Assembly (NCBI GenBank): GCA_033439295.1
Contig: JAVTLE010000017.1
Coordinates: 1,426,001 to 1,490,000 of the forward strand
Reading direction: 5' to 3'
From: Deuterostichococcus epilithicus
Taxonomy: Eukaryota > Chlorophyta > Trebouxiophyceae > Prasiolales > Stichococcaceae
Length of the DNA: 64,000 nt
Positions within the stretch are counted from its first letter, which is position 1. Every line of letters starts with the position of its first letter. Of the stretch, positions 1 through 64,000 are shown piece by piece. The position numbers and the translations under genes were made by a program. Below the pieces are notes generated by a model. The model had not been told where the DNA came from, ran no database searches, and was given only the letters and a program-made list of their open reading frames with translations.

Positions 1-3000
1 AAACTCCTCGGAAAACTCCTCCTCCTCCGTTTCCACCTGGGTGCAGACAAGAAAGCTTGGTTGCTGGAGTTTTGGGGAGTCTCAGATGGAGGCGTCCCGC
101 TCGCCCACAACTCCTCACCTGTTTTTTCTGCTGTTTCCACCTGGGCGCAGACAGGACAGCTTGTCTCCTGGAGTTTCGGGGCACGGACGCCCGCAGGGAG
201 TCTCGACTGGAGGGCTCCCGTTCTGTCTTCACCGCACATAGAGACAGAGGACGTAGAAGTTCCCCGCAACCTTCTCGGAGGGTTCCTTCTGCTCTGTCGT
301 CCACTTATGACGAAGACAGCGGATGACTGCGATGGCTTCAGGGCCTGCGAGCCGGCAGGTCTGTGCCCCCTGACGAAGAAGTCTTAACATTGCCTAGTCT
401 GCGGCGTGTTGCCCTGTCTCCACCAGGTTGGAGACACCAGAGGCTGGTGACAGGGGGTGCAGCTGCGGTAGGCTTGCACTGAGTTGTGCGAAAACACCAA
501 GGGCGACAGCCTGTTTCTGCCCGCTCGCACAGCCTCCACTCATACCAAGATTGCTCGAGCTGCCCACTGATAGGAAAGGACAGTCCCAGCGCGCTGCTGG
601 TGGTCGAAAGGCTCGCAGTCGTGACACTGGGCCTGCACACAGAAAGCTCTCTCAACATCACACAGAGCGGTGCTCACCAACGTCTTGCATTTGTTGATGA
701 GCTGGTCCAGTGTGGTGTTGACGACCTTCATCGCCGCTGTGCAGCGGCGCTGCCGCGGTACCAGCCACCGCAGCAGGGGCACCTGCAAGGCGTCAAGCAC
801 GTGTGAGGAGGCGTATGCATCCTGGGGACCGCAAGTGGCAGCCTGGGCTGCTGCGCGTGCTGAGGGGGCTAAGAGCCACCGGGTCGGCGCCCGAGACCGT
901 TATCAGTGTCAGGTTTTTGGGTCCTTTGCTGCACTCGACAGGCAGCACGAGGGTGTGCCGGCCCGTGTGCTTCACACAGGGAAGCCGGCCCAGGGGCAGC
1001 AGGGGACATGCACATCCAAACATCTCATGCACCACTGCATCGCAGAAGACTCACATTCCAGTAGGGCACGAAGGCTGTGCTCCGGTACTCAGCCTCGCGC
1101 AGCGCCACATACACCGCCTGCAGCATAGTTTTATTTTCCATTTCTATTCTATATTCAAATAAAAATCAAAAATAAAACAGAAGGCTGTGCGCCTCCAGCT
1201 TGGCACTCCCGGGGTCCAGATCTGGCATCGGCACGGCCCATGGCACATGCCTGACGACGCGGTCCCTTGGCTCACATGCATGATGTTGCATGCTGTGCCG
1301 GGCTGCGCAGGGCCTGATCGCGAGACAAGCCATCCTCGTCATCCTGTCGCACGTCTCGTCTAGCCGTCTTGAACCGTCCGGTCTGATGTATAACCAGTCC
1401 GGCTGCATTCAGCCAATCCCCACCAGCGACGGCCTAGCCCACCGCTACAACAGGGAAACTGCACGAGAGAAAAGCAGAGACCACACCTGGATGACAGGGT
1501 CGTCATGGGTCAGCGAGTCGAAATCGTAGTCGAAGACCGCCTTGCCAATGATGTCCAGCGTCAGGCGCGAGAACAGGTTTTCCATTTCCACCACCCGTCC
1601 TGTCTCTGCCGCCTCGTCCAGCAGCTGCATCATTCGACAGGTACAGGGTAAGGTTATAGACCGAAGGCTGTCCGCAATTTGCATTCGCCATGAGTTGATA
1701 ACCGCCCGCTGCTGCCGCCTCATCGAGCAGCTGCAGGAGCGCAATTCAGGAGCGGCGCCTCCCTGAAAGCACGTCAACACACTCGGCGAGGTCCCTACCC
1801 TCCTAAAAGAGCCCCGACAGGGCGCATGACAGGCTGCTCGGGTTTATCGCAACACACCAGCGGCACGTGTGCATCGCGCGGGCCAGCACCGGACGGCACA
1901 AGCGGAAAAATGTATGCCAAAAAACCCACTTTCGTTGCGTGCAACGTGCAGTCGCCAAACATGTTGACCATGGCGGCGATGTAGGCGCGGTGCAGCGAAG
2001 GCACGATGACACGCCGTCGCGTCTTCCAAATCTCGCCATCCGCTGCAGAGCATTGAAGACGATGCTGCGATCAGGCAACTGTCACGCGTTGTGCTTGATG
2101 CCGAAGAAGAGGTGGGTCAGATGCGCAGCACGCTGTAAAGCATGCCATGCAAGTGTTCACATAGCGGGAGAAGAGATCACAGTCGCATCTGCACAGCAGT
2201 CATTTGCACGCAAACCCTCAAGGCAAAGCCACCCAGACAGGGCTGGAGCTGGAAGTCAGGTTTCGGCGGCTGCTGCCTCACCTGGGATCATGCCGTTGCC
2301 CATGACGAACTCCAAGATCTCGGACAGCAGACCCTTGGAGTACTTGGTCGCATTCGTCATCAGCAGCTGCAGCAGCAGCAGAGACAGGGGTTTCATCATA
2401 AGCAAACCCTTCACACCCTTGCTGGACAGCACCATCATCTGCTGCAGCGCCAGCACAGCGACCAAGCATGCTCAGCCGGTCCAACAAGTCATGCACTCGA
2501 CCATCGAGCTGCTGTGCGGCAGCAGTTGCGTGCTAGGCCCCTGCCCAATCTGTTGCCCGGCGACGTTCCAGGCGGCAGCAGGCACAGGCAGAGCTGCGTC
2601 GCCGAGCGGAACGCCGTTGTCAGCCGTTGCTGCCGCAAGGCTGCACGAGGCTGTCGTCGCATGGTGCAGCGTCCTGGGAGACAGACTGAAGACAGTCCCA
2701 CCTGCTTGGCCATTGCCGCGTCCGAGATGACCACGAAGCTCTTGGGCCCGAAGCTGAGCCGGAAGATCTTGCCGTACGCCAGGAACAGCTTGTACAGCGG
2801 CACGAAGACCGGCTGGCCCACGATCTCCCGCACGTCGCCGGTGGCCTCTGGCATGCGCTCGGCTGCGGTCCGCTCCCAGACGCGCGCCTGGCGCGCGAGC
2901 CGCAGCGCCACCGCCCGGCCTGCGGCAGAGTGCAAGAGCGCCGTCATTCGCTGGAGGGGCAGGCAGGGAAGTGCAGCGCCGCCCGGATTAGACCTGCGAA

Positions 3001-3699
3001 CGGCAATGCTGCTGGATGGATGGCATAATGACAGTGTGCTTCTCCTCGAGCCTCGACAGCAGTGTCTCTGCTGGGAAAAATCGTCAGATGCGGTGGCGAT
3101 GCGTGCATGAGTGTCCAATCGTGATGTCTACAATCGCCTGACGGCGCCGCTGCCCTGTCGTCATGCATGGCCATGCGCGGCAAGCACTCACCTGGGCCCA
3201 TGCCTCTAGACAGGATCCTCCTGACTGGCTGCGTCAGCTTCGCCTTTGTCGACCCGGCGTCGGTGTATTCGCCGCCAAGGATGCGCTGATCCAGGGCATT
3301 CAGTTCATCCTCGCCATCGCTGTCATAGGTGCCGACAAGCCGCGGCGGTCGGGGCACCGCAGCGCTGCCGTTGGTACCTCTGAGGCCGGCTGGGACATCA
3401 TCCAGGCTGAATGCGCCGTTGCTGTCGCGAGACTGCGGCTGCGCGCCGTTTGCATCATCCCGAGGGACTGCATCGCCGTTGAGCTGGCTCAGTGCGGGCC
3501 CGCCTTGCTCCCTCGGCAGACCGCCATTGTTGTCGGTTGACCTGCAGCTTACAGCCGATCCGCACGAACTATTGCGTGCGTCGCGAGCCGCGGAACTTCG
3601 ATGACGGCCGAGCACACTTCCGAAAGCACGGGCACTGCTTCGCAGTGGCGCAGCCGGCAGCGCAGTCGCTTGGGGCGCAAACACGCCACGAGGAAGCAT
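1..3699 (-). CDS. CYP97A: CYP97A-type cytochrome P450 carotenoid hydroxylase (5' part; runs off left edge)
   Basis: Plastid P450 expected to hydroxylate the beta-ring of carotenes on the way to lutein and zeaxanthin. The ATG at 3699 opens a basic, Ser/Ala/Arg-rich transit-like leader. Exons read 3699 to about 3190, about 2995-2702, 2366-2282, 2042-1946, 1794-1773 (22-nt microexon), 1624-1487, 1117-1055, 782-678 and 36-1. They encode FVPLYKLFLAYGKIFRLSFG, SKGLLSEILEFVMG, DGEIWKTRRRVIVPSLHRAY, MENLFSRLTLDIIGKAVFDY and REAEYRSTAFVPYWN, collinear with plant CYP97A3 (LUT5). All phases close except the first exon junction: the acceptor at 2951 gives the wrong phase, so a donor a few bases further on plus an acceptor near 2996 is likelier. 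The I-helix and haem-Cys exons lie beyond position 1. CYP97A fits better than 97B or 97C because of the FGPKSF and EMENLFSRLTLD blocks. Divergent from HST. Confidence 0.88.
28..222 (-). repeat. Tandem duplication at the intron/exon edge of CYP97A
   Basis: Positions 28-102 and 131-222 are diverged copies of one segment. Both contain TTTCCACCTGGG.GCAGACA, which on the minus strand is a pyrimidine-rich acceptor followed by the first bases of the exon at 36-1. The copy at 131-222 therefore puts a decoy 3' splice site inside the intron, about 100 bp upstream of the real one in the direction of transcription. Confidence 0.75.
1690..1740 (-). repeat. Exon echo upstream of CYP97A exon 1624-1487
   Basis: On the minus strand this reads CTGCAG followed by codons for LLDEAAAAGGYQL. 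The true exon, about 105 bp downstream, starts GATGCAG then LLDEAAETGRVVEM. Acceptor and frame are copied, then the copy decays. It sits between the 22-nt microexon (1794-1773) and the true exon. Confidence 0.75.
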
Positions 3700-4172
3700 C
3701 GTCACGACCGCCTGATCCACGCAGATCCGTCCCGAACTGCTTGTGCTTCAAGTGCTCTAGCCAGCAGCAGTAGCGTGCCTCAGGCGACGCCACGTCAACG
3801 CACTTTTCAGCAATCTCCGTCACCGAGATGATGGCACAGGGTGGATGATCGCACTGCCAATTCCACTTTCGGAATTTGACACAGTGCTGAAGAGAGCGTG
3901 ACACGCTGACAGAAACACACCGGATACCCGGTGCCTGTTGCGCCTGGTGCGTGCGCCCCGCTTCGGCTGAAGGTGTGAAGCGCAGAAGGGTGTGGCAACA
4001 AGGCCACTGCCCGGCTTTGGTGTGTACCTGTACCGAGACCGTGATAGCTGGCTATGGATCTGGGCACGCAAACACGGCAGTGCGCAAGGTGCGATCCTCT
4101 GCGCTTGTCGCAAGCGCAGCCACTGCGCCAGCGCCGTCGGGTGGCTCGTTGCGGCACAAACCTTGGGGCTGC
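3700..4172. promoter_or_regulatory. Shared divergent 5' region of CYP97A and HST
   Basis: The 473 bp between the inferred start codons of CYP97A (minus strand) and HST (plus strand) must hold both 5' UTRs and both promoters. I see no TATA box that I would defend. The HST frame stays open upstream to about 3951 without another ATG, so part of this interval may be HST 5' leader. Assigned by position only. Confidence 0.5.
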
Positions 4173-7100
4173 ATGTTCTGCCGTGTCTCCCATCAGCGCT
4201 ACGATCCAGGCTGCCATTGCAAGCGCAGGTCCGGACCAGCAGGCTGCAAGTCGCTGCATGCCCAGCAGCAGCGGCAGCGGTGGTGCAGCCAAGCAGCCAC
4301 GCCGGCGCAGCTCAGGCGGCGGCCCTGGCGGCAGCCGTTCCAGCGGCCGGGATGCAGCCCGGCCCAGCAGCGGCTGCGCCGCCAGGGGCCCCTGTGCCTG
4401 TCAGCCTCAGCGTCCGCCGCCGCCGGTGTCCCGGCCTTTGAGGTGCGTAGCCAGCTCGGATGAAGTTGCCCCAAGTCGAAGGCGTTCAAGGCACAGTTCA
4501 CGAGGGATGGAGGCACTGTGTGCACAGGAGCTCTCACTGCAGCAGCGGCAAGTCGGCCTTCGAACTGCAGCGCACTGCGGCTGCAGACCGCCTCCGAGGC
4601 GGAGTTGGCTGTTTGGATGGTACCTGGAAACAACAAGATTGTGCGCCCTGGCAGGGCGGTGACGACGGCCAGCAGCTGTCGTTCGGGCAGAAGGTGTCAG
4701 CGTTCCGCAGCGCCTTTTGGAAGTTCCTGCGGCCGCACACCATCCGCGGCACCATCCTGGGCGCGTCGGCCGTCACGGCGCGGGCGCTGCTGGAAAACCA
4801 GCATGTGAGCGCCTGCCACCCACCCTGGAATATCTCAGAAGCCAGGAGTTTACGTCCTGAGGCCGTGGGATCCTGCCGGTGCTGTGTTATGGTGTATATC
4901 CACGCGCTGGGGGAGGGCGGTGTTCTGAGTATGCGAGGCAGCACGAGCGCCGGCTCTCAAGCTCACAGGGTCAGCCCAACGCAGTGCAGCATGCGACCTC
5001 GACGCCGCCGTCGGACTTGCAATTGCCCAGCCATGGCACTGACCCTCTCCGCGATCAGTCAGCTGGTTCACGCTGTGCATTTCGCGATGTTGCTTTTTGA
5101 GACTTCAAGCTCCCCCTGCAGCATCTTTCACTGAGGCCTGCGCACCTTGGACACACCCGCCCAGCCTGTGCACGCTGGTTGCGTGTTCAACACGAGTGTG
5201 GAAGCCCCTTTGCGCAGCTTGGAGAGGGGGGGGTTGCTGCCAAAGGCGCAGCTCGTCTTGTGCACGTCTACCAGCCGGTGCCTGTAACCTTCATGGGGCG
5301 AATTTGTGCGATGGTGACCGTCCTGCCATGCAGCACGTCGATTGGGGGCTGCTACCGCGAGCGGCGCCGGGGGCCACTGGCTGGCGTGCAGGTTGACTGG
5401 TGACTCTGAGACTTCTCGAAGCAAACCTCGATGAAAGGAATTCCCATCCTCGCTCCGCAGCTCATCGACTGGGGGCTGCTGCCGCGGGCAGCGCTGGGGG
5501 TGCTCGCGCTGCTTGCGGGCAACGGCTACATCGTGGGAATTAATCAAATTTACGACGTGGAGATCGACACCGTCAACAAGCCCTTCCTGCCAGTCGCCGC
5601 CGGTGCGTGCCTGTGGGATTTTCTCTGCTGTCAAGTGCGGTTCTTGGCGGTTTGTGACAGAGCGTATGCGCAGCCTGGCGCACTGCGCAGGGGCAGCGCG
5701 GTTGTGCGGTACTCTTTTCGATTTTCCCTTGCAGCCTCTGCGCAAGGTTGGGTCTGCGGCTTTGTGTCTGCATCCCCTGGGGTGCAATGCTGGCGTCTGT
5801 GCCTGCATGCGGGTGGGATTTTCTTTTCTGACATTGAATGATATTTCATTGGTTGAAGCGATGGCCCTGATATCTGCAGGGGAGCTGTCGCCGGCGCTGG
5901 CCTGGGTGCTCGTCGCCGGTCTTGCCGCCGCGGGGCTGACGATCACTAGTGCGCCGCCTTCTGCCTTTCTGTCACCTGTCTCCTGTGCTCTTGAAGACTG
6001 GCCCTCCGCATGCCAGCCCTCGATCCTGCTGCCCTTCCGCCGCACATCCGGCCTCAGGGCACGGCATGTGCGAGTACTGTGCGAGCATTGTGCAACATGC
6101 TGGGCGCCCTCCCGTGGCAGTGGCCACGCACAGCGCATGCGGCTGCATCGCGACACCAGCAACTCAGCCGCCTGGCGGCATCGCCAGGAGGCTGGCGGCA
6201 TCACTGTCTCAAGATCTGCATCGTCCCCTGCCGCTTTAGTGGTGGTGCACCCTCCCGAGCCGCGGTCGCCTGCAAGCCCCTGGCCAGCCCCCTGAACTCA
6301 CAAACCTGAAAGTGTTACTTTTTAAACTGGGAAGCGCAAACTCGAAACTCTACGCACTCATGCAGGCCTGAACTTTGGGCGCACCATCACTGCGCTGTAT
6401 ACTTTCGGGCTGGCGCTTGGCACCGTCTACTCGGTGCCGCCATTCCGCCTCAAGCGCTTCGCGGTGCCCGCCTTCATGATCATCGCCACTGTGCGCGGCT
6501 TCCTGCTCAACTTTGGCGTCTACTACGCCACGCGCGCGGCCATCGGGCTCAACGAGTTCGCCTGGAGCCCCGCCATCGGGTGAGCCCCCCGGGGAGCGGC
6601 TGTCGAGGCCTCGCTCATGTCTTCGAGTGGCAGGGGGAGGCGTCACGGGAGGAAACCACAAGCGAGGGGGAGGCACAGGGGGTTGGAGGGGAGTACGTTC
6701 TGCTTCGCGCGCCACCAGGCAGCCAGGCCGTGTGATCGTGTGAGGTGCCTGCAGCGGCGGCCGCGATTTCCGTCACCAGGGTGACAGCAGCTGCCGCCAG
6801 TCGATCGGTCTGCGCAGCAGCGCCTCTCCTGTCTGCCTTCTGCTGAGTTTATCAGGGTCGACAGGGTTTAGTGGATATCAGTCAGGCGACTGCGCAGACG
6901 TGCGGCCACAGGTTCACGGCCCTGCCTTGTGACGGTGATCGCGACCGGTCATTGCAACGTTCAGTTCGCCAGCAGAGACACAGAGAGAACCTTCAGGCTC
7001 CATCCACACAATGCCTCAAACTGCTGTTGCATTTCAGCCGTGTGCGTGAAGTCTGATGCCGCCGTTGCTGCAGGTTCATCACCTGCTTCGTGACGGTGTT

Positions 7101-7785
7101 TGCGACCGTCATCGCGCTGACCAAGGACCTGGCAGACATCGAGGGCGACCGGCAGTACAACATCCAGACCTTCGCCACGCGCCTGGGCCCCAACCGCCTT
7201 GCGCTGCTGGGTGGGAACGCCCTACAATTATAGGGTCCCCTAGACCCTAGTTATAGGGTCTAGGGGCCCACGCACCTCGCGGCCGCACACGACTGGTCTT
7301 TCGGGCGCTCCCAAATGGTCTTTCAGGCGCTCACAAATGGTCGACATGCACGCCAGTCCAGCTGCCCTGCGCCACTGGGCAAGCTCTCCTAACAGCCTGC
7401 AGATGTGGAGCTCCTCCTTGGGCTGCCTGCCTGCCTGCCTGCCTGCGTTCAGTGTTTCAAACCTGTTGGCCGCCCCAGCACGTGCGGCAGTGCTTCTGGC
7501 TGCTTCGATGCACACTTCGAGTCAATGAGACCAGCTCGCTGGCTGCGCGCAGCGCTGGGCCTGCTGCTGACTAACTACGTGGGCGCCGCGGTGCTGGCGT
7601 GGCACCTGCCGCAAGCATTCAACGTGCGCCTGATGGTCGGCGCGCACACGGTGCTGGCGACGCTGGCGATCCGCTACACGCGTGCGGCGCAGGAGGCCGG
7701 GTTCAGCAAGCAGGCAATCGCCAACTTTTACAAGGGCATCTGGACGCTCTTTTACTCCGAGTACTTCCTGCTGCCCTTCCTGTGA
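4173..7785 (+). CDS. HST: Homogentisate solanesyltransferase, plastid, plastoquinone biosynthesis
   Basis: UbiA-family membrane prenyltransferase that decarboxylates homogentisate and attaches the solanesyl chain, the first committed step to plastoquinone-9. Seven exons: 4173-4442, 4655-4804, 5461-5602, 5880-5948, 6366-6579, 7074-7210, 7553-7785. All phases close to give 404 aa. An Arg/Ala/Ser-rich transit peptide is followed by [20 protein letters not shown]. The first Asp-rich motif [14 protein letters not shown] is near residues 168-181, then come [10 protein letters not shown] and [19 protein letters not shown]. The second motif [11 protein letters not shown] is near 299-309, and the C-terminus is [19 protein letters not shown]. 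The [20 protein letters not shown] block and the tail match plant HST rather than tocopherol HPT (VTE2). The start is the first in-frame ATG after 3951. Several hydrophobic segments are present, as in the family. Confidence 0.93.
5331..5375 (+). repeat. Exon echo in HST intron 2
   Basis: CAG followed by codons for [13 protein letters not shown] copies the start of the exon at 5461 ([13 protein letters not shown]), about 130 bp downstream. About 35 bases are near-identical before the copy degenerates and meets a stop near 5400. It includes an AG acceptor. Confidence 0.8.
7237..7266. repeat. Perfect 13-bp inverted repeat with telomere-like core
   Basis: CCCCTAGACCCTA, a 4-base loop GTTA, then TAGGGTCTAGGGG: a perfect 13-bp stem, 26 bp after the donor of HST intron 6. 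The arms carry CCCTA/TAGGG units like degenerate plant-type telomere repeats. Confidence 0.8.
7422..7446. repeat. CTGC tetranucleotide microsatellite
   Basis: About six CTGC units inside HST intron 6. Confidence 0.8.
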
Positions 7786-8911
7786 GCCGCAGGGAAGCGG
7801 CACTTTCCTGCTGCGCACACCCCACTCCCTGTGGAGCCATGCGCCCACCTCTGCACGCCGTACTCCGGGGCCGGCAAAGCGGCAGGGCGTTGGCCTGGGA
7901 CGGGAGGCATGCCGAGGTGTGCTCTGAGTAGGCGGGTGGCATGGGCCGCCAAGGCTGCCCGCTTCCACCGCAGCGGTGGCATGTGGAAGGGACGAAAAAT
8001 TGGTTCAAAGACTACTACGTACGGCACAACAACCCAGCACCAGGCGCACAGGCGTTGCAGATTCAGTCACCTGAGCCCGCCCAAAAGCAACGCAGTGCTG
8101 ATCGGGTTTATGGTCCTGCAAAGCAAATGAATCTCTAGGTACCAACTTCTGAGTGGTACTGTTGGCTGAGCAACTGGGTTCGATTAGGCCATCGTCATGG
8201 CATGTGCCGCTTTTGCAATGCTTGCGTAGAGGATCACTCCTGTCTTCAGCAGATCCAGTTTTGCAGGGGCTTCCTTTTAAGACATTTCAGTGATCCGGCG
8301 GCTTACTATCACTGTCGACATGATATCCTACAACATGCATCTGGAAATGCACGGCTGAACCTAGCCACCAGCAGTATCTTGTGGAAACTAACGAATGCTT
8401 GTTACAGATCTTCCCTGGGGTGCTTGCACACTCGCAGGTGCATGTCAAGCTGTGTATAAGCAACAGCTACTCACTATCCAATAATCTCAGGCAGAGCTGT
8501 GCATGCGCAATGTTCAGAAACCTTCATTCAAACCTCCTGGCGCCAAATGATGCTACCCACAATACTACCCACCCACAGCTGGCACTCAGTCTGCTCCGAC
8601 TTCAACTGATATCTACGCTATGTTGCCTCAAATCAGGTGGCAAACAATAAATAGTGCAAAGCCGAGCACCAATGATGCCATGCCAATGGCTGGAAGCGAG
8701 CGTCGCCAGCGGCGGCGTCATAAGTGGGCGCTTGGGGATGTCTACGTGGCGTGGCTGGTTGGGCGCCAGAAAAATCAATTTGTGTTCCTCCGTTCCGTAA
8801 GATTGATTAGGGTCTCTCCCAGCAGGCGCGGTGCATCAGGCGCGCGGCACCTTGCTGGTGACCCGCCGATGCAGATATGTAGTGCCCATAGCTTTGCCCG
8901 CATGTCCGTGC
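7786..8911. other. Convergent 3' region between HST and the CAP gene
   Basis: About 1.1 kb between two stop codons. It probably holds both 3' UTRs. Local composition is more AT-rich than the genes, especially 8130-8660. I see no coding pattern, RNA gene or repeat worth naming. Confidence 0.6.
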
Positions 8912-10271
8912 TTACGGCGACACGTTGTCCTGGAACTGCCCGAGGTAGTTTCCCTACGAGGAAAGAGAGACTCCCATGGGTGATGGCTCGGTGCATGATA
9001 TCCATTTTGGCCACAGCAGAACTGCGCCCGAACTTGCCCATGACGGCACGAAAAAGAACTGCAAGGGGTGAGTCGCATGCACACGGCAGAATGTTGCTGC
9101 AGGCTCACGGCGGGGAAGTATCTGCAGCTGTACAGGCGTCCGCCGCCGCACGAGTTGGTGTTGGCGCAGCCGACCTGGGTGGTGCTCTTCCACACGACCT
9201 GCCTGCGCATCGCGTAAACATGCACCATCAGACCCTAGCCGAACAGTAGAATGTTTGACCTCCGAAGAGCAGGTTCACATGTTGCCTGATGTGTGTCATC
9301 GCCGGCAGCCAATCAGAGACGTGACCAGAGGCAGGCCGAGCACCCGGTGCCGCCGGCTGTGGCCAGCGGCGGTCGCAGGGCTATGCAAAGGATCTACATT
9401 CAAAGGTTGGAACATAAGGGCGGTGCAACGCACGTGAAGTGGCCGGTGGCGGATGAGAAGGTGGGGTTGTTGTAGTCATACAAGGCCGCCTCGTCGGTCC
9501 ATGCCTTGACGGCGTCCTGCCACACAGAGAAGCCCTGCGCCAGGTTCTCGCCGAAGTTGTTGGCGCGCAGCGTGCCCAAATCGTGGCTGAAGTTGCACTG
9601 GTCCGTCCAGCTCTGCGGGGAGGGGAGCGAGGCTTCTGCACAGTGTGAGGGCCTGAAGAGGCTCAGGCGCCGCCGTTGCAAGTGGCGAGGCATTCGAGGG
9701 CGGTAGGTAGGATCACAGGCAGCACCGCACTGATTCATTAGGACGGGGAGCATAATGCCGCGTCAAGCTGTGCTTCTCTGCGGACACCCTAGCGATGCCG
9801 GTCGGCTGTAAGTGATCGAGATCGGGTCACGGTCCACACCTGGGCCGACTTTGCAAGCGTTGTGCTCCAAGTGAGCGGCGACGCGCCGTGGTCCGCGCGC
9901 ACTTTGTTGTGGTAAGCCAGAATGCGACCGATGACTTCAGGGTCCCGCTGCCCGTTCGTCTGCGGCGGTGTGAGTCACAGAGTCACCATGTCAGCCCAGC
10001 ACCACTCGTTACAGAACGGCCAGCGTCTGCCCGCTGACGCAGGCTCGCCATCCCACCATCGCGAGACCAGCCGCAGCTGCATTAGCCTCATGTACGGTGC
10101 TGCCCAAAGATGCACGAGCTGACACGGGGTGTTACCCAAGGTGGTTGGTACGCAGAAATACAGGGAGCTAGACGGGAAGCCACGGCCGGCGCGCACCGAC
10201 GCGAGGGCGCCGCCCAGCACCGCCAGCAGGCCTATGGCCACAGGCAGGACCATCGTTCGCGTGCACGCCAT
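8912..10271 (-). CDS. Secreted CAP/PR-1 (SCP) domain protein
   Basis: Small extracellular CAP-superfamily protein; the biochemical role is not fixed by the family (sterol or lipid binding and defence are known for relatives). Exons 10271-10152, 9959-9840, 9612-9434, 9202-9109, 8953-8912 close in phase to 184 aa. The start is the first ATG of an N-terminal signal peptide with core VLPVAIGLLAVLGGALA. The CAP core follows: AYHNKVRADHGASPLTW, then FSHDLGTL and GENLAQGF. CAP1 is GHFTQVVWKSTTQVGCA, rebuilt across an intron. CAP2 is LYSCRYFPAGNY, also rebuilt across an intron. It ends QFQDNVSP-stop, so there is no membrane anchor or C-terminal extension. The first exon's donor (after Phe-Cys at 10152) is the least certain boundary. 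Confidence 0.9.
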
Positions 10272-11768
10272 GCCTGGAGGTTCCAAAGACCACCTGCACC
10301 TGCAAACGGCGTCACCCCTGATGAGCGGCCTCTAATGAGCGTCGCGGCACAGATCAGGACGGGAAAAGTCAAGCTGGCACTACCAGGCCTCCAAAGTGTG
10401 TCTCAACAAAGCTCTTTATCCTGCATCAGAGCGAGGCGCCGTTGGGAACGGCACCACCGCCCAGTCCGACCCGTGTCATCACAGACACGAATCCTCTATC
10501 TGAGCGCCCAAAGCCCAGCGACCACGCACGCGGCCGGAACGCGGTTGCAACGGTCTAACATAAAGCTGATCTGCCTCGTGTGAAGGACATGCACCCCGAT
10601 AGCGCCGACGATGCGGCCTGGCGATCAAGCCGACCCCCGATCTTCGCCCATCAGGAGGATCGCGAGGCACTCAGGCAGGCGCGTGACCCCACAAACCTCA
10701 ACCAAATGATCATGTGAAGCCGAAACAGCAAAGTCCTGTGGCGAGTGCTATGCGATGGAGTGGTTGTGCTGTCGTATTTATTCGGTCGCTGTGCTCACCT
10801 TTGTGCCACGGAAGCTAGACGGGCGCCGCAGAGGGTGGCGTTCGCAACGAGTGAGCCGCGGGTCGTTTGATTGCGGCTAGGTGATGGCAAACTGGGGGCT
10901 GCGGGTGGTGGGCTGGTGGCTCGCTGTCTGACTTTTGACCAGGTGAATCCAGGGAGAGAAGTTTATATCCAACGAGGGTAAACACTACTTGCCAGCTGGA
11001 CTTGTCGGGTGCGACTGCATTCCTTCGCACATGACTTTGCTGCGGCATTTCCGCCACACACAGTACCCTCGCTGTTCACCAGTAGCCCCGTGGATACGCC
11101 TACTACCTGGCTGTTCATGCTTCGCTGAGCCGACTGTGGCTGTTTGCAGCGGCGCAAAAAGCAGGTATAGGTAGTCCTGCGGCAATGAAGATACCAAGCA
11201 GCTCTGACGAGGCAGCGAGGACATTCTACCTGATTCCTTGTGAAGGTAGCAAGGACCTTGGAATGAATCGGTATGTGCACCGGTTACAGCATAAACCACG
11301 CAAAGAGGGCTACACGCACCTGCAAGCGTGGCATAAGCCCGGGTATTATAGCACACTTCCAGCGAGCATTGCATGAGATGCAGCTGTCACGACAGTAGGC
11401 ACGACTCGATTACGATTCCTATGATACAAACGTACTGCTCCAAAATTACCCTCGGGAATGCAATCACTTGCTGCTATTCCACCTGAAACACAAGCCTCCC
11501 GCGGAGGGCACCCATAAGGGGTTTCCACTGGCGCACACAGCGCCACTCACAACGATGATCTTGAACCAGGCGCTCGCCCTGGTGCTCACCAGGACCAGGG
11601 GTGGGCGATTGCCCCCCCCCTCCCTCCGGCGCCTGCTGTTACGTCTTGTCCGCCGCCCAGGCATGGCTGAGGAAACCACAGTATAACTAGATGCCCCGAG
11701 ACCACCTGGAGGGCGGCCCTGCCGCAAGGGCGCCAGCCCTCCGCCCGCGCACCGGCACCACATACTGC
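10272..11768. other. Intergenic, no gene recognised
   Basis: About 1.5 kb between the CAP gene start and the stop of the coiled-coil gene. It should contain the CAP promoter and the coiled-coil gene's 3' UTR. The only texture noted is a C-run near 11610. No convincing ORF or RNA. Confidence 0.55.
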
Positions 11769-14700
11769 TCAGGACGGGCCGGCGGCCAGCAGCTGGTGCA
11801 GGGCCGGCAGGGTCTCCTTGAAGGAGAGGTTCTGGAGCTGGTAGAACGCGTCCAGCTGCGCACGCGCAGAAAGCATCCGTTACCATTGGCTGCAGGGTGT
11901 CGGCAACAGGGTGATGCAGAGGCGTCGAGCTGCGCTTCAGGGCGCACAAAACCCTAAATCACCAGGTCCGACATTTGTGCTGGTTATGCCAGCTGAAGGT
12001 GGCGGGGAACGGACGGCTGGGTGCACCAGGTGCGCAGCCCGGCCAGCAGCGGCAGGGTCTCCAAGGACGCCCTGTATGCTTCGGCATTCGCTCTCTCAGG
12101 CGTCAGGCAGGCTGGCGTGTAGCCGCCGCGTCAGCGCTGCGCCACGTGCGCCGCAAGCCCGGCCGATAGTCAGAGCGCGGTCGCCTGCGGCTGGGCGTGT
12201 GGCCCGAACTGGCGGAACCCACACCTTTTTCTGGGCGGCCCCCGCGCCCGCTGCAGCTTCCTCCAGCCGCCGCTGCAGGGCCTCTACTTCCGCCGCCGCC
12301 GCCGCCGCCGCGCCGCGGGCCTCTGCCGCCTCGCGGCCCGCGTCCCCGGCCGCCGCATCGGCCGCAGCCACCCGCTGCCCCAGCCGCTCGACGGTCTCGC
12401 CGAGTTCGTTGTTGAGGCCCCGCACGCCGGCCAGCGTCGCCTCGACAGCGGCCAGCCGCTCGGTGGCGCCCGCGGCGGCGTCTGCGCGGGCCTCCGCGTC
12501 GGCGACCGCCTCGCCGGCGGCCGCCAGCCGGGTCGCCGCCTCGTCACGCTCCTGTGGTTTAGGATGCAAGGGTTTAGGGGTTATGCCAGCCAGGACGATG
12601 CCTCGGCACACTTCTGGAGGGGCAGCCGCAACGGAAGTTGGTGCCGACACCACCAGTGGAAGGATGGGACCCGGTGTGTGCCGGTGAGATGCCACAAGGC
12701 GACGGCGCAAGGCATTGCCACATAGGTTCAGTCGAGCCATAGCCAGGGGAAGTGGGGCCTGGCAGGATCAGCAGTCGGTGGCGGCAGGGCGGCCCTCGCT
12801 GCAGGGGTGCATGGCCAGCCAGGTGGTACAAAGCTAAAACCCCAACAAATCTCCCCGAGTGCATGATTTAACGGCAGGGCCCCGAAGTGGTGCCGAATTC
12901 GCAACCTGTTTTGCCGCCTGCAGCTGAAGGAATGCCTCGTCCCGCTCGCGAGCGGCAAAATCGGCTTTCTTGACTGCCACCTGCCGCTCAGCCAGCGCCG
13001 CCTGCCGTGCTGCCTCAGCTTCCTGCGTCCGCGACTCCGCCGCCTCCTGCGCCGATTTCGCGGCCGCCTCCGCGGCAGCCTTTGCAGCCGCCGCCACCGC
13101 TTCCTGCATCCTCACGACACTCTGCTCATCCACACATTGGACTCGCGATCAGATTAAATCTTTGCAGGTGCCATCGGTGCCTTTCCTTCCTACATCTTTG
13201 GTCTTGCGACCCTGATTTTCATGAAGCCCGCACCTGTTGGCTGCGCAGCGCAGCGTCTCGGGCAGCCTCTGCTTCCTGCTTTTGTGCCTCTGCCGCCTGC
13301 CGCGCAGACTCGGCTTCGCGCTGTCCTGCCTCCGCCTGCTGCCGCGCCGCGTCCGCTTCCCGCTTCCGCACTTCCGCCGCCTTCCTCGCGGCCTCCGCCT
13401 GCTGCCACGCCGCCTCAACTTCCCGCTTCCGCGTTTCCGCCGCCTGCCTTGCGGCTTCCGCCTGCTGCCGCGCCGCGTCGGCTTCCTGCTTCCCAGTCTC
13501 CGCCGCCTGCCTGGCCACCTGTGCCGCGGCCTGCGCCGCCTGCAGCCAAAAGACAAGGTCACATTGGGCTACGTGTTGAACAAGGAGCTGCTGTCGACAT
13601 GTGCCACATGGAGGCAATTGCACACTGCCCACAATGAAGATTCTGGCGGATGCCAGCAGTGAGCGGCATCCACCAGAACCTGAGGGGCCGGTAGTTGGAA
13701 AGCCAGGTTTCCGTTCATTTCCGCACCCGTGAGGAGGCCAGGTCCGCCGCCGTCGCCGCGGCAAACTGCTGCTCCTGCTCCAGCTCCTTCTGTTTGTCGG
13801 CCTGCAGGGTTTGGGTCGAAGGAGTTCAGCACGTTCAGAGCTCGGAGCAGCGCACACGCTGTGCAGCACACCGTGCATGGCCAGAGTTCCCGGTCTGCAT
13901 GCGATCTGACGAGGGCCACATCATCTGGAGAGAAGCTGTGCGGTCAATTTGTATCATTGGAGCAGCATGGGGAGCAAGCTGTCAAGCAGTGGCTTTGAGA
14001 GGGTAGCATGTCAGGTGGGACGGCTCGGAGCACCAAGGTTGCTCTCAGTAGGCACGGGTATGCAAGCCCAGCTTGTGTCTAGATGTTGATCAAGCTGTGG
14101 CGGCCCCTCAGCAGCCTGCTGCGAATCAGGATGCTGGCAGCCCACGCCAGGGGCACAGCTCAAAGTGTGGCAAGACATGTGCATGCGCCGCAGCCAGGGG
14201 CCACGTCATCACAGGTCAGGGCGTGGCCACGACACCACAGCTGCCACTTCCCAAGCCTGCATCGGTGACTGGCGGGAGAAGAAAAGCAGAAGCCAGTTGG
14301 AAAGTATAGATAAATAAGTCTTAAATAGGTCCACTGACCAGCGCCAGGTCCGCAACCGTGCGCGCCTCCCTGAGCCGCCGGCCCGCGGCATCGCGGTCCG
14401 TGACCGCCGCGTCGCGCGCCGCCGCCAGCGCCTCGCGCTCGCCGCCGCCCGCCTCCGCCGCCATTTTCAGTTTTTCCAGCACCTCATTGCGCTCGGCGAC
14501 TGCGACGGCGCGGCCCTCCTTGGCGGCGGCCGCCTCCTGCCGCAGCCCCGCCAGCTGGCGCCGCAGCGCCGCGGCGTCCGCTTCGGCGGCAGCGGCGGCG
14601 GCCTCGGCGGCGACCCGCTGCTGCGCCAGCTCGGCGGCGTGGCGCTGCTGCGCCGCCGCCAGCGCCGCTGCGATGTCCCGCTTCGCCTGGCATAGGGTGG

Positions 14701-17700
14701 GGACGCCACGAACGTCGGAAGTGCCGCGATGCGTGGTTCATGAGTTCTCCAGGGTGTGCAACCAGGGGAATCAGGCACGCCGGCTTGCAACCCTCCAGAG
14801 CAGCAGCCCGAGAGCGGCATGCTCATGCCCCATGAGCATGAGCATGCTCACGCGAGGCCGTGCTGTGAGCCAGCCCGACTTGGAAGGTCTCCAAGGCTGC
14901 CGCCTCCAGTGCTTCACCTGGACCTGACCTGGGGTCGCACCACACTCCCAGCGCACCTGCCTGAGGTAGCCGGTGCGCCCTCCGTGCACAGGATTTAGGC
15001 TTTAGTTGCCCCCGGGCCATCCGTTTGGCGACGACTTCAGCAGAGAGTCCTCGCAGTACTTACGCGGTACTTCAGCACCTGATCCCTTACGCATCCCGCA
15101 CAGTCCACCGTACAAGCGACACATCTTGTCCGCGGCCACGTCCAAGACTTCACAGAAGAGAGAAACCTTGGGCATCTGCAAGACCTGCACCTTCTTGGCG
15201 GCCGCCGCGGCGCCCTCAGCGCACACGATGTGGGGTTCAGGCAGCCCCTCCATATCCGGGTTTAAAACTCGGGTTGAGGCGCCAACCCCAAACCCTAGAA
15301 GCACCTTCTCTACGGCCGCCACGGCACCCTCGGGGCGCGCGCTCCTGCTGGGCCTCACTGATGTATGGGTTAAGCAATCCCCATACTCACTAAATGTAAG
15401 CGCAAGCGCACCTTCTCAGCGGCCGCCACGGCACCCTCGGCACGGGCGCGCTCGTCCCGGGCCTCCTCCCTCGCCTCCGCCACGCTGGCGGAGCGCAGCG
15501 CCAGCTCCGCGGAATGCTTGCGGGCGGCGTCCTCGGCGGCGGCCTCCGCCGCCGCCAGGCGCGCTGCCAGCGCGCCGCCGCCGCCACCGCCGCCCGCCAG
15601 CGACGGCTCAGCGGCCTCCTGGGCGAGGCGGGAGGGAACGGTGTGAGGCAAGCGCAGTGCAGCAAAATCGCGGTCGAGGGTGGGCGTCTGCGGCGACAGC
15701 AGCGGGAGACCCGGCGGGTGTGTCTTGCAGACATCGCATCCTCCCTTTTGGCTGCGATCACAACACAGGCGTGTCGGCAGCCGCAACTGCCACATGAACA
15801 CATTCGCATGGATGCAGGTCCAAAGAGCACAACCAACAGATATCAAGCGCTTCTGCAGGCTCCACCTGCAGCACGGCAATCTCCTCGAGCGCCGCGTCGA
15901 GCTGCTGCCGCAGGCCAGCCGCCGCTGCCGCCTCCCGCTGCAGGGCCTCCAGCTGCGACTGCATGGACAGGTGCGCCGCGGCCGCCGCCGCCGCCTGCGC
16001 CTCCAGGTCTGCCAGCGCCGCCTCCGCACCGCGCCGCGCCGCCTGGCAATGACAAGCAGACAGCAGTGAGCACCGGGCAACGGACTCGTTGTTGGAAAGC
16101 CCGGTGGCTGCGCGCCGCCGGCCCCCGCCTGCGCACCCCGGCCTTGGCCGCCCTGCGCCGCACCCTGGTCTCTGCCCCCTGGTCAAGACGACAGAAAGGC
16201 TGCTGTAAATGGAGCAACCGAGCAACAAATCCGTCCAGCCTTGCAAGACTGATGGGCACGGTGACGTCATGCCTGTGCCTCCCAGTCTGCCAGTGCGGCC
16301 TGTGCATTGTGTCCAACCGCCCCAGGGAACATGCGGAGGCCACGAAACTGGGTGCATCGAGCAGCACATGCATCTGATGTCGGCAGAGCCTGCTGGAGCT
16401 CACACAGCGAACGCACGCATGGTTGCGGGCACTTGCCTGGCTCAGGTCGGGCGCTTCGAGGCAGGAGCACCTTCCGGAGGTTACCGGCCCCTGGTGCAGA
16501 GCTGCTGGCCCGAAACCCTAGATACTGCTGCTGCGGGCTCAGGCCTCCCCTCTCGGCTCCCGAGCCCCACCCTGGGAGGACGATGTCCCACGACAGGGCG
16601 CTGCAAGCCCCCAGGGTTAGGCTTTGAAATTTGACCGACGCAAGGCTCGGAACACGAAGGGCACCTGCGCCGCAGCGGCATCGGCAAGCGCCGCGTCGCG
16701 CTCCGCCCGCGCGGATGCCGCCGCCGCCTCTGCGGTCGACGCCCGCCCGGCAGCCGCCTCCTGCGCCGCCGCCGCCGCTGGCCCCTGCCGCGCCGCCGCC
16801 TCCGGTCGGGCCGCCGCCGCCTGTGAGGCGCCGTCGCCGGCGGGGGCCGCGGCCGGCAGCGCCTCCGGGCGTGCCATGGCGGCGCGCAGCTCTGCCAGCT
16901 CCGCCTGCAGGGTGACCACCTGGAGCGGGAGAGACCCGGCGGCATGAAGGGTGCCCGCATGAAGAAAGGGAGTGGCCCCCTCGTCGTGCACCGAAGCCCA
17001 AGGTTCCCTGGTTCCTGCGTCGGGTTCCCCGAGCCCGGCCACGCCCGTCATGACTGACCAGGACCAGTTGTTGGCCACGGCGGCTGCCGACCGCTGGCCG
17101 CCAAGAGTCTTCTCACGGTCAGAAACCGCAGTGGCGCTCTGCGTCAGGCGGGCCATGCGCGGCGGAGGCGGGGGCAGGGGAGGCGTCGTCGGTGTGGCGC
17201 ACCTCGCGCTCGGCGTCGGCGGCGCGCTCCGCGGCCGCGACGGCCTCGGCGTCGGCGGCGTTGCACAGGTGCCGCGCTTCGTCGCGCTCGTCGCGCGCGT
17301 CGTTCCGCTGCCGGACCGCGGCCCGCTTCATCTCCACCAGCTTGGCGCCCTGCAGGGCACGCTTTCTGGGGTTTGCAGGGTTTGAACAGCACATGCGTGT
17401 GCCATCAGGTGAGAGCCGTCGGATGTCGGAGAGGTTGGTGAGTGCATCTAAACCAAGGTTGTGCCCTGTAGAGCACATGAGTGTCCCGTCAGGCAGGAAC
17501 CGTCAGATGTCGAAGCTGGCCGGCGCCGCCCTGTTCCGCTGCCGCGCCGCACTGGAGTTCGGGCCCGCCACCGCAGCGCCCCGAGCGTGGATATGAAGTG
17601 CCCAGTATTCGAACTGATGGAAGCTCCGCATTATGCTACGGTGACATTCCGGGCACGCATCGGAGGCTTGGTTCTGCAATGTCAGCAAAGGGGAGTGGGA

Positions 17701-18310
17701 CAAGGCGGGTAAGGGAGTTTATGTCTCCTGTTTCTCTCTCAAACACACACCTTTTCCGCCTTGCGGTCCAGCGCGCGAACGAGGGACATCTCCCGCCCCT
17801 TGGCCTGCGCCAGCGCACGCTCGTAGTGCTCCTGCAGCGCGATGATGCGGCGGCCGAGGTCCTCGTGGCAGGCGGCGGCGCCCGCGAGCATCTCGTCCGG
17901 GTGGTGCGCCTGCGGCAGGATGTACAGACAGGGTTTACTTTGGTTGGATGGTTCAAGTGCTTCGCGGTGGCAGCGGCCCAGCTCCCGCCGGCATGTCCGC
18001 CGGGTGGTGCGCCTGCGGGGCAGGTCGTGCAGTCAGGTTTCAGTCTGATTGAGCGGTTGGAAAGCTTAATGATTCATGATCGAAAGGGCTGAATGATTGA
18101 CTGCTTCATCACTGTGCAGGGTCGGCGGCCCAGGCCCGCCTGGCACGCTGCCGCGCCCGTCGGCGTCGCGCCCGGGCGGCAAGCCTGCAGCGGTGCCGTT
18201 TGAGACACGTCAGCCTCCAGTACTGCAGCGCACGAGCGGTGTCCTCGCGGTTTACCGCCGCTGCACCCGCCGGCGTCTCCCGGGGCGCCAGCAGTCCGTC
18301 TGCCGGCACC
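11769..18310 (-). CDS. Long Ala/Glu/Arg-rich coiled-coil protein, unrecognised
   Basis: Many short exons encode uninterrupted heptad-like sequence rich in A, E, R, Q and D: for example near 17900-17760 (EHYERALAQAKGREMSLVRA), 17350-17190, 16920-16665, 16045-15870, 15618-15410, 14690-14340, 13541-13235, 13115-12897 and 12553-12230. The terminal exon 11855-11769 encodes LDAFYQLQNLSFKETLPALH, then a short tail and stop. The segment 13541-13235 carries a roughly 13-residue repeat of the type AAETRKREVEAAWQQAE. Such proteins are typically cytoskeletal, centrosomal, flagellar or Golgi scaffolds, but nothing here identifies which. The 5' end is uncertain: an Arg-rich exon at about 18310-18115 (ALQYWRLTCLKRHRCR) may be its start, or the gene may continue into the next entry. 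Confidence 0.6.
12028..12095 (-). repeat. Exon echo upstream of the terminal coiled-coil exon
   Basis: Minus strand reads LETLPLLAG, matching KETLPALHQLLAAG of the terminal exon (11855-11769), about 240 bp downstream. The GACCCTGCCG core is preserved. Confidence 0.65.
15187..15470 (-). repeat. Three tandem copies of a coiled-coil exon end
   Basis: Minus strand: EGAVAAAEKVRLRL (true exon, 15410-15470), EGAVAAVEKVLLGF (about 15299-15352) and EGAAAAAKKVQVLQ (about 15187-15225). All share the pattern CTTCT..GCGGCCGCC.CGGC(A/G)CCCTC on the plus strand, spaced about 112 bp. Here the copied edge is the exon's 3' end, so the decoys follow the true donor. Confidence 0.75.
17392..17530 (-). repeat. 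Tandem intronic duplication
   Basis: CACATG.GTGT..C.TCAGG followed by CCGTC.GATGTCG.AG occurs at 17392-17445 and again at 17476-17530 with about 80% identity by eye. Same style as the exon echoes elsewhere. Confidence 0.6.
17880..18060 (-). repeat. Tandem duplication at a coiled-coil exon edge
   Basis: TCGTCCGGGTGGTGCGCCTG (17893 on) recurs as TGTCCGCCGGGTGGTGCGCC (17994 on). In both, a GGTTT(A/C) stretch follows. The first copy is coding (minus strand: AHHPDE); the second is intronic. Confidence 0.65.
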
Positions 18311-18549
18311 CGTGAATGGCTGGGTTTGGGGTCTAGGGCTAGCCAGCGTGGCCTGGGGCGGGGCGGCCTGTCGCTCATGTTTGAGACAGGGTGCGCATCA
18401 AGTGGCACGCACAGAGGCTCCAGAATCTGAGGGGCATTGAAGCCGCGGCGAAAGTAGAAGAGGGGAGATAGAACAGGCGGAAGTGGGGTCAGGTTGAGGA
18501 GAATGAGAGGGAACTGGCGGAGAGAAGGGCAAAGGGAACGGGACGGACC

Positions 18550-21500
18550 AGCTCCTCCGAGGACTGGGGCTCCTCCTCGTCATCCCCGGCAGCCGCAACG
18601 GCAGCAGCGCCATCGTGGTTGGCCAGAACGATGGCCAGGCGGTTGTCGCCGAGCGTCGCCGCCGCCCGCAACGGCCGCCTGTTTCCCGGTGGCTGAGCCG
18701 GCGGCGACGGCCAGCGGAGTCCATGCTGCAGCCCGTTGTGCAGCCCGTTCGGCAGCCTGTCCTGCCGTGCCGGCGGCGGCGGGTCGCCGTCGCCGGCGTC
18801 GAGCGGCTGCAGCTGCTGCTGCACTGCCGGCTGCGGGGGCGGTTGCGCCGCCGGCTGCTGCGGCCCCTCACCGGGCGCCGGCGTCACACTCTCAATCACA
18901 CCGACAACCACTGATGTAGGGGTGCCGCATCCGCCGGCGGCATCCCCGGCCGGCGCCGGCCCAGGGCTCCCAGCCCCGGCGCTGCCACGGGCGTCGCCGT
19001 CACGCAATGTGGCGCCTCCGCTGGCGACGGCGCTGCGCAACCCGCTAGGCCACCTGCCACTTGTCGCGCTACGGAAGCCGCTGTCGCCGCTGCCGCCGTC
19101 GTCGCTGCTGGACTGCCGCGAGCGGGGCTCAGGGCTGCGGCCTCCGCTGCCGGCGGCGCCGGGCGCCGCCGCCTGACGGCGCTGCAACCTGCGGGTCAGC
19201 TGCGACCGCCGGCTGGGCGTCTGCCTCCGGGGAAGCCGCCATGGGCTGCCTTGCAGCGGGGGCTGCAGGCGGCTCCAGGTCTGCAGCCGTGCCGCTGGCA
19301 ATTGCCACGCCTGTGGGTGCAGCTGCGGCCTCGTCTAAGGAGGGGCCGTTGTTCTGGGCGGCTGCCGCGCCGGCGGCAGCGCCGGCTGCGGTGCGGGGCC
19401 GCTGCCCCGAGCCCAGAGCCTGTGCTTTGTGGCGCTTGCCCTGCATTTGGAATGCACGACTTTCAAGACCATGTGCCTTGAAGCGGCAAGCAGCCGGAGC
19501 CGATCCATACAACCTGCAGATGTTGCTTCAATGCCCCGCCCTGCTTGACGACTTGCTCCTATCCGTGACACATTCCAGGGCTCTCGTGTGTCACGGCTTC
19601 GTATGTCAGTCCCTGCCCGAATGCACAGCCTGGACAATTCCCTTTCCATTGGGGATGCGAGGGTCGCGGCACAGCGACAACGCTTCGTGAGAGCTGCTCC
19701 TGGCACAGGACCCGACAGCTTCAGACTAGCAGTGGCATGCGCTCACCGCGGCGGCGGGTCCTGCAGCCTTGCGCTTCCTGCTGCCGGCAGCGGTTGCTGC
19801 CCGACCGCGGCCGCGCCCGCTGCCCGGCGGCCGTCCAGGTCTGCGGCCGCGGCCACGGCCGCGGGCCGTTGGCGCGCTTGGTGCCTTACCGCCCGCCGCT
19901 TGGGAGCTGCTCTCGGAGCTGCTTTCGGCCGCGCCGCTGGCAGCCGGCGCCTCCGCCGGCGCCGCCGCCGCAGCGCCAGCGGCCCGGCCATCGGGCATAA
20001 AGTCTCCATCCTCCCAAGACTCCTCCTCCGCTGACAGCGGGCCGCTGCGCTCAGCGTCTGCGTCCGAGCCCGAGGCCGCTGCAGCAGCTATAGCTGCTGC
20101 GGCGTCAGAGGCTGCGGCCCGGCGAACCGAGGCTGGCGCCCGTGGCGGCGGCTGCTGCTGCTGCCGCTGCGGCGGCAGTGCGGCGCCCGGCGACAGACTG
20201 TCGGGCCAGGCGCCATGCGACGGCGCCGAGTCGGCCGGCAGGCTCCCCGAGCGGCGCTGCCGCGCCTCTACCTGCTGCTGCAGCGCCCTGGCAAACAGAC
20301 TCGTCTTGGGCGCCCGCTCCCGCAGCGCAGCCGCCTCCACTGCGCTAAGCGCAGACACTGGACGACCATCTGAGGTGAAGTTCACTGAGGGGTGGTCCAG
20401 GGGTCCCCCGTTGGCGGCGCGGACCCGTGCCGCATGCAGCCATTTTGGACTGGCGCCGACCGGCTGCCGCGCCTCCGCCGCCAGGAGGGCCGCCGCCTCC
20501 GCCGGGGCCAGCTGCGACAGGCCGGTCGTTCCCTGGCGCCGCTCGTCTAGTGCCTGCGACAGTCGTCGCCGCCGCGGGCTGATGCCGGCATCGTCCGGCC
20601 CGGCGGCCGTCGCAAGGTGCTCGGCAGAGGCGCCGGCCGCCGAGCGGCCTGCGGCTGGACTCGACTGCCCCGCCTGCAGCCGCAGGGCCCTCAGCCAGGG
20701 ACCCGGCCGCCCACCCTTCTTGGGCTGCGCCGCGAGCAGCAACGCTGCCTCTGCCTTGGTGAGCTCAGACAGCGGGCGACCGTCTGCAGTCTCGTGGAGC
20801 GAGGGATGGTCCGGTGGCAGCCGTTCGGCCGGCAGCGGCTTCCGCTCCCGCTGCTGCTGCTGCTGCTCCGACTTTGTATCGCCGTCCATGTCGCCGCCAG
20901 GCTCGCCTGGCTCCTCCGCCGCCGCCGCGCTGCTGTGTGCTTCGCCGCCTGCTGCCTCGAGCGGCTGCTGAGCAGCCGCCTGGCCAGCAGCCTGCTGCTG
21001 CTGGTGAGCTGGCGGCGGCGTCGCTGCCGACACGGCTGCCCCGTCGGCCTCGTCCCCCGCATCCTGCTGCGGCGCCGGCGCCGCTGCCGCCGCCTGTCGC
21101 CGCAGCGCCTTGAGCCACGGCGTCGAGCGGCCCGGCGTCTTCGGCTGCGCCGCCAGCAGCGTGGCCGCTTCTGCCGAGCTGAGGCTCGACAGCAGGCGGC
21201 CGTCGGGCGCCGTGTGCCGCCCTGGGTGAGCTGCTGACCGGCAGTCCCGGTACACCTCGGCTCCCACTACCTGCCTGAGTGCCCGCTGCCACAGCGTCAG
21301 CCCAGGCTTGTTGGGCTGCACCAACACCAGTGCCACCGCCTCGGCATGGCTCAGCCGCGCGAGCGCGCGGCCGTCTGGGGCGTGGTGGCGGGATGGGTCG
21401 TTCGTGCCGCCGACCAGCGGCGGGTTGTTGGCCGCCGGGTCTGCACACTGCTGCGTCGCTGCTGCCGCCGCTGCCGCCGCAGCCGGCGCCGCAGCTGCCG

Positions 21501-24290
21501 CCGCCGCTGCCGCCGGCGCCGCCTCCGCGGGGGCCGGCNCCNNNCGCGGCGTCCTGTCTGCCTGGCGGACCAGCGCATTGTGCCAGGCCTCAGACTGCCC
21601 GGGCGGCGGGTCCCGCAGCAGGGCCTCCGCGTCGGCTCGGCTCAGGTCCTTCAGCACGCGGCCATTGACGGTGAAGTGGAGCGCCGGGTCGCTGTCGCGC
21701 GGCCAGCGCTTGCGCTTGCGGCCGCCAGCGGCCGCATCGGCAGGGCTGCGGCCGTTTGCCGGTGCCGGGATGGCGCCGCCGCCGCTGCCGCCGCCGCCGC
21801 TGTCGGAGGAGGCNTCGCCATCCGGCCCNGCTGACTCGCCGGTGCCGGCGACGACGTCGGCGGCCGATCGGCCGGGGGAGCCGGCGAGCTGCGCCGGCGG
21901 CAGCGATGCCACATGAGGCGCCGCCGCTGCTGCCGCCTGGTGTGCGGCTGCTGCACCATGGTGGCCCCCGGCGCTGCCGCCGCCACCGCCGCCTCGCGAC
22001 TCCTGCTGCACGGAGCGGCGACTGCCGCCGCTGTCGGCGGGCTCCTCGTCATCACTGGTGCCCGTCCGCATGTCAGTCTCGTCCGTCTGACCAAACGCGC
22101 CGCCGCCAGAATGGCTCGCCATGGGGAAGCTGCGATGTGCCGTCGGGCGTGCTGCGGAGGCAAGCTCGCCGGGCAACGTCGGCGGTGTGATGGGAATGGA
22201 AGGCTTCTTCATGCGGGCGCCACGGCCACGGCTGGCCCCGCGCCCCTTGCCACGGCCAGGCTTGGCGGCTCCACCGTTAGCACTGCGCACTGTGTGAGCA
22301 CAACCACAGGTTCACTGGACATGAACTTGGTTGCAAACCCAGCAGGCAACTGCGCTTGGGAAGAGAGCAGTGTGCAGGCAGACGATCTGCGGCTGTTGGT
22401 GCAGCATGCAAAACAAAAAGATCTGAATGCATTTGCTGCTATTTCTGCAGCGACCTTGCTCATCCGCTGGATTTCAGGGCTCTGAGGAGATCTTCTTCCA
22501 GTCTGCAGTTCTCCCCGCCTGACCGCACACCAACATTGCATGCGACTGCCGGCAGGTCTTAAGAGGGAACAGCTCGCCTGCCAGCTCGCCAAGGGATGCT
22601 TTCCTGCCGCTGCCGCGGCCCGGCGGCCCAAAGGCGGTGGATGTTCTCCTGCCGCTGTTGCGCCTCCTGCCGCCGCCTGGCCCCTGCCCGACGGGTGTCA
22701 CCTCCCCTCGCGACGCCATGGCGGCGCTGGGGCCTGGGCTGGCTCCCGCAGCCGCAGCATTTGCCCTGCCACCATTGAGCGGCCTGCGCGCCCCACCCGA
22801 CAAACTCTCTGGCTGCGCCGCCGCCGCCGGCAACGCCGGCAACACCAGTGATGGCGGCGGGCTGTGCACCGTCTGCGCCGGGACCTGCGCCGCCAGTTCT
22901 GGCGCAGCCGGCGCGGGCGCCGCGTCGACGCGTGCGGCCGCGCCCTGCGCCGACGCCGATGCGAGCTGCTCGCCGGGCTGCGCCGCGAATGACGCGTGTT
23001 CTGCAGCTGCCGGCGGCAGGGCCGGGCTTCCCGAGGCCAGCTCCTCAGGGATTCCGGAGTCGGCGGCTGGCGGCAGTTCAGGGCTGGGCGACCGGGCGTG
23101 TCCAATCGGCGACCATGCTCCCAGCTGAGCCTGCATTGCCGGCGAGGCATTTGCAATCGCCGCCGCCCAGCTCGATGGGGGCAGGCTGTGGGCCACATCC
23201 CCCGCAATTGCGCTCAGCCGCGGGACGCAGGTCCCATCCGGGTTGAGTGGCAGCGCAGACGCCTGCGCGGGTGCGAGAAATTTGTCTAATCACGCATCAT
23301 GGAGATTCATCTGGTTCGTGCATCATGGCCAAACGAAGGTTACGGCACCGTTTTGGCATGCCCGAGCAGCGCCGGACAGTGGCGTCTGGGCAGGCCTGCC
23401 ACAATTCGTTGTATGTCTGCAGCATCTGCTCAACATGAGACGAGGGGTCTCAACTGCTGGAGGCGTGCCTGCATTGGGGAGGCTGCAGGCTTGGCGGCAG
23501 CTCCTGCGCCGAAAGCATCCGTCACCGGCGGCGAGGTGCTCTGCAGCAGCGCTGGCGACGCCGGCGTCGGCGGAGGCGGCACCGGCTGCAGGCTCTGGAG
23601 GGAGCTGGGCAACAGTGACGCCTCGGCGTGGGGCGGCGCCGCCGCCGCAAAGGCCCCAGGCTGTGCCGTCAGCGGGCTTGTGCCGCCAGCAGCTGTTGCG
23701 CCGCCTACCGGTGCTAAGCTGACAGGCAAGCCGGGAGGTGGCAGCAGGCCTGCTGCAGATGCGCCGCCGATGTGCGTCACTGGTGTGGCCACCTGGCCAT
23801 GTTGGCTCCTTGGAGCAACAAAGCTAAGGCCGCTGCCGCCCACACTGCGGCTCAGATCCACCAGCATCTCTGTGGCAGCCGCCTGCGAGGGCCAGCTGGC
23901 GCCCGGCGCGGTCGACAGCAGCGCCGCCGGCGGCGGCCAGTGCTGCTGCCGCTGCAGGTGCTGCTGCTGCTGCGCGCGTGACGCACTGGCGGCATCCCTG
24001 GCCGCCTGCGCCCTGGCTGCGGCGCCGCTGGGCTGCCGGGCACCGAGGGGCACCGCCGCGGATCGCGGGTCCCACCCAGCAGAACCATCGACAGCAGCGG
24101 CGGCGGCAGCGCCGTTGGCGGCGGGCGGCGCTTGGTGCTCCATGGATGCTGCTGCGCCCAGGGCTCCAGGTGCTGCTGCGGGCGCCTGCCGCCGCTAGGG
24201 TGGCGAGCGTCGCAGCCTGTGCATGGAGTTGCCAGGCGTGGAAGCGCCTGGCGTGGACGCCTGAAAACAACTCAGCCCAGGTCCTGCAAT
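18550..24290 (-). CDS. Low-complexity basic protein with six novel ~47-residue repeats
   Basis: Very long minus-strand coding stretch, exon limits approximate. The core exon, about 22290-19747, stays open for some 848 codons. In order: a GRGKGRG/SRGRGAR basic patch, an acidic/Gly-rich linker, KRKRW, six copies of a DGR-x-L-x-x-L-x-x-A-E-A repeat (21693-20260), Ala/Gln/Ser linkers, an acidic EEESWEDGDFMPDG patch, then an AT-hook-like RRPGRPPGSGRGRGR tail with SRKRK. That suggests a nuclear, DNA- or chromatin-associated protein. Upstream minus-strand stretches 24143-23430 and 23196-22474 (Pro/Ala/Gln-rich, with GGRRRNSGRR) and downstream 19480-18553 (acidic GDDEEEPQSSEELV) have the same style and probably belong. 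Ambiguous bases at 21539, 21542-21544, 21814 and 21829 fall inside it. It could be more than one gene, or could join the coiled-coil gene. Confidence 0.55.
20260..21693 (-). repeat. Six-copy protein repeat (DGR/AEA/W repeat)
   Basis: Copies lie at about 21693-21556, 21399-21256, 21228-21091, 20811-20668, 20550-20413 and 20397-20260. The consensus starts H-P-x-x-H-x-x-x-D-G-R-x-L-S-x-L and continues S-x-A-E-A-x-x-L-L-x-x-x-P-K. After a short basic/Gly spacer comes W-L-x-A-L-R-x-Q. Copy 5 lacks DGR (it has QGTTGLSQLAPAEAAALLAA). Copy 6 has LFARAL in place of WLxAL. Spacers vary from about 5 to 95 residues and are Ala/Gln/Ser-rich. I do not recognise the family. Confidence 0.8.
21539..21829. other. 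Ambiguous bases in coding sequence
   Basis: N at 21539, 21542-21544, 21814 and 21829 in a GC-rich Ala/Pro linker and a Gly/Ser linker of the repeat protein. The frame is maintained across them as given. Confidence 0.95.
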
Positions 24291-25338
24291 CAAAGAAGGG
24301 TTACAGCCTCAAAATGCTGGGCTGCGCGGCTCGCGATCTGTGGCCGTCAGGCTGACGCCGAAAGGTCTCGCACCAGCTGAAAGAACCATGTCACGTGCCC
24401 TGTGACAGGGTTGCACAGCGCTCGACCCTGGGGATGCAGCGACAAGATGACGAAATTCATCTGCAGCGGGCAGCAGACCCCCACACGGGCAGGTTTATTC
24501 GTCTTGCTGGACACCAGGGACCCCCGAACTCACAAGTGTAATCAGGCACTCGGGATCGACCGAGAGACTGCGGATATCGCACCGAAACAGTGAAGCAGGC
24601 CGCGTCTTTCCTGGATAGCGGTGACGTAGGATCGGCCAGTGACCAGTTCAAAAGTTGCGCTGTTGCTTCGCCACCCGGAACGGTGTGTCTGCAGCTTACT
24701 GTCGATGCTGCACCTGGGGCGCAGCAGCACAAGTCTGAGTACCCAGTCGTAGAGTCGTTTGCGAACGTTGCTCCGACACTTGTGTGCTTGGGGGAAATAA
24801 ATTTGCAAGCTCAGCAAAAGGCCAACAGCCAACATTTCCACAGGCACATTGCTGGCTCTTACGTCTCATTGCAGTGCTTTGGCGTGAGATTAGCCCGTCA
24901 AGACAGGGTTCCAGTGGCAAACGCATCACTTCTACCATAGAAAGCCGATTCTGTCGATCCTGCTCCAGGCCGTTCAGCGACCTTCCGTGGGACGTGAGGC
25001 AGAACTATCGTTCAGCGCATGCCTGATCATTGGGCACTGGTTGCATAGCATCTGCCGACTCGACGAGCGTTGCGCATCTGGGCTGATTTCCATTGTTCAA
25101 GCAGACGGTCTTGCACCTGTGCGTCAGCTTGAAACCTCTGAGTTGAGCTTCGAGCGATAAGCTCTTGTTCCCCGCAAGCGATATGCTCTGATTCCCCGCA
25201 GCGCACCTCGGCTGTGGTATGGCAACCTGCCAGTAGGTAGGGCGGACGAATGCCAGCTGAAACAGCTGCGGCGGCGCCTCCAGGAGGGTTTGCCTTGATG
25301 CCCTGCCGAGCTTGAGGCTGCCTGTTCGCACCAGAACC
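24291..25338. other. Divergent intergenic region upstream of VPS53
   Basis: About 1 kb between the minus-strand repeat-protein locus and the VPS53 ATG. It holds a short tandem repeat at 25149-25200 (units GCGATAAGCTCTTGTTCCCC and GCGATATGCTCTGATTCCCC). It should contain promoters for both directions. No gene seen. Confidence 0.55.
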
Positions 25339-28300
25339 ATGGCGGAGGTGGCGGTGCAGCCTGCCGCCGGCTTGCCGCATGGCGGTGAAGCGGCCGCGGT
25401 GGCGGCAACGCCGTCCGGGCTGCTAGGCCGGCCGGCGGACGCACTGGACAGCCCAGACTTTGACGCCGTCAAGTTTCTGAACGAGATGTTTCCCACAGGT
25501 AGGGGTCTACACCTGAAAAGGCTGCGGCCTGAGAGGCATGTCGCCCTGCTGACTTGCTGCTTTCTGCCAGCATGTGCAATGGCCATGTAGCCAGAGCGGC
25601 ATGTGTGTGGGGTCCGGCTTGCCGCCCCGATACTGCGAAATTGCTGTGTTCGCCCAGCAGATTGTTCAACGGCAAGCATCAGCTGCGCAGACTCCGCCCT
25701 CTAACACCGCCGCTGCACCACATCCGTTGCATGCGCCTGGTCTCACATACACCTGTTGACCCTGGCTGACACATGTTCGCTGACCTGGATGCATCAAACC
25801 CTTGTGATTCAACACGACGGACATACTGATCCATGTACCATGGGCGTTGCTGGTAGGGGTACACGCACGCTGGCTGCTAGTGCTTCCCTAATTGATCGAC
25901 ATACCAGCCATGACCAAACCGAGGTTTCCCACTTGGCTGCTCCTCTGTGGCACAGAAGCATCGCTGGTGGGGTTGGACCCCCTGATCACGACGCTGCGTG
26001 CCAAGATCCGGCGTGTGGACGGCCAGATTTTGACGGCAGTGCGGCAGCAGAGCGCCAACGGCGGCTGCTCCCGGTGCGTGCACGGCCATACTCCCGGGCC
26101 TTTGCGATGCCTTGGTGCAGTGGCCCAAACGAAACGGATCAGGGCGTCACCTGTCGCCGGCTTCTGGGGCCTGGCTGTTCTAGTGCAGGCGTGTAGCAGA
26201 GCGCTGGAATTGCATCATAACCCTGCTCATGACGAGTCAGTGCTGCCTCTGGCCGCGCTGGCTGTGCGACCTGGCCCAGTTTGCTGCTGCCCTGCGGAAC
26301 CTAGTGCTGCCAAGCTGCTCCCAGATGCACGGGCGCGACGTTGGAGGCCATAACCTGCTGCCGTCCCGTCTTTGCCGCAGGCAGGACCTGGCGCAGGCGA
26401 AGCAGGGCATCGGAGAGCTGTTTGGCCGCGTCGCCGACATCCGGCGCAAGGCGGAGGCCTCCGAGGCCATGGTCCAGGCATGCTCTGGCCACTTTTGGAG
26501 AGCTCAAAACCCCAGCTGGTTCATCTGCAAGCTAGGTCGTCCGTCGACACCCTTGTTACCTTGGAGAGCGCTCAATGCGAGGCGCCTCCGGGCTCTACGC
26601 CGTGCAAGGAGCGGGGGGGACAGCTGAGACGCGCCAGGGTATCGCTAGCTGGAACACCAACGGCGGACCTGAGACCGTACGAGACTGCCGCAAGGCTGGC
26701 TGCAAGGCCCTGCCAAGGCTGGAGCTTCTGCGCAGACAAACGCTGCTGTGGAACATCCGCTAGGCAGCTAAACCACGGCGAGGCGAATTTGAAGACCACC
26801 ATCATTTCGCCTCGTTTCGACGAGTTTTAATTGCATGCACTCCCCCCTGCAGGAAATCTGCCGGGACATCCGGAAGCTAGACCACGCCAAAGCCAACCTG
26901 ACGGCCACCATCACCGCCTTCCGCCGCCTGTCTATGCTCGTCACCGCCGTGGGTGGGCGCTTACCAGCCTCCTCGATATTTCGTTGCGCCCTTCCTTCAT
27001 GTCCACCAATCTGCGAATGGCTTGCCACCACGGCTCCTGGCGCGCTCGCCGATCGGCTCATGGCCGCGAGCATGTATGCTGCGTGCCTAGTCTTAAATTA
27101 CTGCCTGGACCTCGAAGCGTATGCATAGCGCCAACCTCCTGCCTCGAGAATCTGCCAGCTCTGGGTCGCACCTCTGAGAGGCGGTGTGGGACTCGATGAG
27201 GCAGTTTCCCCCACGTGGTTAGAGGGTGATTGAGGTGGCACGACTTCTCGTACACAGTGTACGACACTCGCCAGTCGGACCTGGCTGCATGTTACGGACC
27301 AGTCTGGCGTACGAAAGTGCATGTGGGGCGCTGCCAGCTGTTGGCTGCAGCAACCCGCTGAGCAATCGCGGCGCGGGTCGGACAGGGCCACAGGAACATC
27401 ATGACAGCAGGGGCGCGGTAGAGGTGGCGATGCGCGGTTGCAGCATCTCACCTGACGCGGTGATGTGCAGCCCCATGCGACTGTCCCAGCTGTGCCCCAC
27501 AGGCCAGCTGCAGCGGGCGGTGCAGCGGCGCGAGCAAGGTGCCAAACCTTCCCATCGATGTGAACTCTCATCGAGGCGGTGCAGGTCTAGTCGCAACACC
27601 CGGATTGACTCTCGTCACATCTGGCTCTTGTTTTGTGTGACGCTTCTGTCGTTTGAACTGCAGACCAGCTGCAGCGGGCGATGGAGCGGAACGAGCACGG
27701 CGAGGTGGGCCGCCCATCACCGCACTGCAAACCCAGTCACAGATCCGAACCGACTCTCGACATGTTGAAAGCACTGCTTCTTGTCTTTGAATCGCAGACC
27801 AGCTGCAGCGGGCGGTGGAGCGGAACGAGTATGGCGAGGCGGCGCACCTCATAGAGGCGGTGCAGCAGCTGGCGGGCCACTTCCAGTCCTTTGTCGCCAT
27901 CCCCAAGGTTGCCGAGCTGTCGGGGCGCGTGGCCACCCTGCAGCGCGCCGTGCAGGTGCGCGATGGGGGCGGCTCAGAGCATGTCTTTCTGTAACCTGTG
28001 GCAAACTCGCGAGGTCGCGGGAACGTCGCGGCGCATGGTGATCCGGCCGTCTGCAGCGCGATGTGCGGGCGCGGCATGCCCCGAGCACCATGTGAACTGG
28101 TTGTGGCAGCTGCCGGTGTGTGCGGCCACCCTGCAGCAGCATGGCGCGCCGTTGTGCCGCTCTGGCGGCGGCGCGCTGCACCACTGACAGTCTGCAGATG
28201 AGAGAGCGCATGGGGTGTTGGCAAATGCTGACGTCCTGGCGGGGGGTTGGCTCATGCGTAGGTCTCGTCCCTTTGAAAATGCAGGGGCATTCTATGCCCT

Positions 28301-31300
28301 GCAGCCCAACACGGTGTGATCATGAGCTGCTGGGCACTTATGAGGACCGACCTCAGGCGGTTCGGTTGCCAGCTCAGCATTGGGCTACCTGCTGGGGCCA
28401 GTGCTGTTTCGTTCGTGACCATGCCCAGGCCAACGCGATGCGGGAATTTGAGCTCCTGGGCGCAAACGAGGACCGGCCCAACCCGCTGCTGCTGGAGCGC
28501 CTGCGCGCCTGCTGCCAGGTCGTCAACGCGCTCGGCTACAAGGTACCAGCCGCCATCTTGGCCCTGTGAACCACAACAACACAACCCAGGAAATCACAAC
28601 GAGGGCATGAGCACGATGCGAGGTCGTTGCGTTGGTCCAGGCACCGTGGCGCCCGCTAAACCCTACAAAACCCTGTCCCAGACCGGCCCAACCCGCTGCC
28701 GCCGGAGTGTGCTGCCAGCTCGACAACGTGAGCCGGCCTGAACAGCGAGATCTGCTCTCCTGTCGCGACCCTGGTTCTGCAACACGCTCAGCGTTGTCGC
28801 ATGCCGCAGGCGCGCGACGAGCTGACGGACACGATGTGCCGCAAGGAGATGGGTGTGTACACCGCCATCTTTGGCACCACCGGCGACACGGCGGCCCTGG
28901 AGCGGACCGACCGCCGCTACCTGTGGCTGCGCAAACGCCTCTCCGCACGGCAGGAGGTGGGTGCTGTGCCGGACCGCTGGTCTCGACCTCCCAGGCGACG
29001 GGGAAGGCCAGGAGCCTGATGCCCTGGCTGGCTTGTCGTGCGGAGCGCTGTGCGGCATCTTGGCAGCCGCGCACGGCCCAGTCGTCAGACGCATGTGTGT
29101 CAAGCTGGCGGAATTGCGTGTGCACAGCCCCAGAACCCACAGTCCTGTGCTGACCATGACCACCCACGTGCCTGGGGCGTCTTGTGACACAGTATCATGT
29201 GCCGATCCTGCTGGCAGTAGGCATCCGGCCGCGCTGGCGAACGTGGTGACTTCCTCTTTTTCTCTGCCTGGTCGTGGGCGCGGTCGTCGCACATGCGGTC
29301 GTTTCGTTGATCTTTGAGCAACGACCCGTACATGCACAGAGCTATCTCGCCCACACCGGGGCATTTGCCGCAGGTGTCGTCTAGGGCATCGTCCTAGACG
29401 AGTGACACCTGCCGTGTGAAGGCACTCGAACCTCTCCTGGAAGGCTAAATCATCAACCAAGTCCCAGATGGACACAGCATTCCCTGAAACCATGTTGCGA
29501 CCCAAAAACTGCAAAACCCTGAAACCCGCCGCCGCCGCAGGTGTGGGGCGTCGTCCCGGCGGAGTGGCACCTGCCGTGAAGGCGCTCAAATCGTAAAACA
29601 AGAGAAATTTTGTAGTAGAAACAGGACAGAGAAGAAGAACTACTTCCGCCGCCGCCGCAGGTGTGGGGCATCTTTCCGGCGGAGTGGCACCTGCCGCAGC
29701 TGGTCTGCCTCGCCTTCTGCACCGTCACCAAGGCGCACCTGGCGGAGATCCTGGACGCCAAGGTGCGGGTTTACGTTTTCAATCAGTGTATGCAGGGTTT
29801 AAATCAGTGCAACTAGGGTTTAGTCAGGGCGCACCTGGCGGAGATCCTGGGCGCCAACGTGCGGGAGTGTGCACATCTGAGGGTTTGACCAGTGCATTGG
29901 ACACAGATCGGTGTCGATCTGGCCCTGTGTGACACGCGCCGCGCACTGCAACCGCAGGCTGCCGAGCTGCCGAGCCAGGTGGAGGCGCTGCTGCGGGCCG
30001 TCAATGCCACCAACGACTTCGAGAACGAGCTGGCCGCCCGCTTCGGGGATGCAGCCCCGACCAAGGTGCGACGGCCGCCCACCACTCTGCGGGGTGTCGC
30101 GGTCCAGCGCACGCCGGCCCAGCCCGGAGCTGCGAAGGGCCCTCCGCCGNGACCCTGGCGCTGCTGCGGCCGGCGCAGCGAGCGCCGTCGACACACAGGC
30201 CGCCCGCCGCGCGATCAGAGCTGCGCTGCCGTGCGGGGCGGTGGCGCCGCTGATGCTCGTGGACGGAGGATCCCGAAGCGAAACTTTCTACAGGAGATAC
30301 GTACAAGACTGTGTGATTGGTGATCGGTGCTTGTCTGCGATGTGCAGGACGAGGAGAGCGACGGCGAAGGCGGCCCGGCGACGGATGACGGCATGTCCGC
30401 CTCGGGTGCGCCCTTCCATGATCCTGTTGCTTCCTTTCCATCTCCTGTCTTCATCCCGCCCGCAGCGCTGCAGGATGAGACCGCCTTCACGCCGGGCCGG
30501 GGCGTCCCGTCCCTGCTGGCGGGCAGGGCGGTGGCAGTGCACGGCCACTCGCCCGCACGCCTCCTGCTGCAACCCGTCTTTGAGCCTTGCACCGCACAGC
30601 GGGATCCGCTGCAGCTCGTCCGCCTCGGGCCTGCGCCTTGGGGCCTGCCCCGAGGGCCGATGCCCTTTCAGCGTGAGGTTTCGAGGCTCTCGAGTAACAT
30701 CAGCCTGCCCCGCCGACGCACGCAGGCGTGCGGAGCCGCTACGAGCGGCTGTTCCGGGAGCGGCAGGCCGCCGCCGCGGGCCGCCGGCGCCGGACGGCGG
30801 CGCCGACGGCGNCGACGATGGCGGCGCGCTGCCGGCGCCGGGGGCCGCTGCTGGGCGCACGCCCTTCCAGGGATCAGTGTCCACAGTCTTCACCAAGCAC
30901 CTCTCGTGCGCCTTAGACTCTTTCACCTAGTTCCGATGTCAGGCGCTGTGTCCAGCGTTCCTGCAGGCTGCGGGGATGCCACGTTTGGCGCAGCCGGGCA
31001 GGCAGCCTTGTCATCTTGAAACAGTGCGCGCCGAGTCGAACAGTAGAAGCGTTGAAGAACAGGGAACTTCTGAACGCTTCTGCTTGGTTTAGGTCATCTT
31101 GGCAGTTCAACAATGGTGCTGCATGCAGTCTGCCACAGCGTAGACGTGCTCCAGAGGCGCAGGGGACTCGGGGTTTAGGGCTCAGGACTGCCGCCGCTGC
31201 GTCTCCACACCATCCGACTCTCGTGCTGTGGACCCGCCTCCCTCCGGGACTCTGGATATCCCAACCGCATCTTCTCTATTCTGTAGGCGCTACGCGGAGG

Positions 31301-32807
31301 CGCAGGAGCGCGCCTCCCGCTGGGACTCGGGATTCTCCAAACTAGAGGGTTGCAAAACAACATCTTCTATTCTCTGCAGGCACTATGTGGAGGCGCAGGA
31401 GTGCGAGCTGCAGGGGTCTGAGGTGTAAGCCTGACCCCTCAAGTGTCTACAACCTACAGCGCATACATTGCACAGGTACTACGTGGAGGCCCAGGAGCGA
31501 GAGCTGCTGGGCACGCTCGACGCTTTGGTAGCGGAGGAGACTTGGGCGCCGGTCGACGAGGCCGCGGGGGCGGGGGTGCTGCGCAGCGCCAGCCAGCTGT
31601 TCGGCGCGATCAAGACCTCGCTGCTGCGCTGCAGCAAGTACATCACGCGCGGGCCCGCGCTGGCGCTGCTGATGGTCACCTTCCAGGCGAGAACTGAATT
31701 TCGATGGATTCCACCATGAGTTCAATAGACACGCGACCCTGGTCGAGCCGCCGCTGCGCCGCCGCAGCGAGGGAATGCGGCGCGCTGACCGCCAGCCCGG
31801 CGCAGCTCGCAGACCACCTTCAGGATAGCTTGGGTGGCTGGCCCCGCCCTGGCTCCCGTTTGCTCCGCTGTGGGTCTGCCACTTGGGCGCGGCTTCACGC
31901 ACGTGCAGCCGCTGCCGGCCATCGCATGGAGCAACGGGCAAGCCCCCCCTCCACACCGTCAAGCGCTGTGGGAACCAAACCCGTTCATATGCCTGGGGGC
32001 ATCTGTGACGGCCACCGCTGCCGTCCAAGCGCCGAGCTGGGCATCGCACCCAGGGCGCTGCCGGACTGTGCCGCTGCGCACACCCAGCCGCTGCAGCAAG
32101 TGGGGCAGGCCCGCCCTTCAGCGGCCCACAGCCGCCCCGCAGCGGCACTCCCCCTGCCACCGGCGGACAGCGGTCTGCACCGGATCCGCCACTGCACGGG
32201 AGTGAGAGTTGTGGCCAAAGCCGCTGGCCAGGCCCTGACGCCAAACCCTGCAGGCCACTTATGCGGCCGCAGCCGCTGCATCCAGGAGCACAACGATTTC
32301 GACAATTCCAACCTGCAAACATGATGAAACCCCCGATCCCTGGGTGCGCCTGCAGAGGGTGGCGCGCGCCTACGCCGGCCGGCTGGCGGCGCGGCTGCCC
32401 AAGACCGCGTCCGGGGCCATGACGGCCGGCGCCCCCACCCTGGCCACCCAGGAGTGGCACGTGCGCCTGGGCGAGGGCGACGCCGCCGTCGCGTGCGCGG
32501 TGGTCACCACCTGTGAGTACTGCACGGAGGCCATCGCCGCGCTGGGCCGCTCCGTTGCCAAGCTGCTGGACCCGCCGCTTGGCGAGCAGGTGGGTGGTGT
32601 TTGTTTCCAAGTTGAAAAGCTGTTGTAATGGCCCTGTTATGCTGCCCCGTGCCGATAGACACCCGCCCTGGAGTGCTGTCGGGGCGCTGGGCTGCTTCGC
32701 CGTCCAGCCTGGCTGTACCTGAGCCGGCGGGGGCGGCGGGGGTTGTCATGTGCCGCTCGCGGCAATGGAGGCGGCGGCTGCGGGCGAGGCCACGGCGGCG
32801 CTCAACG

Positions 32808-32840
<33 letters not shown>

Positions 32841-35697
32841 ATGTTTCCGCCGCGCTGCCTTACGGTTCAGTTACATGAAACCCACAGGTGGACGTCGCAG
32901 AGGAGGAGGAAACCTTCGCGGAGGTCGCCACCGCGGCGCTCAACGTGCTGTTGCTGGGCCTGGAGACGAAACTGGACGCCTGCCTTGGCAGCCTCATGCG
33001 CGCCAACTGGGCATCTGTCGAGTCGGTGCGCTTCTTGCCCTGAACTTTGCAAGCAGGGCTACAGGCCGGGACACGAAGCTGGGCGCCTGCCTGAGCAGCC
33101 TCAAGCGCGGCAGCCAAGCAAGTCTTTCGAGTCAGCGCGCTTCCAACTTTTCGAGATGCAAGGCTTCCGGCCTCGGGACGAACATCTGAAAGTTGTCTAC
33201 GAGTTGTCCTCGTCTCGGGACAAGACGAAGTCCCGAGGCGTCGAAAGTTCGCCTCGTCTGTGCGACCTCCCCCGCTTTCTCTCAGGTGGTGCACGCTCCC
33301 CAGGTCTGAGTCATGCAACGAGTGCTGCTGCTGCATCTCTGCCGATCCGGCACTCTGTTGCGGGTATCGTCTGTGCCATTCGTCGGACGCAGTGCAGCCT
33401 GACGAAGCATCAGGGCCGCGTCGCCTGTCTTGGGCCCATAAAGGACCTGTCACACGCTTGCTGGCGGGCCAGTCCCCGCATGCAGGACGAGCACCAAGTC
33501 CTGCCAATATCGTCGAGCTCCTGCAGAGCTTTGGCCACCCCACACCTGTACCACTTCCGCAACTTTTGGCACTAGCCTGGTCAGCGGCAGCTGGGGGAAG
33601 CAGTCTGGCCTCGCGGCCGCAGCCGGTCGCGCGCCGGCGGGGGGCCGCAGCCACCCCGCTCCGTGTCGGAATGCCTCACGCATGTGCCTGATGCGGACGC
33701 GACCTGCCCGCAGGCAAAACCCCAAACCCGAAAACACGCACCCGTGTCTGAACCCTGTACCCGCCCCGCGCCGCAGGTGGGCGACCAGTCCGACTTCGTG
33801 ACGGCCATCGGCCGCGCGCTAGCGGAGGTGGGACCCAAGGCGGGCGCGGCGCTGCCAGAGCACCACTTTGCGTTCCTGTGTGACAAGCTGGGCGCGGGCT
33901 TCGCGCGGCGGTTTGGCGACGCTGTGTCCCGCTGCCGCAAGATCGGCGAGGCCGGCAGCCAGCAGCTGCTGCTCGACACGCACGCCGTGCGGGGGCTGCT
34001 GCTCGCATTCCCCGCCTCAGGTGGGACTCGGAAAAACAACTGCGCCTCTGAAACGACACTTGGTCTGCAGGGATGTCAGAATTTTGGCAGTCCACCCCTG
34101 GATGGGCACTGCAACTTGCCGGGACTGGCCGCTAGTTTCGTGGCTCCGGGGCTGCTGCATCTGCTGCACCTGCATCGCCGCAGCTGGCCTCCCCCGCCCT
34201 AAGACGCTCGCCGCTGACGCATTGCACTGCAGGGCGGCCGGGGGAGCCGCCGCCCACGATGTTCGCCGCCGCGGTCAACCGCGAGCTGGGCCGCACCGAA
34301 GCGCTGCTCAAGGTGCGCGCCCCTCTTCATTACCCTTTTCTATCCCCCCTGCGCCTGGCGAGGCAGCCTGGAATGCTTCGATTGCCAGCCGCGTCCGTCC
34401 AGCACCCCAGGAGCGCGTCCGTGCGACCAGGTGCTTTGATTGCGGCCCTTCCTGCCGTTCTGACGGCTGCAGCAGCGCGCCAGGCCGCTGCTTGTCCGGG
34501 ACCGCGGATGCGGCCGCTGGCTGGCTTGCATGCTGCTTCGCACATAGCAAAACAAGCCAATGTGAATGCCTGTTTGCTTTTCGGACAGGTGGTGGGCTCG
34601 CGGCCGGATACGCTGCTGCAGAACTTTGCGACGCTGCTCCCGGGCGGCACCGCTTCCGACTTCCAGCGCATTGTAGAGCTGAAGGTGCTGGGCTGAAACC
34701 ATTAAACCTGAATGCCGCACTGTTCGGTGCCGCTTCCGTTGTGCTGCGCCTGTGCTGCGCGGTGCTCAGCTGAGCTTGCTGCTGCCGCTCATTGCTGCTG
34801 GTGCAGCGGCTGCGGCTGGAGCGGAGTGTCGTGCTGTCTGTTTGCCATTGCCAATCCTCAGCGCAGCCAGAGCGGCGGTGATCCGAGTCAGGACACTGCA
34901 GTGCCCTGGTCACAAATTTCTCTCCATTCAGTCACGACAGCGTCCTGGCGCACATTCATCGGTTGCAGTGCTTCAAGCTAGAAGCGTGGGGCGCTTTCCT
35001 ACCGCAGGTGCTCAAGAAGTCGGATGCCACGGCGCTGATCGAGGCTTACAACCGGCGCGCCAGTCGCGCCGGGCTGCCCGCCGGCGGCGGCGGCGGCGGC
35101 GGTGGCGGCGGCGCAGCCAGCGCAGCGTCCCCGCCCGTGGCACGGCCGCCGCCGCCGCCGCAGGCCTGCTGCCGCGCTTGCCGGCCGGTGGGCCCGGCAC
35201 GCCGTTCGGCGGCAGCCCGTCGTCTGCCGCCGCGACGGCACGCGTGCAGGCGTCGACCCAGGTACCGCCTGCTTGGGCACAGCCACCTTGCTGTGGAGAG
35301 CCTGTCTGCCTGTCTGTGCCAGCGCGCTCCTTGCAAGGCCAGCAGCAGCGGGGCAACAGGCCATGGCTTCGGGCTGGGTGGAGTTCTTTGCACGACTTGC
35401 TGTTTCAGCATAGCAAGCATGCCTTTCCAGTCCTTTCTGCGGCTTGCACGGCTGCCTGCATCTGGCAGCGCCCCTGCACCACTTCTTTCGTTTTTTGGAC
35501 ATTGCATATCACCCCCAAGTAATCGACTGCGCCCTTTGCTGTCCCGCAGGAGTTTGCGTCCCGCTTCCGCAGCAACGCCAACACGGCGGCGCAGCGGGCA
35601 CAGGCGGCGGCGGGCTCGGCGACCGACCGCATGCGCGAGTCCTTTGCCTCCATGAAGATGCTGTCCTTCAGCGGCCTCGGGCGCAACAGCCAGCAGC

Positions 35698-35731
<34 letters not shown>

Positions 35732-35753
35732 GCAGCAGGGCGGCCGGCGGTGA
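25339..35753 (+). CDS. VPS53: VPS53, subunit of GARP/EARP vesicle-tethering complex
   Basis: Tethers endosome-derived vesicles at the trans-Golgi with VPS51, VPS52 and VPS54. Nineteen exons: 25339-25498, 25956-26073, 26381-26477, 26853-26952, 27798-27955, 28429-28542, 28810-28956, 29661-29762, 29958-30065, 30348-30405, 30726-30905, 31476-31686, 32356-32589, 32888-33025, 33777-34020, 34233-34312, 34589-34684, 35008-35187, 35550-35753. About 909 aa against a usual 800-830; the excess is mostly poly-Gly/Pro tail. Diagnostic blocks in family order: DAVKFLNEMFPTEASL, IRKLDHAKANLTATITAFRR, REFELLGANEDRPN, ERTDRRYLWLRKRL, GIFPAEWHLPQLVCLAFC, FQGSVSTVFTKHLS, LVAEETWAPVDE, GSQQLLLDTHAVRGLLL, ELGRTEALLKVV. 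Phases close except exon 11, which is one base short around the N at 30812. Introns after 26477 and 31686 use GC donors. The donor at 35187 is chosen by phase; 35261 is an alternative. Confidence 0.93.
27501..27588 (+). repeat. Exon echo 1 upstream of VPS53 exon 5
   Basis: CCAGCTGCAGCGGGCGGTGC starts the copy. It then decays, but still ends TCATCGAGGCGGTGCAG, matching LIEAVQ of the true exon at 27798. An internal segment has been lost. Confidence 0.8.
27650..27712 (+). repeat. Exon echo 2 upstream of VPS53 exon 5, with own acceptor and donor
   Basis: TTTGAACTGCAG then codons for DQLQRAMERNEHGE and a donor-like GTGGGC. The true exon is TTTGAATCGCAG then DQLQRAVERNEYGEAAHLIE. A potential 41-nt exon, 27664-27704; including it would shift the frame into exon 5. 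Confidence 0.8.
28318..28722 (+). repeat. Two echoes flanking VPS53 exon 6
   Basis: The true exon (28429-28542) encodes FELLGANEDRPNPLLLERLR. An upstream copy at 28318-28355 reads HELLGTYEDRPQAV. A downstream copy at 28678-28722 keeps ACCGGCCCAACCCGCTGCCG, equal to the DRPNPLL codons, in the following intron. Confidence 0.75.
29367..29582 (+). repeat. Two echoes upstream of VPS53 exon 8
   Basis: The true exon at 29661 starts GCCGCAG then codons VWGIFPAEWHLP. Copy 29531-29582 reads GCCGCAG then VWGVVPAEWHLP and hits a stop. The older copy 29367-29427 keeps only GCCGCAGGTGT and GACACCTGCCGTGTGAAGGC. Confidence 0.8.
29826..29866 (+). repeat. Downstream echo of VPS53 exon 8 3' end
   Basis: GGCGCACCTGGCGGAGATCC, then TGGGCGCCAACGTGCGGG, copies the end of the exon at 29661-29762 (AHLAEILDAK plus donor GTGCGGG). 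It lies about 105 bp downstream in the next intron and includes the donor-like GTGCGGG. Confidence 0.8.
30150..30812. other. Ambiguous bases; probable one-base error in VPS53 exon 11
   Basis: N at 30150 is intronic. N at 30812 lies in exon 11. Before it the VRSRYERLFRERQ frame is right; after it the TPFQGSVSTVFTKHL frame is right. The two differ by one base, so the GC-rich stretch about 30775-30812 probably has an indel in the assembly. Confidence 0.75.
31170..31180 (+). repeat. Telomere-like motif in intron
   Basis: GGGTTTAGGGC within VPS53 intron 11. This is one of about a dozen such intronic motifs in the window (others near 11950, 12571, 15291, 16511, 29795, 29816, 38003, 59745, 61487). 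Confidence 0.7.
31268..31418 (+). repeat. Two echoes upstream of VPS53 exon 12
   Basis: TCTCTATTCTGTAG then RYAEAQERASR (31283 on), and TCTATTCTCTGCAG then HYVEAQECELQGSE (31380 on). Both precede the true exon CATTGCACAG then YYVEAQERELLG (31476). Each copy brings a polypyrimidine tract and AG. Confidence 0.85.
32764..32840 (+). repeat. Echo of VPS53 exon 14 expanded into a CTG microsatellite
   Basis: GGCCACGGCGGCGCTCAACG then CGCTG matches GTCGCCACCGCGGCGCTCAACG then TGCTG of the true exon (about 32923-32950). At the Leu codons the copy runs into about ten CTG units (32809-32840). Confidence 0.75.
33066..33160 (+). repeat. Downstream echo of VPS53 exon 14
   Basis: About 95 bp starting GACACGAAGCTGGGCGCCTG parallels 32971-33060 (GAGACGAAACTGGACGCCTG). 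Similarity runs across the exon end and into the intron, so exon edge and flanking intron were copied together. Confidence 0.8.
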
Positions 35754-36568
35754 GGCGCGGCAGCCGGCGGCCGGGCGCTGGAGACTGGGGCGGATGTCAG
35801 CAGGGCTGGCGCAGCCTCTAGGGTCTATATATGGGCGCAGCACGGGTGCGGGCAGCGCCGCGCTGCGGCAGGACACTCCTGCGAGAGGACCATATCAAGC
35901 AATGCTCGAACGAGTCTGGCTCGCTAGTGCAGGAGTTAAGCTTTGCGCTTGTGTTGTGAAGACCGCCAATGTCCAGCAGTTATGGTGTCCGGGTGAAATC
36001 TGAGATCATATCTTACACCGCTGCACCATTTCTCAAACGGCGTTCAGAAGCTGGGTCCGCTGTTCAGGCAGCTGCTCTTGCACAACTGCGGCGGAATGAG
36101 TCCGACTTGAGTGGTACGTACAACACGCATATCTCTCTGGAGCCCAGCGCAAAGCGTGCATGTTCCGCGTGCCTCGCATGTCGCCCGCAAGTGTCGTTGT
36201 CTTGCAGCTGTGAAGTCTTTTCGGCTGGCACAGAGTGCCGACCGGGCTGTAGTCGTTGTCACGCCCTCTGGCGTGCAGTGCTAGCGAGTTGATTGCAGTC
36301 AGGCATCACAGTCAGTGTCAAGCAATGAGCGACAGCAGCTCAAGACATCACAGTTTGCGTCAAGCGATGAGCGACAGCAGATCGAGCGTGGAGGCGGAGG
36401 GCTAAGGCCCTCAGTCCTCAGCGCTGCCGCCTGCGGCCAGGTCAGCGACAGAAGCAGCGTCCCTGCAGGATGCGCGCGGCCGGCGCTGGATCATGCAGCG
36501 GGTCCTGTGCTGGACGCAGCACATAGTCCGGGAAAGGCCGGCGAGCGTGCTGCAGCAGCAAGGCCTAT
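35754..36568. other. Intergenic between VPS53 and the MFS gene, with tandem duplication
   Basis: About 0.8 kb. At 36303-36344 and 36346-36386 a roughly 42-bp unit is duplicated; both copies contain CATCACAGT and ATGAGCGACAGCAG. It probably holds the VPS53 3' UTR and the transporter promoter. Confidence 0.65.
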
Positions 36569-39500
36569 ATGCCGGCCCACCCCAGCTCGCCGACGACTCC
36601 GGCGCGTGATGCGCCCGGCGGTCCACTGTGGGTGGCACTGGAGGTGTCAGCGCCGTCCAGGGACCCCATCTCATGGCTGCACCGGGATGGCGGCGCCAAG
36701 GGTCGTGGCGGCGGCAAGTTCCGCAGCGAAGCTCCAAGCGGCGGGTATTGGACCTTGCAGCTGGGCGAGCTGGACGGCTGCATTGCCGCGCTGTGCGCCT
36801 TCAGCCTGCTCATGGCCTTGAACAACACGGCGCTGCGAGCCACGCTGCCGACATACGTCGAGGTGGGTGCAGTCACCTGTGTGTGCGCTCCCATCACGCT
36901 CCCGCAGCTCCCCAAACAGACAAGCGGCAGTGCTGTCGCGCCGGCCATAAGGGCCAGTTGAGGTGCACTCTGGAGAAGCGTCGCCGGGCGCGCGGTGACA
37001 GACGCGTCTGCTGGCTTGGGGCTGTCGTGAAAGCAGACAGCTCAGGGGCCATGCAAGCTTGGCGAGGTGTCCCAACACACGACCCCTGGAGGCCCTCTCG
37101 TTTGCATCCAGTTCTGTTGGCATCCTTGCCTGCGGGGCTGGGACGTGTAACTCCCTGCACAGGCACCGCACACCCTGTGTTTACAGTCCGACGTGCAGGG
37201 TCAAGGGCTTGCACGGTCGGCTCGAAGCTTCCAGTCCCCCTGCATGTCCCACTCCATTGCGTCTGCACCTGCACTAGGCAACAAGCACTAAATTTTGCCC
37301 CTGCAGGGGTTTGGTGGAGGCGCCTCGGGAATTGGCGCCGCCTACTCCGCTCTCGCGCTCGCGCGCCTGGCGTGCAATGTGCCAGCCGGCATGCTCGGCG
37401 ACCGCTGCGGCTGGCGCCTGCTGCTCGTCAGCGGCCCGCTGCTGATTGCTGCTGGTGAGGCCTTAACAGGACGTTCTGAGAGTGGACACATTCTAGTGGC
37501 GCCACCCAGGCTGCGACTGCTGGCACACAGCTCCGACACGGTGCCTGAGACTCACGGCCCCGGCCAGCGATGGTGAAACCAGCAGCGGGTGACGAGTTTG
37601 GCGCGGCGCTGATCAGGCTCTTGATGCCCGTAAAGAATTATGTCTGCTATCTCTGCCTTTCAAGCGTTCAGCAAATCACATCGACCCAGCTATGCTCTGG
37701 CCGGCTTGACGCCGACGCTGTGGGCACTCCTGACGGCATTGCCGAGGCAGTTCCATTTCGAGAAGCTCCGAAACCTTCACTCAACCAGGTGAGCTGGCGT
37801 GCGCTTTCGCTCCGACGCTCTGGGCACTGCTCGCGGCGCGGGCGCTGCTGGGCGCGGGGGCGGCCCTGGAGTATGCCGGCCTGGAACTGGCGTTGGCGCA
37901 TGTGAGCGTGCCGGCGACGCGCGCCCGCACGCTTGGCATCAACCAGGTTTATAATAATATATGTTATCTACTTCTTGAGCGTGGCTTTGGAGCACATGCG
38001 CTAAACCCTAACCAGGGGGTCGCAATGATGCAGTGGCAGCCTGGTCCGTGCCTGCTGCAGCGGGGAGCCGCTGGTGGAAGCCAGGGGACCGTGTCTCGGG
38101 GGCCGCTCCGCGGGTGTCCGCAGCGCGGCAGGTCGCCGCACGCCCCACGCTCAGACGCTTGACGGCCTCACTGGGTGACACATTACGGCGCGCAGCCGGC
38201 GGTGCCAGCCAGCGGGATCATGAAGCGATCGCCCCACGGTCGACAGCCCTGCCAAATGTCCATGTCCTCTGGCGCTGCCCATCCGTGCCCTTCAACTCCA
38301 AACCTTGAAATCCGATTATTGGAAAATATCCCGGGCTCGGGCGCAGGTTGCGGCCTCCAGTGGCTCGATGTTCGGGCCATCGCTGGGCGGCGCCCTCGCT
38401 GATGCTGTGGGCCTATGGTGCGGCTCCCAGACTCCACCGCACTCCACACGCCGGGTCCAAGTGTCCCAGTCGAACTGTCGATTGTGCAAACCTCGAAACC
38501 TGCGTTACTAAGCTTCTAGTGTTGGCTGTGGCCCATTGCCTAGATTTGTTGTTGTGAACTAATCTTGGCGCAGGTCTTTGCTGGAGTGCCTGATGGCACC
38601 CTCAATAGGCAGCGCTTTGTGAGTCTCGCTTCTTGCAGATCGTGTGCCTGTTGTGCCGACTCAAATGCACAGGGCGCCCTTTGCGCTGACAGCGACCGCC
38701 GCCGCCGGCGCGGCTGTCGTCGCCGCGGCCTGCCTGCCGGAGACCGCTTGTGGCCGGGCGCCCTTTTCGCCGCAGCTCGGACGCCGGCTCGGCGGCGCGG
38801 CCGGCGCATCGGAGAAAGCAGCCGCAGCGCCGCCGCCAAAGAGGGACCTGGTACCTCCAGAGGCGGCTGCAGCTGTGGAGGCAGAGGCCGAACAGCGGGC
38901 GCCGCTGTCGCCGCGGCCGCAGCCGGGAAGCGAACCTTCGCAGAGCCATCCACTGTGCGTTTCCTCCAAAGGATCCGCACGTCTCTGTGAGCGCCTCAGC
39001 CAGCGCTGCGACCAGACAGCTCCCCATTGTGCATCATGGCTGCGTCCTAGCAAGCCGACGCGCCTTGCAGGCTTGCTCGCAAGAAGTGACTCAAAGGGCT
39101 GCTGCGTAGGCACCACAGACGCCAGCACGTGAGGTTGCATCTGGGCAGGCTGGACACTCCCTGTGTCAGTAGGGTTTCAGCCTTTGGCCGCCTAAGCGTC
39201 GCAGGCCAGCAGAACCCCTGCTGACTGGCGCCCCTGCTGGGTCGCAGGCTCGGGGGCGAAGTCGAAGACGAGCAGCAGCACAGTGGCGAGGCGGGAGCCG
39301 AGCAGCCCTCCGAGTCCGGCTGGGCGGCCATCCTGGGCAGCTCCGACTGGCGGGCTGTCGCCCTGGTGCGCCCGGCTCTCGGTCCCCACATGGACAGGTT
39401 TCATGCGGCTGACCCGCTGCCAGCCCGTGCAGTTCCCGGCACCAGGCCGGCGCCCTGCATCGCATGCTGCACCCAGAAAGCCTCGACTGCGCCGCCGAGG

Positions 39501-41323
39501 GTCCACTCAGGCAATGTTCTGGCGCCGTGATGCATGCCCCAGCGACCATGTGAGGCCTCGGTGAGATCTGGGTCGGCGAGCGCGGTGGGTTGGGGTTCAG
39601 GGTTTTCCAGCTGCCACACACCCTGGCCTCGCACAGGCCCTGAGACGCTGATCCGCCACATGTGTCCGCACAGGTGAACGCCGCGGTGATGGCAACGGTC
39701 AACGGCGGCAAGGGGCTGCTGCTGCCGCTGCTGGCGCGCTCGGCCTTTGGCTACAGCCACGCTGCCATCGGTGCTTTGCATTCCATCAGAACATTGAGAT
39801 CTCGCATAAGCAAGCACCCCGGCCTGGACTCCGAAACCTGCCGCTGCTGCCGCCCTATCATATTTGTTGAAACAAGATGTGAGAAGTCTGATCCGAGTGT
39901 CGTTCCGCCTCCCAGGGCTGCTCTTTGGCGGCATCGCGCTGGTGGCGCTGCTCGGCACACTGCCGGCGGCGGCTCTGGCTGACCGTGCGGGGCGCCGCTG
40001 GGCCATCCTGCCGAGCGCCGCCGCCGAGACCGCGTCGCTGCTGCTGATGGCCGCTGCAGGTGCGGTCCACCTCTGGGGACACTGCATTGCTTCAGTGCCT
40101 CGGAATTTATCATGTCCGTTGCGCCTGGTCCTGCATCCCTTCCATCCCAGGCCTATGAGCCGTGGCCACCCACCAACTTGCACAGCACAGCGACCCCAGA
40201 TCAACCCCTGCAAAGTCCGTGAATACCTATGCGCTCTCTCTGTTCCTCTTCGTTCCAGCTGCCAGTGTGGGGTCAGCATACTGGTGGTCCAATTCGTTAG
40301 TTCACTCTACTTTTGGCCGCCGAAAGTGCAGGGAGCACGCCCCGACCCACAACTGATCGTGTGTAGGATGCATCACATATTCGGTCGAAGTCATACCTGA
40401 AACATCATGCTGGGCATACTTACCTGTCCGGTTGTTCGACCTGATCACGAAGGGGTCGGTGGTAGTGTTGACTGCTCACCTTGCACTCTGCTTGCAGTCG
40501 CACTATGGTCGTAGCAAGTCTGTGTTCCGACGGAATTATTCATTTTGGCTGAGGCTTGCTCACGCGCATCCTCGCCCCCCCCCTCTTTCCCCATCTCCAC
40601 ATCCCCCACACCACCTATCCCATCCATCCCATGCCGTCCTACCGTAAAGCACAAGGCTGCAATCATCAGAAACGATTTGAGATCAGGAGCCTGTTGTTCT
40701 GCCAGAAGGGCGAGTGGTGACAACATCAGGCTTGCACACTCCGAAGTCATTGCTGCCCGCAGGCAGCCCTGGGGCGCTGGCCGCCGCGGCGGCCCTCTAC
40801 GGCGCAGGCAACGCGCTGCGCTCCGCAGGGCTGGCCGCCTACGCTTTGGATGTGCTGCCGCAGCGGACGCGTGGTCTGGGCATCGGCCTGCTTCGCTGTG
40901 CCGGCGACGTCGGTGCTCGTTTTTTGCATCGCAGCAGATGTGTGCGTTGTGGACAGAGGGTTGGCTTGGAGTTGCAGTATGTTCCGGCTGGCCACCCTCG
41001 GTGGCCACTATTCGATGCAGGCCCTCCTCTCTGCCTGCTTGCTTCCTGCAAGCTGGATCCCTGCTGCTGGCCTCCAAGGGTCCTGCGCCAGTCAGTAATT
41101 TGACCGGCGCTGTTTGCCCAGCACAGGCATGATGGTGGGCCCGCCCAGCCTGGGGCTGCTGATGGACGCCACCAATGTACGGTGGGCGCTAATGGCCAAT
41201 GCGGCGGCGCTGGCTGCCGCCGCAGCGGTGTTTGCAGCGACAGCGCGCGAGCCGGCGGCGAGGCAGCCAGTGGCGGCTGAGACGTTTGCGTCAGAAGTTG
41301 CAGAGGGCAAGTCGCGGGCCTAG
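36569..41323 (+). CDS. Major facilitator superfamily transporter
   Basis: Twelve-helix secondary transporter; substrate unknown, with MFS-1/drug-exporter style motifs. Supported exons: 36569-36862, 37307-37454, 37789-37946, 38347 to about 38406, about 38640-38900 (limits uncertain), 39248-39379, 39674-39770, 39916-40059, 40763-40912 and 41127-41323. TM1 is LDGCIAALCAFSLLMALNNT. Motif A is GMLGDRCGWRLLL between TM2 and TM3, and again ADRAGRRWAIL in the second half. Helices include LARALLGAGAAL-type, GPSLGGALADA and FALTATAAAGAAVVAAACLPET. An acidic, Glu/Gln-rich loop (EVEDEQQHSGEAGAEQPSES) separates the halves. The C-terminus is a hydrophobic Ala-rich helix and short tail. Phases close for all exons except around the fifth. 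The start is the ATG at 36569, which gives about 70 residues before TM1. Confidence 0.8.
37700..37745 (+). repeat. Exon echo upstream of MFS exon 3
   Basis: GCCGACGCTGTGGGCACTCC followed by TGACGGC parallels TCCGACGCTCTGGGCACTGC then TCGCGGC of the exon at 37789, about 90 bp downstream (codons PTLWALLAAR). Confidence 0.7.
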
Positions 41324-42638
41324 ATGGGGCGTGCTGGAACGCTGTTCTCATGTTGGGGGAGGAGTGGCCTGGATGAGGATCTGCGCGCCTGCACGTTTTG
41401 ATTTTGTTGTGCGAAGACCCTGCCCTGTCCTGTAGGAAGGAGCACACCGCATGGTGCCAGAAGATGAAGGGGGATGCGAAGTGAAAAAGGTTTTGGGATT
41501 GGGTTTGACATGGTTGCGTGAGGAGGCCTACACCAGACATCCCAAATTCACACAAACCTTGTGTGGGCTGCGATGGTCATGTTGTGCTTTGATGTGTTTG
41601 CACATGGCAGAGGTGTGGGGAAGACTATCATACGTATTTTAAATGAAATAGAATTACACGCACAGGTATTTCAATCACCCTCCAAACCTCAATGCTAGGC
41701 TCTGCGACAAGGAGCGCTGAGATGCAATGACATGTACAATTGAGTGACCAACCGACGTCGGCAGGAGCGCTTCGCTTGCATAGCTGCGCTTATCTCCCCC
41801 TCAAGGGAGTGGACCCCAAGACAACGAACGCTAACGGATGCGAAGCAACTTGCAGGCGGCGCTCTGGACACACACCAGAGGCCGGCCCGCGCGGCAACAG
41901 TTGTGTGCGCCAACCCAATTCTAGCAATACGGCAGTCCCTCATTGTGCACTGACGAACGCTGACGAACAACACACAAAGAAAACGGGCAAAGCGGGGCCC
42001 CCTTGCGCATCGCGCCGAGGCTGCGGCAGAAAATTCCGCGGCCTGCGAACTTAAGAAAGGGTGCACCACCGCACCCAAGCCTGCCCTCCGGGCCCGAATG
42101 AAGTCGACGATTGCGATATGCCCTGATCCTAGATAACAAGGCGCCCCTCGACGTGGACCATCACCCAAGTTCTGCTTTGCGCAGCATCGCGCGGATGGGC
42201 CCTACAGCAGCTCCCGCTCCACGTGACGACGAAGCGTCGTCAAGAGGCGCGCCCTTTCCTTCCCCAAATAGATGAACGGCCAATCCCGGCAGTGGCAACG
42301 GAGTCCCCGGCATATACACGAGGCGATTGGGACACGACCTCTGCAGGTGGTACATCATGGTTGAAGGGCGGTATGACAGCGCCGCGGCAGGACCAGCCCA
42401 GCACGAGCCGCCCAGCAAGCGCCGCGCTGGGCGGGGGCTCGACCGCTGGCCGCGACGCAGTTGCCCCTTGGACAGCTGTGGTGGCGCTGCCACTGCCGCT
42501 GCAGCTGCGGCACCGGCGCCGCTCGGCCCGAGGTCCCAGGCCTCGGTTGCCGGAGGGCGGCGCTGCGCACCGGTCGAGCGGCAGAGCCCGCCGACCCAAT
42601 GCCGGCGGCCGGGCACCGGCGGCGACGCGGCGGCGGCG
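41324..42638. other. Convergent 3' region, MFS versus Ser/Gly-rich gene
   Basis: About 1.3 kb between the two stops. An open stretch continues on the minus strand to 42161 past the chosen stop at 42639-42641, but only in another frame. I read this as 3' UTR. No RNA or repeat recognised. Confidence 0.5.
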
Positions 42639-45600
42639 TCAGCGCTCGGTGATGGAGTCCAGGTGGGTGGGCAGGCTGGTGAAACGGGGCCGCCACGGGC
42701 CATCATCGCCCTCCGCGCCGATGCGCGGCACCACCTTGACGGCGGTGGTCCCCGGCACACTGTGCGCATGGCCACCTGCAGAGCAGTGGGCAACAACCTC
42801 GTCCGCTGCCCAGCAACCAGCGGCTGTGTCACCAGGGAGGCTGTGGTAGGGGCTCGCTGCACCCGATGTGTGGCGCGAGGGCAGCAGGGGTCCGCCTCTT
42901 GCAATGCAGGTGTGGTAGGGCGGGCATGTCGGCTGAGGAGGGCAGGGCCTGGTCCTTTTGGGCCTCAGTCTTGGTGAATGCAGAGGATGGTGGAGCACCA
43001 ACAGCTCAGCAGCGCTTCAGCCCGGCAGCACCCTGACAGGAGGCGCGGCCCAGGAGGGGCTGCTGCTATGCCCCAGCCAGTGCGTGGAAAGGCCCGACAG
43101 AGCCCGTGCCGCCTCACCGTTGGCATTGCAGTCCTCCGGGAAGCGCGCTGAGACATCGTGGCGTGCCGCCGTCAGCGCTGCAGAGGGGTCTCGGGGCCAC
43201 GCCAGGGAGCCGGGCGCCGCCTGGCAGCTTGAGGACGAGTCCGCTGGCGGCTGGGCGTCGGGGCAGTCTGGCGGGGGTGACTGCGGCGACACCCGCTGGA
43301 GCGGCGCCTCAGCAATTACGGATCCGAAGCCCGACCGCAGGTCGCCGCTGCTCCCTGTTATTGCCAGCTCCGGCTGCTGCGGGTGCTCCTGCGGCGGCGG
43401 GCTTCCAGGCAGCGGCTCAGGCTGCGGCGCGACGGCGGCGGTGGCAGCCGCCGCAGCAGCCGCGGCCACGGCATGAGGCGACAGCATCGCGGGGCCGCAG
43501 GCTCGGGGGCTGACAGCGGCAGGGCCGGTGCCGGGCAGCGACTCGTCAGAGGTGTTATCCTGCGGCGGCGGCGGCGGCGGCGACGTCGGCAGAATGGCCT
43601 CCAGGAAGGCGTGGGGCACGGAGCCGCCGCGTCGCATGCCGGCCTTCATCGTGCGCTCCCGCTCTGCAGCGCCGCAAACACATGCACGGTTGTTTGCGGG
43701 CCATCAGGCGGTCATTGCCCTGAGCGTGTGCGAGTCTGAGTGGCAAGGTTGCTGACGCTTCGGAGTGGAGAGACAGGATTCAGCTGGCAGAGGGATGCAG
43801 CCAGACCCCAAGAGCTCAGGGTATTGCATCGACATGGCCTGCTGTTGGTAATCATGGGAGCGGCTCAATGGCAGCTGGGCCAAAGGCCCAGTCCCCGACA
43901 TGAAAACACACATCGCAGGGGCCAAGGCTGATTGGCAAAGAGGAGCAAACACGAGTGCGCACACATCTCACACCGATAAGATGCGCCATGCGCGAGTGCT
44001 CTGCTGTCCGGCTGCTGTAAAGTGTGTAGCAGGAGGTGAAGAGAGAGAAGAGAAAACTGAAGGAACAAGCGCACCGGTGACGTCCGCCGTGCGCAGGTAC
44101 TCTGCCGACAGGCTGCCAAAGCGGCTCGTCCAGTCCGCGGAGCCACTAGCGCTGCTGCTGCCGCTGCCACCGCCGGCGGCGCGCAGCAGCCCGCCGTCGC
44201 TCGCTGCCAGCGACTCGGAGGAGGAGACGCCGAGCGCGCGGGCTGAGCCGGGCGACGCGGTGCCGCCGGAGGCGCGAGCAAACTGATTGAAGCCGCCGGC
44301 GCTGCCGCCGGCGCCGCCCTGTAGCTGGCTCGCTGCCGCCGCCAGCAGGCCGAAGGCTGTGGACTCTGCGCCGGCGGAAGTGGACACTCGCAGGCCGGAC
44401 AGACTGAGGTTGCCGCTGCCGCTGCCGCCGCGCGCGAGGCGGTCGCCGCCGCCGCCACGCTTCGGGGACCGCAGCACGTGGGGCTGCTCGTAGTCCCGCG
44501 GCTGGCGCTGGGCGCCGCCGCTGGCGCCGCCCGTCGGCGCGAGGCTGCGCGGCCGCAAGCCATCGTCGTGGGTTACGGTTTCTCCGCCCATGGCACTGGC
44601 CGCCAGCGGGCTGCTGGGCGAGCCTCCGCCGGAGGACAGCAGCAGCTCCAGCGCCGCGCTGCTGCCACGTTGGAGGCGCTCCAGGGGGGGCCGCTGCTCC
44701 GTCGTCAGCAACTCCATGGACGGCTCGCGGGAGGGGGCGCGGCGTGGCGTGCCGCCGCGCGAGGGCGGCAGAGGCGCCCGGCCACCAGGGGCGGGCGACG
44801 CCTGCCGCGCGCCGACGGAGATGGTCAAACCCCCCTGGCGCTGCGCCGGCGAGGAGGGGCGGTGCGGGCCGCCGCCAAAGGGGCTGTCGCGGCCGCCGCC
44901 GCCGCTGCCGCCGCCAGCATCGCCCGTTGGGGTCAGCTGCTCGTCCATGGTGCCGGCCGGCAGCCGCTCCGAGGACCGGCTCGACGGGTCCTCATCAGAC
45001 AGTACGTCATCGCCGCCGCCAGCGCGCTGGTCTGCCTCTGGCGCATTGTCGCCGCTGCGCCGCTGCCGGCCGCTGAGGTGTAGGTGCTCTGCAAGGCGCG
45101 GCCCCCAGCCGGCAGAGGCGCCGTGCTCAGCGGAGCCCCTGCCCGGGCGCAGCCGCGCAAAGAAATTTGCGCTGCCGCCTCCGAGAGAGGAGGCGCCGCC
45201 GAACGGCCCCGGCGGCGACAGGTCCAGGCTGCCCTGGCTGCCCAGCAGGCTCAGCGCGTTGGAGCTGCCGTGCTGCTTGCTGCACGGGAGAAGGGTAGAC
45301 AGGCTATCGGAATCTGGAAGAGGACTTGAGTGGCAAGGGTTCAAACTCGTCCATGCTCTATGGGAGGCGACTCGACCGGCAGGTCGAACCTGATTCTGGC
45401 GGCAGCTGCACGGCAGACGCTTTCCACCATGTAGGACGCAGTCGCATTGGTGGAGCAGTGGCTGCTCGCGTGAGCGAGTAGCCCCGTGCATACCGGGTGT
45501 CAATCGGCCTGCCAGGCACAGAAGGGCGCATGTGGCACACCCGTACATCGGCAAGAACCGGAGCGGGATAGGCACCTGTTCAGGAGTGTGCTGTTGGCGG

Positions 45601-47060
45601 CGCCGCCGCTAGCAGCCAGCGCGTCGAGCGCACAGCAGCTGCCGTGGGACTTGCCGCCGGTCTCGCCGCTGCCCGCGTGCTGCAGGGCTCGCCCCATGCT
45701 CCGCGCCTGGCGCGGGATGCCCAGCGCCTCTGCCCTGCCGCTCTGTTGCTGGCCTGGCGCATGTTGTGCCCCTGCACCAGGCGATACATGCAATATGAGC
45801 CTGGTTTCCAGGGAGCCAACGGGACGGATCCCAGACGAGCATCACGCAAATCGCCCGTCTGCCGCCCAGGTGCAAACAGCTGACCACACGGCCGCAGCTG
45901 CTAAGGGTTGAGGTGAACGCAAGCAACAGTGGCCGCAAGCAGGTGTCACCTGGCCAGTCGGAGGATGTGAAGTGCGGCGCCGTCGCGGAGTGGTACCGTC
46001 CAGCATTTGACGGCGGCGCGCTTGCCGGCCTCAGGCCGCCGCCTGTGGCGGCGCCTGCGGCGCTGGCGTCGGCAGCGGCCTGCGACGCCCCCAGGCCGGC
46101 GGGCGGCACAGCGGGCGCTGAGGCACAGCCGGCGAGGCAGGTGGAGACACGGCCTTCCGGGGAGGAGCCGGGAGACCCCATGCCCGCCAGCTGCGGCAGC
46201 GACGTCGTGCGGGGAACGCCGCCGTGCACCTTGCGTTCACATGCCTGCAATAGAAACACAGCCGACGCTGACGTGCAGACCGACGCAGTCCCCACCCTGC
46301 GGGTGCGTGCGAGCGACATGCAGGCAGTCCGCGGGCAAGGCAGACCGGAGTGAGTGCATGCTCACAACCTGCGCAGCCCCTGCATGCTCTTCGATGCGAC
46401 AAAAGTGGCACAGGGGGCGCACCTCGTCAGGCTGCCCGGACTCCAGCCGGGAGAAGGTCTCGCCCCGCAGCATGAGCGAGCCCGTCCAGCTGCCAAACAT
46501 CTGCCCTGAGGAGCCTCCGCGCCATGGGTAGCTCTGCGCAGCACGCATTTCGATCGCGGTCAATGTTGCCGACCCTGTCTGCGCGAAGCGAAGGTCGGAC
46601 GTGCAAACATGATCTCCACAGTAACAAGAGCTGCGCTAATGGAGACCTGTGCACGAAGGGCCAGACTCCCCACGTGGGAGGTCAGCTGAGCGACGGCGAA
46701 GTCCACCAACCTTGCGGATGGGCTGGCTGAGGTTGTCGTGCTCCGGACTGAAGTGCCGGCATGTTGTGCTCGTCGCCATCGAGCCTGCGACGTCGCCCTG
46801 TACGCGCAGCAGGCCGGAGGTTGCAGAAGGATGCAAAGTTCGCCCGGGGCCTCGCGGCTCCTGCAATGGCCCGGCAATGCTGCAGCCTGCAGCAAACACC
46901 TCGTTGATACGCATGCTGGCCGGTGCGATACCGGCAGAGCCCAAGGTTCCTGCGGACGCATCGTGAACCGGAAGTGTACGAGCTGGGGTCCAGCCAACCC
47001 CAGCTGGGAGTTTCTACGGCACCAGCTAATGACCGGCAAGCTGGTTTGCTGCACGCTAGT
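42639..47060 (-). CDS. Ser/Gly/Pro-rich protein, unrecognised, probably regulatory or scaffold
   Basis: Exons with closing phases: 46533-46423, 46244-45950, 45771-45576, 45279-44075, 43663-43118 and 42775-42639. Less certain 5' exons lie near 46886-46711 and up to about 47060. Visible segments: SQPIRK, then YPWRGGSSGQMFGSWTGSLM, ETFSRLESGQPDE, ERKVHGGVPRTTSLPQLAG, a 400-residue Ser/Gly/Arg-rich disordered stretch (44075-45279), ERTMKAGMRRGGSVPHAFLE, and a compact tail GPWRPRFTSLPTHLDSITER before the stop. Many SP and RxxS sites suggest phosphorylation. ATG13-like architecture was considered, but no HORMA domain is visible upstream. The N-terminus is not defined. Confidence 0.6.
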
Positions 47061-48046
47061 TGACACACTCCAATGAAAAGGAAAAGCTGATCGCTCGCTG
47101 ACAGCCGCTGCACCCGCCCGGCGGTTCCTGGTTTGCCACCACCCTTCGTGGTTATGGCCCCAGCGACCCTCCCCAGGTCATCACATCTCGCCAAACTGCC
47201 AGATAAAGTGTTGCGATGCACTAGGAGCGAGCAGATGAGGGACACGGGAGGTTGCGCGGCCCCGCACGCGCAAGCGAGGCTCGCTGAAGGGAGTTGAGGT
47301 CTAGGTGCCCACCTCTGCTAATATGAAGGCGAACTGCGACAGGGAGGGCTAGCGCTCTGCGTGGAAACAGCAGCAGCAGTTTGCATGCCGCTGCCGGGTC
47401 CGTCGAGCGCTGCTGGCTTGGGTTCGTCCAGCACCAAGCCTCTGCGTGTTGCGGGGAACCTGGACCTTGTTGCGAGTGCTGGACAGTGGTTTCCTCGCTC
47501 GAAGCGGGAGTTCGAGCGATGATGGTGCCTGGGTGCTGCGCGGAGTACGGTAGTATTGCTGCACGCAAGAAGCAAGATGTGGTCTTGCATCGACGCAGGG
47601 GGTTCACTCGCTGTTATGTTTATGCACCCGTGCTTGGCTGTTAGTCACAATTATTACGTACAGTTCAGGAATGGAGTTCATCTTGCATGAAGAGAGCGTC
47701 GCGGAAGTTTTCCTGGCGACTGTCATAAACAGGGCGGAGGGTGATTTGAGAGCAGCTCCAGCTCGTCCGGAACGACCTTCATTCTCTGTTGTTTAGGTGC
47801 GAAACAGCCAAACTGTCTATCGACGGCTCGCAGTGAAGGATGGTTTGTCACGATCAGGGTTTTGGGCTGGACATGAACGGCAAGCAGCCCGTGTGAATCT
47901 GGCACCAGTCTCGGCTGGCCAAAGCGCCGTGGGCCCTGTTGAATAGTTTCAGATGGACCTGTAAATCGATCTGCTTGCTGGGCGACCTCATCGGCGTGCT
48001 GTGTAGCTCCCCACTAACGTTTGCATATTCGAGCGATCTGGTCGGA
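47061..48046. other. Divergent intergenic region upstream of the thioesterase gene
   Basis: About 1 kb between the minus-strand Ser/Gly-rich gene and the FAT start. The FAT frame is open back to about 47939, so some of this is FAT 5' leader. Nothing else recognised. Confidence 0.5.
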
Positions 48047-51000
48047 ATGAGGGCTCCCTCCCTGCCCGGACGGCATGGCGAGTGCAGCCAGCTGCGCACG
48101 CTTACATCGCCCCAGCGAAATCACCTGACACGGTCACTCAGGCGCCCAGGTGCCGGCGGCAGCAACTTGCAAACTCAGTCAGGCCGGTCACTGGCAGCCA
48201 GCGCCAGCGCCACGCTGCAACGCGAGGCCCCGACACAGCAGTCCGAGGTGGTATGCTGCCTGTCCTCCAGGAAAAACGCATCGTCTCCTGCGCACAGTTG
48301 GCATTCACTGTACGACACCATCAGTGGGGATGAACCTGGAGGGGTTGCCTTGACCTGTCACTGCCCGGCCGTAGCGCGAAAACAACACTGTTTCGCTTCA
48401 GATAGGCTTTGCTGAGTGTTCAAATCTGCTGTGCAGGGACGGCCGGACTCCGCGGTGGTGCTGCCGACGCCACGGGCTGCGGCGCTCGCAAGCGACGAGC
48501 GCAGCTTCTTCGAGGAGCACCGCATCCGCGCCTACGAAGTGGGGCCGGACCAGCGCTGCACCATCGTCACCATCGCCAACCTGCTGCAGGTTCGGGGGCA
48601 TCGTGCCGGGGGCCATTACAGTCTTGCGCAGCTCTCTGCGTGCGGAATCCTGCTGCGCCATGCATAGCGAGCCGGCTGTGCGCCTAGCCGCACTTTGACA
48701 AATTGGTGTCCAGTAGGCACCCCTCACGCTCGCCTGGCATTCCGGATCTGCATCCTGTATCTGCTTGCTGTTTCTCAAGAGAAAATTCTCTTACGGGAAT
48801 GTGAACGCTGCGTCGCCCAACATACTGCGCGGCACCCAGCCGTGCGCTGGCCCCGCCGCCGGAGGAAGCAGGCAACCACGGCACGCCCGGTGGGGGCTTC
48901 GACTCTCTCCATCTGAGTCCCCACCCTGTCAACATCTGTGCGTAACATCTGTGTGTACATTCCCTTGCCATCACAGGAGGTGGCGGGCAATCACGGCGTG
49001 GCGATGTGGGGGCGCGGCGCAGAAGGTTTCGCGACGGACCCCATCATGGTGGAGAACCACCTCATCTTCGTCGCCACCCGCATCCAGATCCGCATGGAGA
49101 CCTACCCCCAGTGGTGAGCAGTGGCACCTGTGGCCCAAACAACTCGCCTTCACAGTTCTGCGCTGCCGCCGCCAGAGTCGACTCGTCACAACGTTGTTTC
49201 AGATGTCGAGCGACTCAGACCTGAATGAGAGCAAGCTGGCCTTGATGGCAGCGGGCCAGGGCTCTGCAGCAGACGGCAATGGTGTGTGGTGGCAATTGCC
49301 TCCTCCATTTGCAGGATGTGTGTTGATGAAACACCGCAGCCGGACATACGGCCAGCTTGACGACACCCGCTCACAGGCAGTCACTCCCACCCATCTCGTA
49401 ACCTGCAGGGGTGACCTGGTATCCATCGAGACCTACTTCCAGCGGGACAGCCGCATCGCCTTTGAGCGCAACTGGATCATCAAGAACGTCGCCACAGGGG
49501 AGCAGCTCGGCGTCGCCACCAGGTGCACAGAAAATTAAGACAAATTTCAAAACTTCTACAACAAAGGCAGCCTCCGCCACCTGCGGCCCGGTCTGCCGGC
49601 TCCCGGTGCTGCCACGCTGCTCCAGGCCGCCACCCGCGCTGGAGCCCTGCGTCTCTGTCCGCTCGTCATCTTCCATGTCTGTCTTCAGCAGACGCAGAGC
49701 ACTTGCAGAAGCTGCAGCCTTGACCCGCCCGGGCTGCAAAGCCAGCAGCAACTGTGTCCAAGCGCTGCGAGGGGCATGCATAATGCCATGCCATTCACCG
49801 CGCACTGCCTGACCCTGGACACCCCCTGCCGTGCAGCACCTGGATCATGCTGAACACCCAGACGCGGCGACCGGCGCGCATCCCGGAGGCAATGGAGAGC
49901 AAGCTCTACCGCTTTGCACCCGCGGTGCCCAGGTGCTGACCCTGGACCCTCAACCCCTAGCACCGCGCAAAACCCTGGAGCAGGGTTTTGCGCACAGTGG
50001 CTGGAGGGCGGTCGACAGAGGGGGTGTGCGGGCCACCGCAGGTCGCCAATGCCTCTCTGTTGCTTAGGTGGCGGGACGCACGGCGCAACCTCGGGCATGA
50101 GGGGTCGAAATGGCCTTTGGCGAGAGCCTTCGGGTTCGTGCGGAGCCTGAGTTGACGAATGCGAGAATGGCACCGAATCTGTGCGCTCGCTGTGCAAGGC
50201 CGCTGCCTGATGCACCGCTCCGCCGCCGCTGCGCAGGCATACCATCCGGGCGGAGGAAGCAAAGCAGAAGCTTTCCGAGTTCCCAATGCCGCCTGAGGTA
50301 CGCCGCTGCACTTGCCGTCCCCTCTGAGGTTTGGGGGCAGGTTTCAGCTCTGGTGCATCGTGTCTCCTGCAGAGAGCGGCACTCCGTCATTGCCAGTCTC
50401 ACACCTCCGACTGCAACGGCATTTGCTGCGGCCCATGTGGAGATGCTGGCTGCCAGCTGGCCGCCGCAGGCCTGGCGGTTTTGGAGCTTTGGCGCTTGGC
50501 CCGAGCGCCTGTGCCTGCAGATCAGATCAAACCACGGAGTCAGTGCAGCTGGCGCGCCGCTCGCGTGTGAACATTGAAACCTGATCGCTCCTCCAGATGA
50601 CGTGCGCTCCAGCCCTGGGGTGCTGACCCTACTTCCTGCTGTGCAGACCAGGATGCCGGTGCAGGCGGCACAAACCAAGATGGAGCCCGCGCCTCAACAG
50701 GGCTTGCGCGCTTTCGTTTGACTCCACTTCTGACCATGTCTCGCACCCGCTCCGCGCAGATCACGGGGCCAGTGCAGGTGGCACGCCGCTCTGACGTGGA
50801 CATGAACAAGCACCTCAACAACGTCACCTACCTCGCCTGGTGCCTGGAGACGGTGCCTCTCGACGTCTACACCAACTGCCAGCTGCACCAGGTGACAACA
50901 CGCGAGCCTGCTTTTGAAGGACACAAGACGCACAACGTCCCTTTCTGCCGGCCTACCCCCCGGGCCTGGCGCCTGGCGCGTCTTCGGAAGCCTGGCGCCA

Positions 51001-52265
51001 GCTGCCCCAGCTGCCGGCTGCACCATACGAGCGGGGACAGTCTCTGAAGCATCCTGCCAGGGGCCGCACCTGCTGCTGCGGAGGAGGAGACTCCCAGAGC
51101 ATGGCGCTGTGCGCTGACCTTGCACACGCCCAGCGGGCCAACACAGATGCCCCCTGACGATGCTCATCTAGTGCAGGTCGGTCCAGCGTCCTGCCTTTTG
51201 TGTCCACCAAGACGAGGAGGACAAGTGCACGGCGTGCAGCCCCTGCCTTCAGGCCGCTCCAGCCGGTTGTGGGTCTCGGGGGTCAGCAATGGATGGTGTC
51301 ATTCAGCCAGTTCCGTTACGCATCAAAGGAACTCAGCCCATCATGTAATGTACTCTGGTCGCTGAAGGTGTCCGGCAGCAGGTTGGTATTGATGCCAAGG
51401 TGGCAGCAGCAGCGGTGTGCAAGGGTGGGCGGCAATGTTGACTTTCCCATTTTCCCAGCCGAGTGCCACTGGTGCTGAGTCGACTGCATGCCTGTCGCAG
51501 GTAGGGTTCGACCTCGAGGCAGAATGCGCGGCGGGCAACACCGCCGACCTTGCTCGATCCTTTTCCTTCACGGACGGTGCGTTGCCATAATCATTGTGCT
51601 GGCTACAGGTGGAGATCGACTACAAGGCGGAATGCGTAGCTGGCGACACCGTCGACTGTCTGGGCTGCCGCCTCAACAACCCCGCAGACGCCAACGGCAA
51701 CGGCACAGGTGGTGATATCTGTCTGTCGAATCACAGCTTTTAGACTTCCAGGTTTCGAAATGCTCTCCTGAAGTGCTTCCTATGTAAAGCAATGACCGTG
51801 GGAAGGGGCAGGCGACTATCGAGACCTCCTGGGTGAGGTGGTTGGCAGACTGCTATGTCCAGCACCAGCAGCGGCGCATGTGCGTGAGCCCGCCGCCGGC
51901 GCCTGGACTTGACAAAGCATGTCTCAATGCGATACTGTCACGCTGCGCTGGCGCCCGGCGCTGTCTGCTGTCCCTTGTGCAGGCACGCTCCTGCTGCACA
52001 TGCCGTGGCGCTGCCGCCGTGCCGCCACCGCTTCAACTCGTCCCCTGGCCCTGACGCTCGCGCTTTCCACTCTTTCAGTCGAACCCTTGCAGCCCACTCA
52101 CAGCAATATCCTACTGCGCCTACAGGCACACGCCACCTGCTGCACATGCTGCAGCGGTGCGACGATAACGGCTGCCGGGAGCTGGTGCGCTGCCGCACAG
52201 CCTGGCGGCCTTCCCCCAACGCCATCAATGCCGACGAGGCGCTCGGCGGCGCCGGCGGCGCCTGA
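48047..52265 (+). CDS. FAT: Plastid acyl-ACP thioesterase (FAT)
   Basis: Hydrolyses acyl-ACP in the plastid stroma to release free fatty acids, which sets chain length. Nine exons: 48047-48247, 48437-48589, 48977-49113, 49409-49522, 49837-49932, 50237-50297, 50760-50891, 51609-51708, 52126-52265, closing in phase to 377 aa. The N-terminal 67 residues are basic, Ser/Thr/Arg-rich and transit-peptide-like. The first hotdog fold follows: YEVGPDQRCTIVTIANLLQE, GNHGVAMWG, TDPIMVENHLIFVATRIQI, WGDLVSIETYFQRD. The second carries the catalytic set D268, N270 and H272 (DVDMNKHLNNVTYLAW), and E306-C307 (YKAECVAGD). It ends at a short CRTAWRP tail. FATA versus FATB cannot be decided by eye; algae usually have one ancestral type. 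The start is the first ATG giving a typical transit length (the frame is open to 47939). Confidence 0.94.
50518..50680 (+). repeat. Two echoes upstream of FAT exon 7
   Basis: The true exon at 50760 reads CAG then ATCACGGGGCCAGTGCAGGT. Copies: 50518-50570 (CAGATCAGATCAAACC then AGTGCAGCTGGCGCGCCGCT) and 50642-50680 (CAGACCAGGATGCCGGTGCA then GGCGGCAC). The first keeps the codons for QLARRSRVN, against QVARRSDVD. Confidence 0.75.
51501..51576 (+). other. Phase-matched alternative copy of the FAT catalytic exon
   Basis: GTCGCAG acceptor, then codons VGFDLEAECAAGNTADLARS and FSFTDG, then donor GTGCGT. The annotated exon 51609-51708 encodes VEIDYKAECVAGDTVDCLG and more. Both start in phase 0 and end in phase 1 (76 and 100 nt), so they could replace each other in frame but not be joined together. 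The Glu-Cys pair is kept. It could be a functional mutually exclusive exon or a young echo not yet decayed. Confidence 0.65.
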
Positions 52266-53253
52266 TACCCTGGCAGAGCCAGAGCGCCGGGGGCTGCGGC
52301 AGGGCTCGTCCATGCCCTCTGGACAATGCTGCGCCTCCGGAGCCGCTCCCCGCCGCGTGCTGCGAGGGAGCAGCCGTGCCTCCGGGCTGTGCCGTCAGGT
52401 GCCTGAGCGGGCGCGGAGGGTCAGTGTGATATGGGGTCTGGACGGCGGCGGAGACGGGGGAAATTGCGCAAGGACGGCGCACGCACCGCATGCGCAGGGC
52501 CTTTTATGGCCAACAGGCGACTGCTGGCACGGCGCCATCGTCCAGAAGTGCCGGCGTTGAGAGGTGCAGAAGGGGGCAGCAACCGGCGCAAGGAAGTATG
52601 TCGAATCAAATCATGCCGGAGCAGTGGTCACAGCGCGAGTGGAGGGCTGCGGGTCGTAGGACGACAGAGAGCTAGACAGACGATCGAGTACTCGCTGCTC
52701 TTCTGGCAGCAGACCTGGTATGGCGTGAGAGTGGGTCCTTGGAGGAGCCGAGAGAGAGCAACACTGTACCCCCGAGCAACAACTGCGACAATAGCTATCC
52801 GTCGAGGGCTTTCATGAGCGCTGTCCTGCATTCGTGTGTGGTGCCGCATTCGTATCCACCTGTACAATATCCGTTGCAACCTTTCAGCTGGCAGCAAGCC
52901 AGTGCCACAGCCCGTGCCCTTGCATTTGCATGGCGGCCATCCAACCCTCTTCTAGCTGCGAAACCATAACTGATTTTACTGGAGCCCTGCGCGCATCAAA
53001 AGCTATTGGGAGTCTCTGAAGTGCCCAGTTGTGTGCCCAGTTGACGACTGTCAAGACAAGGATGGATGCACGAGCAGGGGTCTAACCGGCTGCGCCAGCG
53101 ACGTCATTCTGAATCGTCAAGCTCACTTCGCCGGGTCATGCACGCTGGTGATACTGCTCTCCTTATCATTGCAGGGTCATTGCACGGTCTCCTCTGTGAT
53201 TACACTGTGAAGACTTTGCTGGATTATAAACTGAGTTCCCGCATGCGCCCCCT
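52266..53253. other. Convergent 3' region, FAT versus LGALDH
   Basis: About 1 kb between stops, more AT-rich than its surroundings after 52640. Consistent with two 3' UTRs. No gene or RNA seen. Confidence 0.55.
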
Positions 53254-56200
53254 TTAGTTGTTCTCCGGCCGCCCAGACGGCCAGGTCCTGTTGAGCACTG
53301 GCCGCAGTATGTCCTGAACACGCTGCAGCGCCTCCTCCTCCTTTTGCCGCGTGTCCGACGGCACCAGCCCCAATCCCTCCAGGGCCGCCTGGACGTTGAA
53401 TCGCACCTGCGCGCGGGACATTGCTGCACAAGGTTCATGTGAGCGCAGCAGCGCGGCACCGCTGTGGGCAGCATTGCAGACGGCCATGCACGTCCCTGGG
53501 ATTGGGGCCGCAGCAAACGCCGCTCTGACCGGGCTCCTGGCAAGGTCCCGCGACAGTACACTCAGGTTCGCAAAGGCAGAGCCGGCGAGGCTGGTCGCAG
53601 CGGCGCCAGGCCCAGCAGCCAGCGATTCAGGACAGTCTCTGAGATCATCAGCAGACAGGAAGAGTGCTCGCACCTGGTCGCGCGAGGCACAGCCGACGAG
53701 GTTTGTGGGAATGTCCTCGTGCCGCACGGCGTCCATTATGGCCAGCTTGGCGATGTCCACGCCGCGCTCGTTGGCAAACCTGGCCGCCTCCGCAGCTGCT
53801 GACTTGACCTCCTGCGGCGCCGGGTGCCAGTCCGGCGGGCCCTGCGTGAGGTTGAGGGTTGAAACTTGTTGCTTTGGCGATGTTTCTGCGAGTGCGTCAA
53901 CGCTACTTCTCGAACATCCAGCATGAGGATGCAGCAGAGTTGTGGTCGACATGTACTGGTCCAGCATCTATCGGCTTCTGCCAGCATTACCAGCCCGTGA
54001 CATCACCATGACACTGCCACCGCAGTACGCATGAATAAGCTTGCTCAGGGCGGAAAACAGCTAGACGCCCAGGGAGCCCTTCGATGTGCGGACATGTCGA
54101 AAGCGCACGAGAGGGTAACTTGGGCCCGCAGGCCACCATTTCCAACCTGTATCAGCCATGTCTTGCTGGCAAACAGGTCAAACAGGCCCTGGTTGCACTG
54201 CCAGGAGCATGTGCCGCTAGGGCTCATCCAAACCCCTCATTCAGGTCCCTCTACCAGCGCCCACCTTATGTGTGAGTAGGCCCATGCTTAGCACCGAGCC
54301 GTTGATCACCGCCACGCCCTTTTCAGCCAGGTAGGGCAGCAGCTCGGCCAGCGACCGGTCGTTCAGCGCGTAGTGGCAGTACGACAGGATGGCCTCCACA
54401 CTGCCGGCCGGCGCCCTGCGTGCACGAAAACTCGCGTAAGGTTTCCACGTTCTGGCTTCGTATCGGTTGCCTGCATCACGTGGTAGCCACAGGACTGAAA
54501 GGCGTCCACGCAGACGGCCGCCGCCCTGCAGACACGCAGGTTTGACGGTTTGTGGCGTCACGTTGGTCGTTGAGTGCGTGACGACAGTGGGACAGAACTG
54601 CGCACACACTGCGGGCTGGCGCCCCTGCGGACAGAGAAACTCAAGCTTGTTGACTTCGCATGACTTGGTATCAATACCCGACTTGGTGTCTATCATCGAG
54701 TGCAAGGCGGCAGAGGGGCAGAGTCACGTCCAAGCTGCCGTCCAGCGCCCTGCAACACGACGGCTGTTCGAGATCCAAAGATTCGACTGCACCTCTAGTG
54801 TCGACTTCAGGCCGGTATGCATCAAGGGATTGGCACGAGACGGACGGTGCAAGACCAGTCTCGTGGCCGGCCATTGGTAGGGCAGAACAGCCATGGCGGC
54901 GGCCGCATGTCAGTCGCTGCACTGAGCTGATGCGAGTCCCACGGCAGGAGCGGCTGCGGCCCCGCGGCTGGCGGCAGGCTGCGCGTGCTGGTGTGTGCCC
55001 AGGGGCAGCGTAGCAGCGTGTCAGGCGGCTTTGAACAAACCAAAGTTTGCCGTAGGCCGTGCCGCAGCACCGCTGCGTTGGAATGAATCTGCCATGCTAA
55101 ATAGCAGAGGGAACAAACCCTACGGCAGCCCAGAGGGTGCGCACTGGTCCAGTACGGTGCGGAAGATCTGCAGCGGCAGCCCGGTGATGCCAATGTGGCG
55201 CACTAGACCCTGATCCCGCAGCGCCACCAGCGCCGGGATGGTCTCGTTGACCACCTGCGGGAGGGCAGGATTCAGGGTTCAGGGGTTATATATTCATCAG
55301 TGCTCGTTGAACAGTCATGAGCACGTCTGCTGCGGGGGGTTTGCGCAAGCTCCTGCGACTTGTGGGCAATGCCGGCCGGCCATCACGGAGGAACACATGT
55401 GGTGAGGGCTGGGCAGCTGGGCAGCGCAGAGATGCTGCCGTACTGCGGCTCAAGCTAAGACACGGCCGGTGCCTGCGAAGACCGGGCGCACTAGCAGGCG
55501 CAGTTCTCAGTTCATGTGCGCAAAGGCCGCTGTGAGCCGGATTATGTCAGGTCATGTCAGGTCATGTCAGGTCAGCACCAGAGGTGCAAGGGGGGACACC
55601 CTGCCGAGCAAGGCCGGGCTCTGGACCCTCAGAGAATCCCACGAAACATGCCACCTGGTCGTTATGCTTAATCCCCCCAGGTCCATGAACTCAGTGTTGT
55701 GCGTCTGGATCAGGTTGACGAAGTATATCAATTCATTCGACTTCCAACCCTGCTGAAGGAGTCCTCACCTGATTGAGGTCTGCGAACTCGATATCATGCG
55801 TCTGGATGAGGTCAATGTAGTCGACCTGCAGCCGTTTGAGGCTCTCCGACACGCTGGCGGTGACCCGCTCCCTGCTGAAATCGAAGGTCTCCGGACCGTA
55901 GCGCCCCACCTGGGGGAATTTACAGACGCCACGAATGAGCCGGAGGTGAGCAGAAGCGGTTTGCCACTGAATCGCAGAGCCTCTGTCAGCTATGGCGCCT
56001 CCGGATGCCACGAGCCAGTTTCTCATCGTACCCGCCTACACAGGACAGTTGGCAGCACGCTGATCCGTGCAGCAGTCCAAAACCCTGCAAACCAACTTTG
56101 AATTCATGCAGCTAGGCAGCGGACTCAGTGCCGGAGTCTTTCGTAGCCCGCAACCTGATCGCGACCTGCTGGCGAACCTTGACGGGGGCGCGATGAGCTG

Positions 56201-57236
56201 ATTACGTGCACGTCCTTCAGCGCGCGACGTCATCACAATGCCAGTGCCTTCAGGTGGCCCGTCGTTGGACTTTCGAGTCACACATCAGCACGCTAATTAG
56301 AGTATGGTGGGGCAAGGGCACCTTGGTGGCCACGATGATCTGGTCGCGCGGCAGGTCCTTCAGCGCGCGGCCCAGCACCTGCAGATCCAGAGTTTGGAAG
56401 GCTCGACCCCACGCAGAACTCGATTGCGGTGCGCCGGACTGAAGCAACCCTAGCGTGCTGGCGCCTCGATGGCAGCAGCAGCAGCAGCTGCCGCAGCAGC
56501 AGCTGCTGGTGCAGCACAGGATGCTCCAATGAGAACTCAAGGGAGCTCGAATTCCTTGGCAGCTTTTTGCTTGGGAAGCAGCCTCATGCCATTCAAGGAC
56601 CCGTGGGCACAGTCACTGGCATAGATTCTGTAACTGGAGTTGTTTTTCTGAGTGGTCTGCCGGCGGGCGCGCCTGCTCTGAGCGCGTCTCGCCATAGAAG
56701 GGCGACGTGTCGAAGTAGTTGATGCCCAGTCGGAAGGCCTCGTGCACAGCGCGCACGCCTTCCTCCTCGTCGATGTCCTGCGCACGGGCAGGAGCACGAA
56801 GTGTGTCAGAATGCAGGGGCCGCGAGATCCCGTGGCACCCATCCGAGGACAGGGCCTTGCATAATTGTTTACCACAGAAGCTGCCCCGCTTATTTGCTGC
56901 GCGTGTACCCTTGGGCCGCTCGAGACAGCTGGGCGACCATGTGTGCGAGGCCCAGAGCGACATGAGGCGCGTGCGCCGTGCCGTGCGATGAGGATGGGTT
57001 TCTTGCTCAGCAGCTTTCGCTGCGTTGTCAACCTCTTGGGACGTAGCCCAAATTCAGCCCGGATCAATCATGAAACGGATCTAACGAAACTGACATGGGA
57101 CAGGCCAAGGGGCTCGCTGCCGCAGGTGCGGTTGCACCTCAAAGACGCTGCCGAGGGGTGAGGCTCCGAAGCTCAGCACCGATGCCTCCAGTCCTGTCTT
57201 TCCCAGCTGCCTCCTGGGCAGCTTTGGCTGCGACAT
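53254..57236 (-). CDS. LGALDH: L-galactose dehydrogenase (aldo/keto reductase), ascorbate synthesis
   Basis: NAD-dependent oxidation of L-galactose to L-galactono-1,4-lactone, the penultimate step of the plant (Smirnoff-Wheeler) ascorbate route, in the cytosol. Eight exons: 57236-57138, 56777-56673, 56378-56322, 55909-55769, 55254-55145, 54415-54265, 53841-53674, 53406-53254, closing in phase to 327 aa (plant enzyme about 319). Order of blocks: LGKTGLEASVLSFGASPLGS, FRLGINYFDTSPFYG (catalytic Asp and Tyr of the AKR tetrad), QIIVATKVGRYG (Lys), DYIDLIQTHDIEFADLNQ (His), RHIGITGLPLQIFRTVLDQ, VEAILSYCHYALNDR, VAVINGSVLSMGLLTH, GPPDWHPAPQEVK, C-terminal NRTWPSGRPENN. No transit peptide. The intron after 56673 has a GC donor. 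Collinear with plant L-GalDH throughout, so the specific name is safe. Confidence 0.95.
54478..54528 (-). repeat. Exon echo 1 upstream of LGALDH exon 6
   Basis: Minus strand CTGCAG then codons AAAVCVDAFQSCGYHVMQ, matching APAGSVEAILSYCHYALN of the exon at 54415. It lies about 110 bp upstream in transcription direction. Confidence 0.75.
54678..54752 (-). repeat. Exon echo 2 upstream of LGALDH exon 6
   Basis: Minus strand TTGCAG then codons ALDGSLDVTLPLCRLALDDR, matching APAGSVEAILSYCHYALNDR of the true exon: about 20 codons kept in frame with an AG acceptor. Confidence 0.85.
55544..55575. repeat. Short tandem repeat in LGALDH intron
   Basis: Three to four units of GTCATGTCAG in the intron between exons 4 and 5. 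Confidence 0.85.
56203..56232 (-). repeat. Downstream echo of LGALDH exon 3
   Basis: Minus strand GCGCGCTGAAGGACGTGC copies GCGCGCTGAAGGACCTGC of exon 56378-56322 (RALKDLP), about 140 bp into the next intron. Confidence 0.65.
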
Positions 57237-58967
57237 CGTTGAGGATGCGGCAATGCAGCTAGGCTGCACCTGTCCTTTCAACTTTGGAAAGGCAGGCACC
57301 GGGTTTGTGCCGCGGTGATGCGTCAGCAAGCTGCGGTCGCCCGGAACAGGAAATCGATCAAGTACTTGTCTCAGCATGAGCGGTTGCGAAATGCCGCTGT
57401 TTCATCCTACGCTTGCGCATGATTGCCTGTACGACGCTCCCTCGCCTTGTTTGATACGCCCCCTCTCACCAGGCAATAAGCAGCGGCAAGATGTGCAACT
57501 CTTGTTGGCATTTCCTCGCGAGGCGTAAAGCGAGATCCCGGGCCACTGCAGTGAGTAGTCCCGTCCGGATATCTCTAGTACCCAGCGAACAGGCCTACTG
57601 CGCGTTGTGGCGATGGGCAGCGGCCGCTATCGCCACAGCAGCTGCCTGCCGGCATGGTAGCAGCAGCAAAGACTTATTCCGGAGTGTCAGCACACCCAAG
57701 ACGCCAACACCCGCCTTCCCTCCAGGTGCCGCCACTAGCCCTGCCCCTGCGGGTGCGGGTAGGGCATTCTGCACTTGATGAGTCCAGTAGCTGAATGTAA
57801 AGGGCATAATGCAGATCGGGAGGATGGAGTAGCAGCAGCAGGCAAAGCCTGTCCGAGCTCCGGAGTGCATTCCTTACAAAGTAGTTGAGGGTGTCAGTGC
57901 TGGCTCCATCAGATAGACGATGATCGCGGGGTAGAATGGAGGAGATTAGGTCTCTAGCAGGCGCCGGTGCGCTGCGGCTGACATGCCCTTCAACCCTTCT
58001 GAACTCTGACAACAAACAGAGCCAAGAAATGAAACCGGACTGACACGGCCAAGCTCTCACGAGCCAGGCAATCATGCCGCGGCAACCGCATGCAGCAAGG
58101 TGCATGCTGCAACAGCAAAGCAAACAACCTTCCGCTTTGCATAGGTACAGCTCACTCACCAGCCGCGATTGCAGCATACGTATGAAAGGGCTGCTGCTGT
58201 GATGACGGCGCACGACTCAGATGGCGACACTGGGTAGAGCTACTGCTGAGCACCTAGACCTAGGTTGCGCGCATGGTGGTGGGGGTCGACGCACGGAGAC
58301 AGCAACCCTCGCTGAGCATTCACACGAAACACTACCTCTAGGTAGGTAATCACGCTCGTCAGGCAGTCACAGTCTCTGTTGAGTCAAGCCATTTGCACAG
58401 CCGTGTGCAAGCAGTACTTCACGAAACGGGCAAGAGTGTGTTTCAGCCATGACGCTGCAACTTTCATACAGTCCAGGCCCCTGTGACGAAGAGACTACTC
58501 CCGTCCCGGATCGGTGCAGCGTCATGCACGTCTCTGGGCGTGCGCCACCTGGTACAGCATTGCGGGGCACCGCTGGCATGCTGCTGTGGGTGAATTGCTG
58601 CCGCTGCCTCTCGACATGCCAAGCCTGAGGTCCCCAGGCAGGCAGCGGCTACATGAGCGCAACCCCCATTTGAATCATGTTCCGTTCTTTCTGGCTGCTG
58701 GGCCGCCTCTCTGAGGGCCCGGAGCACCGGGCAGGCGTCGCCGTTTCGTCAGCGATGGTTCAGCAAGCAAAGTCATCCACGTCTCTCTACTTCTGGCTGC
58801 ACTCGAGGGAACCGCCTGCCGCCAGCCGCAGCCGGCGGCCCCCTCCCAGGGTTTGACGCCTCGTGCGGTGCCTCACCAACGATGTCAGGCAAGGGCATCC
58901 CAGGGTGTTCCTCTGGGGCCCCGCTGGCGCCGGCGCCATCCGCGCGTCAGGCTCCCGAGTGACGTCA
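57237..58967. other. Intergenic upstream of LGALDH and downstream of the binding-protein gene
   Basis: About 1.7 kb. It should contain the LGALDH promoter near 57240-57500 and the 3' UTR of the next gene. No coding pattern that I trust, no RNA gene. Confidence 0.5.
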
Positions 58968-61900
58968 TCAGAGCGCCAGCAGGGCCACCGCGCCCAGCGC
59001 CGCGGCCGCCAGCGGCGACAGCGCCGCGGCGACNGCCGCAGCCTGCGGCGCCGGGCGGGGCGCCCGCGGGGCTGCTGCCGGGGGCACCGGCCGCCGCGGA
59101 TCCGTCGCACGCGGCGTATGTGCACGCGGACGCGCTCTGCGGGCGGCACACGGAACGCTGTCGGGAGGCGTACATATGCAGTCGCATCTCGACCCAAGCT
59201 CTGCGCTGGCGGATGACAGGCGCGCAGCCGGCACAGCTCGCAGGCAGAGGTGTGACAGGCTCTGCCTCCTGCGTCTGCTGCTTCAGCTGCTTCAGCTCGT
59301 GGCAAGCCGCCTTGCCTCGGATTGGCACTCGAATCAGCACTTGAATTACATCAGGCTAACACTCGACTTGGCACACACGCACCACCAGGTCGACGACGGT
59401 GCCGTCGGGGCAGGCCTTCACGAGCGGGCAGATGGGCGTCGGCTCCACGTCGCACGAGTCACGCACGGTGCAGTTGGCGGCGGTCACCGCCATCGGGTCC
59501 TGCTGCACGTTGCGGAACCAGGTGAACTTCCGCGCCTGCGGTGCGGAGACAAAGCCGGATCTTGAGATCTTGTCCGTGGAAAGCAAAGGGTTGGCGGCGG
59601 TCACTGAACACCTGCCTCACATCGATGCGGGACCAGGGGAAGCCCTGTGTCTGCAGAGTAGGAACAAAGCCACGAATTGAGAACGCGCCAGCCTGTGCCA
59701 ATTGGCAGCAGTCATGATCGCCGTGTCCTGCCGCACGCTGAACCCTAAACCCTGGTCACCAGTGGAGCTGCGCGCGTGCGAGCGAGCGGCAGCGGTGCAG
59801 AATAGGGCTGTGCGGAAGCACATCGAAAGGCGCAAGGGTGGTGCATCAAGCAGTGACTGCCCAGCAGTCTGTGACATTGAGTCTCAGAGGCGGGCGCAAT
59901 GACGCGCGGAGGTGAAGAATCTGCATTTCATTTCTGACATATGACACATTTTCAGAGGGATTCGGTTGCCACACACGGGTGCCGGGCCTCGCGCAAGCGG
60001 CAGTGGCGTTGAGAAACTTTCATAGCAGGTCGTGTAGAAGCCTGGAAATCGCGCACACCGTGTTAGTGGGCGCCTTCAGGGCGCCGTTGAGGTCGGTCAG
60101 CACCCGCTCCGGGTGCGCGATGGCGCCCTCGTACCAGTCCAGGCCGCCGGTTGCCGAAATGAGGCCGTCCTCGCGCAGCACCCTGGGAAGCGGTCGCAAG
60201 GAAGTGCCCTTCAGAAAAGTGCCCTTAGAGTGCCCTGCGGTTCGCCTTGCTGTGTGCTCACCCAGGGCAGGAGAAGGTTGCCGCGCGCTCTAAATCTGGG
60301 AATATGATTGCCGCGGCAGCGGAGCCGAGGACAGAGAAAGGGCTGCCAGGACCCATGCCATTTTGCTGTGCCTCATTTTCCTGGGTGCTCATCGTGGCAA
60401 CGAGTTCCAGGCGAGAGCGGCAGATGCGAGCGGCGCTCCGGTGTAACTCACGCAGAGGCGGTGGTGCTGTTGAGGAAGGCCAGGTCCATCGCGGCGGCCG
60501 TCGAGATGCCGTACTCCGTCAGGAACTGGTCGTACGTGTACATGGTGGGGTCCAGAGCGTACGTCTCGTCGATGACAACATCCACCTGCAGGGTTTAAAA
60601 GGACACAGTGGGCATGGGTGCCATGGAAGACCACACGCTCTGGGTGGGGACCAAAGCCCCACCCCGCAGCGGCCCCTTGACGCGGGGTTTCCCGGGCTCG
60701 AAGGGATTCGTGCCGCAGCCCTTCGAGCGCACAACGAATGCCTCACCCCCGTGCGGCAGCTTTGTGTGGTGGCCCAGGGGACCTGTGCCTGGCGCCCACA
60801 GTTTGGTTGGGCGAAATGCTTGGGGATGCTGACCCAGAAGCCGCGCAGCAGCATGGAAGGCAGCACAACCAAGCACTCGAACGCAAAGCGTTCCATTGAG
60901 GGCACATGCTTGCGCACGCTGCAGGGCAGCGCGGACGGCAGCATGAGAGGCACCTCCGAAGCTCAGTTCCCAACAAATATGTGGGTAAAGTGTGTTTCGA
61001 AAGTGGGGTCCGGGGACACACGGACAAGGAGACCTGCTCACGTTGCGCAGGGCATCGAGGAAGGCCATGCGGGCAGCCGCCTTCGAGGCGAAGCCCGCCT
61101 GCGTGCCGTTCCACGCAAAGTCGTAGGTGCTGTTGGTGATGTCAAAGGCCTCCAGCGTTACTCCCTCGATGGCCGCCACGTCCGTCCTGTTCAGGATGCG
61201 GCCGCCAGCATCCTGCGGCGGCACACGTTTCGGGGTTCAGAGCGCTGCTCGTGACGTCAGAGGCATCATGTCACACCCTCCGCTGCCAGCCACGGCTGCT
61301 CTGCAGCTGACGCGGGCCGCCAATGTCATTATCATTCAAGGTTCAAGGCTGTTGGGGGCATTGAGGGCTTGCGGATGTGCAGCACCCCGGAAGGGTTGCA
61401 GAAGCCCACGGGGGTGGGTGTGCGCTCTATTATTGCTTTTCCCATCTTAAATTTTCCCGTCGCTTGCGAGCGGGCACGAAACACTTAACCCTAAACCGCT
61501 CCGCACCTGTGTGTACTGGACCTTGTACGGCGAGAAGCTGATCTGGTAGTACTCGTCGGGCGCGTATACGAAGTGGGAGATCCACGCCACCGTCGGCTTG
61601 CGGCCGTTGGCGCTGGCCGACGCGTTCTGCGACGTAGAGGATGACCAATCGGGCATGAGCAGGCCACCGTCAGCTGAACCAGACACATTATGCGGAGCCA
61701 AAGCGAGGCCAATCGGTCGTAGACGCTTGAATGCACACGTGAGATCCGGTTTCACGATCGTGGCATGCATGTGTGGCGGCGTACAGGCAGCCGTGCATAT
61801 GCTCGTTTGGGGCGGGCTCAGGCTGCGGTCAAAAGTCCCTGCAGAGCGCCCCTGCTGGCGGAGATCTGCATCCCTGGGGACCAAAAAAGAGATGCTACTG

Positions 61901-63670
61901 CTGCCTTTGCAGCAGTCTCTAAACCTCAGACCCACCTTTATGGAGTTGTACTGCTCCTCCACCGAGTCAAAGTACTCAGACGCCTCCCGCTCCTTGTTGA
62001 AGAACAGGCCCAGGAATTTGATCCACTCGGCACGGTTGAGCGTGCCTGCGGCAGCGGCAGCAGCCGGTGAGGCGCCGCCCCCTGTTGGTGTTGAAGAAGA
62101 GGCCAAGGCAACTCGAGCCAGCTGACGCGATCGAGCGTGCTTGCTGCATTGGTGCTGCATGTGAGCGGCGCCTCGCAATCAGAACAGTGAGGTGCACGCA
62201 ACCGCTGCAGCAGTGTCAGCTGTAGCGCATTGGAGAGCTCAGCTGCTCAGCCACCGGTGCCGCCGTGGAACGCGCTGTGCAAGGAGCGAAACGGCGACAC
62301 ATGCAGGAACACGCGGGTCACGTCCCCAACCAGACTTCCTCCAGTGCGACGATGCAGCTTCACTGCCGCGATACTGGTGCACTGGGGACACTACAGCAGA
62401 CTTGCGCAAGTGTAGAAGGTGGCGAAAGGGCTTCACATGGTGGCAACAGCAGGGTTTAGATGGTTCCCACCAGGGTCCTGCGAGGCGGAGAAGGTGAAGA
62501 CGGGCGCATCGGAGGGCGGCATAGGGTCAAGCGTCGTGGTGGCCATGATACCGTCCACAAAAGGCAGCACCTCCGCCGCCAGCACCGTCTCGTTGCCCAG
62601 CATCGATGAGTCCACCGCGGTCCTGTGGGCATTCAATGGGTCTCCTTGGTGATGTTGGCGCAATATATTGCCCGCACCAGCCGCCGCTTCTCTTGGCATG
62701 TGGCATGGTGCAAGCAGAGCGAGGCAAGGCAAGTCGTCGTCCGGCAAGAAGCTGTGAGTGTGCTCTGCATGATGGATCGCCGGGTCACGAGAGTGCGGAC
62801 GCATGAGTCGGCGGCGGGCGCACTTGTTGCAGGACAGCAGCTGCTGCGCGCAGGGCGCCACCGAGAAGGTGCTCACGGACTGCACGCGGTCCGTGACGTT
62901 CAAAATCTCCTGCGGGGCGCAGGAATCCGGCGCGTGGGCGAGGCAGGGCCTGCAGCAGTGTGGTGATGTGGGAGGCAGCGAGGCAACACCAAGGGCAAGC
63001 CAAACATGGTGGCTCACCAGGAAGGCGTAGGGCACCGTGTCCGGCACAGTCACGCTGGTCAGAGGGATCTCGAAGATGCGGGCGCCCGGAGCGACATTGA
63101 CGGACGGCCTCCGAGAGCCGCATTGGTACAGCACATACGTCTCATTCGTGTAGGTGTTTGTCACAACCTGCGGCGGCACAGCACCATGAGCGATCGAGCT
63201 GGCGATTGCATTGGAGGGCAGCCAGACAGGCGCTCACAGCGATGGAGTGAGGGCACACCTTGTAGCTCGGGAAATACTCCACCGCGAAGTTCTTTGCGAC
63301 GGTGATCTGCGGCGGAGGCAGTGCGAATCAGAGAGAGGAGCTGCTGTGATCGCAGCAAGTATGCAGGCCAAACCTGCGCGCTTAAGCCGCCTGCAGTGGT
63401 AGGTCATCGGGACAGTGACTGCACCGATCAAGCCGCCGCGATACCTCGCCGTCGGGCGCCCACCTTTGTCGACTCGTCCTGCGTGCTGACTTGTCCGCCT
63501 GTCAGGAAGAAGTCGGACGGGAAGATGGCGGCAAAGGTGGTGGCGGTGGTAGTTGCGGGCAGGCAGTCCTCGCTGAAATTGGACGGCCGCTTATAGAGTG
63601 CCTGGCCCGATGCCGCCGCCAAGCAGCAGCCTGCCAGCAACAGTGCCTGCAACGCGCGGGTGGGAGCCAT
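58968..63670 (-). CDS. Secreted, GPI-anchored periplasmic-binding-protein-like protein
   Basis: Exons with closing phases: 63670-63464, 63306-63259, 63167-63018, 62909-62824, 62622-62471, 62045-61936, 61626-61507, 61212-61042, 60585-60452, 60182-60059, then 59535 to about 59381 and a terminal exon of about 59170-58968. A signal peptide (LQALLLAGCCLAAASGQA) is followed by many N-x-S/T sequons (NFS, NET, NVT, NRT, NST, NGT, NCT). Blocks such as ITVAKNFAVEYFPSYK, NTYTNETYVLYQCGSRRP, KPTVAWISHFVYAP and DVVIDETYALDPTMYTYDQF look like the two-lobed fold of ABC substrate-binding proteins for iron complexes or cobalamin (TroA/BtuF type); this is recall, not a search. The C-terminus is small-residue rich, then VAAALSPLAAAALGAVALLAL-stop, a classic GPI signal. 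Its frame matches only if a base is corrected near the N at 59034. Probably a cell-surface nutrient-binding protein. Confidence 0.65.
59034..59034. other. Ambiguous base with frame change
   Basis: N within the Gly/Ala linker before the GPI-type tail. Upstream frame (CTYAACDGSAAAGAPG) and downstream frame (VAAALSPLAAAALG) do not match across it, which suggests an indel in the assembly. Confidence 0.75.
59585..59722 (-). repeat. Echoes upstream of exon 59535 of the binding-protein gene
   Basis: The true exon has TTCACCTGGTTCCGCAACGTG and, further on, GTGACCGCCGCCAACTGC. Copy 1 (59585-59646) has TTCCCCTGGTCCCGCATCGA and AGTGACCGCCGCCAACCC. An older copy (59695-59722) keeps ATGACTGCTGCCAATTGGCA. 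Confidence 0.75.
62078..62142 (-). repeat. Exon echo upstream of exon 62045 of the binding-protein gene
   Basis: Minus strand codons STLDRVSWLEL then CCTCTTCTTCAACACCAACA copy GTLNRAEWIKFLGLFFNKER of the exon 62045-61936. Identity stays clear over about 65 bp, with a one-base frame slip in the middle. Confidence 0.8.
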
Positions 63671-64000
63671 GGCGATCGGACTGTCGCTCAGCAAAATTTC
63701 GTCGACAGACACATCATGCGCCAAAGCAGGGCTGCTTGTCTGTCGCAATACCCGTTCAAGAAATAGATGAGTCAGCGTAAGAATCTCATGTTGTTCGAAC
63801 AGGAATCCACAAGTATCAACGACACGTAGAGCCACGCTGGCAATGGGACTCGCTACGCGGTGCATCAGCAACCCAGGTCCCGCTGGGATGGCCGCCAAGG
63901 ACGGGCGCCAAGCGCCATCAGCGCTCTCTCTTGCCACCCGCCTCCCACACGCCTACATCAGCTTTCAGTCTTCAGCAGCCGCCCGCACTTCGCAGCCCTG
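63671..64000. other. Upstream region of the binding-protein gene, right edge
   Basis: 330 bp of presumed promoter and 5' UTR. The minus-strand frame is open upstream of the ATG, but the signal peptide begins at 63670. Nothing else seen. Confidence 0.5.

Follow-up and report, generated by a model that had tools for sequence, protein, structure and literature searches.

Many introns of Deuterostichococcus epilithicus contain diverged copies, here called echoes, of the edges of the exons that lie next to them. At a local score of at least 34, our strict threshold for an echo, 35 of 1084 exon sides matched their own adjacent intron in direct orientation, compared with 0 of 1084 in inverted orientation and 1 of 3129 for introns of other genes used as a control. 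A looser scan of exon edges (score at least 26) detected 26 of 545 on the donor side and 34 of 548 on the acceptor side, against 17 of 3270 and 11 of 3288, respectively, in length-matched introns of other genes and 8 of 2062 and 6 of 2076 in non-adjacent introns of the same gene. The control-intron counts rule out low-complexity or chance similarity as the cause. A sequence-only reading had proposed such copies and had named a frequency far above that in control introns as the supporting outcome of self-alignment; the observation holds.

The sequence examined totals 264 kb and consists of the 64-kb window, which is the whole stretch of assembly GCA_033439295.1 from position 1,426,001 to 1,490,000 on the forward strand of contig JAVTLE010000017.1, and a 200 kb tile from another contig (C1), where echoes are also present at about half the density. 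A self-trained gene finder gave 49 models with 658 exons; its initial run predicted too many introns and a later set was used instead. Pfam backs six of the seven typed window proteins (P450, UbiA, Vps53_N, MFS, acyl-ACP thioesterase and aldo/keto reductase), with Vps53_N matched at 5e-88 as a single stretch from which the echoes are excluded, while the seventh, a C-terminal part of VPS53, had no Pfam match. The gene finder predicted about 12 echoes as exons, and the masking affects the echo counts per model. The earlier description of echoes in most genes was overstated, as 17 of the 49 models contain one at the strict threshold, with some concealed by the gene finder. Among the eight loci it had named, HST, the coiled-coil gene, VPS53, FAT, LGALDH and the binding-protein gene have an echo scoring at least 34, but those in CYP97A (28) and MFS (32 and 28) are weak. 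Its count of one to three copies per exon edge holds, three VPS53 exons having two echoes each (Table 1). Some pairs of the C1 tile are not among the matches listed.

Table 1. Echoes of exon edges in the window, numbered from its first nucleotide.
Gene	Feature echoed	Echo	Strand	Source	Lag (bp)	Identity or score
CYP97A-like	Exon edge 1606-1629 (weak)	1712..1735	-		106	score 28
HST	Next exon's start	5330..5373	+	5457-5500	127	84%
HST	Next exon's start	6921..6955	+	7082-7115	161	83%
Coiled-coil gene	Preceding exon's end and donor; extra copy 15187-15220	15301..15356	-	15408-15465	107	
Coiled-coil gene	Next exon's start and ~39 bp of intron	17967..18051	-	17865-17946	102	
VPS53	Next exon's start	26750..26804	+	26863-26913	113	score 35
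VPS53	Exon start at ~27798, outer echo	27500..27539	+			
VPS53	Exon start at ~27798 and 22-23 bp of intron, inner echo	27642..27708	+	27776-27842	134	88%
VPS53	Preceding exon's tail, donor not reached	28681..28728	+	28471-28528		
VPS53	Outer echo; trailing sequence common to echo at 29526, not to exon	29367..29430	+			
VPS53	Exon start at 29661, inner echo	29526..29576	+	29646-29696	120	94%
VPS53	Preceding exon's end and donor	29825..29865	+	29729-29769	96	93%
VPS53	Exon start at 31476, outer echo	31268..31312	+			
VPS53	Exon start at 31476, inner echo	31361..31415	+	31473-31511	96	
VPS53	Preceding exon's end and donor	33064..33143	+	32957-33034	107	
MFS	Source 23 bp into exon (weak)	37712..37737	+	37812-37837	100	score 32
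FAT	Next exon's start	50533..50562	+	50762-50791	229	
FAT	Next exon's start with CAG	51498..51548	+	51606-51656	108	
FAT	Next exon's start (weaker)	51984..52014	+	52129-52160	145	score 31
LGALDH	Exon start	54565..54642	-	54357-54433	208	72%
LGALDH	Preceding exon's end	56176..56226	-	56320-56369	144	77%
Binding-protein gene	Exon near 61936-62081	62089..62148	-	61995-62053	94	75%

Comparison of the sequence with itself gave a similar picture. In the window and the C1 tile alike, direct near-repeats pile up at lags of 75-175 bp. The tile has some more at 50-75 bp, and the window has others at 200-300 bp that are in part coding repeats; no inverted repeats of at least 35 bits were found within 500 bp in either. 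Direct pairs at lags of 75-180 bp number 55, of which 32 join an exon to an intron, 16 join one modelled exon to another (echoes called as exons, and coding repeats), one joins an exon to sequence outside the models and six involve no exon. Coding repeats of the coiled-coil gene were disregarded in the pair list behind most entries of Table 1. Echoes are absent from the 28 rows reported by Tandem Repeats Finder at a minimum score of 50, and a minisatellite or contiguous tandem array was rejected as their nature. Cryptic splice sites, gene position and intron phase were also tested as causes and rejected.

The copies are partial, reaching 24-87 bp into the exon, and lie 49-229 bp from their source (median 113). 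The copied part starts within 20 bp of the splice site in 33 of the 35 strict matches; the remaining two, whose starts lie 30 and 104 bp away, were omitted from the age and simulation comparisons. Of the 33 kept, 24 (.73) start within 4 bp of the exon edge, and many matches continue through the splice site, with identity falling sharply near the exon edge. Long introns are favoured, echoes occurring in 21 of the 71 introns that measure 350-500 bp and in 3 of the 257 that measure 120-250 bp. On the acceptor side, 28 of 29 pairs have 41 bp or more between echo and exon, and the branch site peaks 25-35 bp upstream of acceptors; if duplications crossed the border, this minimum would follow from the need to keep a branch site. 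The donor-side spacer is nevertheless at least 38 bp in 21 of 22 pairs, although no branch site requires it there.

Mismatches in the echoes lack a codon pattern (.152/.121/.189 by position) and only 2 of 26 gaps are multiples of three, so the echo copy is not coding, and the copies have been neutral DNA since birth. Coding constraint was accordingly rejected, as were tandem alternative exons, the copies being partial and without codon pattern or frame-keeping. None of the 33 echoes is less than 7% diverged (lowest 8.3%), where about one third would be expected under constant birth, which is rejected (KS p at most 1.7e-4). Identity at the 10/50/90% points is.78/.85/.91, and the spread is no wider than a single shared age predicts. 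These ages do not support two statements of the sequence-only reading, that copies decay at different rates and that the duplication is a frequent mutation here, at least today. Young tandem duplications do exist wholly within introns, such as one with 98% identity at lag 64 and one with 92% at lag 77.

What was copied along with the exon edge is the central question. With pairs whose intron part is shorter than 25 bp left out, the intron part of the presumed tandem unit was homologous at p<.05 in 5 of 36 pairs, the coiled-coil echo at 17967..18051 among them, when about two are expected by chance; this needs either old age or copying of the exon edge alone. Six of the eight pairs at an identity of at least.91 have no intron-part similarity (z<2), which counts against old border-spanning duplications. 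Loss of the intron part might seem to disprove tandem duplication, since a few-indel simulation leaves 97% visible, but calibration on paralogues and fixed-age simulations with more indels weaken that argument. In a paralogous gene pair with a third-position divergence of.22, homology can nevertheless be recognised in 8 of 21 intron segments overall and in 5 of 10 at intron ends, a larger share than the 5 of 36 here, and this too counts against old duplications. A search for paralogues of window genes that could polarise the events (positions 1-12000 and 25001-64000) brought up nothing beyond two short matches and a dispersed repeat; a dispersed repeat is located in one MFS intron.

Repeats confined to introns were counted as well. 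Internal repeats occur in 15 introns, and setting aside four that are echo-related and one simple repeat leaves ten; six of these are near-full-length tandem and four have a spacer, and lags of 75-180 occur in three of the ten. The six tandem duplications have lags of 42-77 bp, shorter than those of the echoes, and may originate in a different process. An expectation of 115 intron-only repeats under uniform copying holds for the few-indel assumption, whereas 0.7 (T=0.30) to 3.4 (T=0.25) are expected from an old cohort.

Our preferred reading, to which we would give about an even chance, is that most echoes are relics of old, short direct duplications across the exon-intron border. Duplications of mostly ~80-175 bp would have spanned the border; the outer splice site would have stayed in use and the inner copy turned into silent intron, lengthening the intron. 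The original unit thus probably included an intron part, and splicing would have bypassed the inner copy. Both intron halves would then drift beyond recognition, and the exon half would remain legible through its counterpart, a real exon and splice signal under selection. Purely intronic duplications of equal age would be undetectable because neither copy is held by selection. The cohort would be old, at ~0.25-0.30 changes per neutral site, and the missing young members imply that production was an episode or has slowed since. The usual candidate cause of such duplications is the repair of staggered breaks. The tandem duplication across splice sites put forward from the sequence alone is retained here insofar as the copies are direct (35 versus 0 inverted of 1084), adjacent, neutral, in long introns and usually inclusive of the splice site; it is weakened by the rarely recognisable intron part and by the lack of present-day frequency.

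Simulation of an old cohort at T=0.30 (indel/substitution 0.24) gave identities of.77/.83/.90 at the 10/50/90% points, a probability of 0.22 that no pair reaches.93, and intron-part homology of.21, with which the observed 5 of 36 is compatible (p=.21). Loss of the intron part is expected at T of about 0.30 and not if the duplications are young. At T=0.25 the intron part would be visible in 40% of pairs, in conflict with the observation (p=.0006). Starts within 4 bp of the exon edge made up.59 (T=0.25) and.42 (T=0.30) in simulation, compared with.73 observed. The old-cohort model fits most features, yet no single setting fits all of them. It also leaves the cause of the episode itself unexplained.

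A distinctly less probable alternative is copying specific to exon edges, in which ~50 bp, from about -8 on the intron side to about +42 on the exon side, would be written into the adjacent intron and the spacer would be native. It would account directly for the sharp fall in identity near the exon edge, for the clustering of source outer ends within 20 bp of that edge, and for intron-part homology being undetectable in 31 of 36 pairs. The branch-site score upstream of 22 echo acceptors is also like that of random intronic CAG (p=.37) and below that of real acceptors (p=.017). Against this, echoes are preceded by a somewhat better pyrimidine tract than random CAG is (p=.012), resembling a decayed true 3' splice site, and five pairs do have a homologous intron part. 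An edge-only simulation with ages of 0.15-0.6 fits the intron-part loss (.04) and edge inclusion (.70), but edge-specific copying needs an old cohort as well, the chance of no pair at or above.93 being 0.000 for ages from 0 and 0.03 for 0.15-0.6. It further requires a new mechanism, in which some machinery or intermediate would single out splice sites; template switching at a break near paused splicing and a pre-mRNA template are two examples. A spliced mRNA or cDNA template is excluded, since the 20 bp flanking an echo are only.25 identical to the neighbouring exon (.45 to their own intron, n=27). The broader proposal that splice sites mark DNA for copying, and that a past episode of ~50-bp edge copies enlarged introns genome-wide with the spacer not duplicated, is somewhat more doubtful still.

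Steady and still continuing tandem duplication across splice sites, the form put forward in the sequence-only reading, shares with the old-cohort reading the direct orientation, the spanning of edges and the five pairs with intron-part homology. Steady-rate simulations, however, predicted 38-59% of echoes at an identity of at least.93 (none seen), intron-part homology of.84-.86 and ~38-44 intron-only repeats where three were seen at lags of 75-180, and we consider this explanation improbable. Retention of the copies for an action on splicing, as decoy or poison exons, would suit their uniform divergence, the CAG mostly kept by acceptor echoes (.85/.90/.80 of 20) and the scarcity of lags divisible by three (9 of 51), a pattern that would arise if the rare use of a decoy could be tolerated only where the frame is shifted. 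It is very unlikely: the frame deficit may be a gene-finder artefact, donor echoes are dead (negative scores) in 8 of 14 cases and acceptor echoes in 7 of 20, no codon signature is present, and copies that are very old and conserved should show more than the.19 divergence seen at third positions. Nor are donor or acceptor sites enriched at the inner end of echoes, in a test biased by the gene finder's tendency to call two-site echoes as exons; the idea of mini-exons carrying a second splice site there was rejected on the same biased test. Gene conversion from the exon would leave exon parts alike while intron parts diverge, and one trio in VPS53 has its inner echo nearer to the exon than to its sister echo, but mismatches are not clustered in tracts (32 pairs, one with fewer than three mismatches omitted; Fisher p=.86) and recent events should leave near-identical pairs, of which the 33 echoes include none, making it a similarly slight prospect.

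Introner-like elements are families of similar sequences inserted in large numbers, shaping introns, whereas each echo resembles its own exon alone. An all-against-all comparison of 609 introns gave 30 matches at E<=0.01, of which two exceed 40 bits, both from one paralogous gene pair, and apart from that pair no shared intron family was found in the 264 kb. An introner family or templated spacer was rejected, spacers matching the 264 kb elsewhere by stretches of 13-30 bp only; one spacer has a 44-bp match, within its own intron. 'Repeated half-exons', exon ends repeated in adjacent introns, may have been described in Chlorella variabilis NC64A by Blanc and colleagues in 2010; no paper on them was found among the matches listed in the open-licence literature. 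A close documented case is potato RdRp (PMC4974935), with a duplicated unit made up of an intron's 3' part joined to the 5' part of the exon that follows, the arrangement proposed here as well; branch site, pyrimidine tract and acceptor are passed on with it. There, the account describes one gene, a copied exon piece that is spliced in with gain of a new intron, and copies differing at ten nucleotides across the unit; here, 33 cases occur in 264 kb, the inner copy lies within one enlarged intron and usually the exon part alone is recognisable. In Drosophila, tandem duplication of proto-splice sites (PMC2891723) likewise involves a partial exon duplication with an intronized copy, but the cases are few, lie at novel intron positions and, according to the authors, have left no sequence trace of the duplication.

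If 33 strong echoes in 264 kb are typical, extrapolation gives ~5,800 genome-wide. Decoy splice sites within echoes mislead gene prediction, as the echoes called as exons illustrate. If splice-site-directed copying were the true explanation, splicing and genome change would be linked, and we know of no description of a link of this kind. If the old-cohort reading is true, simulation implies ~130-300 border-spanning duplications, of which 33 are detected among 1218 exon edges, and introns would have lengthened by episode and not by steady drip. To our knowledge, intron lengthening has mostly been inferred from statistics. With a constrained exon alongside it, each echo can still be read as one distinct event; one assembly thus offers a datable series of candidate intron-lengthening events, and echoes may be a readable record of intron growth.

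From a genome of 46.8 Mb in 21 contigs, 264 kb was analysed, made up of the window (C15:1426001-1490000) and one tile of 200 kb from contig C1, with thresholds and simulation settings of our own choice. A self-trained gene finder gave 49 ab initio models with 658 exons bearing clear splice signals (donors of the AG/GTGCG type, acceptors TGCAG/G) and median exon and intron lengths of 117 bp and 219 bp. Around 6% of modelled donors have GC in place of GT. A CTGAC/CTGAA branch-site motif peaks 25-35 bp upstream of acceptors, and telomere-like AAACCC/AACCCT words, perhaps branch sites, are enriched in the last 45 bp of introns (AACCC 47 vs 14 expected, window and C1 tile). Six of seven typed window proteins matched the expected Pfam families. 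VPS53, typed with its echoes (diverged copies of an exon edge inside the adjoining intron) omitted, gave one continuous Vps53_N match (E=5e-88), and its C-terminal piece had no Pfam match.

Self-comparison of the window and C1 tile revealed direct near-repeats clustered at lags (echo-source distances) of 75-175 bp, and no inverted near-repeats of at least 35 bits within 500 bp. The 55 pairs at lags of 75-180 comprised 32 exon-intron, 16 between modelled exons, one between an exon and sequence outside the models, and six involving no exon; the 16 are coding repeats of the coiled-coil gene together with echoes that the finder had modelled as exons. At a score of at least 34, exons matched their own adjacent introns on 35 of 1084 sides vs 1 of 3129 for introns of other genes, which bears out the sequence-only reading that introns carry copies of neighbouring exon edges, and reverse-complemented adjacent introns gave 0/1084. 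At a score of at least 26, 60 of 1093 edges were positive with their own introns vs 28 of 6558 with other-gene introns. Echoes had been claimed for most of eight loci (CYP97A, HST, coiled-coil gene, VPS53, MFS, FAT, LGALDH, binding protein); they are clear in six and weak in two. The window is richer in echo edges (12 on 120 introns) than the C1 tile (21 on 489).

In 33 of 35 pairs no more than 20 bp separates the start of the copied exon segment from the exon edge (no more than 4 bp in 24 of 33), and the exon interior was the source in two cases only, despite hundreds of sides offering the opportunity. Lags span 49-229 bp (median 113) and matches extend 24-87 bp into the exon. In fixed register, acceptor-echo identity is.74-.80 over exon bases 1-20, falls to.57 in the ten intron bases adjoining the exon and to.33 in the ten upstream of those, and is at background, about.25, beyond 30 bp. 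Echo-bearing introns are the long ones; at a score of at least 30 they number 4/90 at 60-120 bp, 0/106 at 120-180, 3/151 at 180-250, 8/147 at 250-350, 21/71 at 350-500 and 5/29 above 500 bp. Several exons have two successive echoes. Lags divisible by three are scarce (9/51 echo pairs vs 17 expected, window and C1), as would follow if decoys that preserve the frame were not tolerated, although this could be a gene-finder effect.

Features of the window, C1 tile and extra loci
Feature	Location	Observation
Coding tandem array, coiled-coil gene	window 12974-13579	63-bp and 42-bp periods; distinct from echoes
VPS53 echoes	window 29367-29696	short stretch past the exon match common to both echoes, absent from exon; inner echo 94% identical to exon vs 75% to sister echo; either uneven decay or local conversion
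Dispersed repeat, ~280 bp	window 40334-40614, in MFS gene intron 40060-40762	long matches of 74-83% identity, seven in all, on C6, C7, C9, C12 (two), C13 and C18, and other, shorter matches; in five copies, repeats lie in the flanks at lags of ~150-170 bp, several of them around GCGCATGCGC
Divergent, head-to-head paralogous gene pair	C1 tile 139165-142205 and 142922-145009 (contig C1 1139165-1145009)	two introns readily aligned, still 82-88% alike, one partly alignable, two not; suggests that conversion was patchy or that introns turned over very unevenly
Probable recent mobile element	extra locus L003, 1-3020	internal direct and inverted repeats 93-99% identical

Divergence of the echoes is 8.3-25.5% with a mean of 15.3% (n=33, leaving out about a dozen pairs whose echo is a modelled exon). 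Its standard deviation of.050 lies below the binomial.057, which does not support the earlier view that copies decay at different rates. Nor do the data favour a frequent, continuing mutation; none of the 33 is less than 7% diverged, where constant birth predicts 32-39% (KS p at most 1.7e-4), and the ages are fitted by a single age near 0.2 or by a process since stopped. Top identity among all model-free pairs touching an exon edge is 93-94%. Intronic tandem duplications at 98% and 92% identity occur in the same data, from which we infer that young repeats generally survive assembly. Two further pairs, which may or may not involve exons, came from extra loci totalling 53 kb: one of 97% identity with a lag of 70, near a dispersed repeat (L032), and a C-rich one of 94% with a lag of 107 (L036).

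Mismatches by codon position are.152,.121 and.189 (1333 sites, 32 pairs), and of 26 gaps two have a length divisible by three, so the copy drifts freely, with the exon contributing mainly third-position changes. No clustering of echo mismatches was found. A usable donor is often gone from donor echoes (negative score in 8/14), and acceptor echoes sometimes have no usable site (7/20).

The proposal of tandem duplications spanning a splice site agrees with the position of the copied segment at the exon edge. Had the duplicated unit spanned the full lag, its intron part, the non-exon remainder, would be expected to recur as well; this was detectable in 5/36 pairs, whereas simulated young or steady-rate duplications retained it in 84-97%. 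The echo flank does not match the neighbouring exon, and a set of 504 introns contained ten intron-only repeats that involve no echo (three at lags 75-180; six near-full-length tandem duplications at lags of 42-77 bp). Together these at first suggested copying directed at exon edges, which is now the main rival and, in our judgement, rather unlikely. The flanks also rule out spliced RNA as template.

The best explanation, to which we give about even credence, is an old cohort of duplications across exon-intron borders. A copy facing a conserved exon would diverge at a single rate and two free intron copies at double rate, which is why the model works. Simulated with indels calibrated on the C1 paralogues, such a cohort reproduces the identity range, the absent young copies and the rare intron-only repeats and, at T=0.30 (changes per neutral site), also the lost intron-part homology (p=.21); at T=0.25 too much of that homology is predicted. 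Matches include the very edge in.42-.59 of simulated cases vs.73 observed, and the model does not explain donor-side spacers (between echo and exon) of nearly always at least 38 bp (21/22 pairs).

The Chlorella variabilis genome paper reportedly mentions repeated exon halves in introns; no paper on these was found among the matches listed in the open-licence literature. An intron of potato RdRp originated by the same type of duplication, covering the end of an intron and the start of an exon, although in that gene the copy was spliced in (PMC4974935).

An old cohort and exon-edge copying alike require that production was confined to an episode in the past or has since slowed, neither of which the data explain. 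With drift at one rate opposite conserved exons, the exons would serve as the standard against which these fossils can still be read.
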